Positions 1 through 64,000 of a DNA stretch of 64,000 nucleotides are shown here, one piece after another; position 1 is the first letter of the stretch; every line of letters begins with the position of its first letter. The stretch lies in the NCBI GenBank assembly GCA_963924555.1, contig OZ004586.1, forward strand, positions 3,182,501 through 3,246,500, read 5' to 3'. The notes beneath the pieces were generated by a model. It saw nothing but the letters and a program-made list of their open reading frames with translations. It searched no databases and had not been told where the DNA came from. Made by a program: the position numbers and the translations under genes. Source of the stretch: Crambe crambe (taxonomy: Eukaryota; Porifera; Demospongiae; Poecilosclerida; Crambeidae).

Positions 1-520
1 CCAATAAGTAACAACCGTATTATATTGGAGTATTTCATGACTAGTTGCTGTAGATGCTGCTGTTACGCCAGCACTGAAGTCTGTAGGTCTTGTGTCACCT
101 GTTGTTATTAGGTATCCCCTACTAGGAGGATTGGGTGGTGGTGTCCAGGAGACTCTCACTCTATTTATCCCAATCTGTCTCACCATGAGGTCAGTAGGAG
201 CTTGTTCTGCATCGATATAATTGTACTATTGGTCATTTCAGGTTAGCTACATATGAGCTGTAGTTCCCCATCAGTTTTGCTGTGCATGGATGCATGGTTC
301 ATATGTAATGGATGCATGGTTCATATGTACAAAGATCTCTATTGTTATATGCCATTTGAAAGTATATATACGTAACTAGTATACTGTAACTGTTGCTACG
401 TAGCTAATGCCCAAGATTATTTAACATACTTAGCTACGTAGATATGCACTTGCCTTGACTCCACACAGATATGAGACTGGACACAAGTCCAAGAGTCAGA
501 AGTAGCACACTATTCAACAT
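1..520 (-). CDS. Short FN3 receptor, 5' end only (gene A)
   Basis: Partial gene running off the left edge. The signal-peptide exon is 454-520 (22 codons, starting MLNSVLLLTLGLVSS). The first FN3 exon is 206 down to at least 1 and contains [20 protein letters not shown]. Intron 1 starts with GC instead of GT (AAG|GCAAGT on the minus strand), a classic GC-AG donor. The sequence nearly matches the 5' part of gene G (16744-17275), so this is probably the duplicate of that short receptor, though a phosphatase-type 3' end cannot be excluded because the rest is outside the window. The FN3 exon is open where visible. Expected product: a secreted or membrane-anchored FN3 ectodomain. Confidence 0.75.
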
Positions 521-689
521 AATACCTATTGTGAACTATCTTCATTGGTCTTTGCTTTGAGTTATGTATGTATGTACATAACTAGTTAATTAGAATAATT
601 TTTGGATATTCTGTTATGATGATCATCAAATTTTTGGGAAAATCAGATTATTCAATCGTTTACTAACTGAATAATGTAATATATACTAG

Positions 690-905
690 GGAAATGCAAT
701 GGGAGTGTGGGAATAAGTGCAAACCATTGATGGGAAAAAATATTGCTCAAAAAAGTATCAGCAAACTAGAGTAGGGATGAAGGAAAGCTAACAATCACAT
801 CACTCCACTATAATCTGATAGCTTACGGCTTGTGTATAACGAATATTACACATTCATCCCTACCATTGTTTGCTTAATTTTTTGCTCATCCCTACATTTA
901 TTTTT
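690..905. mobile_element. Foldback MITE
   Basis: Imperfect inverted repeat. The left arm holds GTAGGGATGAAGG near 771, and the right arm holds CATCCCTAC at about 857 and again near 885, with matching GCAAAC/GTTTGC and GGGAAA/TTTCCC words further out. It has no coding capacity. It lies between gene A and the decayed receptor. A near-identical copy is at 17448-17655, so the insertion predates the segmental duplication. Exact ends are not defined because no clear target duplication was found. Confidence 0.5.
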
Positions 906-949
906 CCCTCACTTGTTTCTGGTCTTTATCATAAACTTCTTTCTAACTG

Positions 950-3893
950 TTATATGTACTCAAGGACTATGGTTACAATCAATGTGTGCAGCTTTCTCAC
1001 AGTAACTTGCAGTGTCCTGATGACATACAGTAGTCAGCAAACGTCAGTGATGGATGGAGTACGCACGTGCCTCGATGTCCATGAGTATATCCCTAATGAA
1101 ATACATGTAGCTATGCTTACGTACTTCAACATAACATGCATGCATTGATGAATTCTCCCTGGCAATCATCAAATCCTGGAATAACTTTGAGCACTATGCA
1201 ATTATGATCATCTACAGGAAACAAGTACGTAGATAGCTTTATCATGTTTGCAAATCAATTCAACATGTTTTCTTTGTGTAATCCAATTATTTAGGATGCT
1301 CATCACAATTGTCAAGACTCTATGGACACATTGGTAGCTAGTCAATATGTTGCGTATCTGATACTGATTCCTGAATCCTGTGTCAGAGAGGGATCGAATG
1401 ATTCACTGCCACATACTCTCCAAAGTTATTTACTGGAATAGTCTCCCTTTGAACAGGATTGATTTCTTCATTATCTGGCCTCACTGTAACTTCTCAGTCT
1501 GTAATTGTAGACTCCACTGGGTCTGCGATAAAAAAAAAAGTGTTAGTTAGCTAGCTAATACTGAAATGAAGAGGTATAAGCAGGTAGTGGCTTGATGCAC
1601 AGATTGTACTGGTCTTTCAACAAACCTGTATATTCCTCCATCATAATAATTGAATCAGGTATCATCTTCACAGCTATAATGTATTATACGTATATACAGT
1701 ACATAATTATTATGATGATAATAATACTAACATCTTTTCTTCAGCCAGAATCCAACCTAACACAACCAAAAGAAGAGCAATAGCTAATAATAATAATTCC
1801 TCCAATTATTGGTCCAATTTGTGGCAGTGAAGTAGCTATAGGATTAGAGGAACACAAGACATTTTCAGGTACACAAAAGCAATTAACTCACACATCAAAT
1901 TTTAGCAAGTTACCCCACTAAAATTTATAGGGGATCTATAATGTTTGGCTTACATGCCAATGTAGTGTTGGCCTTGGAAATTTGACTACGTAGATGTTGT
2001 AGTTGCAATTGACATAGTCGTAGGATGCATCATTGATCTTACTGCTGATAATAACTTCTCCATTTTTTTCAGCTGTATAGCAGCTACTTGAAACTGGTAA
2101 TCCATGATGTTTGATTCAAATAACAACTGAGTTCACAGAGCTGGGAACAATGATGGATTCATTGACCTCTGCCTCATAATCCTCTGTCACATTAATAAAG
2201 TAGTAAATTGTGTAGTTTGTAATCGTAGTCGTTAATAATATCCCAGTGTAAGTGACTGTAGCTAATAGCATGCAGAGATTTAGAGTCAATGATGGGATAG
2301 TGAATGTAGCTAGTGCTCAAGTCTGAGTAGAGGTGTTGACTCTGATAGTATTGTTGCAATTGACTGTGTAAAAGTGACTTCATAACTGATGATGACCCCA
2401 TTAGGTTCTTGAGGTGAACTCCAATTAAGTGAGTACAATAAAAGGAGTACCAGCAAGGTTGAAAACAGGATCAGGAACTATAATGTGTACAGAAATAATC
2501 AGTGATGATCATTGTTCTTGATGGACCTTTTATGAGGGTCCCAAGAGCAGTCACGATAGTTGGTTAGCTTGTAGCTACAAGGATAGCTAAGGGCAAAATT
2601 TTTTGCCTTGACCACGCCCATTTTGCCAAACCACACCCTTTTGAATATCAAACCATGCCCACTTGATGTTTTGCATAGCTAGCAGCTGCAATTGTTGATA
2701 TGAGGAGATTAAGATTACACTCCTACACGTAGCTGGAATATAAGACACTCTCTCTTTATGGTTAATCCACTGGCATGGGTGTGTGTGATTATCACATCAT
2801 GTCCAGGGGTGTAATGGACATGTACAATAGTATTAGCAATGGAAAAAAAAATTATTTTTTTTTGGGGGGGGGGGGGGGGGGGGGGGGGAAGCTGGAAGTT
2901 TTGGGGGGGAAGTTCCCCCCCCCCCCCCCCCCCCCCCCCCCCAGTAGATAGAATCCTGGGGACGGGAGTTGGGTGATCGATTAAGCCTCCGTTGTATAAC
3001 TTTCATACACTAATGACACAGCCATCCATCTTTGTTTTACTTAGAAAATATATATAGCTAACTATGATTACATTCTTCTTTAGTCATAGCTAATAGTGAT
3101 TGCATTAGTAAAGGGTCTAGTCCCACCACCACACCAGGGATCAGAGCCCCTCCCACTTTTTGGAATTCCATTGTGTAATTATTAGTGATTGGACCATTGT
3201 GTCCAGGACACACTAACACTTCTGGAGGTCACAGAGATGTTGTGTTGGGGAGCAGTAGGTGCTGCAGCAGATCAAACCATTAAGCTACGTAACTCTGTGA
3301 TTTCAGTCATACGTACTTACCAGCCTGCTGCCTTTGGTTGTGTTTGATAATGTGCACATTTCCTTACCTCTTACAGTGCTACTCACAGGTCCTACTACTA
3401 TTGGAGTCCCATAAAGTGCAACCAGCCAATATATATAAGTATATACGTATGGGATATATGTAACTGTATACCAGGTATCTGTCCTTACATCATGACTAGA
3501 TACTCCAAATAGTGCTGTTATGCCACGTCTGAAGTCTGTAGGTCTTGTGTCACCAACTGTTATTAGGTAGGAGGATTGGATGGTTGTGTCCAGGAGACTC
3601 TCACTCTATTTATATCCCAATCTGTCTAACCATGAGGTTAGTGGGAGCTTGTTCTGCATAATTAACACACCCATCATACTAGGATTATTAGCTAACAAGC
3701 ACCCATTTATAGTGTGATGACAATATTTTGTTAGTAGTCATAAATATAATCTGTTAATAATGTAGCTATGTAGCTATTAATCAATCATCTTTCTACCTAC
3801 AAGTAGGTTAGCTATAGACCTTACTCCCTTGACTGCACACACAGATATGAGAGTGGACACAAGTCCAAGCAGAACTACCTCGCCATTCAACAT
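950..3893 (-). pseudogene. Decayed RPTP copy (pseudogene B)
   Basis: Remnants in correct gene order on the minus strand: signal exon near 3830-3893, first FN3 near 3370-3655, third FN3 near 3070-3290, fourth FN3 near 2230-2470, fifth FN3 near 1960-2200, membrane exon near 1740-1850, a truncated Ig exon near 1440-1530, and D1 exon pieces near 960-1340. The second FN3 exon is missing, frames are broken in most pieces, and everything 3' of early D1 is gone. The signal exon lost its splice donor: AAG|GG here, against AAG|GTGAG in the duplicate near 20747. Short open frames inside are chance survivals. The family assignment is certain from similarity to gene D. Confidence 0.85.
2849..2942. repeat. 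Homopolymer tracts (T, G, then C)
   Basis: A run of T, then about 25 G, a short spacer, then nearly 30 C. The corresponding site in the duplicate (19817-19868) has T, a few G and a long C run, so the tract is hypervariable. A likely site of sequencing or assembly uncertainty. Confidence 0.9.
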
Positions 3894-4384
3894 GATTATT
3901 AGCCTAGCTAGTTACTACACCATGCATGGATGCATGAACTAGTATACTACAAGTCTAGAAAGCTGTTTTGTTTCCTAATAAGTAATCAGAGATATACTAA
4001 CATATGAAAACATGAAGCAGGCTATAATTCATGTATACATTGTATGTAGAGTTAAGGGAGCTAGCTAACTATGGCTAGTAAGTCCTAGAAAGCTCTGTTT
4101 TGTTTGGGAATTGTAGACATTTGGAAAACAAAGCAAAGCTGTGTATACTGAAGTATAAATTCTTGTTTACAATAATTTTTGGTTATACATGATACGTATG
4201 TACATGGTAATTAATTTTCATGTGATTAGTTGATGAACATGACCACGAATAATATAACTTTAACTACAAAATATACAAAATCTGATTGTCAGGTTCAAGA
4301 CCTGAACAAAACATATTTTACCATATATGGTCATTTGACCTTTAAACCTTCTAGAAGGTTCTTTACACATGATTGATAGTCCTA

Positions 4385-4540
4385 CATCATGACTAGATGA
4401 TGTAAATGCTACTTGTATGCCAGTACCAAAATCTGTATTAGGTATTCCCTTTTAGGAGGATTGGGTGGTGGTGTCCAGGAGATTCTCACTCTAGCTATTT
4501 ATCCCAACTTATCTGACCATGAAGTCAGTAGGAGCTTGTT
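4385..4540 (-). pseudogene. Orphan first-FN3 exon fragment (fragment C)
   Basis: The 5' part of a first FN3 exon, with an intact acceptor at its upper end (CAG|AACAAG) and the usual PPPNPP region encoded near 4455-4470. Towards 4385 the similarity stops abruptly and runs into sequence that elsewhere lies upstream of a receptor start (compare 12830-12970). It therefore sits at a recombination or deletion breakpoint. It has no downstream exons of its own. Its former signal exon lies just upstream but is inverted (4720-4789). An equal copy is at 21310-21469. Confidence 0.75.
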
Positions 4541-4686
4541 CTGTGTGCATAACAAGAAATATAATAATATTACGTACTGTCTGCTAGCTATGACCAATTT
4601 TGAACAGTATCCCCCCCCCGAGCAATATAGTGGTGAATGTAATGTGACCAATAATGGTAAGGCATCTCTTTGATTATCCATACAAC

Positions 4687-4872
4687 TAGTACGTAGCTAG
4701 CAATAGGCCATTGATCATCATGTTGAATTGTATACTACGTACTTCTAACACTTGGACTTGTGTTGCTCTCTCATCTGTACAGGGTCAAGGTGAGTACAAT
4801 AGTTATGTATGAATGATTGTTTACATACCATGAATAAGCTATTAGCTACTTACTTTATACTTATTTTATACC
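4687..4872 (+). pseudogene. Inverted segment with a receptor signal exon
   Basis: The plus strand at 4720-4789 reads as a family signal exon (ATG TTG AAT TGT..., ending GTCAAG|GTGAG), opposite to every other copy. Compared with the collinear locus at about 54735-54890, the flanks CATACAA (left) and CTTGCTAGAGCATAC (right) are in normal orientation while the roughly 185 bp between them is reversed. The signal exon can therefore no longer splice to the FN3 exon at 4385-4540. The frame also carries changes that make the peptide less hydrophobic. The same inversion is present at 21655-21724, so it predates the segmental duplication. Confidence 0.8.
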
Positions 4873-5073
4873 ACTTGCTAGAGCATACAAGAAGGAATGT
4901 AACTGCATAACCTTGTTCCCAGGCCATCATGGGAAAAACACAAGGTTAGGAAGATACTGTAATAGCTATACACTTTAAATTCCAGCAATATAGCTAAACA
5001 AACAACCATAAAAGTGACTGTAGAGTATCTTAAACTAAGCCATAAATTATACGTATAGCTAGTATGTATAGGC

Positions 5074-7745
5074 TCACAGTGGCCATGCAATGCCAACAAG
5101 ATATAGTATAAGGTAGTACAGGCATCTAAGGTTAGCTTCTCTGCATGTTGAATGAGCTACTTCATTACATTCACCCTTTCCCAAATACTGATCACATTTT
5201 TGAGTTTTCCATGGAAATTGCTGGTACTGCATGCTACGTATGTGTCAAAGAAGGTTGGTGCTTGCAGTGTCCATTATACGTATGGTTATTCACATACTTC
5301 ATTATTATGTCCTGAGTATGTACTATAGCTCGAGGTTTATAATTAATATTGTGGAAGCTGATCTATTCATCAGTGAAAATGACTACATACGTAGCTACCT
5401 AGCTATGCCCAATGGCTAATATAATTGGTCAGTAAAAAAGTCAAAATCAAGTCAAAAAATCAGCAAACTTTTAATTATTACGTATGTGAAGCGAATTAGC
5501 TAACTGTACTTAAATGCTTTGAAAGTTGGCATATGTATCAAATGAGTCCAAGAATACAAGTGTGGCATCAAATAAGGTCTTGTAATTTGCCTGCATAATG
5601 AATGATTGCATCTCCATAAAGAGTTACTTAATAATTCATTGGTGCCTCACCAGAGTGGGCACAGCCCCTGGTTTCTGAACGCGGAGAGCTTTGACCACTT
5701 GGAAGACATCCACCACTCCCTCTGTCTTGCATCGATCAATGATGGTGGCTATGGCACAGAACATTCCACTCCTGGTCACTGTGTCACTATACATACGTAC
5801 AAACATTAGTTCACTGTAGCTATAGTCATGACACATTAGCAAGCTTTGTATTGACCATATTGGAAGTTTGTTTGTTTGTTTGAATGCTGTGGTTCTGAAA
5901 GATTACATAATGACTACTTCATAGCTAACCATGTGAGATCCCTTACCAATTGTAAAGGTCATCATTTGAAAAGTGCATGGTTTGTCAGTATCATGTGATT
6001 GGCTACCTGCAGTGTATGAATACAGGTTTGTTTCCTGTCTTCCTCTGGATTTTGGAGAGCTCCTCCACGACATCCACCACACTCTTGAGGTTGGAACACA
6101 CTCCATCTGGTCTCCAGCATGTGATGTGGAACTGAGTCACTTGGTGGGTCTTTTTGGTCTAAATGTAAACATAATACGACATAGTAGCATATTTCCAACT
6201 CTTTTGATTTCTCAGTACTTTACTCCTATAAAATACTTGGTCAATTAACTTTTTTTCGTTTAAGTATTTTCACCAAAAGTGCATCAAAATTACATAGTAG
6301 CTAATGAAATTAAATACTGATTTCATAAAGAAGGTTGGAGATTCTGTATGCTAGACAACAACCTTATTTTGTAAGATGTCAAGTGTTCTGACAGTGAACC
6401 CATTCAACTCCTCCTGATTAATCAGATAAACTTTGAACTCCCCAAATTGAGCCACTTGTCCCTCCACTGGCCAGTACTGGCAACTACTCTCCTGTAAATA
6501 ATTATTATTCATCAACCATACAGGGGGGAATATAGAATAGAATTTATTAACACTGTATGTAATAGCTATATAATTGTGTTACATGTATGTGAATACCAAT
6601 AGCAAAGTGTGCATAATGTAGCTATTCGTGTTGAGTCTCGATCATGTAATAGTTATATACTATTAGCCTCACTCATAATATGCAGAGACGTGGTATGAGG
6701 TTATACGTAATATAATGCATGAACTTACTGAGCTGATTTGATGCATGCATTATACTGATAGCAATGGGCATGGATATTATAAACATAAACTACTCTCCAC
6801 AAAGATTTCATAAAATTGCTGTAGCTACAGTTACTAGAAGCAAGCAATTTTACCAGATGGTGTTAAGCAGTTATGTATTATTGCCATGGATGTATTATTG
6901 CCATGGATACCAGTTATGTATACACATACCATTCCATTCTCAATGAGGTCGGACAACATGATGACTGCCCCACACTTCCTATCACAGATGACTTTCCACA
7001 TGTTTCTGACGGTGGAGGACATTGGGCCTTCTGCTATGATGTAAGCCTTCTTTTGCTTATAAGCCTGCATACGTACATACAATATAAGATGATCAAAAAT
7101 TGACCGTATAAGTGCTCTTAACAGATATGTAACCAAAAAAGTTTATCCAGTTCTTTTCTCACAAGGTAGCTAGCTAGATTACACATACGAGTTAAGGAAA
7201 TACTAGAAAGCAAAATTGTTGTATATGCAAAGTTTGTTAGCTATCCTGATCTATTGCATGCAGTACATTATTAATGTGATTATTAATGAACTTACATTGG
7301 CAGCAACAGCATGTATGTAGTCAGGATACTCTCCACTCATAACTACACGGTACTTATCAGCTATGTACATGTGAATATTATAACAGTGCATCCTAACTGT
7401 TTAATATTGGAATATAGAATGTTGAGTTTACATGGTAGGAAATCTTTGAGGCGATTCTTATCTGAGTGATGGAGTGCAGCAGTGCATATGACATCACTCT
7501 GTTTAGGTGATACAAGATCCAACACCTTTTTAAAAGAGAATTACATACAATTTGTAGGTAAGTAGTTGGTAAGTAGTCAAGAACTCTCTATAGACCTTGA
7601 ATTGTGTCTCAAGTTTTATTGAGTTGTCTTCCATGTTCTTCCTGTTCATCTTCATCAGTGTGGATCTGAGGTTAGTGGCATTTATCTCAGTGTCCCCACA
7701 CATCACTGACTCCAAGATAGCATCATGGATGAAAATGTACTGCTC
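5074..7745 (-). other. Gene D second phosphatase domain D2 exons, probably non-catalytic
   Basis: Eight exons follow D1 in one frame: [11 protein letters not shown] and [11 protein letters not shown] (D1-D2 link), [67 protein letters not shown], then [16 protein letters not shown] and [13 protein letters not shown]. The CX5R signature is kept (C-SDTVT-R), but the usual SAGVG loop is altered, and the WPD loop reads W-R-P-D-G-V, which moves the acid Asp by one place. D2 is therefore probably a regulatory pseudophosphatase, as in many RPTPs. The last exon gives [16 protein letters not shown] and a 51-codon tail. Confidence 0.85.
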
Positions 7746-10700
7746 CTGTATGAGCAAGAAGAAGTATAGGTAGAAATAATTGGTATAGCTATATGTTTAT
7801 CTTTTGGAATGACATTTTTGGGGAAGGATATTAGTTTTGCCATAACTCCAGATACCAATCATTTTTGTGCATAACTAATGACAGCATCCTAAAGGCCTTA
7901 CTGGAGTCTGGACCATCTTCGTGCGCTGATGCCTCAGTTTATTGATGGTCCCTGCAATGTCCACTTTGTTTTCCTTCTTGACTTGTTCAAGAACAATATC
8001 AATACATATGAATGTACCAGTTCTCCCCACTCCAGCACTGCATGTATAAATATTATGGTATAGTCAATACAGATGAATACCAGTTTCCTCCAGGCCACTC
8101 AATGATGTAGATTTACTAACAAGTTTTACCTCAATCACAAGATGTACCTCTATAATAATATCAAATTGTAGCCAAGCTAAAACATAAACACAATAATGTA
8201 CAATGCCATTTAATGAACACCCTTAAGTAGCTAAGTCTATGTAATGTTGTTAATAGGCTTCTGAAAAGTTAGAGATGTGTATTAGCATTATGCTATAACC
8301 TTAGAACCATTATGGCAACATTACACAGAAAGTGTGTTTGTGTGTCATTTTCTTGGAAAAACTACTAAGCACTACATATGTTTGTTGTCATTGTTATCAA
8401 AATTGCAGTTTCCAGGACTCAAACAGTCCATAAATCCATAGATCACGTCATTGGCCCCCAAAACATCATAGAATTTGTGCATGCATGCTTACCTGCAGTG
8501 TACTAGCATGGGGCCTCTTCTGCTCTTATGCTGTGAGAGGATCCTACGATGAAAGGAAAGCATTGAAGTGGCATAATCAGGCACTCCATGGTCAGGCCAG
8601 GACGTGAAATGAAACTGCTTCAGTGTCCAACTTGCAGAACTGCCTTCTAACTTTTATATAGATGAGAGAGAGATACTCAGATTATGTACATGCAGAATGA
8701 ATCAATATGTGTAGCTTTCTCACAGTAATTTGCAGTGTCCTGATGACATAGTCAGCAAACATCTGATATTCCACCAGGGTGACCTTGAAGGGACCATAAT
8801 TCTTGCTTCCACTGTCTGGCCAATACTGCTCACATTTAACCTTGTTACCTTCCTTGATGTTGGTTACCATGACAATAGTTGAGGGTCTCTCCTGCCAAAT
8901 CAGTCGCCAAAAGTTGACAAGCATGCAACTTTTAGGACCTTCACAATAATTATGAGCTTTTATGATTTTACTCTTAAAATTTAATATGTATGGGCAATAC
9001 CTTGTGTTACAATGAACTTTGATGGCTGTGAGTATCCCTAGTGAAGTACATAATTTATTATATTTATTTATTGTTTTTGCACATACTTCAACATAACATG
9101 CATTGATGAATCCTCCCTGACAGTTATCAAATCCTGGAATAGCATTGAGCACTATGCGATTATGATCATCTGGAATTGATAAATAATATGTACATATCAT
9201 AGCTACATATTATGATATGCAAAATTGTGTTAATATAATACTGCATGTACAACTTACACACAGTGATGTTTCCAAATCGATTCAACTTTTTGTTTTCCTT
9301 GAGCAATCCAATTGTTTTAGGATGCTCATCACCACTGTCAAGACTCTATAAACACATTTATTGATTCATGTAGCTACAATAATAACATTATGTACATACG
9401 TAGCTACGTAACTACCTCATACTGATTCCTGAATCCTGCATCAGAGTGGGAATGATTCGCTGCCACATACTCTCCATAGTCTGTCACTGGAATAGGCATC
9501 AATTTGACTGTCTCCTTTTGAACAGGATCAACTTCCTCATTATCTGGCCTCACGGTAAGTTGTACTTCTCTTTCAGCTACACCACTTGGGTTCCTGGCCT
9601 GTAACTTGTAGACTCCACTGTGTTTGAGCTTGACAGACTCTATGGAGAGAACACCACTTGATTGAATCTCCACTGCATAGTCCGACTTCAACTTGATCCC
9701 TTCATGGTACCAAGTGAGGGTAGGCTCAGGATTCCCACTCACTGCAGTCTTGAATGTTACACTTTCACCTTTAGTCAGATGTTTATTAGAAGGAAAGTCC
9801 ATGATCACAGGTCCTGCAAGTTTACAAACATGTTAAAACTGCAATGAATAGGTATAAGCAGTTTAATAATGGTAGTGCCTTAATGTACGTAGTTGATGGT
9901 TAACAAACCTGTATATTCCTCCATCATTATAATTGAATCAGGTGGTCTTTTATTATCATCTTCTCTATTCTTTTTTCTATTGTAGTTACACAGCCATAAT
10001 GATTATTATGATAATGATAATATACCTTTTATTCCACCAGAATCCAAGCAAAATATGAAACACAATAAACAAAAGAGCAATAATCCCTCCAATTATTGGT
10101 CCAATTTGTGTCAGTAAAGTAGCTACAGAATACAATAATTATGTACGTATGAGACAGAGTGGTTTTGAAACTGTTTAAATTTTCACAAGTTGCCCACAAA
10201 TGTTTGCCTTACATGCCATTGTAGTGTTGGCTTTGGATATTTGAGTAGTTATTGTAGTTGTAGGAGGCATCGTTGATCTTATCGCATCTGACCTTTCTCC
10301 TATAATAACTTCTCCATTGATTTCAGCTGTAGCAGCTACCTGAAACTGGTAATCTGTGATATTTGATTCAGTCAAATTTCTAATAAGAACTGAGTTCACA
10401 GAGCTGGGAACAATGATGGATTTATTGACCTCTGTCTCATAGTCCTCTGTCACATTAAGAAAGTAGTAGTAAACTGTGTACTTTGTAATCATAGGGTTGT
10501 TAATAGTCTCCCAGGAAACTCTGACTGAGGAATCAGACACAGATTCCACCTGTACATTCATCACCTTGGCTAATGAGACAAAAATGATATAACAATAGTG
10601 ATGATACTTGTACACTGACTCACCTGGTGCTTCAAAGGTAGTCTGATCAGGCAAATTAACAGGTTCTCCTTGACCTATTCTTGTGTAAGCAGTGACTGTA

Positions 10701-12451
10701 ATAGCAGAGACTCTTGTTTGTGGAATCAATGATGGGATAGTGAATGTAGTGCTCGAGTCTGAGGTGTTGACTCTGACAGTATTGTTGCCATTGACTGTGT
10801 AGGTGACTTCATAACTGATGATGACTCCATTAGGTTCTTGAGGAGGACTCCAAGTGAGTAAAATGGAAGTGAACTTAGGAGTACCAGCGAGGTTAGAGAG
10901 GGGACCAGGAGCTACACATAAAGAATTAGCTATTATAAAATTACAGTATGGCTTGGTATGATTACTTTCTTCTTCTGTCATAACACTGGTTACATTAGTA
11001 AAGGGTCCAGTGCCAGCATCATTGACTCCAGCAATTTTGAATGTGTAGTTTGTGTAAGGAGTGAGTCCAGTAGCTGTGAAGATCCTGTTCACCACCACAC
11101 CAGGGATCAGAGCCCCTCCCACTTCTTGGAATTCCACTGTGTAGTTAATAATTGGACCATTGCGTTCAATGCATTTGATTTTTCCCCAGGAGACACTGAT
11201 ACTTCTGGAGGTGGTAGAGGTAGTGCTTATGCTGCGTGGAGAACCAGTAGGTGCTGCAGCAGAACAAACCATTAACATATTAGCAGCAATACTACTATTA
11301 TTTCAGTGTACGGTCATACCAGCTGCCTTTGTAGTGAACTCTACAGTTGGTGTCAGAGTAGCATTAAATCCACTTGGTAATATAACAGTAATGGTTACAC
11401 TGTAAATACTGAATTCCTGTAGGTTAGTGAACTCTATTGTGGAAATACCAGTGGTCATCTTGGATTTGTAATCCTCAATTACTTGACACAACTGCCTTGC
11501 ACTAATTACTTGTCTCAGTTCTACTCTATATTCATCCATTGGGAGACTGAATGGAGGCTGGGTCCAGAATATGGTCACAGATGTGGCTGTTAGTGATGAG
11601 AAAGAGATATTTATTGGCCTGCTGAAATCTGATAGAACATTCTTTAGTTACTGATTGTACATAATAAGTTATACATTTCCTCACCTCTTACAGTTCCACT
11701 CACAGGTCCTACTACTATTGGAGTCCCATAAAGTGCAACCAGCCAATAACTAACTGTACCAGGTACCTGTCCTACATCTTGACTAGATGCTCCAAATAGT
11801 GGTCTTAAGCCAGCATCAAAGTTTGTAGGTCTTGTGTCACCTGAAGTTATTAGGTATCCCCTTCTAGGAGGATTGGGTGGTGGTGTCCAGGATACTCTCA
11901 CTCTATTTATCCCAATCTGTCCAACCCTGAGGTCAGTAGGAGCTTGCTCTGCATGTAAGTTAACACACCCATCATACTACTAGGATCGTTAGCTAACGCA
12001 CCCATTTATAGTGTAATGAGTGTAATTTCCCTAACCCCAAATTACATGAGTTGTTGTTACAGTGCATGAATACCAGCTATAGCTTCGTAGCACCATTATT
12101 GTTATGCATGCATGCAGTAGCTATATAGTGACATATGTAGCTAGCTCACATATTCTGATTGCTACACATAGCAGCATTCTCCAAATAAAAGGATAATTAA
12201 TTTTCATAAAGTTGTCTTTCCTACTGCACCACCAATATACTAATCTTTCAAGACAGTAGTTACTGTTCTCTTCTTTCGACAATAATTATTTTGTTAGCAG
12301 TAATTTCTAGCTACATATAATCTGTTAATATAGCTAGCTAATATCAACAATCACATCTTGCTACACCTACAAATAGACCTCACTCACCTTGACTGCACAC
12401 AGACATGAGAGTGGACACCAGTCCAAGCAGAACTACCACACCATTCGACAT
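5074..12451 (-). CDS. Receptor-type protein tyrosine phosphatase, complete (gene D)
   Basis: Type I receptor phosphatase of 23 exons; joining them gives 3864 nt (1287 residues) with every intron phase consistent. Exons (high to low): 12451-12388, 11948-11685, 11628-11320, 11253-10966, 10911-10624, 10569-10213, 10122-10026, 9976-9909, 9813-9416, 9345-9258, 9169-9087, 9037-9001, 8938-8724, 8650-8493, 8037-7902, 7745-7596, 7525-7432, 7360-7296, 7064-6930, 6491-6363, 6158-6007, 5786-5651, 5226-5074. Layout: signal peptide 1-21, five FN3 modules 22-523, membrane helix about 530-552, linker to 578, Ig-like module about 579-665, D1 about 690-975, D2 about 1000-1240. D1 should dephosphorylate phosphotyrosine proteins under the membrane; ligand unknown. 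I chose the ATG before a hydrophobic leader shared by all copies. Confidence 0.92.
7902..9345 (-). other. Gene D catalytic phosphatase domain D1 exons
   Basis: Six exons carry the class I cysteine phosphatase motifs in order: [10 protein letters not shown] and [10 protein letters not shown] (phosphotyrosine-loop region), [58 protein letters not shown], the WPD loop in [12 protein letters not shown], the catalytic loop [13 protein letters not shown] split across the 8493/8037 junction, and [12 protein letters not shown] before EQY (Q loop). The nucleophile Cys, the loop Arg and the general-acid Asp are all present, so D1 is predicted active. The KNRY-type motif reads LNRF. Confidence 0.92.
9416..9813 (-). 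other. Gene D Ig-like (I-set) exon on the cytosolic side
   Basis: A 398-nt exon. The first about 87 residues form an I-set Ig module: [20 protein letters not shown] (B and C strands) and [14 protein letters not shown] (F and G strands). The two canonical disulphide cysteines are absent: VTFKT has T where C is usual, and YKLQA has L. The exon then runs into the start of the phosphatase region ([18 protein letters not shown]...FRNQYE). Because it follows the membrane helix, the module should be cytosolic, and the lack of the cysteine pair fits that. Genes E (27788-28185) and I (61138-61535) have the same exon. Confidence 0.85.
9909..10122 (-). other. Gene D membrane-helix and juxtamembrane exons
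   Basis: Exon 10122-10026 encodes a hydrophobic helix ([20 protein letters not shown]) followed by GFWWNKR, a basic stop-transfer signal that puts the C-terminal side in the cytosol. Exon 9976-9909 encodes a charged linker, [15 protein letters not shown] then IIMMEEYTG. The tyrosine in EEYTG is a possible phosphorylation site (inference). The next exon is the Ig-like module. Confidence 0.85.
10213..12451 (-). other. Gene D ectodomain exons: signal peptide plus five FN3
   Basis: The signal exon encodes a 21-residue leader ([16 protein letters not shown]...). Each of the five FN3 modules is one exon beginning and ending in phase 1 (lengths 264, 309, 288, 288 and 357 nt). Typical FN3 marks are visible: V-SWTPPP and YWLVALYG in module 1, SWTQ-like and EYRVELR in module 2, [10 protein letters not shown] and YTVEFQEV in module 3, [12 protein letters not shown] in module 4, and SVRVSWE with [10 protein letters not shown] in module 5. 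NxS/T sequons are numerous. Modules 1 and 2 differ most between paralogues; the rest are close to identical. Confidence 0.9.
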
Positions 12452-12889
12452 GATTACTAGCCTAGCTAGCTATAGTTACTATAATAGTAACTAGCTATCT
12501 ATATAGGTTAGTAATCATGTTGAATGGAGTGTACCATGCATGCATGGATGGTACAAGTCTAGAAAGCTCTGTTTCTCTATTGTTTCAAAATAGTAATCAG
12601 AGATATAACAATTGGAAAACATGAAGCAGGCTATTATACTGCATGTACATAAATGCAGAGTCAAGGAAGGTACGTAGTAGCTGCACTAGAAAGCTCTACG
12701 TATTTTTGTTTTGGGAATTATAATAATCAGAAACATTTGCAAAACACAAAGGGAAATTTTCTAAGTAGTAAGAATTCTTGCTTACAATAATTATTGGTTG
12801 TTACATGCAGCTATACATTACTATGTACATGGTAATTAATTTTCATGTGATTAGTTGATGAACATGACCATTAACTACAAAATACACAA

Positions 12890-13101
12890 AATCAGGCTCA
12901 TGATGACCTGAACAAGTCATATTTTAGCATACATGATCATTAGACCTTTAAACCTTCTAGATGGTTCTTTATATGCATGGTGATGTTTTACATTTTGTGA
13001 GGCTATAAAAGCCCAGGCCTCCCACCCAAAGTCTTGTCTTTTTCGATTAAAGTCTTAAACTGCTTATCAAACTGCTAGCTATTGGGGGACACCCCTCACA
13101 G
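12890..13101. mobile_element. Candidate solo LTR upstream of gene D
   Basis: Relative to gene E's upstream region, where CAAAATC is followed closely by GTGATTTTCATCTGACC near 32450-32480, gene D carries about 210 extra bases here. They contain TATAAAA at 13004-13010 on the plus strand, an ATTAAAG polyadenylation-like word near 13044, and end ...CCCCTCACA before GTGATTTCATC. The left half is also found upstream of the decayed copies (4270-4380), so a deletion in E is an alternative. Target duplication unclear. Confidence 0.3.
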
Positions 13102-13375
13102 TGATTTCATCTGACCATGATCATCTGCAGCAGAGATCACTAAGATTACCAAAAAAAAAAAAAAAAGAAGCTATAATATGAAGTTGTAGCTAATGATATC
13201 ATTACAAAAATTGCTACAGGATCATGTGACTGTAATTGAGCAAGATGCTTACACATAGCGTTGTAGCTATGAAAGGGGAAAAAATATGCTAAATAAAAAG
13301 GCCATGTAGGGTTAGTCTGTACTTTTACCTATAGCAGTTTCTGTGAACAAACATCAAAATTATGCTGCCTTCAAT

Positions 13376-13471
13376 AATAATCCCTACATCACTGCCTCCC
13401 ACCAAGCTGCTTTAATTTTCATGTCAGTGTAAAAGTTCTGCTTGGTTTAGGCAGTGATGTAGGGATTATTA
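13376..13471. mobile_element. Short palindromic MITE
   Basis: Near-perfect inverted repeat. The left arm TAATAATCCCTACATCACTG and the right arm CAGTGATGTAGGGATTATTA surround a loop of about 33 bases and extend through CTGCTTGG/CCAAGC-type words. No coding capacity. It belongs with the other elements carrying GTAGGGAT near their ends. Confidence 0.75.
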
Positions 13472-13710
13472 ACTCCACCATGCAGGAGTTAGCTTTGGTC
13501 AAGATATCTGTGATTCTCTGCTGTGTGATACCACATGCAGGGACACATTTGCCCTAACTATGTACATGCAGCTACAAACTGTACTTCAAGTATATAGTTG
13601 TCTCATTCATACTTGATCACTCATTATGAGCTATGATAAACACATCCATTATGTACATAAAGCTATATATATATAATATTAGCTACATTAGCTACATACT
13701 TAGCTATATA

Positions 13711-13811
13711 CATACCCCTACGTAAAACTAGTGGCTAGCTACACTGTTTGAGGTTTATGAAATTACAGCATATTCTGGCTCTGATGGAGTAAATTGTGGT
13801 TGTTGCTTCGA
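13711..13811 (-). pseudogene. Truncated duplicate of a short-receptor terminal exon
   Basis: Repeats the 3' flank and last part of the terminal coding exon of gene G (14445-14555), including codons for PQFTPSEPEYAVIS and the TAA stop on the minus strand. It breaks off at TCGAT into an ATATAT run. No splice acceptor precedes it, so it is not a usable alternative last exon. It lies about 740 bp downstream of the real exon. Confidence 0.7.
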
Positions 13812-14498
13812 TATATATATATAATATCAACTGAATTCTTGCACAAGTGACCATATACCTTTTAAAGCAAAAATTCAATAGCTAGGGTTCATAGTACACA
13901 TCTGTAATTAGAAGAGCTAATTCCCTAATGCATGAGTTAATAGCCATAACAATCTTAGGTTCACTCCAATCAGGTCAAATGGTGATAGCTTAAATGGCCA
14001 TTCCAAGAATTAATTTTATTCTCTTTCTCTCTCTATGATTATAGATATAGAAATCAGGGTTCACTATAGGCTCGAGTGCATATGAGCTATGATAAACACA
14101 TCCATTACATAGCTATAGTGATCAAGTTTACTTGCACATGCAAGTGACCAAAATATACCGGTAGCTACTTTTAAAAGCAAAAATCCACAATAGCTAGCTA
14201 TATAGGATCAAGGTTCATAGTACACATCTGTAATTCCCAATTGCTTGGGTTCATAGCAGTAGCTAACTATTAGCTAATGTTAACAGTGCATGCCAAGGTT
14301 TCATCATGTATGTTGCTAACCAAAGAGTAACTTTATTGAAATCATATTATCAATCAACTACGTATTGTAGCTACATAGTATTGACTATGAATAATTATTA
14401 TGTAGGCTAATCCATAACACTATAATATGCATTAGCTATATACTTAGCTATATACATACCCCTACGTAAAACTAATGGCTAGCTACACTGTTTGAGGT
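13812..14498. other. Non-coding spacer 3' of gene G
   Basis: AT-rich sequence with no gene seen. Part of it (13850-14260) is the same as the 3' flank of gene F (50030-50355 and 51725-51800), showing that genes F and G were copied together with their downstream flank. It also provides an approximate empty site for the element at 50356-51720. Confidence 0.6.
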
Positions 14499-17275
14499 TT
14501 ATGAAATTACAGCATATTCTGGCTCTGATGGAGTAAATTGTGGTTGTTGCTTCGATGGAAAATGTCCATATGCCTCACAAGTATCCATTTCTATATCCTC
14601 AACAGTTTGTCTACAAAGAAGAATATTGATGATCATAGCAAATAATATATGTACCTTAATTAGAGACACCATGACTTCATTCTAAACTTCACTACTTGGT
14701 ACCCCTAATAGCAAGTCACACACATAATCAGCATAATGGAAAGTGGAGTTATTCCGAATGGTGATATAATTCCAAACGGTTCAAACAGTTTCAAAACTTC
14801 TCAAGCGCTTATGAGCTCTATTTTGAAAGATATATCCCTCCAACATTGAGCTCAGATGTCTAAGTAATCAGAAATACTTGAACGGTTCAGAATTACATGC
14901 CATTCGGAATAGCCCCACTTTACCTTACATGCCAAGAAAACAATCCCACTACAAAGAACCTCCCAATAATGGACACATTTGAGGCACATGCAGCCATTTA
15001 AAATGGTTAGTGCTCACTCTGTATCTTTATCCTTATGATTACTGTGATGCTTTCTGCATCTGCAAACCAAAAGTTATGATGATCACAAGGACATTGAACA
15101 TTAGAATTTTATTACTTCTTAATAAGAAGACCCAGCAATATCACCAGTACGGCATTGCTAATGATCAGGAGTATTACTCCTACTAAGACTCCAGCTGTTG
15201 CATTGCCAGCAGGTGGTGATGTTGATGTTGATAGTGCCGATGTAGAAGCTACACAAGTTAAGAACGTTACATTATTACAATGAAGCAGTTCAGTATAAGT
15301 AACATATTATGTACGTACATTCAGCCCCAATCATTACAGTCATTGATCTCTGTCCAGTAAATGTCTGCCCATCAAATTCAGCAATAACCACCACATAAAA
15401 CAAGTACTCCACATTACTTGTCAGATTATCGATAACAATAGAGTTGCTAGAAGCATGGACAAAGATATCCAATTTTCCAGGTTGATTGTAGTAGACTCTG
15501 TAGCTTATTGTGAGCTCTGAAGTGTCAATACTTTCCCATGAAACACCAACTGAAGTATTAGACAACATCTCCACCATGACATTCATCACTACAGCTGTGA
15601 GTGGCAGCAATGATTACAATATGAGGCATGCAGGGGAAATAACTCACGTAACTCGAGTGTAGTCTGATCAGGCAAATTAGCAGGTTCTCCTCGACCAATT
15701 CTTGTGTAAGCAGTGACTGTAATAGCAGAGACTCTTGTTTGTGGGGTCAATGATGGGATAGTGAATGTAGTGCTCAAGTCTGAGGTGTTGACTCTGACAA
15801 TATTGTCGTCATTGACTGTGTAAGTGACTTCATAACTGATGATGACTCCATTAGATTCTTGAGGAGGACTCCAAGTGAGTATAATGGAAATGAACTTAGG
15901 AGTACCAGTGAGGGTAGACACAGGACCAGGAGCTACACATAAAAGACACTAAGATTGTTGTTACAGTTATGGCTATGATTACTTTCTTCTTCTGTCAGAA
16001 TACTGGTAATAGTAGAAAAAGGTCCAGTGCCATTGTCATTGACTCCAGCAACTCTGAAGGTGTAGTTTGTGGAAGGAGTGAGTCCACTAGCTGTGAAGGT
16101 CCTATTCACCACCATACCAAGGATCAGAGCCCCTCCAACTTCTTGAAATTCCACTGTGTAGTTAGTGATTGGACCATTGCGTTCAATGCATCTGATTTTT
16201 GTCCAGGACACACTGATACTTCTGGAGAAGGTAGAAGTAGTGTTTATGCTGCGTGGAGAAGCAGAAGGTGCTGCAGCTGAACAAACTATTAGCATAAGCT
16301 ATGTAATTTCAGTGTATGGTCATACCAGCTCTCTTTGTAGTGAACTCTACAGTTGGTGTCAGAGTAGCAGTGAATCCACTTGGTAATGTAACAGTAATGG
16401 TTACACTGTAAATACTGAATTCCTGTAGGTTAGTAAAGTTCACTGTAGGAGTACCATTGGTTATTTTGAATTTATCATCCTTAACATCTTTACACAACTG
16501 CCTTGTATCAATTACTCGTCTCAGGTCTACTCTATACTCATCCATTGGGAGACTGAATGGCTGGGTCCAGGATATGGTCACAGATGTGGCAGTTAATGAT
16601 AAGAAATCAATATTTATTGACCTGTTGAAATCTGATAGAACATTCATTGGTTACTGATTGTACATAATAAGTTACATTTCCTCACCTCTTACAGTGCTAT
16701 TCACAGGTCCTACTACTATTGGAATCTCATAAAGTGCAACCAGCCAATAAGTAACAACCGTATTATATTGGAGTAAATCATGACCAGTTGCTGTAGATGC
16801 TGCTGTTAAGCCAGCACTGAAGTCTGTAGGTCTTGTGTCACCTGTTGTTATTAGGTATCCCCTACTAGGAGGATTGGGTGGTGGTGTCCAGGAGACTCTT
16901 ATTCTATTTATCCCAATCTGTCTCACCATAAGGTCAGTAGGAGCTTGTTCTGCATCGATATAATTATGTATACATTGTACTATTGGTCATTTCAGGTTAG
17001 CTACATATGAGCTGTAGTTCCCCATCAGTTTTGCTGTGCATGGATGCATGGTTCATATGTAATGGATGCATGGTTCATATGTACAAAGATCTCTATTATT
17101 ATATGCCATTTGAAAGTATATATACGTAACTAGTATACTGTAACTGTTGCTACGTAGCTAATGCCCAAGATTTTTTTAACATACTTAGCTACGTAGATAT
17201 GCACTTGCCTTGACTCCACACAGATATGAGACTGGACACAAGTCCAAGAGTCAGAAATAGCACACTATTCAACAT
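14499..17275 (-). CDS. Short FN3 receptor with tyrosine-motif tail, complete (gene G)
   Basis: Nine exons, 1773 nt, 590 residues, phases consistent: 17275-17209, 16949-16686, 16631-16326, 16270-15983, 15932-15648, 15594-15319, 15248-15116, 15059-15018, 14610-14499. Signal peptide and five FN3 modules as in the RPTPs; the fifth module is of a different subtype (VVMNVMVEMLSNTSVGVSWE). A Ser/Thr/Pro-rich stalk leads to a membrane helix (AGVLVGVILLIISNAVLVIL) and a basic stretch LLIKKCRKHHSNHKDKD. The tail has two tyrosine motifs, EAYGHF and PEYAVIS, the latter at the C-terminus. There is no phosphatase domain. Intron 1 uses a GC donor. Probably a signalling or decoy partner of the neighbouring RPTPs (inference). 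An apparent stop after LLIKK is intron sequence: the donor GTAATA precedes it. Confidence 0.85.
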
Positions 17276-17447
17276 AATACCTATTGTGAACTATCTTCAT
17301 TGGTCTTTGCTTTGAGTTATGTATGTATGTACATAACTATATAATTAGAATAATTTTTGGATATTCTGTTATGATGATCATCAAATTTTTGGGAAAATCA
17401 GATTATTCAATCGTTTACTAACTGAATAATGTAATATATACTAGGGA

Positions 17448-17655
17448 AATGCAATGGGAGTATGGGAATAAATGCAAAGCATTGATGGGAAAAAATATTG
17501 CTCAAAAAAGTATCAGCAAACTAGAGTAGGGATGAAGGAAAGCTAACAATCACATCACTCCACTATAATCTGATAGCTTACGGCTTGTGTATAACGAATA
17601 TTACACATTCATCCCTACCATTGTTTGCTTACTTTTTTGCTCATCCCTACATTTG
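17448..17655. mobile_element. Foldback MITE, duplicate
   Basis: Second copy of the element at 690-905, at the corresponding site of the segmental duplication. Same inverted words (GTAGGGATGAAGG near 17525; CATCCCTAC near 17610 and 17643). Not an independent insertion. Confidence 0.5.
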
Positions 17656-17699
17656 TTTTCCCTCACTTGTTTCTGGTCTTTAGCATAAACTTCTTTCTA

Positions 17700-19830
17700 A
17701 CTGTTATATGTACTCAAGGACTATGGTTACAATCAATGTGTGTAGCTTTCTCACAGTAACTTGCAGTGTCCTGATGACATACAGTAGTCAGCAAACGTCA
17801 GTGATGGATGGAGTACATACGTGCCTCGATGTCCATACATGTAGCTATGCTTACGTACTTCAACATAACATGCATGCATTGATTAATTCTCCCTGGCAAT
17901 CATCAAATCCTGTAATAACTTTGAGCACTATGCAATTATGATCATCTACAGGAAACAAGTACGTAGATAGCTTTATCATGTTTGCAAATCAATTCAACAT
18001 GTTTTCTTTGTGTAATCCAATTATTTTAGGATGCTCATCACCACTGTCAAGACTCTATGGACACATTGGTAGCTAGTCAATATGTTGCGTATCTGATACT
18101 GATTCCTGAATCCTGTGTCAGAGAGGGATTGAATGATTCACTGCCACATACTCTCCAAAGTTATTTACTGGAATAGTCTCCCTTTGAACAGGATTGATTT
18201 CTTCATTATCTGGCCTCACTGTAACTTCTCTTTCAGCTACACTACTTGGGTTCCTGGTCTGTAATTGTAGACTCCACTGGGTCTGAGCTCAGCAGACACT
18301 ATGGAAAGAACACCACTTGGCCGAATCTCCACTGCAGAGTCATACTTCAACTCAATCCCTTCATAGTACCAGGTAAGGGTGTATAGGCTCAGGATTCCCA
18401 TTCACTGCAGTCTTGAATGTTATAGATGTTTATTAGAAGGAAAGTCCATGATCATAGGTCCTGCAATTTTTAAAAAGTGTTAGTTAGCTATATAGCTAAT
18501 ACTGAAATGAAGAGGTATAAGCAGGTAGTGGCTTGATGTACAGATTGTACTGGTCTTTCAACAAACCTGTATATTCCTCCATCATAATAATTGAATCAGG
18601 TATCATCTTCACAGCCATAATGTATCGTATATACAGTACATAATTATTATGATGATAATAATACTGACATCTTTTCTTCAGCCAGAATCCAACCTAACAC
18701 AACCAAAAGAAGAGCAATAGCTAATAATAATAATTCCTCCAATTATTGGTCCAATTTGTGGCAGTGAAGTAGCTATAGGATTAGAGGAACACAAGACATT
18801 TTCAGGTACACAAAAGCAACTCACACATCAAATTTTAGCAAGTTACCCCACTAAAATTTATAGGGGATCTATAATGTTTGGTTTACATGCCAATGTAGTG
18901 TTGGCCTTGGAAATTTGAGATGTTGTAGTTGCAATTGACATAGTTGTAGGATGCATCATTGATCTTACTGCTGATAATAACTTCTCCATTTTTTTCAGCT
19001 GTACGTATAGCAGCTACTTGAAACTGGTAATCCATGATGTTTGATTCAAATAACAACTGAGTTCACAGAGCTGGGAACAATGATGGATTCATTGACCTCT
19101 GCCTCATAATCCTCTGTCACATTAATAAAGTAGTAAATTGTGTAGTTTGTAATCATAGTCGTTAATAATATCCCAGTGTAAGTGACTGTAGCTAATAGCA
19201 TGCAGAGATTTAGAGTCAATGATGGGATAGTGAATGTAGCTAGTGCTCAAGTCTGAGTAGAGGTGTTGACTCTGATAGTATTGTTGCAATTGACTGTGTA
19301 AAAGTGACTTCATAACTGATGATGACCCCATTAGGTTCTTGAGGTGGACTCCAATTAAGTGAGTACAATAAAAGGAGTACCAGCAAGGTTGAAAACAGGA
19401 TCAGGAACTATATGTGTACAGAAATAATCAGTGATGATCATTGTTCTTGATGGACCTTTTATGAGGGTCCCAAGAGCAGTCACAGAACTCATGTATGGGA
19501 TAGTTGGTTAGCTTATAGCTACAAGGATAGCTAATATTGGTACAGAGTTTGGGGGGATGCAGGGTTGGGGGGATGCAGGGGGAGAATATCCATGCACTTG
19601 TGCATGTGAAAAAACACCCTTTTGGATATCAAACCATGCCCACTTGATGTTTTGCATAGCTAACAGCTGCAATTGTTGATATGAGGAGATTAACTACATG
19701 TAGCTGGAATATAAGACACTCTCTCTTTATGGTTAATCCACTGGCATGGGTGTGTGTGATTACCACATCATGTCCAGGGGTGTTAATGGACATGTACAAT
19801 AGTATTAGCAATGGAAATTTTTTTTTTTTG

Positions 19831-19868
<38 letters not shown>

Positions 19869-20810
19869 AGTAGATAGAACCCTGGGGATGGGAGTTGGGC
19901 GATCGATTAAGCCTCCATTGTATAACTTTCATACACTAATGACACAGCCATCCATCTTTGTTTTACTTAGAAAATATATATAGCTAACTATGATTACATT
20001 CTTCTTTAGTCATAGCTAATAGTGGTTGCATTAGTAAAGGGTGTAGTCCCACCACCACACCAGGGATCAGAGCCCCTCCCACTTTTTGGAATTCCATTGT
20101 GTAATTATTAGTGATTGGACAATTGTGTCCAGGACACACTAACACTTCTGGAGGTCACAGAGATGCTGCGTTGGGGAGCAGTAGGTGCTGCAGCAGAACA
20201 AACCATTAAGCTACGTAACTCTGTGATTTCAGTGTATGGTCATATGTACGTACCAGCCTACTGCCTTTGGTTGTGTTTGATAATGTGCACATTTCCTTAC
20301 CTCTTACAGTGCTACTCACAGGTTCTACTACTATTGGAGTCCCATAAAGTGCAACCAGCCAATATATATAAGTAACTGTATACCAGGTATCTGTCCTTAC
20401 ATCATGATTAGATACTCCAAATAGTGCTGTTATGCCACGTCTGAAGTCTGTAGGTCTTGTGTCACCAACTGTTATTAGGTAGGAGGATTGGATGGTTGTG
20501 TCCAGGAGACTCTCACTCTATTTATATCCCAATCTGTCTAACCATGAGGTTAGTGGGAGCTTGTTCTGCATAATTAACACACCCATCATACTAGGATTAT
20601 TAGCTAACAAGCACCCATTTATAGTGTGATGACAATATTTTGTTAGTAGTCATAATTATAATCTGTTAATAATGTAGCTAGCTATGTAGCTATTAATCAA
20701 TCATCTTTCTACCTACAAGTAGGTTAGCTATAGACCTTACTCACCTTGACTGCACACACAGATATGAGAGTGGACACAAGTCCAAGCAGAACTACCTCGC
20801 CATTCAACAT
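17700..20810 (-). pseudogene. Decayed RPTP copy (pseudogene B')
   Basis: Duplicate of pseudogene B with the same missing pieces (no second FN3 exon, nothing 3' of early D1). It preserves more of the Ig exon (about 18220-18440), and its signal exon (start codon at 20810) still has an intact GT donor. Frames are broken in most exons, so no product is expected. The pair B/B' shows decay began before the duplication and went further in copy 1. Confidence 0.85.
19817..19868. repeat. Homopolymer tracts (T, then G/C)
   Basis: A run of T, a few G, then about 37 C. Duplicate of the tract at 2849-2942 with different lengths. Likely unstable. Confidence 0.9.
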
Positions 20811-21309
20811 GATTATTAGCCTAGCTAGTTACTACACCATGCATGGATGCATGAACTAGTATACTACAAGTCTAGAAAGCTGTTTTGTTTCCTAATAAGT
20901 AACCAGAGATATACTAACATATGAAGACATGAAGCAGGCTATAATTCATGTATACATTGTATGTAGAGTTAAGGGAGCTAGCTAACTATAGCTAGTAAGT
21001 CCTAGAAAGCTCTGTTTTGTTTGGGAATTGTAGACATTTGGAAAACATAAAGCAAAGCTGTGTATACTGTAAATTAAGCAAGTATAAATTCTTGTTTACA
21101 ATAATTTTTGGTTATACATGATACGTATGTACATGGTAATTAATTTTCATGTGATTAGTTGATGAACATGACCACGAATAATATAACTTTAACTACAAAA
21201 TATACAAAATCTGATTGTCAGGTTCAAGACCTGAACAAAACATATTTTACCATATATGGTCATTTGACCTTTAAACCTTCTAGAAGGTTCTTTACACATG
21301 ATTGATAGT

Positions 21310-21469
21310 CCTACATCATGACTAGATGATGTAAATGCTACTTGTATGCCAGTACCAAAATCTGTATTAGGTATTCCCTTTTAGGAGGATTGGGTGGTGG
21401 TGTCCAGGAGATTCTCACTCTAGCTATTTATCCCAACTTATCTGACCATGAAGTCAGTAGGAGCTTGTT
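21310..21469 (-). pseudogene. Orphan first-FN3 exon fragment, duplicate (fragment C')
   Basis: Same truncated first FN3 exon as at 4385-4540, with the same abrupt end and intact acceptor. It has no usable signal exon or downstream exons. Confidence 0.75.
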
Positions 21470-21654
21470 CTGTGTGCATAACAAGAAATATAATAATATT
21501 ACGTACTGTCTGCTAGCTATGACCAATTTTGAACAGCATCCCCCCCCTGAGCAATATGTGGTGAATGTAATGTGACCAATAATGGTAAGGCATCTCTTTG
21601 ATTATCCATTATCCATACAACTAGTACGTAGCTAGCAATAGGCCATTGATCATC

Positions 21655-21724
21655 ATGTTGAATTGTATACTACGTACTTCTAACACTTGGACTTGTGTTG
21701 CTCTCTCATCTGTACGGGGTCAAG
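21655..21724 (+). pseudogene. Inverted receptor signal exon, duplicate
   Basis: Plus-strand copy of a family signal exon ending GTCAAG|GTGAG, inside the same roughly 185-bp inversion as at 4687-4872. Nothing downstream on the plus strand could use it as a leader exon. Confidence 0.8.
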
Positions 21725-22078
21725 GTGAGTACAATAGTTATGTATGAATGATTGTTTACATACCATGAATAAGCTATTAGCTACTTATTTTATACTTATT
21801 TTATACCACTTGCTAGAGCATACAAGAAGGAATGTAACTGCATAACCTTGTTCCCAGGCCATCATGGGAAAAACACAAGGTTAGGAAGATACTGTAATAG
21901 CTATACACTTTAAATTCCAGCAATATAGCTAAACAAACAACCATAAAAGTGACTGTTGAGTATCTTAAACTAAGCCATAAATTATATATGTAGGCTCACA
22001 GTGGCCATGCAATGCCAACAAGATATGGTGTAAGATAGTACAGGCATCTAAGGTTGGCTTCTCTGCATGTTGAATGAG

Positions 22079-25000
22079 CTACTTCATTACATTCACCCTT
22101 TCCCAAATACTGATCACATTTTTGAGTTTCCATGGAAATTGCTGGTACTGCATGCTACGTATGTGTCAAAGAAGGTTGGTGCTTGCAGTGTCCATTATAC
22201 GTATGGTTATTCACATACTTCATTATTATGTCCTGAGTATGTACTATAGCTCGAGGTTTATAATTAATATTGTGGAAGCTGATCTATTCATCAGTGAAAA
22301 TGACTACATACATATGTAGCTAGCTACCTATGCCCAATGGCTGATATAATTGGTCAGTAAAAAAGTCAAAATCAAGTCAAAAAATCAGCAAATTTTTAAT
22401 TATTACGTATGTGAAGCAAATTAGCTAACTGTACTTAAATGCTTTGAAAGTTGGCATATGTATCAAATGAGTCCAAGAATACAAGTGTGGCATCAAATAA
22501 GGTCTTGTAATTTGCCTGCATAATGAATGATTGCATCTCCATAAAGAGTTACTTAATAATTCATTGGTGCCTCACCAGAGTGGGCACAGCCCCTGGTTTC
22601 TGAACGCGGAGAGCTTTGACCACTTGGAAGACATCCACCACTCCCTCTTTCTTGCATCGATCAATGATGGTGGCTATGGCACAGAACATTCCACTCCTGG
22701 TCACTGTGTCACTATACATACGTACAAACATTAGTTCACTGTAGCTATAGTCATAACACATTAGCAAGCTTTGTATTGACCATATTGGAAGTTTGTTTAT
22801 TTGTTTGAATGCTGTGGTTCTGAAAGATTACATAATGACTACTTCATAGCTAACCATGTGAGATCCCTTACCAATTTCTATTGTGTGGCAAAGGTCATCA
22901 TTTGAAAAGTGCATGGTTTGTCAGTATCATGTGATTGGCTACCTGCAGTGTATGAATACAGGTTTGTTTCCTGTCTTCCTCTGGATTTTGGAGAGCTCCT
23001 CCACGACATCCACCACACTCTTGAGGTTGGAACACACTCCATCTGGTCTCCAGCATGTGATGTGGAACTGAGTAACTTGGTGGGTCTTTTTGGTCTAAAT
23101 GTAAACATAATACGACATAGTAGCATATTTCCAACTCTTTTGACTTCTCAGTACTTTACTCCTATAAAATACTTGGTCAATTAACTTTTTTTCGTTTAAG
23201 TATTTTCACCAAAAGTGCATCAAAATTACAATGAAATTAAATACTGATTTCATAAAGAAGGTTGGAGATTCTGTATGCTAGACAACAACCTTATTTTGTA
23301 AGATGTCAAGTGTTCTGACAGTGAACCCATTCAACTCCTCCTGATTAATCAGATAAACTTTGAACTCCCCAAATTGAGCCACTTGTCCCTCCACTGGCCA
23401 GTACTGGCAACTACTCTCCTGTAAATAATTATTATTCATCAACCATACAGGGGGAATATTAACATTGTATGTAATAGCTATATAATTGTGTTACATGTAT
23501 GTGAATACCAATAGCAAAGTGTGCATAATGTAGCTATTCGTGTTGAGTCTCAATCATGTAATAGTTATCAGAGAGTGCGGTAGCACTCTCTATGTAGGGA
23601 TGACTCGGACGGCCGCGCGCGCCGCCTATAGACTAATACAAAAGTGAAATTCTAGTTCCCTCACTTAGACCTAACAAAAGCTACTGTGAATAATTATCCA
23701 GCCTACTACAGCCTACAGACCAAGTTTCAGGACCAGGGAGCTTACCGTTTCAGAAATACGGCAAGCAGGTAAATCACTGGATTCTTCTTCTTCTCTATTA
23801 TTATTATTATTATTCTTAGACAACCATATCTCTCGAACCACTCAAGCTACAGCTATGATTTCTGGATAAATCCACTCCAAATTCTACGAACTACGATCTT
23901 TTCTACTCGTTGATCCTCGAAAGAGTCGATGAAAAAGGAGACACTACGAAGCACAGCACTCGACTAATTCAATTAGGAAGCCATCTTTTCTATAATACGC
24001 ATGCGCATGTATTTGATCCAATTATTCAAAATTATAATATTACTCAGCTGCAAGCTAGCTAGCTCTAGATAATGATGATAGACTACTGTATCGACTCGGG
24101 GATTTACGTAGATTCACGACGGTAGACTCTATTTCAGCATCTTCCTTCGACCTCCAAGTATAGCTCAACAATAAATAAAAATGTGAAGTAGGGATGCTAT
24201 TATAACTGCAGCTTCATTATGAAAACCAAGTACTGCAGCATCGAAGCAGTATGGCCCACACAACACCTTGACTCGTTGATGATTGGGCTGGTATGCTGGA
24301 GAACTATTGGAGAACCTTGCATACACATAGAAGAATGAACTCTATACATAGCTAAAACCATAAAAGAGAGGAAAAATGACCAGGAACAAGTAAGGGAAAA
24401 AGCATTTCGTGAAATGAAAAAAGATGTAGGGATGACCACTGCTAAAAAAAGTAAGGAAACAAGAAGGATGGAAATGGGATCAATCTTTGTTCTGTATATC
24501 CAGCCAACAATCCCTACATATACGTACATTACTACACTATAATCTGAAGCTACCCGACGTATATGTAAGGATTGTTGGCTGGATATAGCTACAGAACAAA
24601 GATTGATCCCATTTCCATCCTTCTTGTTTCCTTACTTTTTTTAGCAGTGGTCATCCCTACATCTTTTTTCATTTCACGAAATGCTTTTTCCCTTATATAC
24701 TATTAGCCTCACTCATAATATGCAGAGACTGGGTATGAGGTTATACGTAATATAATGCATGAACTTACTGAGCTGATTTGATGCATGCATTATACTGATA
24801 GCAATGGGCATGGATATTATAAATATAAACTACTCTCCACAAAGATTTCATAAAATTGCTGTAGCTACAGTTACTAGAAGCAAGCAATTTTACCAGATGG
24901 TGTTACGATGAATACAGCAGTTATGTATTATAGCCATGGATGTATTATTGCCATGGATACCAGTTATGTATACACATACCATTCCATTCTCAATGAGGTC

Positions 25001-28000
25001 GGACAACATGATGACTGCCCCACACTTCCTATCACAGATGACTTTCCACATGTTTCTGACGGTGGAGAACATTGGGCCTTCTGCTATGATATAAGCCTTC
25101 TTTTGCTTATAAACCTGCATACATACATACAATATAAGATGATCAAAAATTGACCGTATAAGTGCTCTTAACAGATATGTAACCAAAAAAGTTTATCCAG
25201 TTCTTTTCTCACAAGGTAGCTAGCTAGATTACACATACGAGTTAAGGAAATACTAGAAAGCAAAATTGTTGTATATGCAAAGTTTGTTAGCTATCCTGAT
25301 CTATTGCATGCAGTATGTTATGAATGTGAACTTACATTAGCAGCAACAGCATGTATGTAGTCAGGATACTCTCCACTCAAAATCACACGGTACTTATCAG
25401 CTATGTACATGTGAATATTATAACAGTGCATCCTAACTGTTTAATATTGGAATATAGAATGTTTAATTTACATGGTAGGAAATCTTTGAGGCGATTCTTA
25501 TCTGAGTGATGGAGTGCAGCAGTGCATATGACATCATTCTGTTTAGGTGATACAAGATCCAACACCTTTTTAAAAGAGAATTACATACAATTTGTTGGTA
25601 AGTAGTTGGTAAATAGTCAAGAACTCTCTATAGACCTTGAATTGTGTCTCAAGTTTTATTGAGTTGTCTTCCATGTTCTTCCTGTTCATCTTCATCAGTG
25701 TGGATCTGAGGTTAGTGGCATTTATCTCAGTATCTCCACACATCACTGACTCCAAGATAGCATCATGGATGAAAATGTACTGCTCCTGTATGAGCAAGAA
25801 GAAGTATAGGTAGAAACAATTGGTATGTTTATCTTTTGGAATGACATTTTTGGGGAAGGATATTAGTTTTGCCATAACTCCAGATACCAATCAATTTTGT
25901 GCATAACTAATGACAGCATCCTAAAGGCCTTACTGGAGTCTGGACCATCTTCGTGCGCTGATGCCTCAGTTTATTGATGGTCCCTGCAATGTCCACTTTG
26001 TTTTCCTTCTTGACTTGTTCAAGAACAATATCAATACATATGAAAGTACCAGTTCTCCCCACTCCAGCACTGCATGTATAAATATTATGGTATAGTCAAT
26101 ACAGATGAATACCAGTTTCCTCCAGGCCACTCAATGATGTAGATTTACTAACAAGTTTTATCCAATAACAATGAAAAATGTGATGTACCTCTATAATATC
26201 AAATTGTAGCCAAACTTTCAATTTATGTTTAATACACAAACACAATGTACAATGCCATTTACTAAATGAACAACCCTTACGTAAGTAGCTATAAGTCTAA
26301 TATGTGTACTGTTGTTAATAGGCTTCTGAAAAGTTAGAGATGTGTATTAGCATTATGCTACTGAAAAACCTTAGAACTATTATGGTAACATTACATGGAA
26401 TCAATATCTACAAAAAAATCTATAGTGTATTTGTGTGCCATTTCTTAGAAAAACTCCTAAGCACTACATAATGTTTGTTGTCATTGTTATCAAAATTGCA
26501 GTTTCCAGGACTCAAACAGTCCATAAATCCATAGAGCACTTCAACTAAAAGTCATTGGCCCCCAAAACATCATAGAATTTGTGCATGCATGCTTACCTGC
26601 AGTGTACTAGCATGGGGCCTCTTCTGCTCTTGTGCTGTGAGAGGATCCTGCGATGAAAGGACAATATTGAAGTGGCATATTCAGGCACTCCATGGTCAGG
26701 CCAGGATGTGAAGTGAAACTGCTTCAGTTTCCAAGGACGACTTTCAGAACTGCCTTCTAACTGTTATATAGATGAGAGAGATACTCAAGACTATGTACAT
26801 GGCTCAGGGGTGTATCCACAGAATTTTGAGTGGTCCGGTGTGCTTGTGCATGGTAATTATTGGATGGCCATATTCACTTTTTTGATCAGTAAACCTATGC
26901 TTGTGTGAATTTTGAAAGAAATGTATGATCGTGATTCTTTGGCTTCAATAAATTCATTAGTTATAACTTCCATGTCCAACTTACGATGAAAATAAAGTAG
27001 CTACTTAAGGCATGAAGTGTTTCGTAGGTGGGATAATAAAGTGGTCTGGTGAAAACCGGACCAACCGGAGTGGTGGATACACCCCTGTGGCTACAGAATG
27101 AATCACTGTGTATAGCTTTTCTCACAGTAACTTGCAGTGTCCTGATGACATAGTCAGCAAACATCTGGTATTCTACCAGGGTGACCTTGAATGGACCGTA
27201 ATTCTTGCTTCCACTGTCTGGCCAATACTGCTCACATTTAACCTTGTTACCTTCCTTGATGTTGGTTACCATAACAATAGTTGGGGGTCTCTCCTGCCAA
27301 ATCAGTCGCCAAAAGTCGACAAGCATGCAACTTTTAGGACCTTCACAATAATTATGAGCTTTTATGAAACTTAATACTTATGGGCAATACCTTGTGTTGC
27401 AATGAACTTTGATGGCTGTGAGTATCCCTAATGAAGCACATATAATTCATTGATTTATTGTTTGGTTACATACTTCAACATAACATGCATTGATGAATCG
27501 TCCCTGACAATCATCAAAGCCTGGAATAGCATTGAGCACTATGCGATTATGATCATCTGGAATTGACAAATGATATGTACATAGCTACGTATTATGATAT
27601 GCATAATTGTACGTAGTTAAATACAATACTGTACAACTTACACACAGTGATGTTTCCAAATCGATTCAACTTTTTGTTTTCCTTGAGCAATCCAATTGTT
27701 TTAGGATGCTGATCACCACTGTCAAGACTCTATAAACACATTATTTGATTCAAGTTCAATAGTAACATTATGTATGTACGTAGCTACCTCATACTGATTC
27801 CTGAATCCTGTGTCAGAGTGGGAATGATTCACTGCCACATACTCTCCAAAGTCTGTCACTGGAATAAGCATCAATTTGACTGTCTCCTTTTGAACAGGAT
27901 CAACTTCCTCATTATCTGGCCTCATGGTAAGTTTTACTTCTCTTTCAGCTACACCACTTGGGTTCCTGGCCTGTAACTTGTAGACTCCATTGTGTTTGAG

Positions 28001-31000
28001 CTCAGCAGACACTATGGAAAGAACACCACTTGGTTGAATCTCCACTGCATAGTCAGACTTCAACTCGATCCCTTCATGGTACCAAGTGAGAGTAGGCTCA
28101 GGATTCCCACTCACTACAGTCTTGAATATTACACTTTCACCTTCAGTCAGATGCTTATTAGAAGGAAATTCCATGATCACAGGTCCTGCAATTTTACAAA
28201 CATGTTAAGACTGCAATGAAGAGGTATTAAGCAGTTTAATATAATGGTAGTGCCTTGATGTACGTAGTTGATGGTTAAGCACCACGTATTGTCATGGTCT
28301 TTTAACAAACCTGTATATTCCTCCATCATTATAATTGAATCAGGTGGTCTTTTATTATCATCTTCTCTATTCTTTTTTCTATTGTAGTTACACAACCGTA
28401 ATGAATTATGTATTATTATGACAATAATACCTTTTCTTCAGCCAGAATCCAAGCAAAATACAAAACACAATAACCAAAAGAAGAGCAATAATTCCTCCAA
28501 TTATTGGTCCAATTTGTGTCAGTGAAGTAGCTACAGGATTATAGTGGAACACAATAATTAGCTATGTATGAGACAGAGTGATTTTGAAACTGTTTAAATT
28601 TTCACAAGTTGCCCCACAAAAATTTCTCACTTGTAATGTTTGGCTTACATGCCATTGTAGTGTTGGCTTTGGGTATTTGAGTAGATATTGGAGGCATCGT
28701 TGATCTTATTGCATCTGACCTTTCTCCCATAATAACTTCTCCATTAATTTCAGCTGTAGCAGCTACCTGAAACTGGTAATCTGTGATGTTCGATTCAGTC
28801 AAGTTTCCAATCACAACTGAGTTCACAGAGTGGGGAACAATGATGACCTCTGCCTCATGATCCTCCATCACATTAATAAAGCTGTAAACTGTGTAGTTTG
28901 TAATCATAGGGTTGTTAATAATCTCCCAGGAAACTCTGACTGAGGAATCAGACACAAGCTCCACTTGTACATTCATCACCTTGGCTAATGAGACAAAAAT
29001 GACATAACAATAGTGATGATACTTGTACGCTGACTCACCTGGTGCTTCAAAGGTAGTCTGATTAGGTAAATTAGCAGGTTCTCCTTGACCTATTCTTGTG
29101 TAAGCAGTGACTGTAATAGCAGAGACTCTTGTTTGTGGAGTTAATGATGGGATAGTGAATGTAGTGCTTGAGTCTGAGGTATTGACTCTGACAGTATTGT
29201 TGCCATTGACTGTGTAAGTGACTTCATAACTGATAATGATCCCATTAGGTTCTTGTGGAGGACTCCAAGTGAGTAAAATGGAAGTGAACTTAGGAGTACC
29301 AGCAAGGTTAGACACAGGACCAGGAACTATACAGAGATTATCAGTGATAATCATTGTTCTTGGACCTTTACATATGAGGTAGTCTCACTAGCCAGACTCC
29401 TTTTCCCCTCACTATCTTTGCACTTATATACTTATATACGCGCACGTGCAAGTAAGTGTATGTGCAAAGATAGTGAGGGGAAAAGGAGTCTGGCTAGCGA
29501 GACTACATATGAGGCTGGTCCCAAGAGCAGTCACATAACTCATGCATGAATTAATGGGGGATAGCTAGTTAACTTGGATAGCTGATACTGGTAGAGTGGA
29601 TGGGAATTGGGTGATCAATAAAGCCTCTGTTTGTATAACTTTTATATAATACTAGCTATAGACACAACCAGCCATCATGTTTCTTTATATTTCTCTGCCT
29701 TTTTTAGCTAGCTATTCCTTTTTATAGCTAGGTATGATTACTTTCTTCTTCAGTCATGATACTGGTTACATTAGTAAAGGGTCCAGTGCCATTGTCATTG
29801 ACTCCAGCAATTCTGAAGGTGTAGTTTGTGTAAGGAGTGAGTCCACTAGCTGTGAAGGTTCTATTCACCATCACACCAGGGATCAGAGCCCCTCCCACTT
29901 CTTGGAATTCCACTATGTAATTAGTGATTGGACCATTGCGTTCAATGCATCTGATTTGTGTCCAGGATACACTAACACTTCTGGAGGTGGTAGAGGAAGT
30001 GTTTATGTTGCATGGAGAAGCAGAAGGTGCTGCAGCAGAACAAACCATTAACATAATTATATATAGCAGCAGTAATAACTACTGTATGTAGCTACTACAT
30101 TGTACAGTATGATCATACCAGCTGCCTTTGTAGTGAACTCTACAGTTGGTGTCAGAGTAGCATTAAATCCACTTTGTAATGTAACAGTAATGGTTACATT
30201 GTAAATACTGAATTCATGTAGGTTAGTAAACTCCACTGTGGAAATACCAGTAGTAGTCATCTTGGACGTATTATCCTCAACCATTGTACACAACTGCCTT
30301 GGACCAGTTACTCGTCTCAGTTCTACTCTATACTCATCCATTGGGAGACTGAATAGAGGCTGGGTCCATGATATGGTCACAGATGTGGAAGTCAGTGATG
30401 AAAAAGTGACATTTAATGGTGTATTAAAATCTATTTGAAGTTTAACTGTGATTGATTGTACAATTTGCACATTTCCTCACCTCTTACAGTGCCACTCACA
30501 GGTCCTACTACTATTGGAGTCCCATAAAGTGCAACCAGCCAATAACTAACGTTAGTACCAGGTGCCTGTGCTATGTCACGAGATTGTCCAGATAGTACCA
30601 TTAAGCCAACACTGAAGTCTGTAGGTCTTGTGTCAACTGTTGTTATTAGGTAACCCTTACTAGGAGGATTGGGTGGTGGTATCCAGGAGACTCTGACTCT
30701 ATTCATCCCAACTTGACTAGCCATGAAATTAGTAGGAGCTTGTTCTGCATGTAAGTTAACACACCCATCGTACTAGGATTAGTAGCTAACATACAAACTG
30801 TAATGATTTGTACTTTCACTAACCCCAAATTCCATGAGCTGTTGTTAAATGATACATTGAATATCTAGCTACGTAGCTAGCACCATGCAGTAGCTAGTGA
30901 CATAGCTAGCTTGCATATTCTGACAGCTCTGTAGCTAGAGCATTCTCCAAATAAAAAGATCATTTCATAAGAGTTGAAGAATCAAGTCTTTCCTACTGTA

Positions 31001-32032
31001 CTACTGATACCAATCTTGCAAGACACTATAGCCTCTTTCAAGACGTTAGCAGTCATTACTATGTAGCAATAAAGGAAAAATCTAAGAAGGTATATATGGA
31101 TGGCTGTGTGCAATTCAAAAAATTTCAGAGTGAACTTCTGATCAGTCAAGTAACACTTACCCATCACCAATATTACCAAGCTATGAGCTAACTATTCCTA
31201 CTTCACTCCTATGACAGGCCAAGATGAGATACATATAAAGGGAGTGAAGTAGCTCGTAGCTTGGTAATATTATGAAGGGTTACTTACGTAACTGAAGTTA
31301 ACTCTCTTGTTGCCCAACTTCTTTGAACCGCACACAGCCATCTCTACTTTTCTTTTTTATTTAGAATAAATATTTTTCCTTCACTTGTTCATCATCTTTT
31401 TTTGATCTAATGAGAGAGTACAATAGTACTCTCTAAGTAGGGATGGCACGGATGCTCCATTGGAGTAGTACTTAATATTTTCTTTACCTCCTGCAGTCAG
31501 CAACTCCTAACTTGAAGACAGAACACCTTCAATATGCTAGGACTCAAGTATGAAGAGCAGAAGGTCATTTTACAGCGACTCCTGAAATTACCATTTTCAT
31601 CTGGTTGTTCATCATCATCATCATTATCATCATCAGTCAACTTATTTCAGATTCAAATGCCATACGATCTACTCAGAAATGACTGCAATTTTAGAAATCG
31701 CTATAAAGGACACTGCTTTGTCTTCTGCTCTTCATACTTGAATCCTAGCATATTGAAGGTGTTCTGTCTTCAAGTTAGGAGTTACTGACTGCAGGATTCT
31801 GGAGTTATGAAAGAAAATATTAAGTACTATAGCTACTCCAATGGAGCATCCATGCTGTTTTGTTCCCAGAGAAAATAACATTTGGAAAACATACTATCGT
31901 ACTCTCTGATAATTGTATCTGATAGCTATAAAAATATAAATTCTACCTACATATATTGACTCACTCACCTTGACTGCACACAGACATGAGAGTGGACACA
32001 AGTCCAAGCAGAGCTAACACGCCATTCAACAT
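22079..32032 (-). CDS. Receptor-type protein tyrosine phosphatase, complete (gene E)
   Basis: Paralogue of gene D with the same 23-exon plan, all phases consistent, 1256 residues: 32032-31969, 30744-30481, 30430-30119, 30029-29742, 29326-29039, 28984-28649, 28530-28431, 28378-28311, 28185-27788, 27729-27642, 27556-27474, 27427-27391, 27340-27126, 26760-26597, 26069-25934, 25785-25636, 25565-25472, 25400-25336, 25114-24980, 23418-23290, 23094-22943, 22711-22576, 22147-22079. D1 keeps WPDHGVPEY and [11 protein letters not shown]2 has [10 protein letters not shown] and [10 protein letters not shown]. The Ig module lacks its cysteines (VIFKTVV, YKLQA). The protein ends at NVMK, earlier than gene D. 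Several introns carry mobile elements (23569-24692, 26805-27087, 29380-29505, 31147-31287, 31413-31917), none in coding sequence. Confidence 0.9.
23569..24692. mobile_element. Composite element with hairpin tips, 1124 bp
   Basis: Inserted in an intron of gene E. The other duplication copy (around 6650) is the empty site, reading GTAATAGTTATATACTATT. The insert begins CAGAGAGTGCGGTAGCACTC, in which GAGAGTGC and GCACTCTC form a tip hairpin. It ends ...GCATTTCACGAAATGCTTTTTCCC, a second hairpin. The 4-bp TTAT is repeated on both sides (23565-23568 and 24693-24696). The ends are not simple inverted repeats of each other, though both contain TGTAGGGATGA within about 45 bases. No transposase frame was seen. 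A related copy is at 50356-51720. Confidence 0.8.
24394..24692. repeat. Long foldback forming the right part of the composite element
   Basis: Two arms of more than 130 bases, from GGGAAAAAGCATTTCG to CGAAATGCTTTTTCCC, including GATGTAGGGATGACCACTGC and GGATTGTTGGCTGGATATA-type words, separated by a short AT-rich centre near 24540. The same foldback ends the copy at 50356-51720 (from 51463). It may be a foldback MITE captured by the left module, or the genuine 3' end. Confidence 0.8.
26805..27087. mobile_element. MITE with 5-bp target duplication
   Basis: 283 bp in an intron of gene E. Terminal inverted repeats are CAGGGGTGTATCCAC and GTGGATACACCCCTG. TGGCT is repeated at 26800-26804 and 27088-27092. 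Gene I (60420-60435) is the empty site, reading TACATGGCTACAGAATG. Superfamily not assigned: CAGGGG ends occur in hAT elements, but those usually make 8-bp duplications. Confidence 0.85.
29380..29505. mobile_element. 126-bp MITE, TAGTCTC family, 9-bp target duplication
   Basis: Terminal inverted repeats TAGTCTCACTAGCCAGACTC and GAGTCTGGCTAGCGAGACTA extend far inward (CCTTTTCCCCTCACTATCTT and its complement). CATATGAGG is duplicated at 29371-29379 and 29506-29514. The gene I locus near 62690 is the empty site, with a single CATATGAGG. The 9-bp duplication suggests a Mutator-like mover (inference). Confidence 0.9.
31147..31287. mobile_element. Foldback MITE in intron 1 of gene E
   Basis: Arms containing ATATTACCAAGCTATGAGCT and AGCTCGTAGCTTGGTAATAT, then CTACTTCACTCC and GGAGTGAAGTAG, around a short centre. 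A single related arm lies near 58495-58565. No coding capacity. Confidence 0.7.
31413..31917. mobile_element. Foldback element with hairpin tip in intron 1 of gene E
   Basis: Begins with the hairpin GAGAGTACAATAGTACTCTC followed by TAAGTAGGGATGGCA, the same tip type as 23569. Arms of about 120 bases (about 31451-31570 and 31724-31852) include CAACTCCTAACTTGAAGACA and its complement, and GAGTAGTACTTAATATTTTC and its complement. The right end carries ACTATCGTACTCTCTGATA. The small plus-strand open frame inside is a by-product of the arms. Confidence 0.75.
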
Positions 32033-33456
32033 GATTACTAGCCTAGCTAGCTATACCACACACCTTGCATGGATGCATAAGCTAGCATACTGCTAAGTCT
32101 AGAAAGCTGTTTTGCAAACATGAAGCATGCAAGCTACTTATACTGGTATGTAGAGTTAAGTGAGGTAGTACACTAAAGGTGTGTATGTATACTGCACACT
32201 AAATTGTCCCAATACACACACAAAAAAAAAAATTGGGACAAAATCGTTGCAGTAAACACTTCCATTTATAGTAATCAGAGACATTTGGAAAACATGAAGC
32301 AAAACTATACTGCAAGTAAGAATTATAAATTCATATTTACAATATTATTGATTTTTGGTTTTTATACAGCTTATGTATATGGTAATTAATTTTCATGTGA
32401 TTAGTTGAGGAACATGACCATGAATAATTTTAACTACAAAATACACAAAATCATTACTGAGAAGTGATTTTCATCTGACCATCATCTGCTGCAGCAGAGA
32501 TCACTAAATTAGCTACCAAGATGGTGGAAAAAAATGCTTAATTGTAGCTAATGATGTCATTACTACACAAAGGAACAGGGTCATGTGACTGTAAATGTGA
32601 ATGAGCAAGATGCTAGTATTATGAAACCAACTGGCTCAAGGAATTTAACTCAAACTGATGCACTGCCACCAGGTGGTGATATGGGAGCTGGTACCCAAAA
32701 AAATTGGGATGCCCCCTTAATCTAACCAGGATAGAAACTAGCTAAGCCAAACATTTCAGCTGCCTACAGTGGATGTGAATGCAGGGATTGTTTTAAGGGA
32801 GTTGGTTCCCACAATTTTAGTGGTTTCGAAAATATTTCATCGAACTTCTAGGCTTCATACTGCCTTCCTACATGCCCCTAGAACCTTTTTTTACCACCAA
32901 AATGCAGCTTTTTTAAAGAGCTTTCTAATGGTCTATTCAAAAAAAAACACCCTAAGTCCAACCATGACCGAGATAGCAAAAAAAAAAAAAAAAAAATTGT
33001 TCACCTGATATCTCAAAATAATATACATTTATAACCCTTCATACTTTTTATGTGTTTAACACATGCCAAACAATACACAATGTACTCAAGTGTGATTGAC
33101 CACAACGTATGTACAACATCTGATACTATATTAATGTTTGGCTTACATGCCTTCAAATAATCCATAATAAAGAGATATTCAAATGTGTGCATGCATAGGA
33201 GAGGCATGCATGATTGGTGCGTCTTTTGTTTAGGAGAGGCATGAACAGCTGTCACCCAGCAGGCATTCAAAAAAAAATAATTCTCATGCATCTTCAAGTG
33301 AGTCAACTAAAAATTCTATTGCCTCTGAATATTTTCTCATAAGGAGATTAGTCATATGATATTTCTTTATCACAATGCATGATAGCTGACTTTTTATAAA
33401 CAAAAGATCATTCCAGAATGATGGTTACTGTTATGACCACTTATACTCGATCAATC
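32033..33456. other. Gene E upstream region and spacer
   Basis: No gene recognised. The part next to the start codon is shared with the upstream regions of the other receptor copies (e.g. 12452-12900), including TTCATGTGATTAGTTGA near 32391-32407, and may hold the promoter; no convincing TATA box at a fixed distance was seen. About 32600-33450 is AT-rich, with A-runs at 32980-32996. Small open frames there look random. Confidence 0.5.
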
Positions 33457-36384
33457 TCAAAATAACTTTTGGATGTAAAACATGCACAAATATAGCTCCT
33501 TTTCAAATACTGTTGTATACTTTTCTGATGTTTGTGGCATTTGTGTAGTCGTTACATGTCCATATGCTGCACAAGCATCCATTTCCATTCCATCAGCAGG
33601 ACCTCTATAAATACAACAGTCTATGATCAATATAGGCTAATTGAGACTTCCTTAGCTCTAAATAATTATTTTGTGGGCAAGATCTTAGCTATAATGCATA
33701 TTTTAATGGCATGTAGGTGCTATTTTGAGATATTTGTTCAAAATTTAACATATGTACACATAGCTAAAAGCCATAATAGCTGCATGGTTACATATTTTTA
33801 TAGTAAACAAAGATTTCGACAAGAAACCAGATTACCATAGCTAGCTACATTTTTAAATCGATGGCCTAACCTTAAGTATTATACATGGTTAGCTTATACT
33901 TAGGACCTGAAAAGATCTATAAATTCTTTTTTATTTCCTTTCTGGTGACGGTTGCACATAGAGTACAAAATGAAGTTGATAACAGTGGAGAATAAGACAG
34001 TCAAGAGAAAGGTGAGTATGAATGTAACAGCAACAGCAATGGATAAGTCCCTCCTACATGTAACACCTGTAAAGAGAAAATGATCAGCTGTAACATCATC
34101 AATGTCATAATTTGTAGTCATATGTGTCGGGTTTTTTTTAAGGTGACTGTTATACAGTAAGCAGGTTCCCTCAGATATTGTGCTAAATGAGATGGTGTAT
34201 AGCTATACTATGCATGATAGCTAATTGTATGACTTACGTACATATCATTGTAATGGTACTGGTTGTAGTTGCAATTGACATAGTTGTAGGAGGTATTACT
34301 GGTCTTACTGCATCTGACCTTTCCCCCATAATAACTTCTCCATTAATTTCAGCTGTAGCAGCTACCTGAAACTGGTAATTTATGATGTTTGATTCAGTCA
34401 AATTTTCAATAACAACCGAGTTCACAGAGCTGAGAACAATGATGGATTCATCGACCTCTGTCTCATTATTGTCTGTCACATTGATAAAGTAGTAAACCAT
34501 GTAGTAGATAATCATAGGGTTGTTAATACTCTCCCAGGAAACTCTGACTGAGGAATCAGTACATTCATCACTTTGGCTAATGAGAGAAAATGACATAATA
34601 ATAGTGATGATTCTGGTACGTATATTGACTCACCTGGTGCTTCAAAGGTAATCTGATCAGATAAATTAGCAGGTTCTCCTCGACCTATTTTTGTGTATGC
34701 AGTGACTGTAATATCAGAGACTCTTGTTTGTGGAGTCAATGATGGGATAGTGAATGTAGTTCTCAAGTCTGAGATCTTGACTCTGACAATATTGTCACCA
34801 TTGACTGTGTAAGTGACTTCATAACTGATGATGACTCCATTAGGTTCTTGAGGTGGACTCCAAGTGAGTGCAGTGGAAGTGAACTTTGGAGTTCCAGCGA
34901 GGTTAGACACAGGACCAGGAGCTACACATAAAAGACACTAAGACTGTTGTTACAGTTATGGCTATGATTACTTTCTTCTTCTGTCAGAATACTGGTTACA
35001 TTAGAAAAGGGTCCAGTGCCATCGTCATTGACTCCAGCAACTCTGAAGGTGTAGTTTGTGTAAGGAGTGAGTCCACTAACTATGAAGGTCCTATTTATCA
35101 CCACACCAGGGATCAGAGCCCCTCCCACTTCTTGGAATTCCACTGTGTAGTTAGTGATTGGACCATTGCGTTCAATGCATCTGATTTGTGTCCAGGACAC
35201 ACTAACACTTCTGGAGGTGGCAGAGGAAGTATTGACGTGTGGGGAAGCAGTAGGTGCTGCAGCTGAATAAACAATTAGCATAAATATTTAATTTCAGTGT
35301 ATGGTCATAGCTACCAGCTGCCTTTGTAGTGAACTCTACAGTTGGTGTCAGAGTAGCAGTGAATCCACTTGGTTATGTAACAGTAATGGTTACATTGTAA
35401 ATACTGAATTCCTGTAGGTTAGTGAACTCCACTGTGGAAATACCAGTGGTCATTTTGGACTTATCATCCTCAACCACTTGACAAAACTGCCTTGTACCAG
35501 TTACTCGTCTCAGTTCTACTCTATACTCATCCATTGGGAGACTGAATGGAGGCTGGGTCCAGGATGGTCACAGACGTGGCAGTCAGTGATGAAAAAGTGA
35601 TATTTATTGGCATGCTGAAATCTGATAGAACACTCATTAGTTACTGATTGTACATAATAAGTTACATTTCCTCACCTCTTACAGTGCCACTCACAGGTCC
35701 TACTACTATTGGAGTCCCATAAAGTGCAACCAGCCAATAACTAACTGTAATACCAGGTGCCTGTCCTACATCACGACTAGATGCTGTAGATGCTGCTCTT
35801 ATGCCAACACTGAAGTCTATAGGTCTTGTGTCACCTGTTGTTATTAGGTATCCCCCACTAGGAGGATTGGGTGGTTTGTGTCCAGGAGACTCTCACTGTA
35901 TTTATCCCAATCTGTCTAACCATGAGGTCAGTAGGAGCTTGTTCTGCATGTAAGTTAACACACCCATCTTAATAGGATCGTTAGCTGACACACACCCATT
36001 TTTAGTGTACATTCCCAATCCCAAATTCCATGATTAAATGATACCGTGAATACTAGCTAGCTTTGTACGTATATAGCACCATTATTATTATGCATGCATG
36101 CAGTAGTTATAGTGACATACGTAGCTAGCTCACATACGTATTATGATAGCTACACATAGCATTCTCCAAATAAAAAGATCATAATGTTGAAGAATAATAT
36201 TAATCTTCCAAAACAGTTGTTCTCTTCTCTTCTTTCAAGGATATATTTTGTTAGCATTCATTTACTAGCTAGCTAATATCAACAATCACATCTTGCTACC
36301 TACAAATAGACCTCACTCACCTTGACTGCGCACAAGCATGAGGGTGGACACAAGTCCAAACAGAACTAACACACCATTCAACAT
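33457..36384 (-). pseudogene. Short FN3 receptor with variant tail, broken (gene H)
   Basis: Exon order as in genes F and G: signal 36384-36321, FN3 exons 35943-35676, 35621-35315, 35256-34972, 34921-34634 and 34576-34242, membrane exon 34066-33907, terminal exon 33604-33457. Lesions: one extra base in module 1 near 35876, a 2-base deletion near 35570 and an in-frame TAA near 35373 in module 2, and a 16-base deletion at the start of module 5. The 3' exons are still open: membrane helix VAVTFILTFLLTVLFSTVIN, basic MCNRHQKGNKK, and a tail with AAYGHV and EKYTTV. Helix and tail differ from genes F and G. All FN3 exons are phase 1-1, so skipping could bypass damage, but damage in three modules makes a full product unlikely. 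Confidence 0.75.
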
Positions 36385-36464
36385 GATTACTAGCCTAGCT
36401 AGTTACTACATCATGCACGGATGCATGAACTAGTATACTTCAAGTCTAAAAAGCCTTTTGTTTC

Positions 36465-36784
36465 TGTTTCGTTTCGTGTGATGAACTCTGGACCTTGTAT
36501 GTTTAACACCTCTGTTTGTACGTTTGTAACCTAATTGTCATTTCTGTGTGTTAAGTTTAAAAATTGTATAATTCTCTGTGTGCTTGTGAACCTTTGTCTG
36601 TGTTAATCTGTAACTCTTTGATGTGTTCTAGAAGTAGCTTGGGAGTGACTTGGTATAAAAAGGACAGATATAGAGCTCTTATTTCATTTTGTTTCGTGTG
36701 TCATCCTGAAACTCTACTTCGACTATTAATATTTTACTGATACTTGACTTCTGCATCGCGTCCTGACAGGTGACTTTATCACAC
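36465..36784 (+). mobile_element. Candidate solo LTR upstream of gene H
   Basis: About 320 bp absent from the matching positions of other copies (compare 3966-3990 and 12560-12600). Begins TGTTTCGTTTCGTG and ends near TTTATCACACA. Contains TTCTAGAA, then TATAAAA at 36653-36659 and a T-rich stretch, as in an LTR promoter. No flanking direct repeat was confirmed, so this is tentative. Confidence 0.35.
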
Positions 36785-37037
36785 ACAGATATAACATTTG
36801 GAAAACATGAAGCAGGCTATACTACATGTACATGGCATGCACAGTTAAGGGAGAGTGTACACTAGAAAGCTCTACATATTAATTTTTGTTTGGGAATTAT
36901 AGTAATCAGAGACATTTGGAAAACATGACGGCAAATTTTCTCTAAGTAGTATTAGACAATTTTATGAATAATTCCCTTTGATGTAATGAGGCAACTAGCT
37001 ATATCATATTAATTTTCGAGCATCCATTGACATTATT

Positions 37038-37065
37038 GGGGCGGGGGGGGGGGGGGGGGGGGGGG
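37038..37065. repeat. Poly-G tract
   Basis: Nearly uninterrupted run of G followed by TTGCTTTGC. A likely sequencing weak spot. Similar runs occur at 45031-45052 and 2866-2889. Confidence 0.9.
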
Positions 37066-37565
37066 TTGCTTTGCTTGCCCAATTTACCTTTTCAGGTTCA
37101 GTGAGTGCTCTGTAAAAAAAAAAGAGCAAGCGAAGAGTACCGTGAGAATGCATCTAGAATAACTAAAATGCATGCAATGTGGGTACCGGTGTCATAAAGT
37201 TTTGGGGACTCCGTAGTTCTAGGGACCCCCCGTCCCTAAATCTACCGTAGATATGGGGACCCCTTCATAGATATAGGGACCCCCAGTCCTCGCGCAAAGT
37301 GAGGGAGAGTGAAATAGTTCAAGCTGCCCATCTGTAGCTAGTACTTATTTTATCATCATGTACTGTTTTAGGGTTGGGGAAGTGGGCTATTCAGTTTGAG
37401 GCTGTCATCCATATGGACCACAGTTTTGGCCCTCCAATAGTTTAATATTAAAATACAAAATTACATTATCCTAGCTTGCATTAATTTTTATCCATATTAA
37501 TTTTTAATCACTACTACAACTACTACTATTATATTGTTTAGTTTCATAATGCTTATTTTATTTTA

Positions 37566-37601
37566 ATGATAATGATAATAATAATGATAATAATAATAAT
37601 A

Positions 37602-37664
<63 letters not shown>
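37566..37664. repeat. (AAT)n microsatellite
   Basis: About 30 units of AAT/ATA-type triplets, with GATAAT interruptions at the left end. Inside the 1.8-kb element. Confidence 0.95.
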
Positions 37665-38089
37665 GGTCAGATTCCTCTACCACACTTTCAGCAAAAATCC
37701 AACAGATTTAACGACCTCCAATAGCTAATATATCTGTAGATTCAATGATAAAATATCTGTAGCTACTGGCATCCACTAAAAATTTGACACCACAGCACAC
37801 AAAAACAATTATTATTGTACATTCAATAATGGAATGGGTCCCCATATTACAGAAGGACCTATCTATATATATCCACATCAGCATAGATTTGGGATGGGAT
37901 GCCATCCTGATTAGGAGATTGTAGCTCTGTATGCGAATAGTCTCATGTACATATAGCCAAGAAAATGGCTGCTGAAAATCTTATCTATAAATCTAAACTC
38001 ATCCCTAAATCTATATGCTGAGTCATCTCCTAATATCTGGGGCCCCATCCCCAAATGTATGAATTTATTATAGCTAGCTAAGTAACTAC

Positions 38090-38470
38090 AGTACCCTATC
38101 TGTAGCTATGGGGACCCCATCCCCAAATGTAACTCATCCAGATATACCGTATAGGTAGCTACCATTTCTCCATCTGTAGATATGGGGACCCCATCCCCAA
38201 ATGTATGCTTATCAAAAAAGATACCTCATCCAGATATACCGTAGGTACCATTCTCCATCTGTAGATATGGGGACCCCATCCCCAAATGTATGTTTATCAA
38301 TAAAGATACCTCATCCAGATATACCGTAGGTACCATTCTCCATCTGTAGATATGGGGACCCCATCCCCAAATGTATGTTTATCAATAAAGATACCTCATC
38401 CTTCTCCATCTGTAGATATGGGGACTCCATCCCCAAATTCATCCACAAATCTTCATAGATAATTATAGGA
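38090..38470. repeat. Minisatellite with 85-bp period
   Basis: Units start CATCTGTAGATATGGGGACC at 38171, 38256 and 38341 (exact 85-bp spacing), then a shortened unit at 38407, with a diverged unit near 38096. Each unit carries CCCCATCCCCAAATGTATG and CATCCAGATATACCGTAGG. Only this arm of the element is expanded. Confidence 0.9.
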
Positions 38471-39008
38471 ACCTTTTTAGATGGTCTACTTCACTTGTAT
38501 CATCTTTCTCCTACTCACGAGATGGTCTCTCATCTGCAACCTGCTCCTTCGTAATGCTGGCCAAGGATTGCTTGTTTGAAAATCTCTGTTTACCTCTCTG
38601 TCTCAGTTTGTGACAGTGATGCACCCTCAGACATCTTGCCCCAAATTGAAACAGCTATAGCCTATTATTGTGGTTTATATTACGTAGCTATACCTACAAG
38701 CATGCTATAATTATGAATATAAAGGGGAACAGCTTAGTTCCCAGACTGATTTTTTCTCGAGCTTGCTATTAGCAATACTATTGCTACTCGGCCAGATCTG
38801 GCTACTTTGGCTGGGGTCCCCATATCTACGCAGGGGTCCCCATATCTACCGTAGATATGGGGATGGAGGTTCCCATATCTACGTAGATTTAGGGATGGGG
38901 ATCCCCATATCTACGTCGATGTGGGGACGGGGATCCCCATATCTACGTAAATTTGGGGACGGGGGTCCCTGAAATAGGGGGTCCCCAAAACATTATGACA
39001 CCGGCAAG

Positions 39009-39838
39009 GGCGTATCGAGCTAGTCTCGCGGGCCCGACCCTTTACCAACCGAGAGGGAAGGAAAGAGTCAATACATGATCTTGTTTCAATTGCCCAAAGA
39101 TTTGGTGGCGGGCATGCGCAAAACGTCACGATACGTCACGGCTCTCAAACAGATTTTTTCGCGCGTGCACTTACAGAGTAGTCCTAGAGTTAGTCATGTC
39201 ATAGATATATCTATGGTCATGTTAATGAGCTGCTTGCTTGTATGCAGAGATCTCATAGGAAAGGAAAAAGAAAAGGCTGCATGGTCCAGGGTGTGCATCA
39301 GCCTGAACTGCTCCAGGTACTTGCAGGGAGTTGCACTGGAAAAATTTCCGACACTTTCTGACCAGAAAGCTGTTTCCAAGCCTCCTCCCACTCTCTTGAG
39401 TAGCCGCCTCCAGTCTGTAATCATATTTCTGCTCAGCCATGTAGCGCTAAGAAATCCAGAGCGCCTAAATTCGTGATGTATAATAACGTCATAATAGTCG
39501 CGCCCCTCCTTCCGAAGATTGCTGACTGTGCACAACAAGATCGTGTATGGGATTTTGACCAGACTCTTTCCTTCCCTCGCGGTTGGTAAAGGGTCGGGCC
39601 CGCGCGACTAGTATCGAGCCGCGAAGCGGCGAGAGGGCATGCAACTGCCAATGCTCTACGTATATATAGCTATAGACGGCATAGTGTAAAATGTTACTAA
39701 AAATAGCCTAGCCCTTGGTAGGCTCTGCCCGCATACGTCCGTTTACTGCAGTAAACTGTAGCTTAATATAGTAACAATTCACATTTCGCCGTCTATACTT
39801 GTTGCATGCCCTCTCGCCGCTTCGCGGCTCGATACGCC
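39009..39838. mobile_element. Outer foldback element split by a later insertion
   Basis: Left arm GGCGTATCGAGC, interrupted by 39021-39610, then resuming as CGCGAAGCGGCGAGAGGGC with CATGCAAC. The right arm, at about 39800-39838, is the exact complement (GTTGCATGCCCTCTCGCCGC with TTCGCGGCTCGATACGCC). Removing the inner element and one target duplication leaves about 230 bp. No coding capacity. Confidence 0.85.
39021..39610. mobile_element. 590-bp DNA element, TAGTCTC family, 9-bp target duplication
   Basis: Terminal inverted repeats of about 48 bases: TAGTCTCGCGGGCCCGACCC then TTTACCAACC, matched at the right end by the complement TAGTCGCGCGGGCCCGACCC. GTATCGAGC is duplicated at 39012-39020 and 39611-39619. 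It is nested inside the arm of the outer foldback. Overlapping open frames inside (about 39194-39538 minus; 39075-39476 plus) resemble nothing I recognise, so it is probably non-autonomous. Confidence 0.9.
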
Positions 39839-41294
39839 ATGAGCTCTTACCAAATGGTAGCCACTACTAAAAGCAGCATTACAAGTCATAGGAGCTACGT
39901 CTGATGATAGATCAGTAGTACATATTTATGCATTGGCATATCAGGGTCAGAGGTCATAATCACACTAGTGTGGGGCAAGCAAATAATTCCATGTGTCCAC
40001 ATCATTTATTAGCAATGTCTTAGCTGTAGGAAGAGAACAGAGAGTATGCCCAATCCTGCATTAAACATAATGATGGCAAGAAGATTTGATTGACCAAGTG
40101 CTTATTGGGTAAACGGGGTAATTCTGGTCACTCTTTATGACTGCTATGTTCAGTCCCTCGAAACGCAGAGGTTAAGCAAGGATGAGCTTCGAAATTTTTT
40201 TCCCAGACAGCACCACATTAGTACAGTTTATGCTCCAAAAAGATAGAGTGCAGGTTGAAATAATGTAGAATTAAAAATAATTTAAAGTGTGCAGCTAATA
40301 AATTGATAAAATCAAATTCATGGGGTAATTCCAGTCGGCTCATCTATTTTGCAGTTAAAGCTGTATAAAAGATTTATGAAGTTGTATTATAATTATTTGC
40401 ACCTGTTTAGATGCAACATGGACCTGGAGACAGTTGTAACTAAGTTCTATCAACCATTTGCAGTGATTTAGATTGAAAAAGATGATGAATTCAATAATAA
40501 TGTCTGGATACTGTAATAGCATGGTCAATTCCTCTCCTCTTTGCCCAGAACCTTGAGGGTTACTTCTCTGGCAGTTCCAGATAAAGGTTAAAACTTAATA
40601 CTTACTTTTCACACACAATCGGTAAGGGGTCTGGCTCGAGAATAGTCTAGATACTAGGTCCTGTAAGCTGTAAACTAGTGGCGATATTTCCTCTGTGTCT
40701 GATCTTTAGCTGCAAACTAAAGTGTAGTTACTTTCAGTATAAATGTAGTTAATAGTCTCACAGTTATGAGCTGCCTGCTTACCTTATCTCAGTAGCTAGC
40801 TATATACAAAATTCTGAAGTTTTGACTAACAGGCCTACCGTGATCATGTCAAACGTGACAGAATAACAAGTGCTCCTCTGCCAACAGGAAACAAGGTATA
40901 TGCTAATCATTCTACCCAAATGTAGTCAAGTGAACTAGCTACCTGTAGCAGGAAATGGTGCAAAAACTCTGTAGATACTGACATTCTTTCTCCGCGTGAC
41001 CGGAATTGCACCGCGACCGGAATTACCCCGCTTTACCCTAATTATCAGATGGGTGCACCATGGGAAACTTAGCTATCTAAAAGCAGTGGTATAGCTAATG
41101 AGAGTGAGTGCGTGGACGTAAAGTCATCCTCTTCCACACATTATCCACAATTAAGTCTGAATTAAGCAAGCCTTATCATGTAACTGTTTGAGCACAAGCC
41201 TGATACAATGTGTATGCACTTCCGAAAAAAATAACAATAACAACGTAGTTAGCTATAGAGTATCAATATGTAGATAAGAGTCTGTGCATGCTAG
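39839..41294. other. Intergenic stretch, no gene seen
   Basis: AT-rich sequence with no long frame, no clear splice pattern and no repeat I could define. It is the 3' side of the small secreted-protein gene and probably includes its 3' untranslated region. Confidence 0.5.
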
Positions 41295-43705
41295 CTATAT
41301 TTCAATATTGTCATTAAGACTCAAGAACTTTTCCTCGTCCATCTTCACATTTATAGTGAAAACCTACGTATAAAAGCAAAAAGTTAGTCAATTATTGTGT
41401 CATAACAGTCTTCATAATTATACTTACATATGTGATGGTCTTTTCTTCACTGGATTGTATTTTACCACTGAACTCAATTTCTGGTTTCCTGGTGCAAGCA
41501 TTGTTAGCTCTAAAATCTACTTGCAATTGTCTATTAACCATAAGTTAATCATTATAATCTCAACATAGTCAACATTGGTGGGTAGCTACCTTGCCATGTC
41601 ACCATCAGCATCACCATCACGAAATAGCACGTAAAAGTAGGTTGTGTTTACAATATGCCATTCATATCGGTTGAGTGCAATGCTTCCCGGTATACAACAA
41701 AGTGATTTTGTTTAAATATATACTGACACCCCTGCATAAAAAAGATAAACAATTATCATTAAAGGTGCTCTTTACTCCCGCCCACACGTGGTTGCTAGGA
41801 AAATCTAACTCTGGATCTGCTCATTGTAGAAAAATGCAAATATAGAGCACTCTTACACTACTACACACTAAAATGAAGAGTCTTGGATCATTGGTATAGG
41901 CGCTATGTGCAATCTTACTTCTGCACCTATATGAGAGTTCATCTTAGTGACCACTGGACTTACATAGCTAATTTTTGCTCCACACACTTCTCCTCTCCTT
42001 GTACTTTACAACATGATGTTGAGTTTTTCTTGATTTCACCTATCAGACTATGTGTTTTGGAAGTTCTAGACCAGATGGTAACAAAAACTCAACGTTATAG
42101 ACCTGATTCAAACTACAGTCAAAGAATGGGCTCATTCTGATATTTGGTTCCAGAGATGGATGCATCCAACCAGCGCATTAGACTATTCACTAAAGCCACC
42201 CATACTACAGCAGCGCACTATAATAACACCATTTTTGTGGTGATGATGAGTGATGATAGCCATATATGGTCATTCACTGCAAGTACTGTGCATGCTAGTA
42301 AAGAGCACCCTTAAGCTGGCTGATTATACAAACAAATAATGAACAGTAAATTTAATTAGCTATGGGCTGTAATTTTTTTGCGGATTTGCATTATAGCGTG
42401 ATCAAAAAATTTAAACCCTCAAACCCATAATGGTAAGATGTTTGATAGGGGAGTTACCCACAGAGAGAAAAGCATTATACACACTTATATACCCACAAGT
42501 AAGCATTACACACTTAAAACTGAATTGTACTGTCCTGGTTCTGGATCTGGTGAGAAAGTACATGGTGCAGGAGAGCAAAGAGAGAGGAAGTAGATATACT
42601 TGCCATCAGGTGAGGTAATGTTCATTCCTCTGCAAGTGAACATGCATGCACATAAGTAGCTAACTCAGTCCCAACAATCATACATCTTTGATAAAAATTT
42701 TGAAATGCCTAACAGTTAGGTTTTCTAAGACTAAAAGCCTGCATGGGGCACTTAAAAAACCTGTTATTTCCAGGATACACCGCACAATATAAAAAATTGA
42801 AGTTAATGAGTGAAGTTCTGAAGAGAAGCCAGCTTATCTTCTGGTACTTAGAAGTTCCAAAAAAAAAAAAAAAAAAAAAAAAAAAAAGCACAGATGAAAG
42901 TTTATTTCCAAGCACATAATCTATCTGAGTTCTCAACCTGGCTAGAATCTCCATGCATGAAGCTTAATAATGACTTCATTTGAAGCCTTTCTACTACGTA
43001 TGATAAGTCAGTGCTTTTTTGCTAAATTAGTTAGACAGCTCAATCAAAGAGTTGCCTCATGAAGGCCTTAAATGTCTTAGATCCCTAGGCCCGGCTTAGT
43101 CTCACTGTCCAACTAGGCAACCATGCAGTAACTTGTAGAGAAGTTAATTGCATGCCCTCCTCCATGCAGAGGTTCTGGTGATAGCTACATGCAATTGGTA
43201 AGACCAAGCAAATGAAAATACTCAGTTTATCAATATTTTGAGGAGGCAATTTTTGACAAAAAGCATTCCTAACTTCTATTGATTAAGAAATTTTGCATAA
43301 ATTTTCACCAAAATTAGCTATTGTGTTTAGAATAATGGCCTCCCTCATGGAAATTGTGACAATAAACAGCAGCAAATCTAGTTCACATGGCCTAGAAGAA
43401 GTTTAACTATTATTCTCATGTAGATGTCAGTTCACTAGCAAACAAGCCTTTATCAATATAATACTTACTTGAACCTGTTGGCAATCTTTAATTCTCACAT
43501 CTATTGTGAATATTTCCCCCTTGTATAGGCAGAGATTATCAGTCTTAGAATGAGTTAGTGCCTCTCTCACATCCTGCAACTCATTAGCAACAACCTCTGA
43601 CTGTGATTCACCATATTTTTCAAGGTCCACTACCTTGCCCCAGGCACAGCCACACAGCACTGAGGCTATGAGCAACAATATGCAGAAAGATAGGGTAGAA
43701 TTCAT
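41295..43705 (-). CDS. Small secreted protein, possible mannose-6-phosphate-receptor-like domain
   Basis: First exon 43705 to about 43471: strong signal peptide (MNSTLSFCILLLIASVLCGC) and a short acidic region, ending at a GTAAGT donor. An exon from about 42629 down to about 42520 encodes NITSPDGKYIYFLSLCSPAP then CTFSPDPEPGQYNSVLS. Three 3' exons join in phase: about 41682-41590 (RYEWHIVNTTYFYVLFRDGD), 41530-41428 (RQLQVDFRANNACTRKPEIE), 41363-41295 (VFTINVKMDEEKF, stop TAG). The order LC..C..GQY..V, then LFRDGD, then R-V-F...C...P resembles MRH domains of lysosomal-sorting receptors and lectins; that is a pattern judgement. The frame between exon 1 and the 42629 exon does not join directly, so an exon was missed or the gene is damaged. 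Confidence 0.5.
42860..42887. repeat. Poly-A run
   Basis: About 29 A, in the second intron region of the small secreted-protein gene. Could be a retroposon tail; no source sequence identified. Confidence 0.8.
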
Positions 43706-46150
43706 GGCTGGTAGACTAGTCAGTTAATCAGATACTGTCATCAGATGGCTCAGACTCTTACAGCACATGCACTGCATGCTATTGCATCATCCAGTGGTTA
43801 TGAATAAAATTGATGAAATTCATGGTACATAGCTATTATTAAGGACATGCACTTTTATGTGACTTTAGCAAGAAGCACACCAGATAAATCAATTTTTTGA
43901 GCAAATACAAGCACCTAGTCACTAAACAGCTATAATTAAGGCCCTGACTGCAGTTAGTCTGGCGGATTGGAAACCACCCATGTGACACAATGACTTAATT
44001 ATGGTTTATTATCATTTATGGTTTAATTGTTTTATGCTTACAAAGGGTTACGACGTCAGTTGCATGCCTCAGCATGGCGTGCACTGAGGCATGCAACTGA
44101 TAATCATATTCATTTGCAGGTTTGCACTCATCTAGCTAAGTCAGCACGAGTGGGTAGCTACAAATATTCAAAGCAACATGCATTGAGACTCAATTATTAT
44201 CAATGCCATCCAAGTCTCCATGGTGAGTTTATTAGTGAGACTGAAGATTCCACACTCCTCTCAAGGTCTCATAAAATATCCCACTTTGAGATCATTATGC
44301 TTGGGTGGGGCTATGAGCAAGCTTTAACTCTGGCATGATAACTGTTTAGTAGACCAAACTCATCCCTAGCAACTTTTATTTGCAGTAACAGAGACTTTGC
44401 TATCCTGGAAGTGGAAAGTATTAGCTAAGGGAACTCGAGTGATGGTATCTAGTTGCATTTGATTCCTGAAAAATTATTATAGGAATTTGGGGTGGGGAAC
44501 ACTGATCTCACAATCCACACATTTCAATTGCAAGCAATTCGTAGTACTATGAGGACATGCACTTTTAGTGACCAGATAATCAATTTTTGAGACATGAGTT
44601 ATCTGAATAGCACAATTTGCAACTCAGGCAACCCAAAATGGGTTGTTTCACTCATGTATTTTTGCAGTGCATGACTGCAGTTAGTCTGGCACATAGATAC
44701 ACAAATGGCCTATGTAAGCAATAGCCAATTATATGTGCCATCTAGGGCTGTCCACATTATATGTATAATTTTTCCTATTCAGCAATTCCACAAAATTTTT
44801 ATGCTCATCATGGTTCCGGCAAATGGGTGAATAATATTTACACTGCTAAGTGCTTTATAACTGTTTACTGTTTACACAGTCAAGTATCATGAATGACTTT
44901 GCTTTAAAGTATTTTCATTGGCATTTTGATACTGTGTCAAACTGTTAATGCTGAAGCTTGAAAGATGAAATATACCCCACATTTTAGCTGCCATCTTTTT
45001 GAATCAGCCAGCCCTCCTTGCCGAGTCCTGGGGGGGGGGGGGGGGGGGGGGGTGTGTTTTCATGAATTCTTTGGAGGTTTAAATTATTCTTCAATATAAC
45101 AATAGCACTGATTCAATGATTAATTTAAGGCATAATGGGAGACAATGGGTGGCCTGTGAGAGCATAAATTGAAGCAGAAAAGCATAGCATAATAGGAAAG
45201 TGAGCATAATGTGCCCTGCGAAGTTTGCTTTTGCTGATTAGGAAACCCTTGCTGCGCATGCACGATTGGGTAATGAAGGCCATTACATCATAATAACATC
45301 AGATGCATGCCTCAGCACTACTTAGATCACATGCTTTTCTAATCATATTCATTTGCATGCTTGCAGCTCATCTAGCACCTCCTTATGAAGCTACTGGCTT
45401 ATGCCTTAGAGCCAGTTTAAATTGACCAAGTGGTTGGTCACAGCTTTTCTGAGATCTACGAAGCACCATACAGTGAACTCTAGGAATTTGCAAAGCACTG
45501 TAGCCTAATACTTATATTGTGTGTTGAGTGTGGCTTGAGCTTGGTTTATGTTTGTTCCTGAAATTGTGCTCTGCAGTTGGATAAGTAATAAAGTGTGACA
45601 GACCATACTTCTAAATTAATTAATTTGGGCATGTGTCCAATGACGACATTAATTTTAGTCATTATTAGCTAGTAAGAGTGCCATCAAGGTAGTGGGGTTT
45701 ATCAGTGAGATTGAAGATTCTCAATGTCTCACAAAATATCCCACTTGGAGATAAGCTTGGATGGGCTATGAGTAAGCTTTAACTCTGGAGATGACAGCTA
45801 ATTGAAACATTATAGTGTAATGGATTTCTCCACATTAAGGGGTAGAGTATTGTTGTAGCAAATAGTTATAATAGTAATATAAATAGTATAGACCGCATAA
45901 TAGTGAGATAGACTCCTCATATTCTCTAGCTGCTAGCTACTTCTTAGAGAACTAATGATAGACACATTAATGACAAGTCTCTATGCTCCATGACACACAC
46001 TGACACTGTATCATGCATGCACATGATAATTAAGAATCTGTTAACCTGTCAATCCAGTACATGCATGCATAGGATACTTAAAGTCGATAATATTGATTAC
46101 AAAAAAATTATACATGAATTTTTACACTTAAAAGTCAATATTATAATAAA
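43706..46150. other. Spacer with diverged internal repeats
   Basis: No gene I can support. A block at 44056-44340 (GCATGCCTCAG, CATATTCATTTGCA, ATCCCACTTTGAG, CTATGAGCAAGCTTTAACTC) recurs in diverged form at 45300-45795, suggesting an old repeat family. An open frame at 44027-44338 lies over this repeat and starts in a palindrome, so it is probably not a gene. A poly-G run lies at 45031-45052. Confidence 0.5.
44056..44100. repeat. Perfect 17-bp inverted repeat
   Basis: TCAGTTGCATGCCTCAG at 44056-44072 and its exact complement at 44084-44100, with an 11-base loop. Within the diverged repeat block. It could extrude as a hairpin, or be the joined ends of a lost element. Confidence 0.85.
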
Positions 46151-48481
46151 TCAGTCTTGCAAGTAAACAATGATGTAATGAGGCAAAATGGCATGTGGAT
46201 TGTTTAGAACAATTTCAGGATAGTTTAGTACACTTCTATTGCCAGCTACTCCATACACACTATCGAATCCAGGAGGTGGGCCATTTAGCTTCCTGTCATT
46301 ACTCGAGAGATTATATTTTCGTCCTGGGAGAACATTGCACAGAAGCATGGCTCTATAGTTACGGCTATTCTTTTCTGTGTAGTCGTGACACTTGGATGAG
46401 TTGGGAGCAAGGTAAAATCCACTGCCAAATCGCTGGAAATCAATATGTGTTCTGATGTATTTAGGGTCCATGCCATCACATGAAATCCCACAGATTCCGC
46501 AGTTTCCTTCTCTGCAGAGTCTTTGTGTGAAGGTGATGTCACAACCAAGTGTGGTCCCATGATAGTGTTCTTCAGATTCCTGACGATTAAGAGTCTTCCT
46601 GTATTCTTTCCATTTTCTCTGAAGGCTATTGTTAGAGATGGCAAATACAAATCTGACTTTTGGGGGACTTCCTTTTATCCAGCTTCTTGAGAACTTTGTT
46701 GATACTTCATCAAATTCATCACCAGAGACCAATTGGATTGTTCCTGTTAAAGATCATTATCATTATAAAATCATTCATGTATGATAGCATTATATGCATG
46801 CAGCAGACATACCTTTAGCTGTAACATCTACTGCTCGTACCATCAGTGAGTGACCACTTCTCTTGTAGTTGTCCTTCCACTGGGTTTCTTCATCAACTAC
46901 CTTTGTCCGTAGCGGTTCCTCCCTGACAGGGAAGTTGGTAGTAGTTACTCCTCCGGTAGCTGTTGGTTCCCCAATTCCAGTAAAAGGATATTGCCAGATG
47001 CGTGGGATTGGTACAGTTAATTCAGAAATGAGTTCATCCCAAGATTTGACGTTGGGAATGATAGCTTCACACACTCCTGGAATATTTGGCTGTATTGGCT
47101 GATTAGGGTCCTCACTAGCAAAAAGCTTGTTGTAGTTGTCAATAGTTGCAGTCATGGTTGTAGTTACTTTCACTGGGGGTAAGGCTAGTGGAGGACAGGG
47201 CCTGAAAGATTGTGTAAGTTTCAATTCCATTGTACTCCCGTCAGTGGAGTCGTCCACTGTAGTGTCAACTGATACTGGCAAGGGAAAGGTGATTTCTTGG
47301 CGTGCACTCTTTGGCAATAGTGCAAGAAGCTCATCTCTTATATAAGTAGATATTTCAGTTGTTTGAATTTGTTCAGGCAATGGGAGATAACACCATAATA
47401 GCTTTGCTATGCTGTTACCAATGGCTGAGTGGTATCCAAACTTTAGGCATTTTTGTGGTGGACACTTTGTTCCATCTTCTTTGAACATAATGAATTCAGC
47501 ACCACCAAAATCGTGGTATCCATACCGCCACTCTACCTTACAATCTCTCCGAAGAGTTCTATACATCTCTGCTTCCCTCGTTTTAACAGTAACGTCACTG
47601 CTGGGTCGCTTGAATACAGGTGGTAGTGGCGGTATCATTGCATTGGGTGGCTTCTTTCTTTTGCCAAGCTCAAGTTGGACATCTGCTTTCATTGATTTAG
47701 AAGTGTGCTTCATCATCCATTCTTTGTTGACTTGCACTCCTTTTTCTTTGTAGAGCCACTCAATTGCAAGAATGAGCTTGATCAATTCCTGCATTTTCAG
47801 AAATTTTGGTTCATCATGGTATGCAACGCTTTGGTAGATTTCAGTGATGTACTTGGAGTAGAGTGTCTTGGACCCATCTGTGATTTTCATTTTGGGTTCC
47901 TCTGGGAACACCATTTCATTTTCATCCTTTTGCACTTTTGCACGTTCACAAGACATTATGGTGGGACCAAAACCATCTTTTGGAAAGTCAAGATGTGTAG
48001 CAAGCCCTTCTAGTTGGCTTGATTGTTTCCAGGATTCGAAAATGGTCTTTTCTTCGTTGGTCCTTGTGCCAATATGCAAACACTTCATGCTCCAGTCAAC
48101 ATCAGCAAGATCTTTTCCAATTCCTGTATTTCGTAACCAGGCTGGAGAAAATTGCATAAAAAGTCGACTCTGTTGCAAAGGGTGAGTGATAGGAAAATTA
48201 GTGTAGAAAAATCCAGGTCGTTTATTCTCTGAAACAAGTCGAAAAATAGTAGCAACATCTCCTTCTTGAATCGTTGGTACTTTTGGGGATGCATCGAATC
48301 TCAGTTTTGGGATACCATTAACAACACATACAGAGCGTAATGCCAGACCATCCTCTGGAAACTTGAAGTGGAAGACAATATTACCATCCTTGGAGTGGGT
48401 GGATGTTAGATCCAGTGTTGAAGAAGCTTGTGGTTCTGCAGCTTTTATAGTGTTAATGTTGCAGGGCTCAATCTCAGCCAT
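46151..48481 (-). CDS. PARP-type ADP-ribosyltransferase
   Basis: Two exons, 48481-46813 and 46743-46151, joined in phase (AAAG|GTATG donor, TTTAACAG|GAACA acceptor): 753 residues. The last about 190 residues have the PARP catalytic pattern: HYHGTTLGC (NAD-binding His), FGSGFYLAPNSSKCHDYT (Tyr), MLLCNVLPGRKYNL, SVYGVAG and NYPEIVLNNPHAILPHYIIV (Glu in place for the H-Y-E triad), so it should transfer ADP-ribose from NAD to proteins. The N-terminal about 550 residues are unrecognised; visible stretches include FMQFSPAWLRNTGIGKDLAD and HDEPKFLKMQELIKLILAIE, plus a charged linker with KRKKPP. I prefer the start in AGAATGG; an upstream in-frame ATG at 48556 would add 25 residues in weaker context. 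Not obviously linked to the receptors. Confidence 0.85.
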
Positions 48482-48712
48482 TCTGGATAGGATGCAAAGT
48501 GTAGGAATCTGGCCTAACAGTGGGTATTTATACCCTTGAAGTCTAAACCCACACATGTAGGGAATATTCTTGGGATATCCCCTAAAATATCCCCCACAAC
48601 GCAGACATTACGCATGCGCGCTTGCCATCTTATGACATCACTATATGACCTTTGACCTTTCAGGCATTTGGCGGAGTATAGTATCTATGGTTTAATATTG
48701 GATTTCCACCAT

Positions 48713-48745
48713 CAGAGAGTGCTAGCCTTTCTAAGTAGGGATGGC
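48713..48745. repeat. Tip fragment of the hairpin-ended element family
   Basis: CAGAGAGTGCTAGCCTTTCT followed by AAGTAGGGATGGCAT matches the left tip of the elements at 23569, 31413 and 50356, but no matching right end is evident. It lies just upstream of the PARP-type gene. Confidence 0.5.
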
Positions 48746-48887
48746 ATGTCAAAGTTCATAGGACAGTATAAACTCTTCTTTCTCTTCTACCCTTGCTCTA
48801 CAGGTTCTCAGAAGACTACAGTGAATCATTACACCTACACAGTAGTAGAGAGAAGAATGTTCGAAATTCATTCGCTAACATAAGCAT

Positions 48888-49147
48888 AGGTGCTGGAAGC
48901 AGGGGGGCCTTGGGGGCACTCCTTATTATAGCAAGCACAGGCAGTAAATTGCTAAATTAGCAACACTGTACATTAAAGTAGCAATTTACATGCAGGTGCA
49001 TGCTTATTGTGTTCAGATAATGGTTAAGCAGTGTTAACTGTTCTTTAAATTTAACTGGCTGGATTTCAACAGTATAAATGATCATGAAATGCGCACTGTA
49101 CAATGATGCGAGTGCCCCCTCAGTCAAAAATAGCTTCCAGCACCCCT
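48888..49147. mobile_element. MITE-like inverted repeat
   Basis: AGGTGCTGGAAGC with an inner GGGGGCACT on the left; AGTGCCCCC and GCTTCCAGCACCCCT on the right. About 260 bp, no product. Target duplication not resolved. Confidence 0.6.
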
Positions 49148-50030
49148 GATAAGATATCAAAAATTGACTTTTGTTCAGTTTGTTCATAATAATAATAATA
49201 AATAATTTAAGATCAGCGTGCTGACGACATTGGTATCGTTGCGATCTGCTCTATACTGAGCGCTACTTCCAGGCGTGCCTTTTGCTATTTGTCAAATTAA
49301 AAAGGCTTTATTCCAGAAAAAAGGCACGATTCCAGCTGTGTACTATATAGCCTATATTCCATATAATGCACACTGTGCTGCCGATCATTACCTACTTCAT
49401 ACAAGGTGAGTGAGTTGATTCATAGATGATTGATTAGAGCAACAGCATAAATCTCATAGATAGCTGTTAGTTGCAAGTCTACGACGGCTGTCTTACCTGC
49501 AATGCTTAATCATATCTGTGCAGTTCTCCAAGCATGCGATAATTCAAAATTGAGAATGTGGAGTCTGTAGTACAGACACTGCTAGCTAGCTAGTTCAACA
49601 GTATTGAATGCTTTATAGATTATTCAAAATAAAATTTATCTGCTCAATATCCACAAACACACACATAATTGTGTGCAACAGAGGTTAGCACTTCAGCAAT
49701 TAACCTTTTAATGACTATGCAATAAACCTTTAATAATACAGTATCGTCTCCGTTTGACCCTTTACCAAAAGTCTCTAGACAGTACAGTGAGCTCTGCTCT
49801 CAGACAGAGCCCGCTCGGAGGTCTCCGAAAAGTTCCGCCTCCGATCCCACCTCCGACCAGTCAGAGCACAAAATAAAATATTGCCCTTCTCAGCTTCCCG
49901 CCTCCGATCCCGACTCTGATCCCGACTCCGATCCCACCTCCGAGTGGCCTCTTGGCCGTCGGAACTGAATCGTTGCACCCGCCTCCGACCAGTCGGAGCA
50001 AAAAGCAATTCTCGACTTCCATACATAGCT
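49148..50030. other. Spacer with GC-rich repeat patch
   Basis: No gene seen. At 49740-50020 there is a GC-rich patch with many CTCCGATCCC/CTCCGACCAG units in both orientations, starting after GTTTGACCCTTTACC, which recalls the GACCCTTTACC inside the ends of the element at 39021. It may be a decayed relative or an unrelated mobile element. Confidence 0.5.
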
Positions 50031-50600
50031 ATACCTTTTAAAGCAAAAATTCACTATAGCTACGTATATGATTAGGGTTCATACACATCTGTAATCAGAA
50101 GTAATTCCCTAATGCATGAGTTAATAGCCATAACAATCTTAGGTTCACTCCAATCAGGTCAAACGGTGATAGCTACATATGTTTAAATGGCCATTCAAGA
50201 ATTTACTCTCTTTCTCTCTCTATGATTATAGACATAGAAATCAGGGTTCACTATAGGTCATATGTACATCCATTACATTGCTATAGTGATCAAGTTTACT
50301 TGCACATGCAAGTGATCAAAATATACTTTTTAAAGCAAAATCGCTAGCTACATATCAGAGAGTGCGGTAGCACTCTCTATGTAGGGATGACTCGGACGGC
50401 CGCGCGCGCCGCCTATAGACTAATACTAAAGTGAAATTCTAGTTCCCCCACTTAGACCTAACCAAAGCTACTGTGAATGATTATCCAGCCTACTAGAGCC
50501 TACTACAATGTGCAGACCAAGTTTCAGGACCAGGGAGCTTACCGTTTCAGAAATACGGCAAGCAGGTAAATCGCTGGATTCTTCTTCTTCTCTATTGTTA

Positions 50601-50923
50601 GGCCACTATTTATAGAATCCTAGTTTCCTGTCCAAGAAAACATCCACAAGTGCTGCGGGCGGGCGGTTATTATAATTATTCTATTACTGCTTCGTTGTTT
50701 ATCTCAAGGGTCCTGTCTTCATCATTCACTAGTCTCGCGGCCCGCGAGACTAGTCATTCACCACGGGCTTTGCCAAAAAGAGCTGTATGTGAAGCCAAAT
50801 GTGCGCGCTCTACTGCACGCATGAGCAATGGCAGGCGCTAGGCAGTAATAATATTTTTTGATGCGGTAACATTTTCAATACGCGGGCGGTGGACAGGAAA
50901 CAATCATTCTATAAATAGTGGCC
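50601..50923. mobile_element. Harbinger-like MITE nested in the composite element
   Basis: 323 bp with ends GGCCACTATTTATAGAATCC and its near-complement ATTCTATAAATAGTGGCC, plus inner GTTTCCTGTCC/GGACAGGAAAC. TTA stands on both sides, as expected for the 3-bp TWA duplications of PIF/Harbinger elements. The composite copy at 23569-24692 lacks it and gives the empty site near 23800. No transposase frame of its own. Confidence 0.85.
50730..50752. mobile_element. 23-bp perfect palindrome with 9-bp flanking repeat
   Basis: TAGTCTCGCGG and its complement CCCGCGAGACTA-type half meet directly. The flanks are ATCATTCAC (50721-50729) and GTCATTCAC (50753-50761), identical at 8 of 9 bases. The tips match the elements at 29380 and 39021, so this looks like an element reduced to its two tips. 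Confidence 0.75.
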
Positions 50924-52022
50924 TTATCGTTATTCTTCTTAGACAACCATATCTCTCGAACCACTCAAGCTACAGCTATGATTTCTGGATAAATCCACTC
51001 CAAATTCTACCAGCTACGATCTTTTGCACTCGTTGATCCTCGAAAGAGTCGATGAAAAAGGAGACATTAAGGAGCACAGCACTCGACTAATTCAATTAGG
51101 AAGCCATCTTTTCTATAATACGCATGCGCATGTATTTGATATCCAATTATTCGAAATTATAATAATTATTACTCAGCTGTCTCTAGCTAGCTAGCTAACT
51201 AGCTTAGTATAGATTATCTATGCTCTATAATGATGATAGACTACTGTATCGACTCGGGGATTTAGATTCACCACGGTAGACTATTTCAGCATCTTCGACC
51301 TCCAAGTAAGACACATGACACAACACCTTGACTCGTTGATTGGGCTGGTATGCTATCGGAGAACTACTCTTCTTTCATCTGTCCCTGCATACACATAGAA
51401 GAATGAACTTTATACATAGCTAAAACCATAAAAGAGAGGAAAAAAAGACCAGGAACAAGTAAGGGAAAAAGCATTTCGTGAAATGAAAAAAGATGTAGGG
51501 ATGCAAAAAAGTAAGGAAACGGAATCTTTGTTCTGTACATCCAGCCAACAATCCCTACATATACGTCGGGTAGTTTCAGATTATAGTGTAGTAATGTATG
51601 TATATGTAGGGATTGTTGGCTGGATATACAGAACAAAGATTCCATCCTTCTTGTTTCCTTACTTTTTTTGAGCAGTGGTCATCCCTACATCCTTTTTCAT
51701 TTCACGAAATGCTTTTTCCCTTATATATATAGGATCAGGGTTCATAGTACACATCTGTAATTCCCAATTGCTTAGGTTCATAGCCATAACAATCAGTAGT
51801 TAGCTAATGTTAACAGTGCATGCCAAGGTTTCATCATGTATTATTGTTAACCAAAGAGTAACTTTATTAAAATCATATCATATTATACTAAAAACAGTAT
51901 CAATCAACTATATACATACCTATAGCTAGTATTAATTATTATGTAGGCTAATGCAATATCTATAGCTTATCATTAGCTGCATACATAGCCTAAAACTAGT
52001 GGCTAGCTATATTGTTTGAGGT

Positions 52023-54857
52023 TCATGAAATTACAGCATATTCCGGCTCTGATGGAGTAAATTGTGGTTGTTGTTTCGATGGAAAATGTCCATATGCCAC
52101 ACAAGTATCCATTTCTATATCTTCAACAGTTTTTCTACAAAGAAGAATATTGATGATCATAGAAGAAATATATATGTACCTTAATTAGAGACATCATGAG
52201 TTCATTCTAAACTTCACCACTTGGTACCCCCTAATAACAAGTCGCACACATCATCAGCATAAGGTTATTCCAAACGGTGGGGTAATTCAAAATGGTTCAA
52301 ATATTTTCGAGCTCTATATAATTTTGAAAGATATACTCCACTATTATAGTTCTCCTATATTGAGCTAATATTTTTTCAGAAATATTTGAACGGTTCAGAA
52401 TTACCTGCCATTCAGAATAGCCCTGCTTTACCTTACATGCCAAGACAACAATCCCACTACAAAGAACCTCCCAATAATGGACACACTTGAGACACATGCA
52501 GCCTTTAAATAATGGTAGTGCTCACTCTGTATCTTTATCCTTATGATTACTGTGATGCTTTCCGCATCTGCAAACCAAAAGTTATCATGATCATAAGGAC
52601 ATTGAACATTAGAATTAATTACTTCTTAATAAGAAGACCCAGCAATGTTGCCAGTACAGCAATGCTAATGATCAGGAGTATTACTCCTACAATGACTCCA
52701 ACTGGTGCACTATTGGTAGTTGGTGATGTTGTTATTGCCGATGTAGAAGCTACACAAGTTAAGAACATTACATTATTACTATGAAGCAGTTCAGTAACTA
52801 ACATACGTACATTCAGTTGACACAGCCACAATCATTACAGTCATTGATCTCTGTCCAGTAAATGTTTGCCCATCAACTTCAGTAATAACCACCACATAAA
52901 ACAAGTACTCCACATTACTTGTCAGATTATCAATAACAATAGAGTTGCTGGAAGCATTGACAAAGGCATCCATATTTCCAGGTTGATTGTAGTAGTAGTA
53001 GACTCTGTAGCTTATTGTGGGCTCTGAAGTGTCAATACTTTCCCATGAAACATTAACTGAAGTATTAGACAACATCTCCACCATGACATTCATCACTACA
53101 GCTGCAAGTGGCAGCAATGATTATAATATGAGGTATGCAGGGGCAATAACTCACGTACGTAACTCAAGTGTATTCTGATCAGGCAAATTAGCAGGTTCTC
53201 CTTCACCTATTCTTGTGTAAGCAGTGACTGTAATAGCAGAGACTCTTATTTGTGGAGTCGATGATGGGATAGTGAATGTAGTGCTCAAGTCTGAGGTATT
53301 GACTCTGATAATATTGTTTCCATTGATTTTGTAAGTGACTTCATAACTGATGATGACTCCATTAGGTTCTTGAGGAGGACTCCAAGTGAGTACAATGGAA
53401 GTGAACTTAGGAGTTCCAGCAAGGTTAGACACAGGACCAGGAGCTACACATAAAAGACACTAAGATTGTTGTTACAGTTATGGCTATGATTACTTTCTTC
53501 TTCTGTCAGAATACTGGTTACATTGGAAAAGGGTCCAGTGCCATTATCATTGACTCCAGCAACTCTGAAGGTGTAGTTTGTGTAAGGAGTGAGTCCACTA
53601 GCTGTGAAGGTCCTATTCACCACCACACCAGGGATCAGAGCCCCTCCCATTTCTTGGAATTCCACTGTGTAGTTAGTGATTGGACCATTACGTTCAATGC
53701 ATTTGATTTCTGTCCAGGAAATACTGACACTTCTGGAGGTAGTAGAGGAAGTATCAATGTGTGAGGAAGCAGTAGGTGCTGCAGTAGAGCAAAACATTAG
53801 CATGATTATTGTAATTTCAGTGTATGGTCATACCAGCTGCCTTCGTAGTGAACTCTACTGTTGGTGTCAGAGTAGAATTATAACCATTTTGTATGATAAC
53901 AGTTATTGTTACACAATAAATGCTGAACTCTTGTAGGTCAGTAAACTCCACTGTGGGAATACCAGTGGTCATCTTGGATTTATAATCCTCGAATTTTTGA
54001 CACAACTGCCTTGGACCAGTTACTCGTCTCAGTTCTACTCTATACTCATCCATTGGGAGACTGAATGGAGGCTGGGTCCATGACATGGTCACAGATGTGG
54101 CAGTCAGTGATGAGAAAATGATATTCATTGGTGTATTAAAACCTATTTGAAGATCAGTGGTGGATTAGCTAATGGTTTTTGTCATAGAGGTAAATTTTAT
54201 TCAAGTACGTACGTATAATACATTTCCTCACCTCTTACAGTGATACTCACCGGTCCTATTGGCACTACAGTCCCATAAAGTGCAACCAGCCAATAATTAA
54301 CTGTAGTACCAGGTACCTGTGCTACGTCACGACTAGATGCTGTAGATGCTACTGGTATGCCAACACTGAAGTCTGTATTTGTTGTTATTAGGTATCCCCT
54401 ACTAGGAGGATTGGGTGGTGGTGTCCAGGAGATTATCACTCTATTTGTCCCAACTTGTCTGACCATGAGGTTAGTAGGAGCTTGTTCTACATGCATAACA
54501 AGCAAATTATTACATACATACTGTCTGGTAGTTACCACCAATTTTGAATGAGCAATAGTAGTGAATATATATCCCACCTAGTACATTTATTCCTATATAG
54601 GAGGGCTGGACATTAAATAATAGTTATAGTATATGGTTGCCTCGGAAATTATGGCTGTGAACGGCCTTGTCCTCGGGCGAATGTCAAGGCATCTCTTGAT
54701 TATCCATACAAATGGTATAAAATAAGTACGTAATAGCTTCATTGTAGGTAAGCAATCATTCATACATACGTACGTAGCTAGTGCACTCACCTTGACTCTG
54801 TACAGATGAGAGAGTGGACACAAGTCCTAGTGTTAGAAGTAGTACACAATTCAACAT
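52023..54857 (-). CDS. Short FN3 receptor with tyrosine-motif tail, complete (gene F)
   Basis: Nine exons, 590 residues, all phases consistent: 54857-54791, 54486-54232, 54142-53834, 53778-53494, 53443-53159, 53101-52811, 52749-52623, 52567-52526, 52134-52023. Closest to gene G: same fifth-module subtype, S/T-rich stalk (STSAITTSPTTNSAP), membrane helix VGVIVGVILLIISIAVLATL, basic LLIKKCGKHHSNHKDKD, and a tail with VAYGHF and PEYAVIS before TGA. Module 1 is three codons shorter than in the RPTPs (it lacks DTRP). Intron 1 has a normal GT donor, unlike genes A and G. The donor of the fourth FN3 exon is GTACGT. Lies between the PARP-type gene and gene I; probably shares a ligand class with the RPTPs (inference). 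Confidence 0.85.
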
Positions 54858-55044
54858 GGTGATCAATGGCCTATTGCTAGCTACGTACTATTTGCTAGAG
54901 CATACAAGAAGGAATGTCATAACCTTGTTCCCAGGCCATCATGGGAAAAAACACAAGGTTAGGAAGATACTGTGATTACAATAGCTATACAAACATAAGA
55001 TTTATTCAATAGAATTAGTTCTCATAAAATTAGCTTATGAAACA

Positions 55045-55096
55045 AACCACCAACGTTTCGACCAGAATACTCTAGCCTTCATCAGGGTGATACCAA
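55045..55096 (-). ncRNA. Hammerhead-ribozyme-like motif, left repeat
   Basis: On the minus strand: CTGATGA (55085-55079), a 7-bp stem GGCUAGA/UCUGGUC with a GUAU loop, then GAAA (55059-55056) and CGTTGG. One extra A lies between CTGATGA and the stem, so activity is uncertain. Complementary to the motif at 56584. Confidence 0.55.
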
Positions 55097-55137
55097 TTTT
55101 GAATGAGCAATAGTAGTGAATATATATCCCACCTAGT
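55092..55137 (+). repeat. 46-bp copy of nearby host sequence inside the retroelement
   Basis: Identical to 54537-54582, in the first intron of gene F, over 46 bases (starts ACCAATTTTGAATGAGC, ends CCCACCTAGT). It joins the left terminal repeat to the truncated reverse transcriptase frame. It is not part of other receptor copies in this exact form. Confidence 0.9.
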
Positions 55138-55138
55138 G

Positions 55139-56462
55139 ATTCCCTTTAGCGGGAAAATCTGATTCCTATGTTAAGAATTCTGAGCATTTCATTAGCATGA
55201 TTAAAGATTTGAACTTAGGTCCAGACGAAACACTTGTTAGCTTTGATGTTTCTTCTCTCTTTACTAATGTTCCGGTAGATGAGGCTGTGGAAGTTATACA
55301 TGATATGCTGGTGAAAGATGAGACACTGGATGAGAGGACTACGCTGTTACCTGATAGAATAGCAGAGCTTTTAGAAACATGCCTTAACTCTACTTATTTT
55401 AGTTATAAGAATGTTATTTACAAACAGGTAAGAGGTGCTGCCATGGGTTCTCCTGTTTCTGCTGTGGTAGCTAATCTGTATATGGAGTTTTTTGAGGAAC
55501 TGGCCCTGAAAACATCACCAGTGAAGCCTAGAGTTTGGAAGAGATATGTGGATGATACATTTTGTATTATGAAGAAAGGTTCTGAAATGGTGTTCCTTGA
55601 ACATTTGAATAAAGTTAGACCTTCAATTAAATTTACGGTAGAGTTAGAGAAAGATGGTAAACTTCCTTTCTTAGATTGTTTATTAGAGGTGGGCAATGAT
55701 GGTAAAATTTTATCCACAGTATATAGGAAACAGACACACACGGATAGGTATTTAAATTATAGATCACACCATCCAATACATGTAAAAAGAGGAGTTATTA
55801 AAAGCTTGTATGACAGAGCCACAAGGGTTACTACGCATGAAGAGGACTTGGTTAGGGAGCATATGCATCTTAAAAAAGTTTTTGTGAATAATGATTATCC
55901 AGAAGCCTTTCTTTCTGCAACTTTAAATCCCATAGCACCGAAACCTAGGGAAAATAGTAGTAATAGTGAAGAAAGACAGAAACAAATAGTGATTCCATAT
56001 GTTAAAGGCCTTAGTGAAGACATTAGGAGGGTTTGTAGAAAGTTTGATATTAGGGTTGTTTTTAGATCAGGGGTTAGTTTGAGATCCAAACTTTCTAAGA
56101 TTAAGGATAAGTTACCATCTGATCAAAATTCTAATGTTGTTTATAGGGTACCTTGTAGTTGTGGGAAATTTTACATTGGTGGAACGGTGAGAAGGCTGGA
56201 AGCTAGGCTGAAGGAGCATAAGGAAGCTTGCCTACGAGGAGAACAAGAGAAATCTGCTGTTGCTGATCATGCCTGGAGTAATCATCATCCTATATTATGG
56301 AAGGAAGCTTCAGTTGTAGATCAAGCTAGGACTAGGAAGGAGCTGCTTCTAAAAGAAGCGCTTCATATTGGTTTATCTTCAGAAGAGCAGCGTTTTAATA
56401 GGGATGTAGGTCTAGAACTTCAAGGTTGCTGGGTTTCTACGCTTAAAGCCTTAGGGAAATAG
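55139..56462 (+). CDS. Reverse transcriptase / GIY-YIG endonuclease (Penelope-like), 5'-truncated
   Basis: Open from the junction at about 55139 (PLAGKSDSYVKNSEHFI, upstream of the ATG at 55197) to the stop at 56460-56462. Palm motifs: A in VSFDVSSLFTNVP, B in GAAMGSPVSAVVANLYM, C in YVDDTFCI, then LPFLDCLL. The C-terminal half has the GIY-YIG domain: CSCGKFYIGGTVRRLEARLK with EHKEA and a later LKEALHI, the arrangement of endonuclease-bearing Penelope elements. The fingers region and all upstream sequence are missing, so the copy cannot move by itself. The frame is otherwise intact, suggesting a fairly recent insertion. Confidence 0.92.
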
Positions 56463-56574
56463 TGTTTACGACTTCAGGTATTGGCATGCTATAATATAAT
56501 ATCCATAGGCGTATGCATGTGCGTTGTCTAGATAACGAGCGTAGCTATATAAGGACGTTTCTGTGTGCATTTTT

Positions 56575-56625
56575 TGTATCACCCTGATGAAGGCTAGAGT
56601 ATTCTGGTCGAAACGTTGGTGGTTT
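56575..56625 (+). ncRNA. Hammerhead-ribozyme-like motif, right repeat
   Basis: CACCCTGATGA with the core CTGATGA at 56584-56590, stem GGCTAGA/TCTGGTC closed by GTAT, then GAAAC (GAAA at 56610-56613) and CGTTGGTGG. The third stem would be very short, as described for Penelope-like hammerheads. One extra A after CTGATGA departs from the consensus. Confidence 0.6.
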
Positions 56626-56758
56626 GTTTCATAAGCTAATTTTATGAGAACTAATTCTATTGAATTTTTATCATGTTAGCTGAGAATAAGCAGAGAATAA
56701 GATTTATTATTTTAAATTCAGCTAAACAAACAACCATAGAAAGTGACTGATGAGTATC

Positions 56759-59700
56759 TTAAACAAAGCCATAAATTATACATATAGCTAGTATGTATAG
56801 GCTCACAGTGGCCATGCAATCCCAACAAGGTACGTATAGTGTAAGGTAGTACAGGCATCCAGGGTTGGCTTCTCTGCATGCTGAATTAGCTACGTACTTC
56901 ATTACATTCAGCCTTTCCCAAATACTGATCACTTTTTTGAGTTTCCATGGAAATTGCTGGTACTGCATGCTATGTATTAAAGAAGGTTGGTGTTTGCAGT
57001 GTCCATCATAATTATGACTATTTACGTACATACTTCATTATTATGTCCTGAGTATGTAGCTCAAGGTTTAAAATTAATATTGAAGCTGATCTATTCATCA
57101 GTGAAAATAATTACATAGCACATGCCAAATGGCTAATATTTGGTCAGTACAAAAGTCAAAAATCAAGTCAAAAATCTGCAAACTTTTAATTATTACGTAT
57201 GTGAAGCAAACTAGCTAATTGTACTTTAAATGCTTTGAAAGTTGGCATATGTATCAAATGAGTCCAAGAATACAAGTGTGGCATCAAATAAGATCTTGTA
57301 ATTTGCCTGTACATAATGAACGATTGCATCTCCATAAATAGTTAATTAATAATTCATTGATACCTCACCAGAGTAGGCACAGCTCCTGGTTTCTGAACGC
57401 GGAGAGCTTTGACCACCTGGAAGACATCCACCACTCCCTCTGTCTTGCATCGGTCAATGATGGTGGCCATGGCACAGAACATTCCACTCCTGGTCACCGT
57501 GTCACTATAATTATCATATGCATACAACATTAGTTCACTGTAGCTATAGTCATAACACATTAGCTAGCTTGCATATTGACCATATTGGAGTTTGTTTGAT
57601 GTTTGAATGATGTGATTCTGAAAAATTACATAAATGACTACTTCATAGCTATCATGTGATATCCCTTACCAATTTCTATTGTGTGGTAAAGGTCATCATT
57701 TAAAAAGTGCATGGTTTGTCTGTGTTATATGATTGGCTACCTGCAGTGGATGAATACAGGTTTGTTTCCCGTCTTCCTCTGGATTTTAGAGAGCTCCTCC
57801 ACGACATCCATCACACTCTTGAGGTTGGAACACACTCCATCTGGTCTCCAGCACATGATCTGGAACTGAGTCACTTGGTGGGTCTTTTTGGTCTAAACGT
57901 AAACACATGACATATAACAGTCCATGTCTCCAACTCTTTTTTAATTTCTCAGTATTTTATTTCTATTCTGCCTAAAATGCTTTTTTGTTATTTTAGTGTT
58001 TCACCAAATTGCATCAAAATTACATTGTAATGAAATTAAATACTGATTTCTTAAGAAAAGTTGGAGATTCTGGATATATGCTAGACAACTACCTTATTTT
58101 GTAAGATGTCAAGTGTTCTGACAGTGAACCCACTCAACTCCTCCTGATTAATCAGATAAACTTTGAACTCCCCAAATTGAGCCACTCCCTCCACTGGCCA
58201 GTACTGGCAACTACTCTCCTGTAAATAATTATTGTTCATCAACCATACAGGGAGAATATAGAATAAAATTTATTAAAATAGCTATATATTTATGTTAGAT
58301 GTATGTGAATGAATGCAAATAATTTCTTCAAAATAAAAATGTGAAGTAGCTATAGGGATGGTCACAAATTTAGCACATAACTAGCTATAGCAGCTTCATT
58401 ATGAACCAAGTACTGCAGCATCAAAGCAGTATGGCCCCAAAATCTACATAGCTGGAATATGTACTATTACTAATTGCAAATTCGCAAGAGAGTGAACTAG
58501 TGAAGTGACCCTTTACCCATCATCAAGTACGAGATACTAGCTATTCCTACTTCACTCTCATGAATGCATAGCAATGGGCATGGCTATTATGTAGCTATAA
58601 ACTACTCTCCACAAAGATTAATTTTCATAAAACAATTTTACCAGATGGTGTTACAAAGAATACAGCAGTTGCCATGGATGTATTATTGCCATGGATACCA
58701 GTTATATGTATATACACGTACCATTCCATTCTCAATGAGGTCAGACAACATGATGACTGCCCCACACTTCCTATCACAGATGACTTTCAACATGTTTCTG
58801 ATGGTGGAGGACATTGGACCCTCTGCTATAATATAAGCCTTCTTTTGCTTATAAGCCTGCATGCATACATACATAGCTACAATATAAGATGATCAAAAAT
58901 TGACTGTACAAGTGCAGATATGTAACCAGTTCTTTTCTAACTGTAAGGTAGCTAGCTACGTAGATTAAACATATAAGAAATGAATTCTAGAAAGCAAAAT
59001 TGTTTTATATGCAAGTTTGTTAGCTATCCTGATCTATTGCGTACAGTATGTTGTTATTAATGAGCTTACATTAGCAGCAACAGCATGTATGTAGTCAGGA
59101 TACTCTCCACTCAATACTACACGGTACTTATCAGCTATAGTGCATTGAATATTGTAACAATGTCCTAACTGTTTGATATTGGAATATAGAATGTTGAATT
59201 TACATGGTAGGAAATCTTTGAGGCGATTCTTATCTGAGTGATGGAGTGCAGCAGTGCATATGACATCACTCTGTTTAGGTGATACAAGATCCAATACCTG
59301 TAAATAGAATACGTACAATTTGCTGTTAAGTAGTCAAGAACTCTCTTTAGACCTTGAATTGTGTCTCAAGTTTTGTTGAGTTGTCTTCCATGTTCTTCCT
59401 GGTCATCTTCATCAGTGTGGATCTGAAGTTAGTGGCATTTATCTCAGTATCTCCACACATCACTGACTTCAAGATAGCATCATGGATGAAAATGTACTGC
59501 TCCTGCATGAGAGAAGTATAGGTAGAAATAATTGGTATGTTTATCTTTTGGAATGATATTTTGGGGAAGGATAATATTAGTTTTGCCATAACTCCAGATA
59601 CTAATCATTTTGTGCATAACTAATGACAGCATCCTAAAGGCCTTACTGGAGTCTGGACCATCTTCGTGCGCTGATGCCTCAGTTTATTGATGGTCCCTGC

Positions 59701-62700
59701 AATGTCCACTTGGTTTTCCTTCTTGACTTGTTCAAGAACAATATCAATACATATGAATGTACCAGTTCTCCCCACTCCAGCACTGTATGTAAAAATGTTA
59801 TAATATAGTGAATACAGATGAATGCCAGTTTCCTCCAGGCCACTCAATGATGTAGATTTAAACACGTTTTTTTCTCAATAACAAGATGTACCTCTATAGC
59901 CAAACTAAAACACAAACACAATGTACAATGCCATTTACTAAATGAATAACCCTTAAGTTGCTAAGTCTATGTAATGTTGTTAATAGGCTTCTGAAAAGTT
60001 AGAGATGTGTATTATGCTACTGAAAACCATTATGGGAACATTACACAGAAAAAAATCTATAGTTTGTTTGTGTGTCATTTTCTTAGAAAAACTACTAAGC
60101 ACTACATATGTTTGTTGTCATTGTTATCGAAATTGCAGTTTCCAGGACTCAAACAGTCCATAAATCCATAGAGCACGTCATTGGCTCCCAAAACATCATA
60201 GAATTTGTGCATGCATGCTTACCTGCAGTGTACTAGCATGGGGCCTCTTCTGCTCTTGTGCTGTGAGAGGATCCTACGATGAAAGGAAAGCATAGAAGTG
60301 GCATATTCAGGCACACAATGGTCAGGCCAGGATGTGAAGTGAAACTGCTTCAGTCTCCAACTTGCAGAACTTCCTTCTAACTTTTATATAGATGAGAGAG
60401 ATATTATACTCAAGACTATGTACATGGCTACAGAATGAATCAATGTGTATAGCTTTTCTCACAGTAACTTGCAGTGTCCTGATGACATAGTCAGCAAACA
60501 TCTGGTATTCTACCAGGGTGACCTTGAAGGGACCATAATTCTTGCTTCCACTGTCTGGCCAATACTGCTCACATTTAACCTTGTTACCTTCCTTGATGTT
60601 GGTTAGCATTACGATAATTGGGGGTCTCTCCTGCCAAATCAGTCGCCAAAAGTCGACAAGCATGTAACTCTTAGGACCTTCACAATGTGAACTTTCATTA
60701 TTTCATTTTAAATACTTAATAATACCTTGTGCTGCAATGAACTTTGATGGCTGTGAGTATCCCTAGTGAAGTAGCTACATATGATTCAATTATTCAATTA
60801 TTATTATTAATTTTTGCTTACTTCAATATAACATGCATTGATGAATTCTCCCTGACAATCATCAAAGCCTGGAATAGCATTGAGCACTATGCGATTATGA
60901 TCATCTGGAATTGACAAATGATATGTACATATCATAGCTACATATTATGATATGCAAAATTGTGTTAATAGCTATAATGCTTACAACTTACACACAGTGA
61001 TGTTTGCAAATCGATTCAACTTTTTGTTTTCCTTGAACAATCCAATTGCTTTAGGATGCTCATCACCACTGTCAAGACTCTATAAACACATTATTCGATT
61101 CAAGTTCAATAGTAACATTATGTATGTACGTAGCTACCTCAAACTGATTCCTGAATCCTGTGTCAGAGTGGGAATGATTCACTGCCACATACTCTCCAAA
61201 GTTTGTCACTGGAATAGGCACCAATTTGACTGTCTCCTTTTGAACAAGATCAACTTCCTCATTATCTGGCGTCACGGTAAGTTTTACTTCTCTTTCAGCT
61301 GTACCACTTGGGTTCCTGGCCTGTAACTTGTAGACTCCACTGTGTTTGAGCTCAGCAGACACTATGGAGAGAACACCACTTGGTCGAATTTCCACTGCAT
61401 AGTCAGACTTCAGCTCAATCCCTTCATGGTACCAGGTAAGGGTAGGCTCAGGATTCCCACTCACTGCAGTCTTGAATGTTACACTTTCACCTTCAGTCAG
61501 ATGCTTATTAGAAGGAAAATCCATGATCACGGGTCCTGCAATTTTACAAACATGTTAAGACTGCAATGAAGAGGTATAAGCAGTTTAAATAATGGTAAAG
61601 GCTCGATGTAGTTGATGGTTAAGCACCATGTATTGTACTGGTCTTTTAACAAACCTGTATATTCCTCCATCATTATAATCGAATCAGGTGGTCTTTTATT
61701 ATCATCTTCTCTATTTTTTTTTCAATTGTAGTTACACAATTATGTATAATTATTATGACAATAATAATAATATACCTTTTGTTCAGCCAGAATCCAAGCA
61801 AAATACGAAGCACAATAACCACAAGAAGAGCAATACCTCCAATTATTGCTCCAATAATTACTCCAATTTGTGTCAGAGTAGCTACAGGATTATAGTGGAA
61901 CACAATAAGTATGTATGGTTCTGAAACTGTTTAAATTTGCCCCACAAATGTTTGGCTTACATGCCATTGTAGATATAGTCGTTGTAGTTGCAATCAACAT
62001 AGTGGTAGGAGGCATCGTTGATCTTAACGCATCTGACCTTTTTCCCATGATAACTTCTCCATTGATTTCAGCTGTAGCAGCTACCTGAAACTGGTAATCT
62101 GTGATGTTTGATTCAGTCAAATTTCCAATAACAACTGAGTTCACAGAGCTGGGAACAATGATGGATTCATTGACCTCTGCCTCATGGTCCTCTGTCACAT
62201 TAAGAAAGTAGTAAACTGTGTAATTTGTAATCATAGGGTTGTTGATAATCTCCCAGGAAACTCTGACTGAGGAATCAGACACAGACTCCACCTGTACATT
62301 CATCACCTTGGCTAATGAGAAAAAAATGACATAACAATAGTGATGATACTTGTACACTGACTCACCTGGTGCTTCAAAGGTAGTCTGAGCAGGCAAATTA
62401 ACAGGTTCTCCTGGACCTATTCTTGTGTAAGCAGTGACTGTAATACCAGAGACTCTTGTTTGTGGAATCAATGATGGGATAGTGAATGTAGTACTCAAGT
62501 CTGAGGTGTTGACTCTGACAGTATTGTTGCCATTGACTGTGTAAGTGACTTCATAACTGATGATGACTCCATTAGGTTCTTGAGGTGGACTCCAAGTGAG
62601 TAAAATAGAAGTGAACTTAGGAGTACCAGCAAGGTTAGACACAGGATCAGGAACTATACAGAGATTATCAGTAATGATCATTGTTTACATATGAGGCTGG

Positions 62701-63890
62701 TCCCAAGAGCAGTCACATAACTCATGCATGAATTAATGTGGGATAGCTAGTTAGCTTGGATAGCTAGTACTGGTAGAGTGGATAGAAATTGGGTGATCAA
62801 TAAAGCCTCTGTTTGTACGTACGTATAACTTTCAAATAATACTAGCTATACAGGTACAGCCAGCCATCTTGTTTTTTATACACCTCTGGCTTTTATAGCT
62901 AGATATTCTTTTTTATGATTACCTTCTTCTGACTGAATACTGGTTACATTAGTAAAGGGTCCAGTGCCATTGTCATTGACTCCAGCAACTCTGAAGGTGT
63001 AGTTTGTGTAAGGAGTGAGTCCACTAGCTGTGAAGGTCCTATTCACTACCACACCAGGGATCAGAGCCCCTCCCACTTCTTGAAATTCCACTGTGTAGTT
63101 AGTGATTGGACCATTGCGTTCAATGCATCTGATTTGTGTCCAGGATATATTGATACTTCTTGAGGTGACAGAGAGAATCATTATGCTGCATGGGGGAGCA
63201 GAAGGTGCTGCAAAAAAAAACAACATTAGCTTAATATTAGCGATGTAATTTCAGTGTATGATCATACCAGCTGTCTTTGTAGTGAACTCTACAGTTGGTG
63301 TCAGAGTAGCAGTGAATCCACTTGGTAATATAACAGTAATGGTTACACTGTAAATACTGAATTCATGTAGATTAGTAAACTCCAATGTGGAAATACCAGT
63401 GGTCATCTTGGACATATTATCCTCAACCATTCTACACAACTGCTTTGGTCCAGTTACTCGTCTCAGTTCTACTCTATACTCATCCATTGGGAGACTGAAT
63501 TGAGGCTGGGTCCATGATATGGTCACAGATGTGGAAGTCAGTGATGAAAAAGTGACATTTAATGGTGTATTAAAATCTATTTGAAGTTTAACTGTGATTA
63601 ATTATACAATTTGTACATTTCCTCACCTCTTACAGTGGCACTCACAGGTCCTACTACCATTGGAGTCCCATAAAGTGCAACCAGCCAATAAGTAACTCTA
63701 CCAGGTGCCTGTCCTACATCACGACTAGATACTGTAGATGTTGCTGTTATGCCAGCACTGAAGTCTGTAGGTCTTGTGTCATCTGTTGTAATTAGGTATC
63801 CCCTACTAGGAGGGGGTGTTGGTGGTGTCCAGGAGACACTCACTATATTCATCCCAATCTGTCTAACCATGAAGTTAGTAGGAGCTTGTT
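56759..63890 (-). CDS. Receptor-type protein tyrosine phosphatase, 5' end outside window (gene I)
   Basis: Same plan as genes D and E, missing only the signal exon. Exons: 63890-63627, 63576-63268, 63207-62923, 62653-62366, 62311-61961, 61881-61776, 61710-61655, 61535-61138, 61079-60992, 60904-60822, 60762-60726, 60677-60463, 60380-60223, 59782-59647, 59502-59353, 59297-59204, 59134-59070, 58856-58722, 58218-58093, 57892-57741, 57504-57369, 56962-56759. All phases agree. Oddities: the D1 WPD loop reads WPDHCVP (Gly to Cys); the juxtamembrane exon lost its usual acceptor and uses one 12 bases on, dropping KKNR; the C-terminus is 68 codons, ending ICIIYGFV. The D1 loop [10 protein letters not shown] is intact. 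The Ig module again lacks cysteines. Confidence 0.88.
58341..58444. repeat. Fragment shared with the composite element
   Basis: Contains AAAATGTGAAGTAG, AGGGATG and CAGCTTCATTATGAACCAAG, matching 24177-24252 inside the composite element, without either tip. A decayed remnant in an intron of gene I. Confidence 0.5.
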
Positions 63891-64000
63891 CTGCATGAAA
63901 GTTAACACACCAATCGTGCTAGTATTGTTAGCTAACTACAACTATAATAGTGTAATGATTTCTACTTTCCCTAGCCCCAAATTCCATGAATGATACATTG

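Follow-up and report, generated by a model that had tools for sequence, protein, structure and literature searches.

Phosphatase receptors and short tyrosine-tailed receptors with a common FN3 ectodomain in the sponge Crambe crambe: a candidate paired-receptor gene complex

Paired receptors are usually treated as a design of the vertebrate immune system. In the source sections drawn upon here, they are defined by ectodomains that hardly differ and cytoplasmic ends that do (PMC3533184, PMC5112662). A tandem array of receptor genes in the sponge Crambe crambe raises the question of whether a comparable arrangement exists outside vertebrates, with receptor tyrosine phosphatases (RPTPs) and phosphatase-less receptors built on one type of ectodomain. 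The mitochondrial COI of this genome reads TGA as tryptophan (genetic code 4 was applied, and ATA/AGR use listed), which fits, but does not prove, a non-bilaterian animal; the COI also resembles that of sponges. The window (the whole stretch of 64,000 nucleotides that was analysed) holds, on the minus strand only, three RPTPs and three receptors that lack the phosphatase, of which two are intact and one is broken, besides two decayed copies of phosphatase receptors and the 5' end of a further gene. They were located by tblastn with exon anchors taken from RPTP3 and short receptor 2, as follows:

57235 to 63891, minus strand: RPTP3, with five FN3 domains, transmembrane segment (TM), juxtamembrane part, cytoplasmic Ig, D1, and D2 (tblastn); its signal exon must fall beyond base 64000, past the window end
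61138 to 61536, minus strand: cytoplasmic I-set Ig exon of RPTP3, without cysteine
52023 to 54857, minus strand: short receptor 2 (short2), with signal, five FN3 domains, TM, and a class A two-tyrosine tail (tblastn 54487-52026)
52023 to 52134, minus strand: tail exon of short2, C-terminal EYAVIS and stop
33460 to 36384, minus strand: gene H, with RPTP-type signal and FN3 exons and a class B tail, frame-broken (tblastn 35944-33532)
33460 to 33606, minus strand: tail exon of the broken gene H, class B
22444 to 32032, minus strand: RPTP2, planned as RPTP3, signal exon 32032-31970 (tblastn 30745-22444)
27788 to 28186 and 9416 to 9814, minus strand: further cytoplasmic Ig exons of the RPTPs, without cysteine
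17866 to 21470 (about), minus strand: decayed phosphatase-receptor copy (tblastn)
14499 to 17275, minus strand: short receptor 1 (short1), with signal, five FN3 domains, TM, and a class A tail (tblastn 16950-14502)
14499 to 14610, minus strand: tail exon of short1, C-terminal EYAVIS and stop
5519 to 12451, minus strand: RPTP1, planned as RPTP3, signal exon 12451-12389 (tblastn 11949-5519)
1132 to 4541 (about), minus strand: decayed phosphatase-receptor copy (tblastn)
1 to 520, minus strand: the 5' end of gene A, with its signal exon at 520-455 and FN3-1 starting at 207 (tblastn 207-1)

The initial annotation had read this stretch as an array of both receptor types on one strand with a common five-FN3 plan, a description borne out by tblastn, Pfam, and the signal-peptide exons at 54857, 36384, 32032, 17275, 12451, and 520, with which its gene starts agree. 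Whole FN3 exons of the other intact window genes match the anchors at E ≤1e-36, as do those of short2 against the RPTP3 anchors, a likeness far from chance. Pfam recognizes fn3 in five stretches of the spliced short1, and fn3 in four stretches, I-set, and Y_phosphatase in two stretches of the joined RPTP3 exons. The exons of short1 and short2 were joined automatically, except that the junction past the short2 TM, being doubtful, was read by eye, as was the juxtamembrane-Ig junction of RPTP2. The two decayed copies are 96-97% identical to each other at the DNA level in long blocks.

The long genes combine adhesion-type extracellular domains, one TM, and a D1 with the HCX5R and WPD signatures, as in classical receptor tyrosine phosphatases (Pfam). 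In the window and the left block of the surrounding complex, WPD is found in 13 of 14 D1d exons, the sole miss being a partial exon, and AGVGRTG in 11 of 13 D1e exons, the misses being a partial exon and one with AGIGRTG. To the initial annotation of the RPTPs, a cytoplasmic Ig domain has to be added. A plan with an intracellular Ig domain is unusual for receptor phosphatases, and no report of one was found among the listed titles and abstract openings of published open-licence papers.

A link between both receptor types is provided by gene A, rightly counted earlier as an array member and now recognized as phosphatase receptor number four. The window edge cuts this gene, and its 3' half continues beyond to at least C9:3178403 (C9 being the contig of the window). 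Gene A and short1 are 95.1% identical over 2604 bp, comprising the 5' flank, the signal exon, and FN3-1 to FN3-4, and their flanks are 93-97% identical. This likeness ends at the FN3-4/FN3-5 border, beyond which only 33-61 columns match per 100 aligned. These alignments make gene A and short1 a real phosphatase/tail pair. The active site of gene A, with YC replacing HC before the loop, counts against a paired-receptor interpretation.

The array extends far beyond the window. The complex to which it belongs measures ~1.2 Mb and contains 40 full-length exons for the D1 active site, besides 65 tail-exon rows. A second complex, on another contig (C13), also holds both phosphatase (R) and short (S) genes, and its tails have the same core as those on C9. 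The alternation of R and S is not significant when every same-strand row is kept (P 0.09 and 0.16); values of 0.007 and 0.11 are reached only when some tail rows are omitted. Several members show lesions: a class B short gene in L043 has apparent frame shifts in FN3-2 and FN3-4, FN3-2 is interrupted by a stop in the C13 gene L042, and R4 likewise carries a stop.

The S tails are roughly 35 residues long. Their two tyrosines typically stand in CxAYGx[V/F] and, at the C terminus, in YDNI, YDSI, YDNA, YDII, or YAVI. The two intact short genes and gene H are present as initially annotated, although their tails are of different kinds, class A in short1 and short2 and class B in H. The TM of class A genes resembles that of some RPTPs. 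The B-type membrane exon, however, is special to class B short receptors: among the 51 such exons on C9, a tail follows in 47, an Ig exon comes first in none, and neither follows in four, while none of 42 Ig exons has a B-type TM upstream. In the left block, tails were read at 10 places (11 rows), where one has the exact YDNI end, two are tyrosine-bearing variants, and the rest are relics or broken, including the S partners in the closely matched pairs S2/R2 and S5/R5. The ITIM pattern, (I/V/L/S)xYxx(L/V/I), is matched by four of the 17 tails checked (L034, L036, L037, and one from the left block), and by neither window tail. Membership in the ITAM receptors was rejected, as the pattern (YxxL/I, 6-12 residues, YxxL/I) occurs in 0 of 17 tails. 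Polyadenylation signs 3' of the tails are mixed and decide nothing.

Exon trees indicate how far the ectodomains are common to both types. The fewest R/S label changes needed are 6 for FN3-1 (shuffled mean 7.3), 7 for FN3-2 (6.4), and 7 for FN3-3 (8.1), so that these three exons sort by receptor type no better than shuffled labels. FN3-4, with 4 changes against a shuffled mean of 8.8 and 0 of 300 shuffles as low, is sorted. Adjacent S/R pairs (n = 8, six of them with FN3-1) are closer than random pairings in FN3-1 (P 0.024), FN3-2 (P 0.0016), and FN3-3 (P 0.0014), but not in FN3-4 or FN3-5s; recent duplication alone can account for this neighbour likeness. FN3-1 evolves fast, with a dN/dS of 1.42 by counting (codon bootstrap 1.03-1.95). 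Since the likelihood estimate, an omega of about 1.2 with kappa at the grid edge, is not clearly above 1, positive selection on this domain is suggested, not proven. The remaining values are 0.46-0.70 for FN3-2 to FN3-5, 0.26 for the Ig exon, 0.05-0.21 for the PTP exons, and 0.33 for the tails of both classes (four and six tails, intact ones being chosen).

A common outer part is thus joined to different cytoplasmic ends. The paired-receptor-like layout that had been proposed is upheld by the gene A/short1 pair, the FN3-1 to FN3-3 trees, and the class B membrane exon, and is further backed by the low dN/dS of intact tails and by the second complex. Besides the YC of gene A, the points against pairing are the R/S alternation, the largely broken left-block tails, the lesions in the L043 gene, L042, and R4, the likelihood omega of FN3-1, the possible origin of neighbour likeness in duplication, and the fit of the tails to a sorting motif. 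On balance, we lean slightly towards a paired-receptor gene complex in which both kinds of 3' module would be linked by ligands and by signalling. Tandem duplication and exchange would keep the recognition domains on the outside, FN3-1 to FN3-3, in one pool, joined either to the R module (TM, a cytoplasmic Ig, a D1 phosphatase whose signature is the usual one in most of the copies seen, and D2) or to the S module (TM and two-tyrosine tail). Both forms would meet the same or overlapping ligands, possibly allotypes, symbionts, or pathogens. S would be phosphorylated and dock SH2 proteins, whereas R would dephosphorylate S or its pathway, and therefore the R/S ratio for each ectodomain would set the response. 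The combination of a phosphatase with a tyrosine tail is suggestive of opposite signalling arms.

Some weight, if clearly less, is due to the possibility that the short receptors serve in uptake or as decoys. Because the tail tyrosines fit YxxPhi, a sorting motif present at least once in all 17 checked tails and twice in 13, they could drive endocytosis instead of phosphotyrosine signalling. The low tail dN/dS is compatible with uptake, though equally with signalling. YxN, a Grb2-type docking motif found in eight of the 17 tails, fits uptake less well, as do the C13 tails, whose final tyrosine (YDNA) lacks a bulky +3 residue; the C13 gene L041 seems to have one more tyrosine exon (HIYEAA, read by eye).

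It is unlikely that the short genes are mostly birth-and-death by-products, RPTPs that lost their 3' half and have no joint function. Weak PTP-exon relics downstream of class B short genes (D2a at L038, E 5e-4; D2g at L040, E 7e-4), a D1e fragment at C9:2396246, and the broken state of most left-block tails would be expected from such decay, but not the dN/dS of the tails selected as intact, the special TM type with a tail behind 47 of 51 exons, the same tail core on C13, or a stretch of short genes alone at C9:2.338-2.456 Mb with 21 tail rows. Least probable is that the tails are alternative last exons, with upstream short units splicing onward to phosphatase exons of the gene behind them, which would yield a single receptor set with optional tails. 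The left block, where S often immediately precedes R in the same orientation, might suggest as much. Window genes begin with signal exons and FN3 sets of their own, and tblastn at E 0.001 found no Ig or PTP exon in the window between any tail exon and the signal exon of the following gene, the short genes included. The short forms as splice products of larger RPTPs, which the initial annotation had named as its refutation, are accordingly disfavoured, though some read-through splicing may occur.

The complex offers a concrete gene set, in which a common fast-evolving outer domain is combined with either of two signalling ends, of which one is an enzyme, and testable receptor candidates, including the natural pair gene A/short1 with 5' halves about 95% identical. 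That the RPTPs and tyrosine-tailed twins of both complexes act as the cell-surface receptors in sponge allorecognition, the phosphatase being the inhibitory arm, appears doubtful.

Among known systems, the vertebrate paired immune receptors (KIR, LILR, CEACAM1/3, and CD300A/C) likewise join a common ectodomain to different tails, and clustering and exchange are typical of them; the complexes described here are also clustered. Their ectodomains are Ig or lectin, whereas here they are FN3, and in place of an ITIM, one of the two receptor types bears the phosphatase itself. We know of no other paired receptors with a phosphatase as the inhibitory arm. Sponge aggregation factors, also allorecognition candidates, are secreted and have another domain make-up. 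A title on their genes is cited for sponge allorecognition in a Botryllus review, which terms invertebrate allorecognition mechanisms a "complete mystery" (PMC12065747). In the portion of that review considered here, Hydractinia Alr and Botryllus fuhc are presented as allorecognition candidates with ITIM/ITAM-type tyrosine motifs, paired receptors are likewise mentioned, and the Botryllus family is called Ig-superfamily; unlike here, no phosphatase twin with a matching ectodomain is described there (PMC12065747). The listed titles and abstract openings of published open-licence papers contain no report of this R/S receptor complex. R3-type RPTPs, of which a sponge sequence is described, have an FN3-only ectodomain and a single PTP domain according to the part of the source cited (PMC5336234). 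Membership in this subtype was rejected for the RPTPs described here, in which Pfam finds two PTP domains. Both are alike in their FN3 ectodomain, one TM, and PTP, but the sponge receptors of these complexes differ in having D1 and D2, in an Ig domain that separates the TM from D1, and in their massive tandem expansion.

The receptor complex on contig OZ004586.1 (C9) draws on one outer-domain pool and two 3' modules, with separate signal exons and constraint on the intact copies. Within the window, which covers C9:3182501-3246500, the minus-strand open frames form paralogous exon families, which were mapped with exon anchors from RPTP3 (a receptor phosphatase) and short2 (a phosphatase-less short receptor). 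The tandem one-strand array of both types proposed in the initial annotation is borne out by these anchors, which place, along transcription, RPTP3, short2, H, RPTP2, short1, RPTP1, and the start of gene A, with decayed phosphatase copies between RPTP2 and short1 and between RPTP1 and gene A. One signal-peptide exon family lies upstream of short2, H, RPTP2, short1, RPTP1, and gene A; in short1 (exon 17209-17275, minus strand), the next intron seems to begin with a GC donor (AG|GCAAGT). The plan of five FN3 domains also stands in short1, whose spliced sequence matches Pfam fn3 in five stretches, and FN3 exons are joined in phase 1 in short1 and short2. The joined exons of RPTP3 match fn3 (four stretches), I-set, and Y_phosphatase (two stretches). 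Since FN3-1 by itself scores below the fn3 cut-off (20.3 versus 25 bits), it is named partly by position.

Evidence for a common pool comes from gene A and short1. The 3' half of gene A lies to the left of the window, where 4.1 kb was read. Gene A is a phosphatase receptor, because Ig and D1 exons follow FN3-1 to FN3-5 and the transmembrane (TM) exon in order, although its phosphatase activity is uncertain due to a YC in place of the HC of RPTP1-3 in the D1d exon. Both genes share 95.1% identity over 2604 bp, from the 5' flank through FN3-4, and 93–97% in flank pieces farther upstream; past FN3-4, only 33–61 matches per 100 aligned columns are found. Thus, the flank, signal, and four outer domains are common, whereas FN3-5 and the membrane and cytoplasmic parts differ.

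The phosphatase receptors hold an I-set domain (Pfam 4.6e-16) between TM and D1, encoded in the window by the following exons.

Ig exons between TM and D1 in the window
61138-61536, minus strand: I-set Ig exon without cysteines
27788-28186, minus strand: I-set Ig exon without cysteines
9416-9814, minus strand: I-set Ig exon without cysteines

No cysteine occurs in this domain across 12 aligned copies, and its best solved relative is titin. Since a single TM precedes it and the phosphatase comes after it, the domain should be intracellular, a position with which the absent disulfide pair agrees.

Three further elements were observed in the window. A second partial copy of a class A tail exon (13758-13826, minus strand) lies downstream of short1. 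A 440-residue frame (55140-56462, plus strand) matches a reverse transcriptase (Pfam RVT_1), and its C-terminal part presumably resembles the GIY-YIG nuclease of Penelope-like elements. An open frame of 605 residues (46793-48607, minus strand) matches nothing in Pfam at E 0.01, and roughly three relatives (59–60%) occur elsewhere in the genome.

In the 143.1 Mb assembly, C9 holds 44 rows of the D1 active-site exon, 40 of them full length without stops (one reaching residue 46 of 47), a figure that counts a single exon rather than whole intact genes. Tail exons span 2.338-3.525 Mb in 65 rows as typed (9 class A and 56 class B), including some fragments, second copies, and rows with stops. At least 116 FN3-4 rows are present (150 of 549 candidates scored), and the next element downstream is D1 in 37, a tail in 52, and neither within limits in 27. 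Except for 2.338-2.456 Mb, where 21 tail rows run without any full D1 exon, phosphatase (R) and short (S) receptors are interleaved. Unlike neighbours amounted to 26 of 38 (P 0.007) and 22 of 35 (P 0.11) with some tail rows omitted, but to a non-significant 28 of 45 (P 0.09) and 22 of 36 (P 0.16) with every same-strand row included, and strict alternation is therefore not claimed. Two exon tandems were also seen: ten consecutive FN3-4 exons about 450 bp apart (C9:3075241-3079566), possibly an exon array, and four FN3-1 exons ahead of one short-type gene (L019:4812-6554).

Among eight adjacent S/R pairs, mean identity exceeded random pairing in FN3-1 to FN3-3, with no excess in FN3-4 or FN3-5s. 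For the five pairs of the left block, a separately read C9 stretch, P was 0.03, 0.02, 0.03, 0.09, and 0.27 from FN3-1 to FN3-5s. In single pairs, another R is frequently closer than the adjacent one (S1/R1 holds rank 9 of 10 for FN3-2), which makes this likeness a mosaic. Exon trees (19 to 28 rows) leave R and S unsorted in FN3-1 to FN3-3, with mostly weak forks in FN3-1 and FN3-3, and sort them in FN3-4. By counting, dN/dS was 1.42 in FN3-1 (bootstrap 1.03–1.95; 20 sequences selected on coverage, score, and absence of stops; 1.19 within R, 1.54 within S, and 1.33 across the two), 0.46–0.70 in FN3-2 to FN3-5, 0.26 in Ig, and 0.05–0.21 in PTP exons. The likelihood grid peaks near 1.2 for FN3-1, with 1 included (lnL -2103.8 versus -2104.6), and at 0.7 for FN3-2 to FN3-4. 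FN3-1 hot sites, including residues 25-26, 49-53, 60, 62, 75, and 85 of the exon, probably fall in loops.

Regarding the second 3' module, intact tails end in YDNI or YDSI (class B), EYAVIS or EYDIIS (class A), or YDNA (contig C13), and their first tyrosine lies mostly within CxAYGx[V/F/I] (departures AYEHV, AYDYV, and AYGQQ). Class B genes have their own TM, which on C9 precedes a tail in 47 of 51 copies, an Ig exon in none, and neither in four; class A genes hold no special TM, their TM and FN3-5s being like those of left-block RPTPs. In tails picked for being intact, pooled dN/dS was 0.026/0.079 (class A, n=4) and 0.073/0.218 (class B, n=6), and two C13 tails are one synonymous change apart. 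The left block shows, at ten tail places, one exact YDNI, two variant ends with a tyrosine, and otherwise broken tails or relics. Frame breaks also affect H and L033, the S partners in the matched S2/R2 and S5/R5 pairs have damaged ends, and one gene in L043, whose tail is intact, looks frame-shifted in FN3-2 and FN3-4.

A second complex with related exons lies on C13, with 12 D1 exons at 3.59-3.86 Mb (80–87% identity), 12 Ig exons (43–49%), and 28 of 53 tail rows, 21 at E 0.001 or better and only two outside 4.06-4.52 Mb. Two short genes read there (L041 and L042) hold five FN3 exons each and a tail sharing the core; FN3-2 of L042 is interrupted by a stop, and neither gene yielded a sure signal exon. 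The TM of L041, read by eye, resembles the C9 B type, a homology that is modest because the 18 C13 rows among 77 B-type TM rows all have E 6e-4 or weaker. On another contig, C12, two more clusters of Y_phosphatase exons, with D1 less alike, were seen at 70-384 kb and 2.5-3.2 Mb.

As a mechanism, R and S forms may have a common ligand, S tails would be phosphorylated, D1 would act on the phosphorylated tails, and the R/S balance would be determined by copy and expression. The main rival assigns the tail a role in YxxPhi sorting. YxxPhi occurs in all 17 tails checked, YxN in eight, the ITIM consensus in four, and the ITAM consensus in none. A link of these genes to allorecognition may also exist. 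No prior report of the C. crambe complex appears among the listed titles and abstract openings from the open-licence literature, and one sponge sequence of an R3-type receptor phosphatase is described in the excerpts of PMC5336234. According to excerpts of the review PMC12065747, allorecognition candidates of Hydractinia and Botryllus carry ITIM/ITAM-type motifs, and CD45-like phosphatases are expressed in Botryllus; these excerpts name no phosphatase twin. Paired receptors, as defined in the excerpts of PMC3533184, combine very similar ligand-binding regions with opposite signalling.
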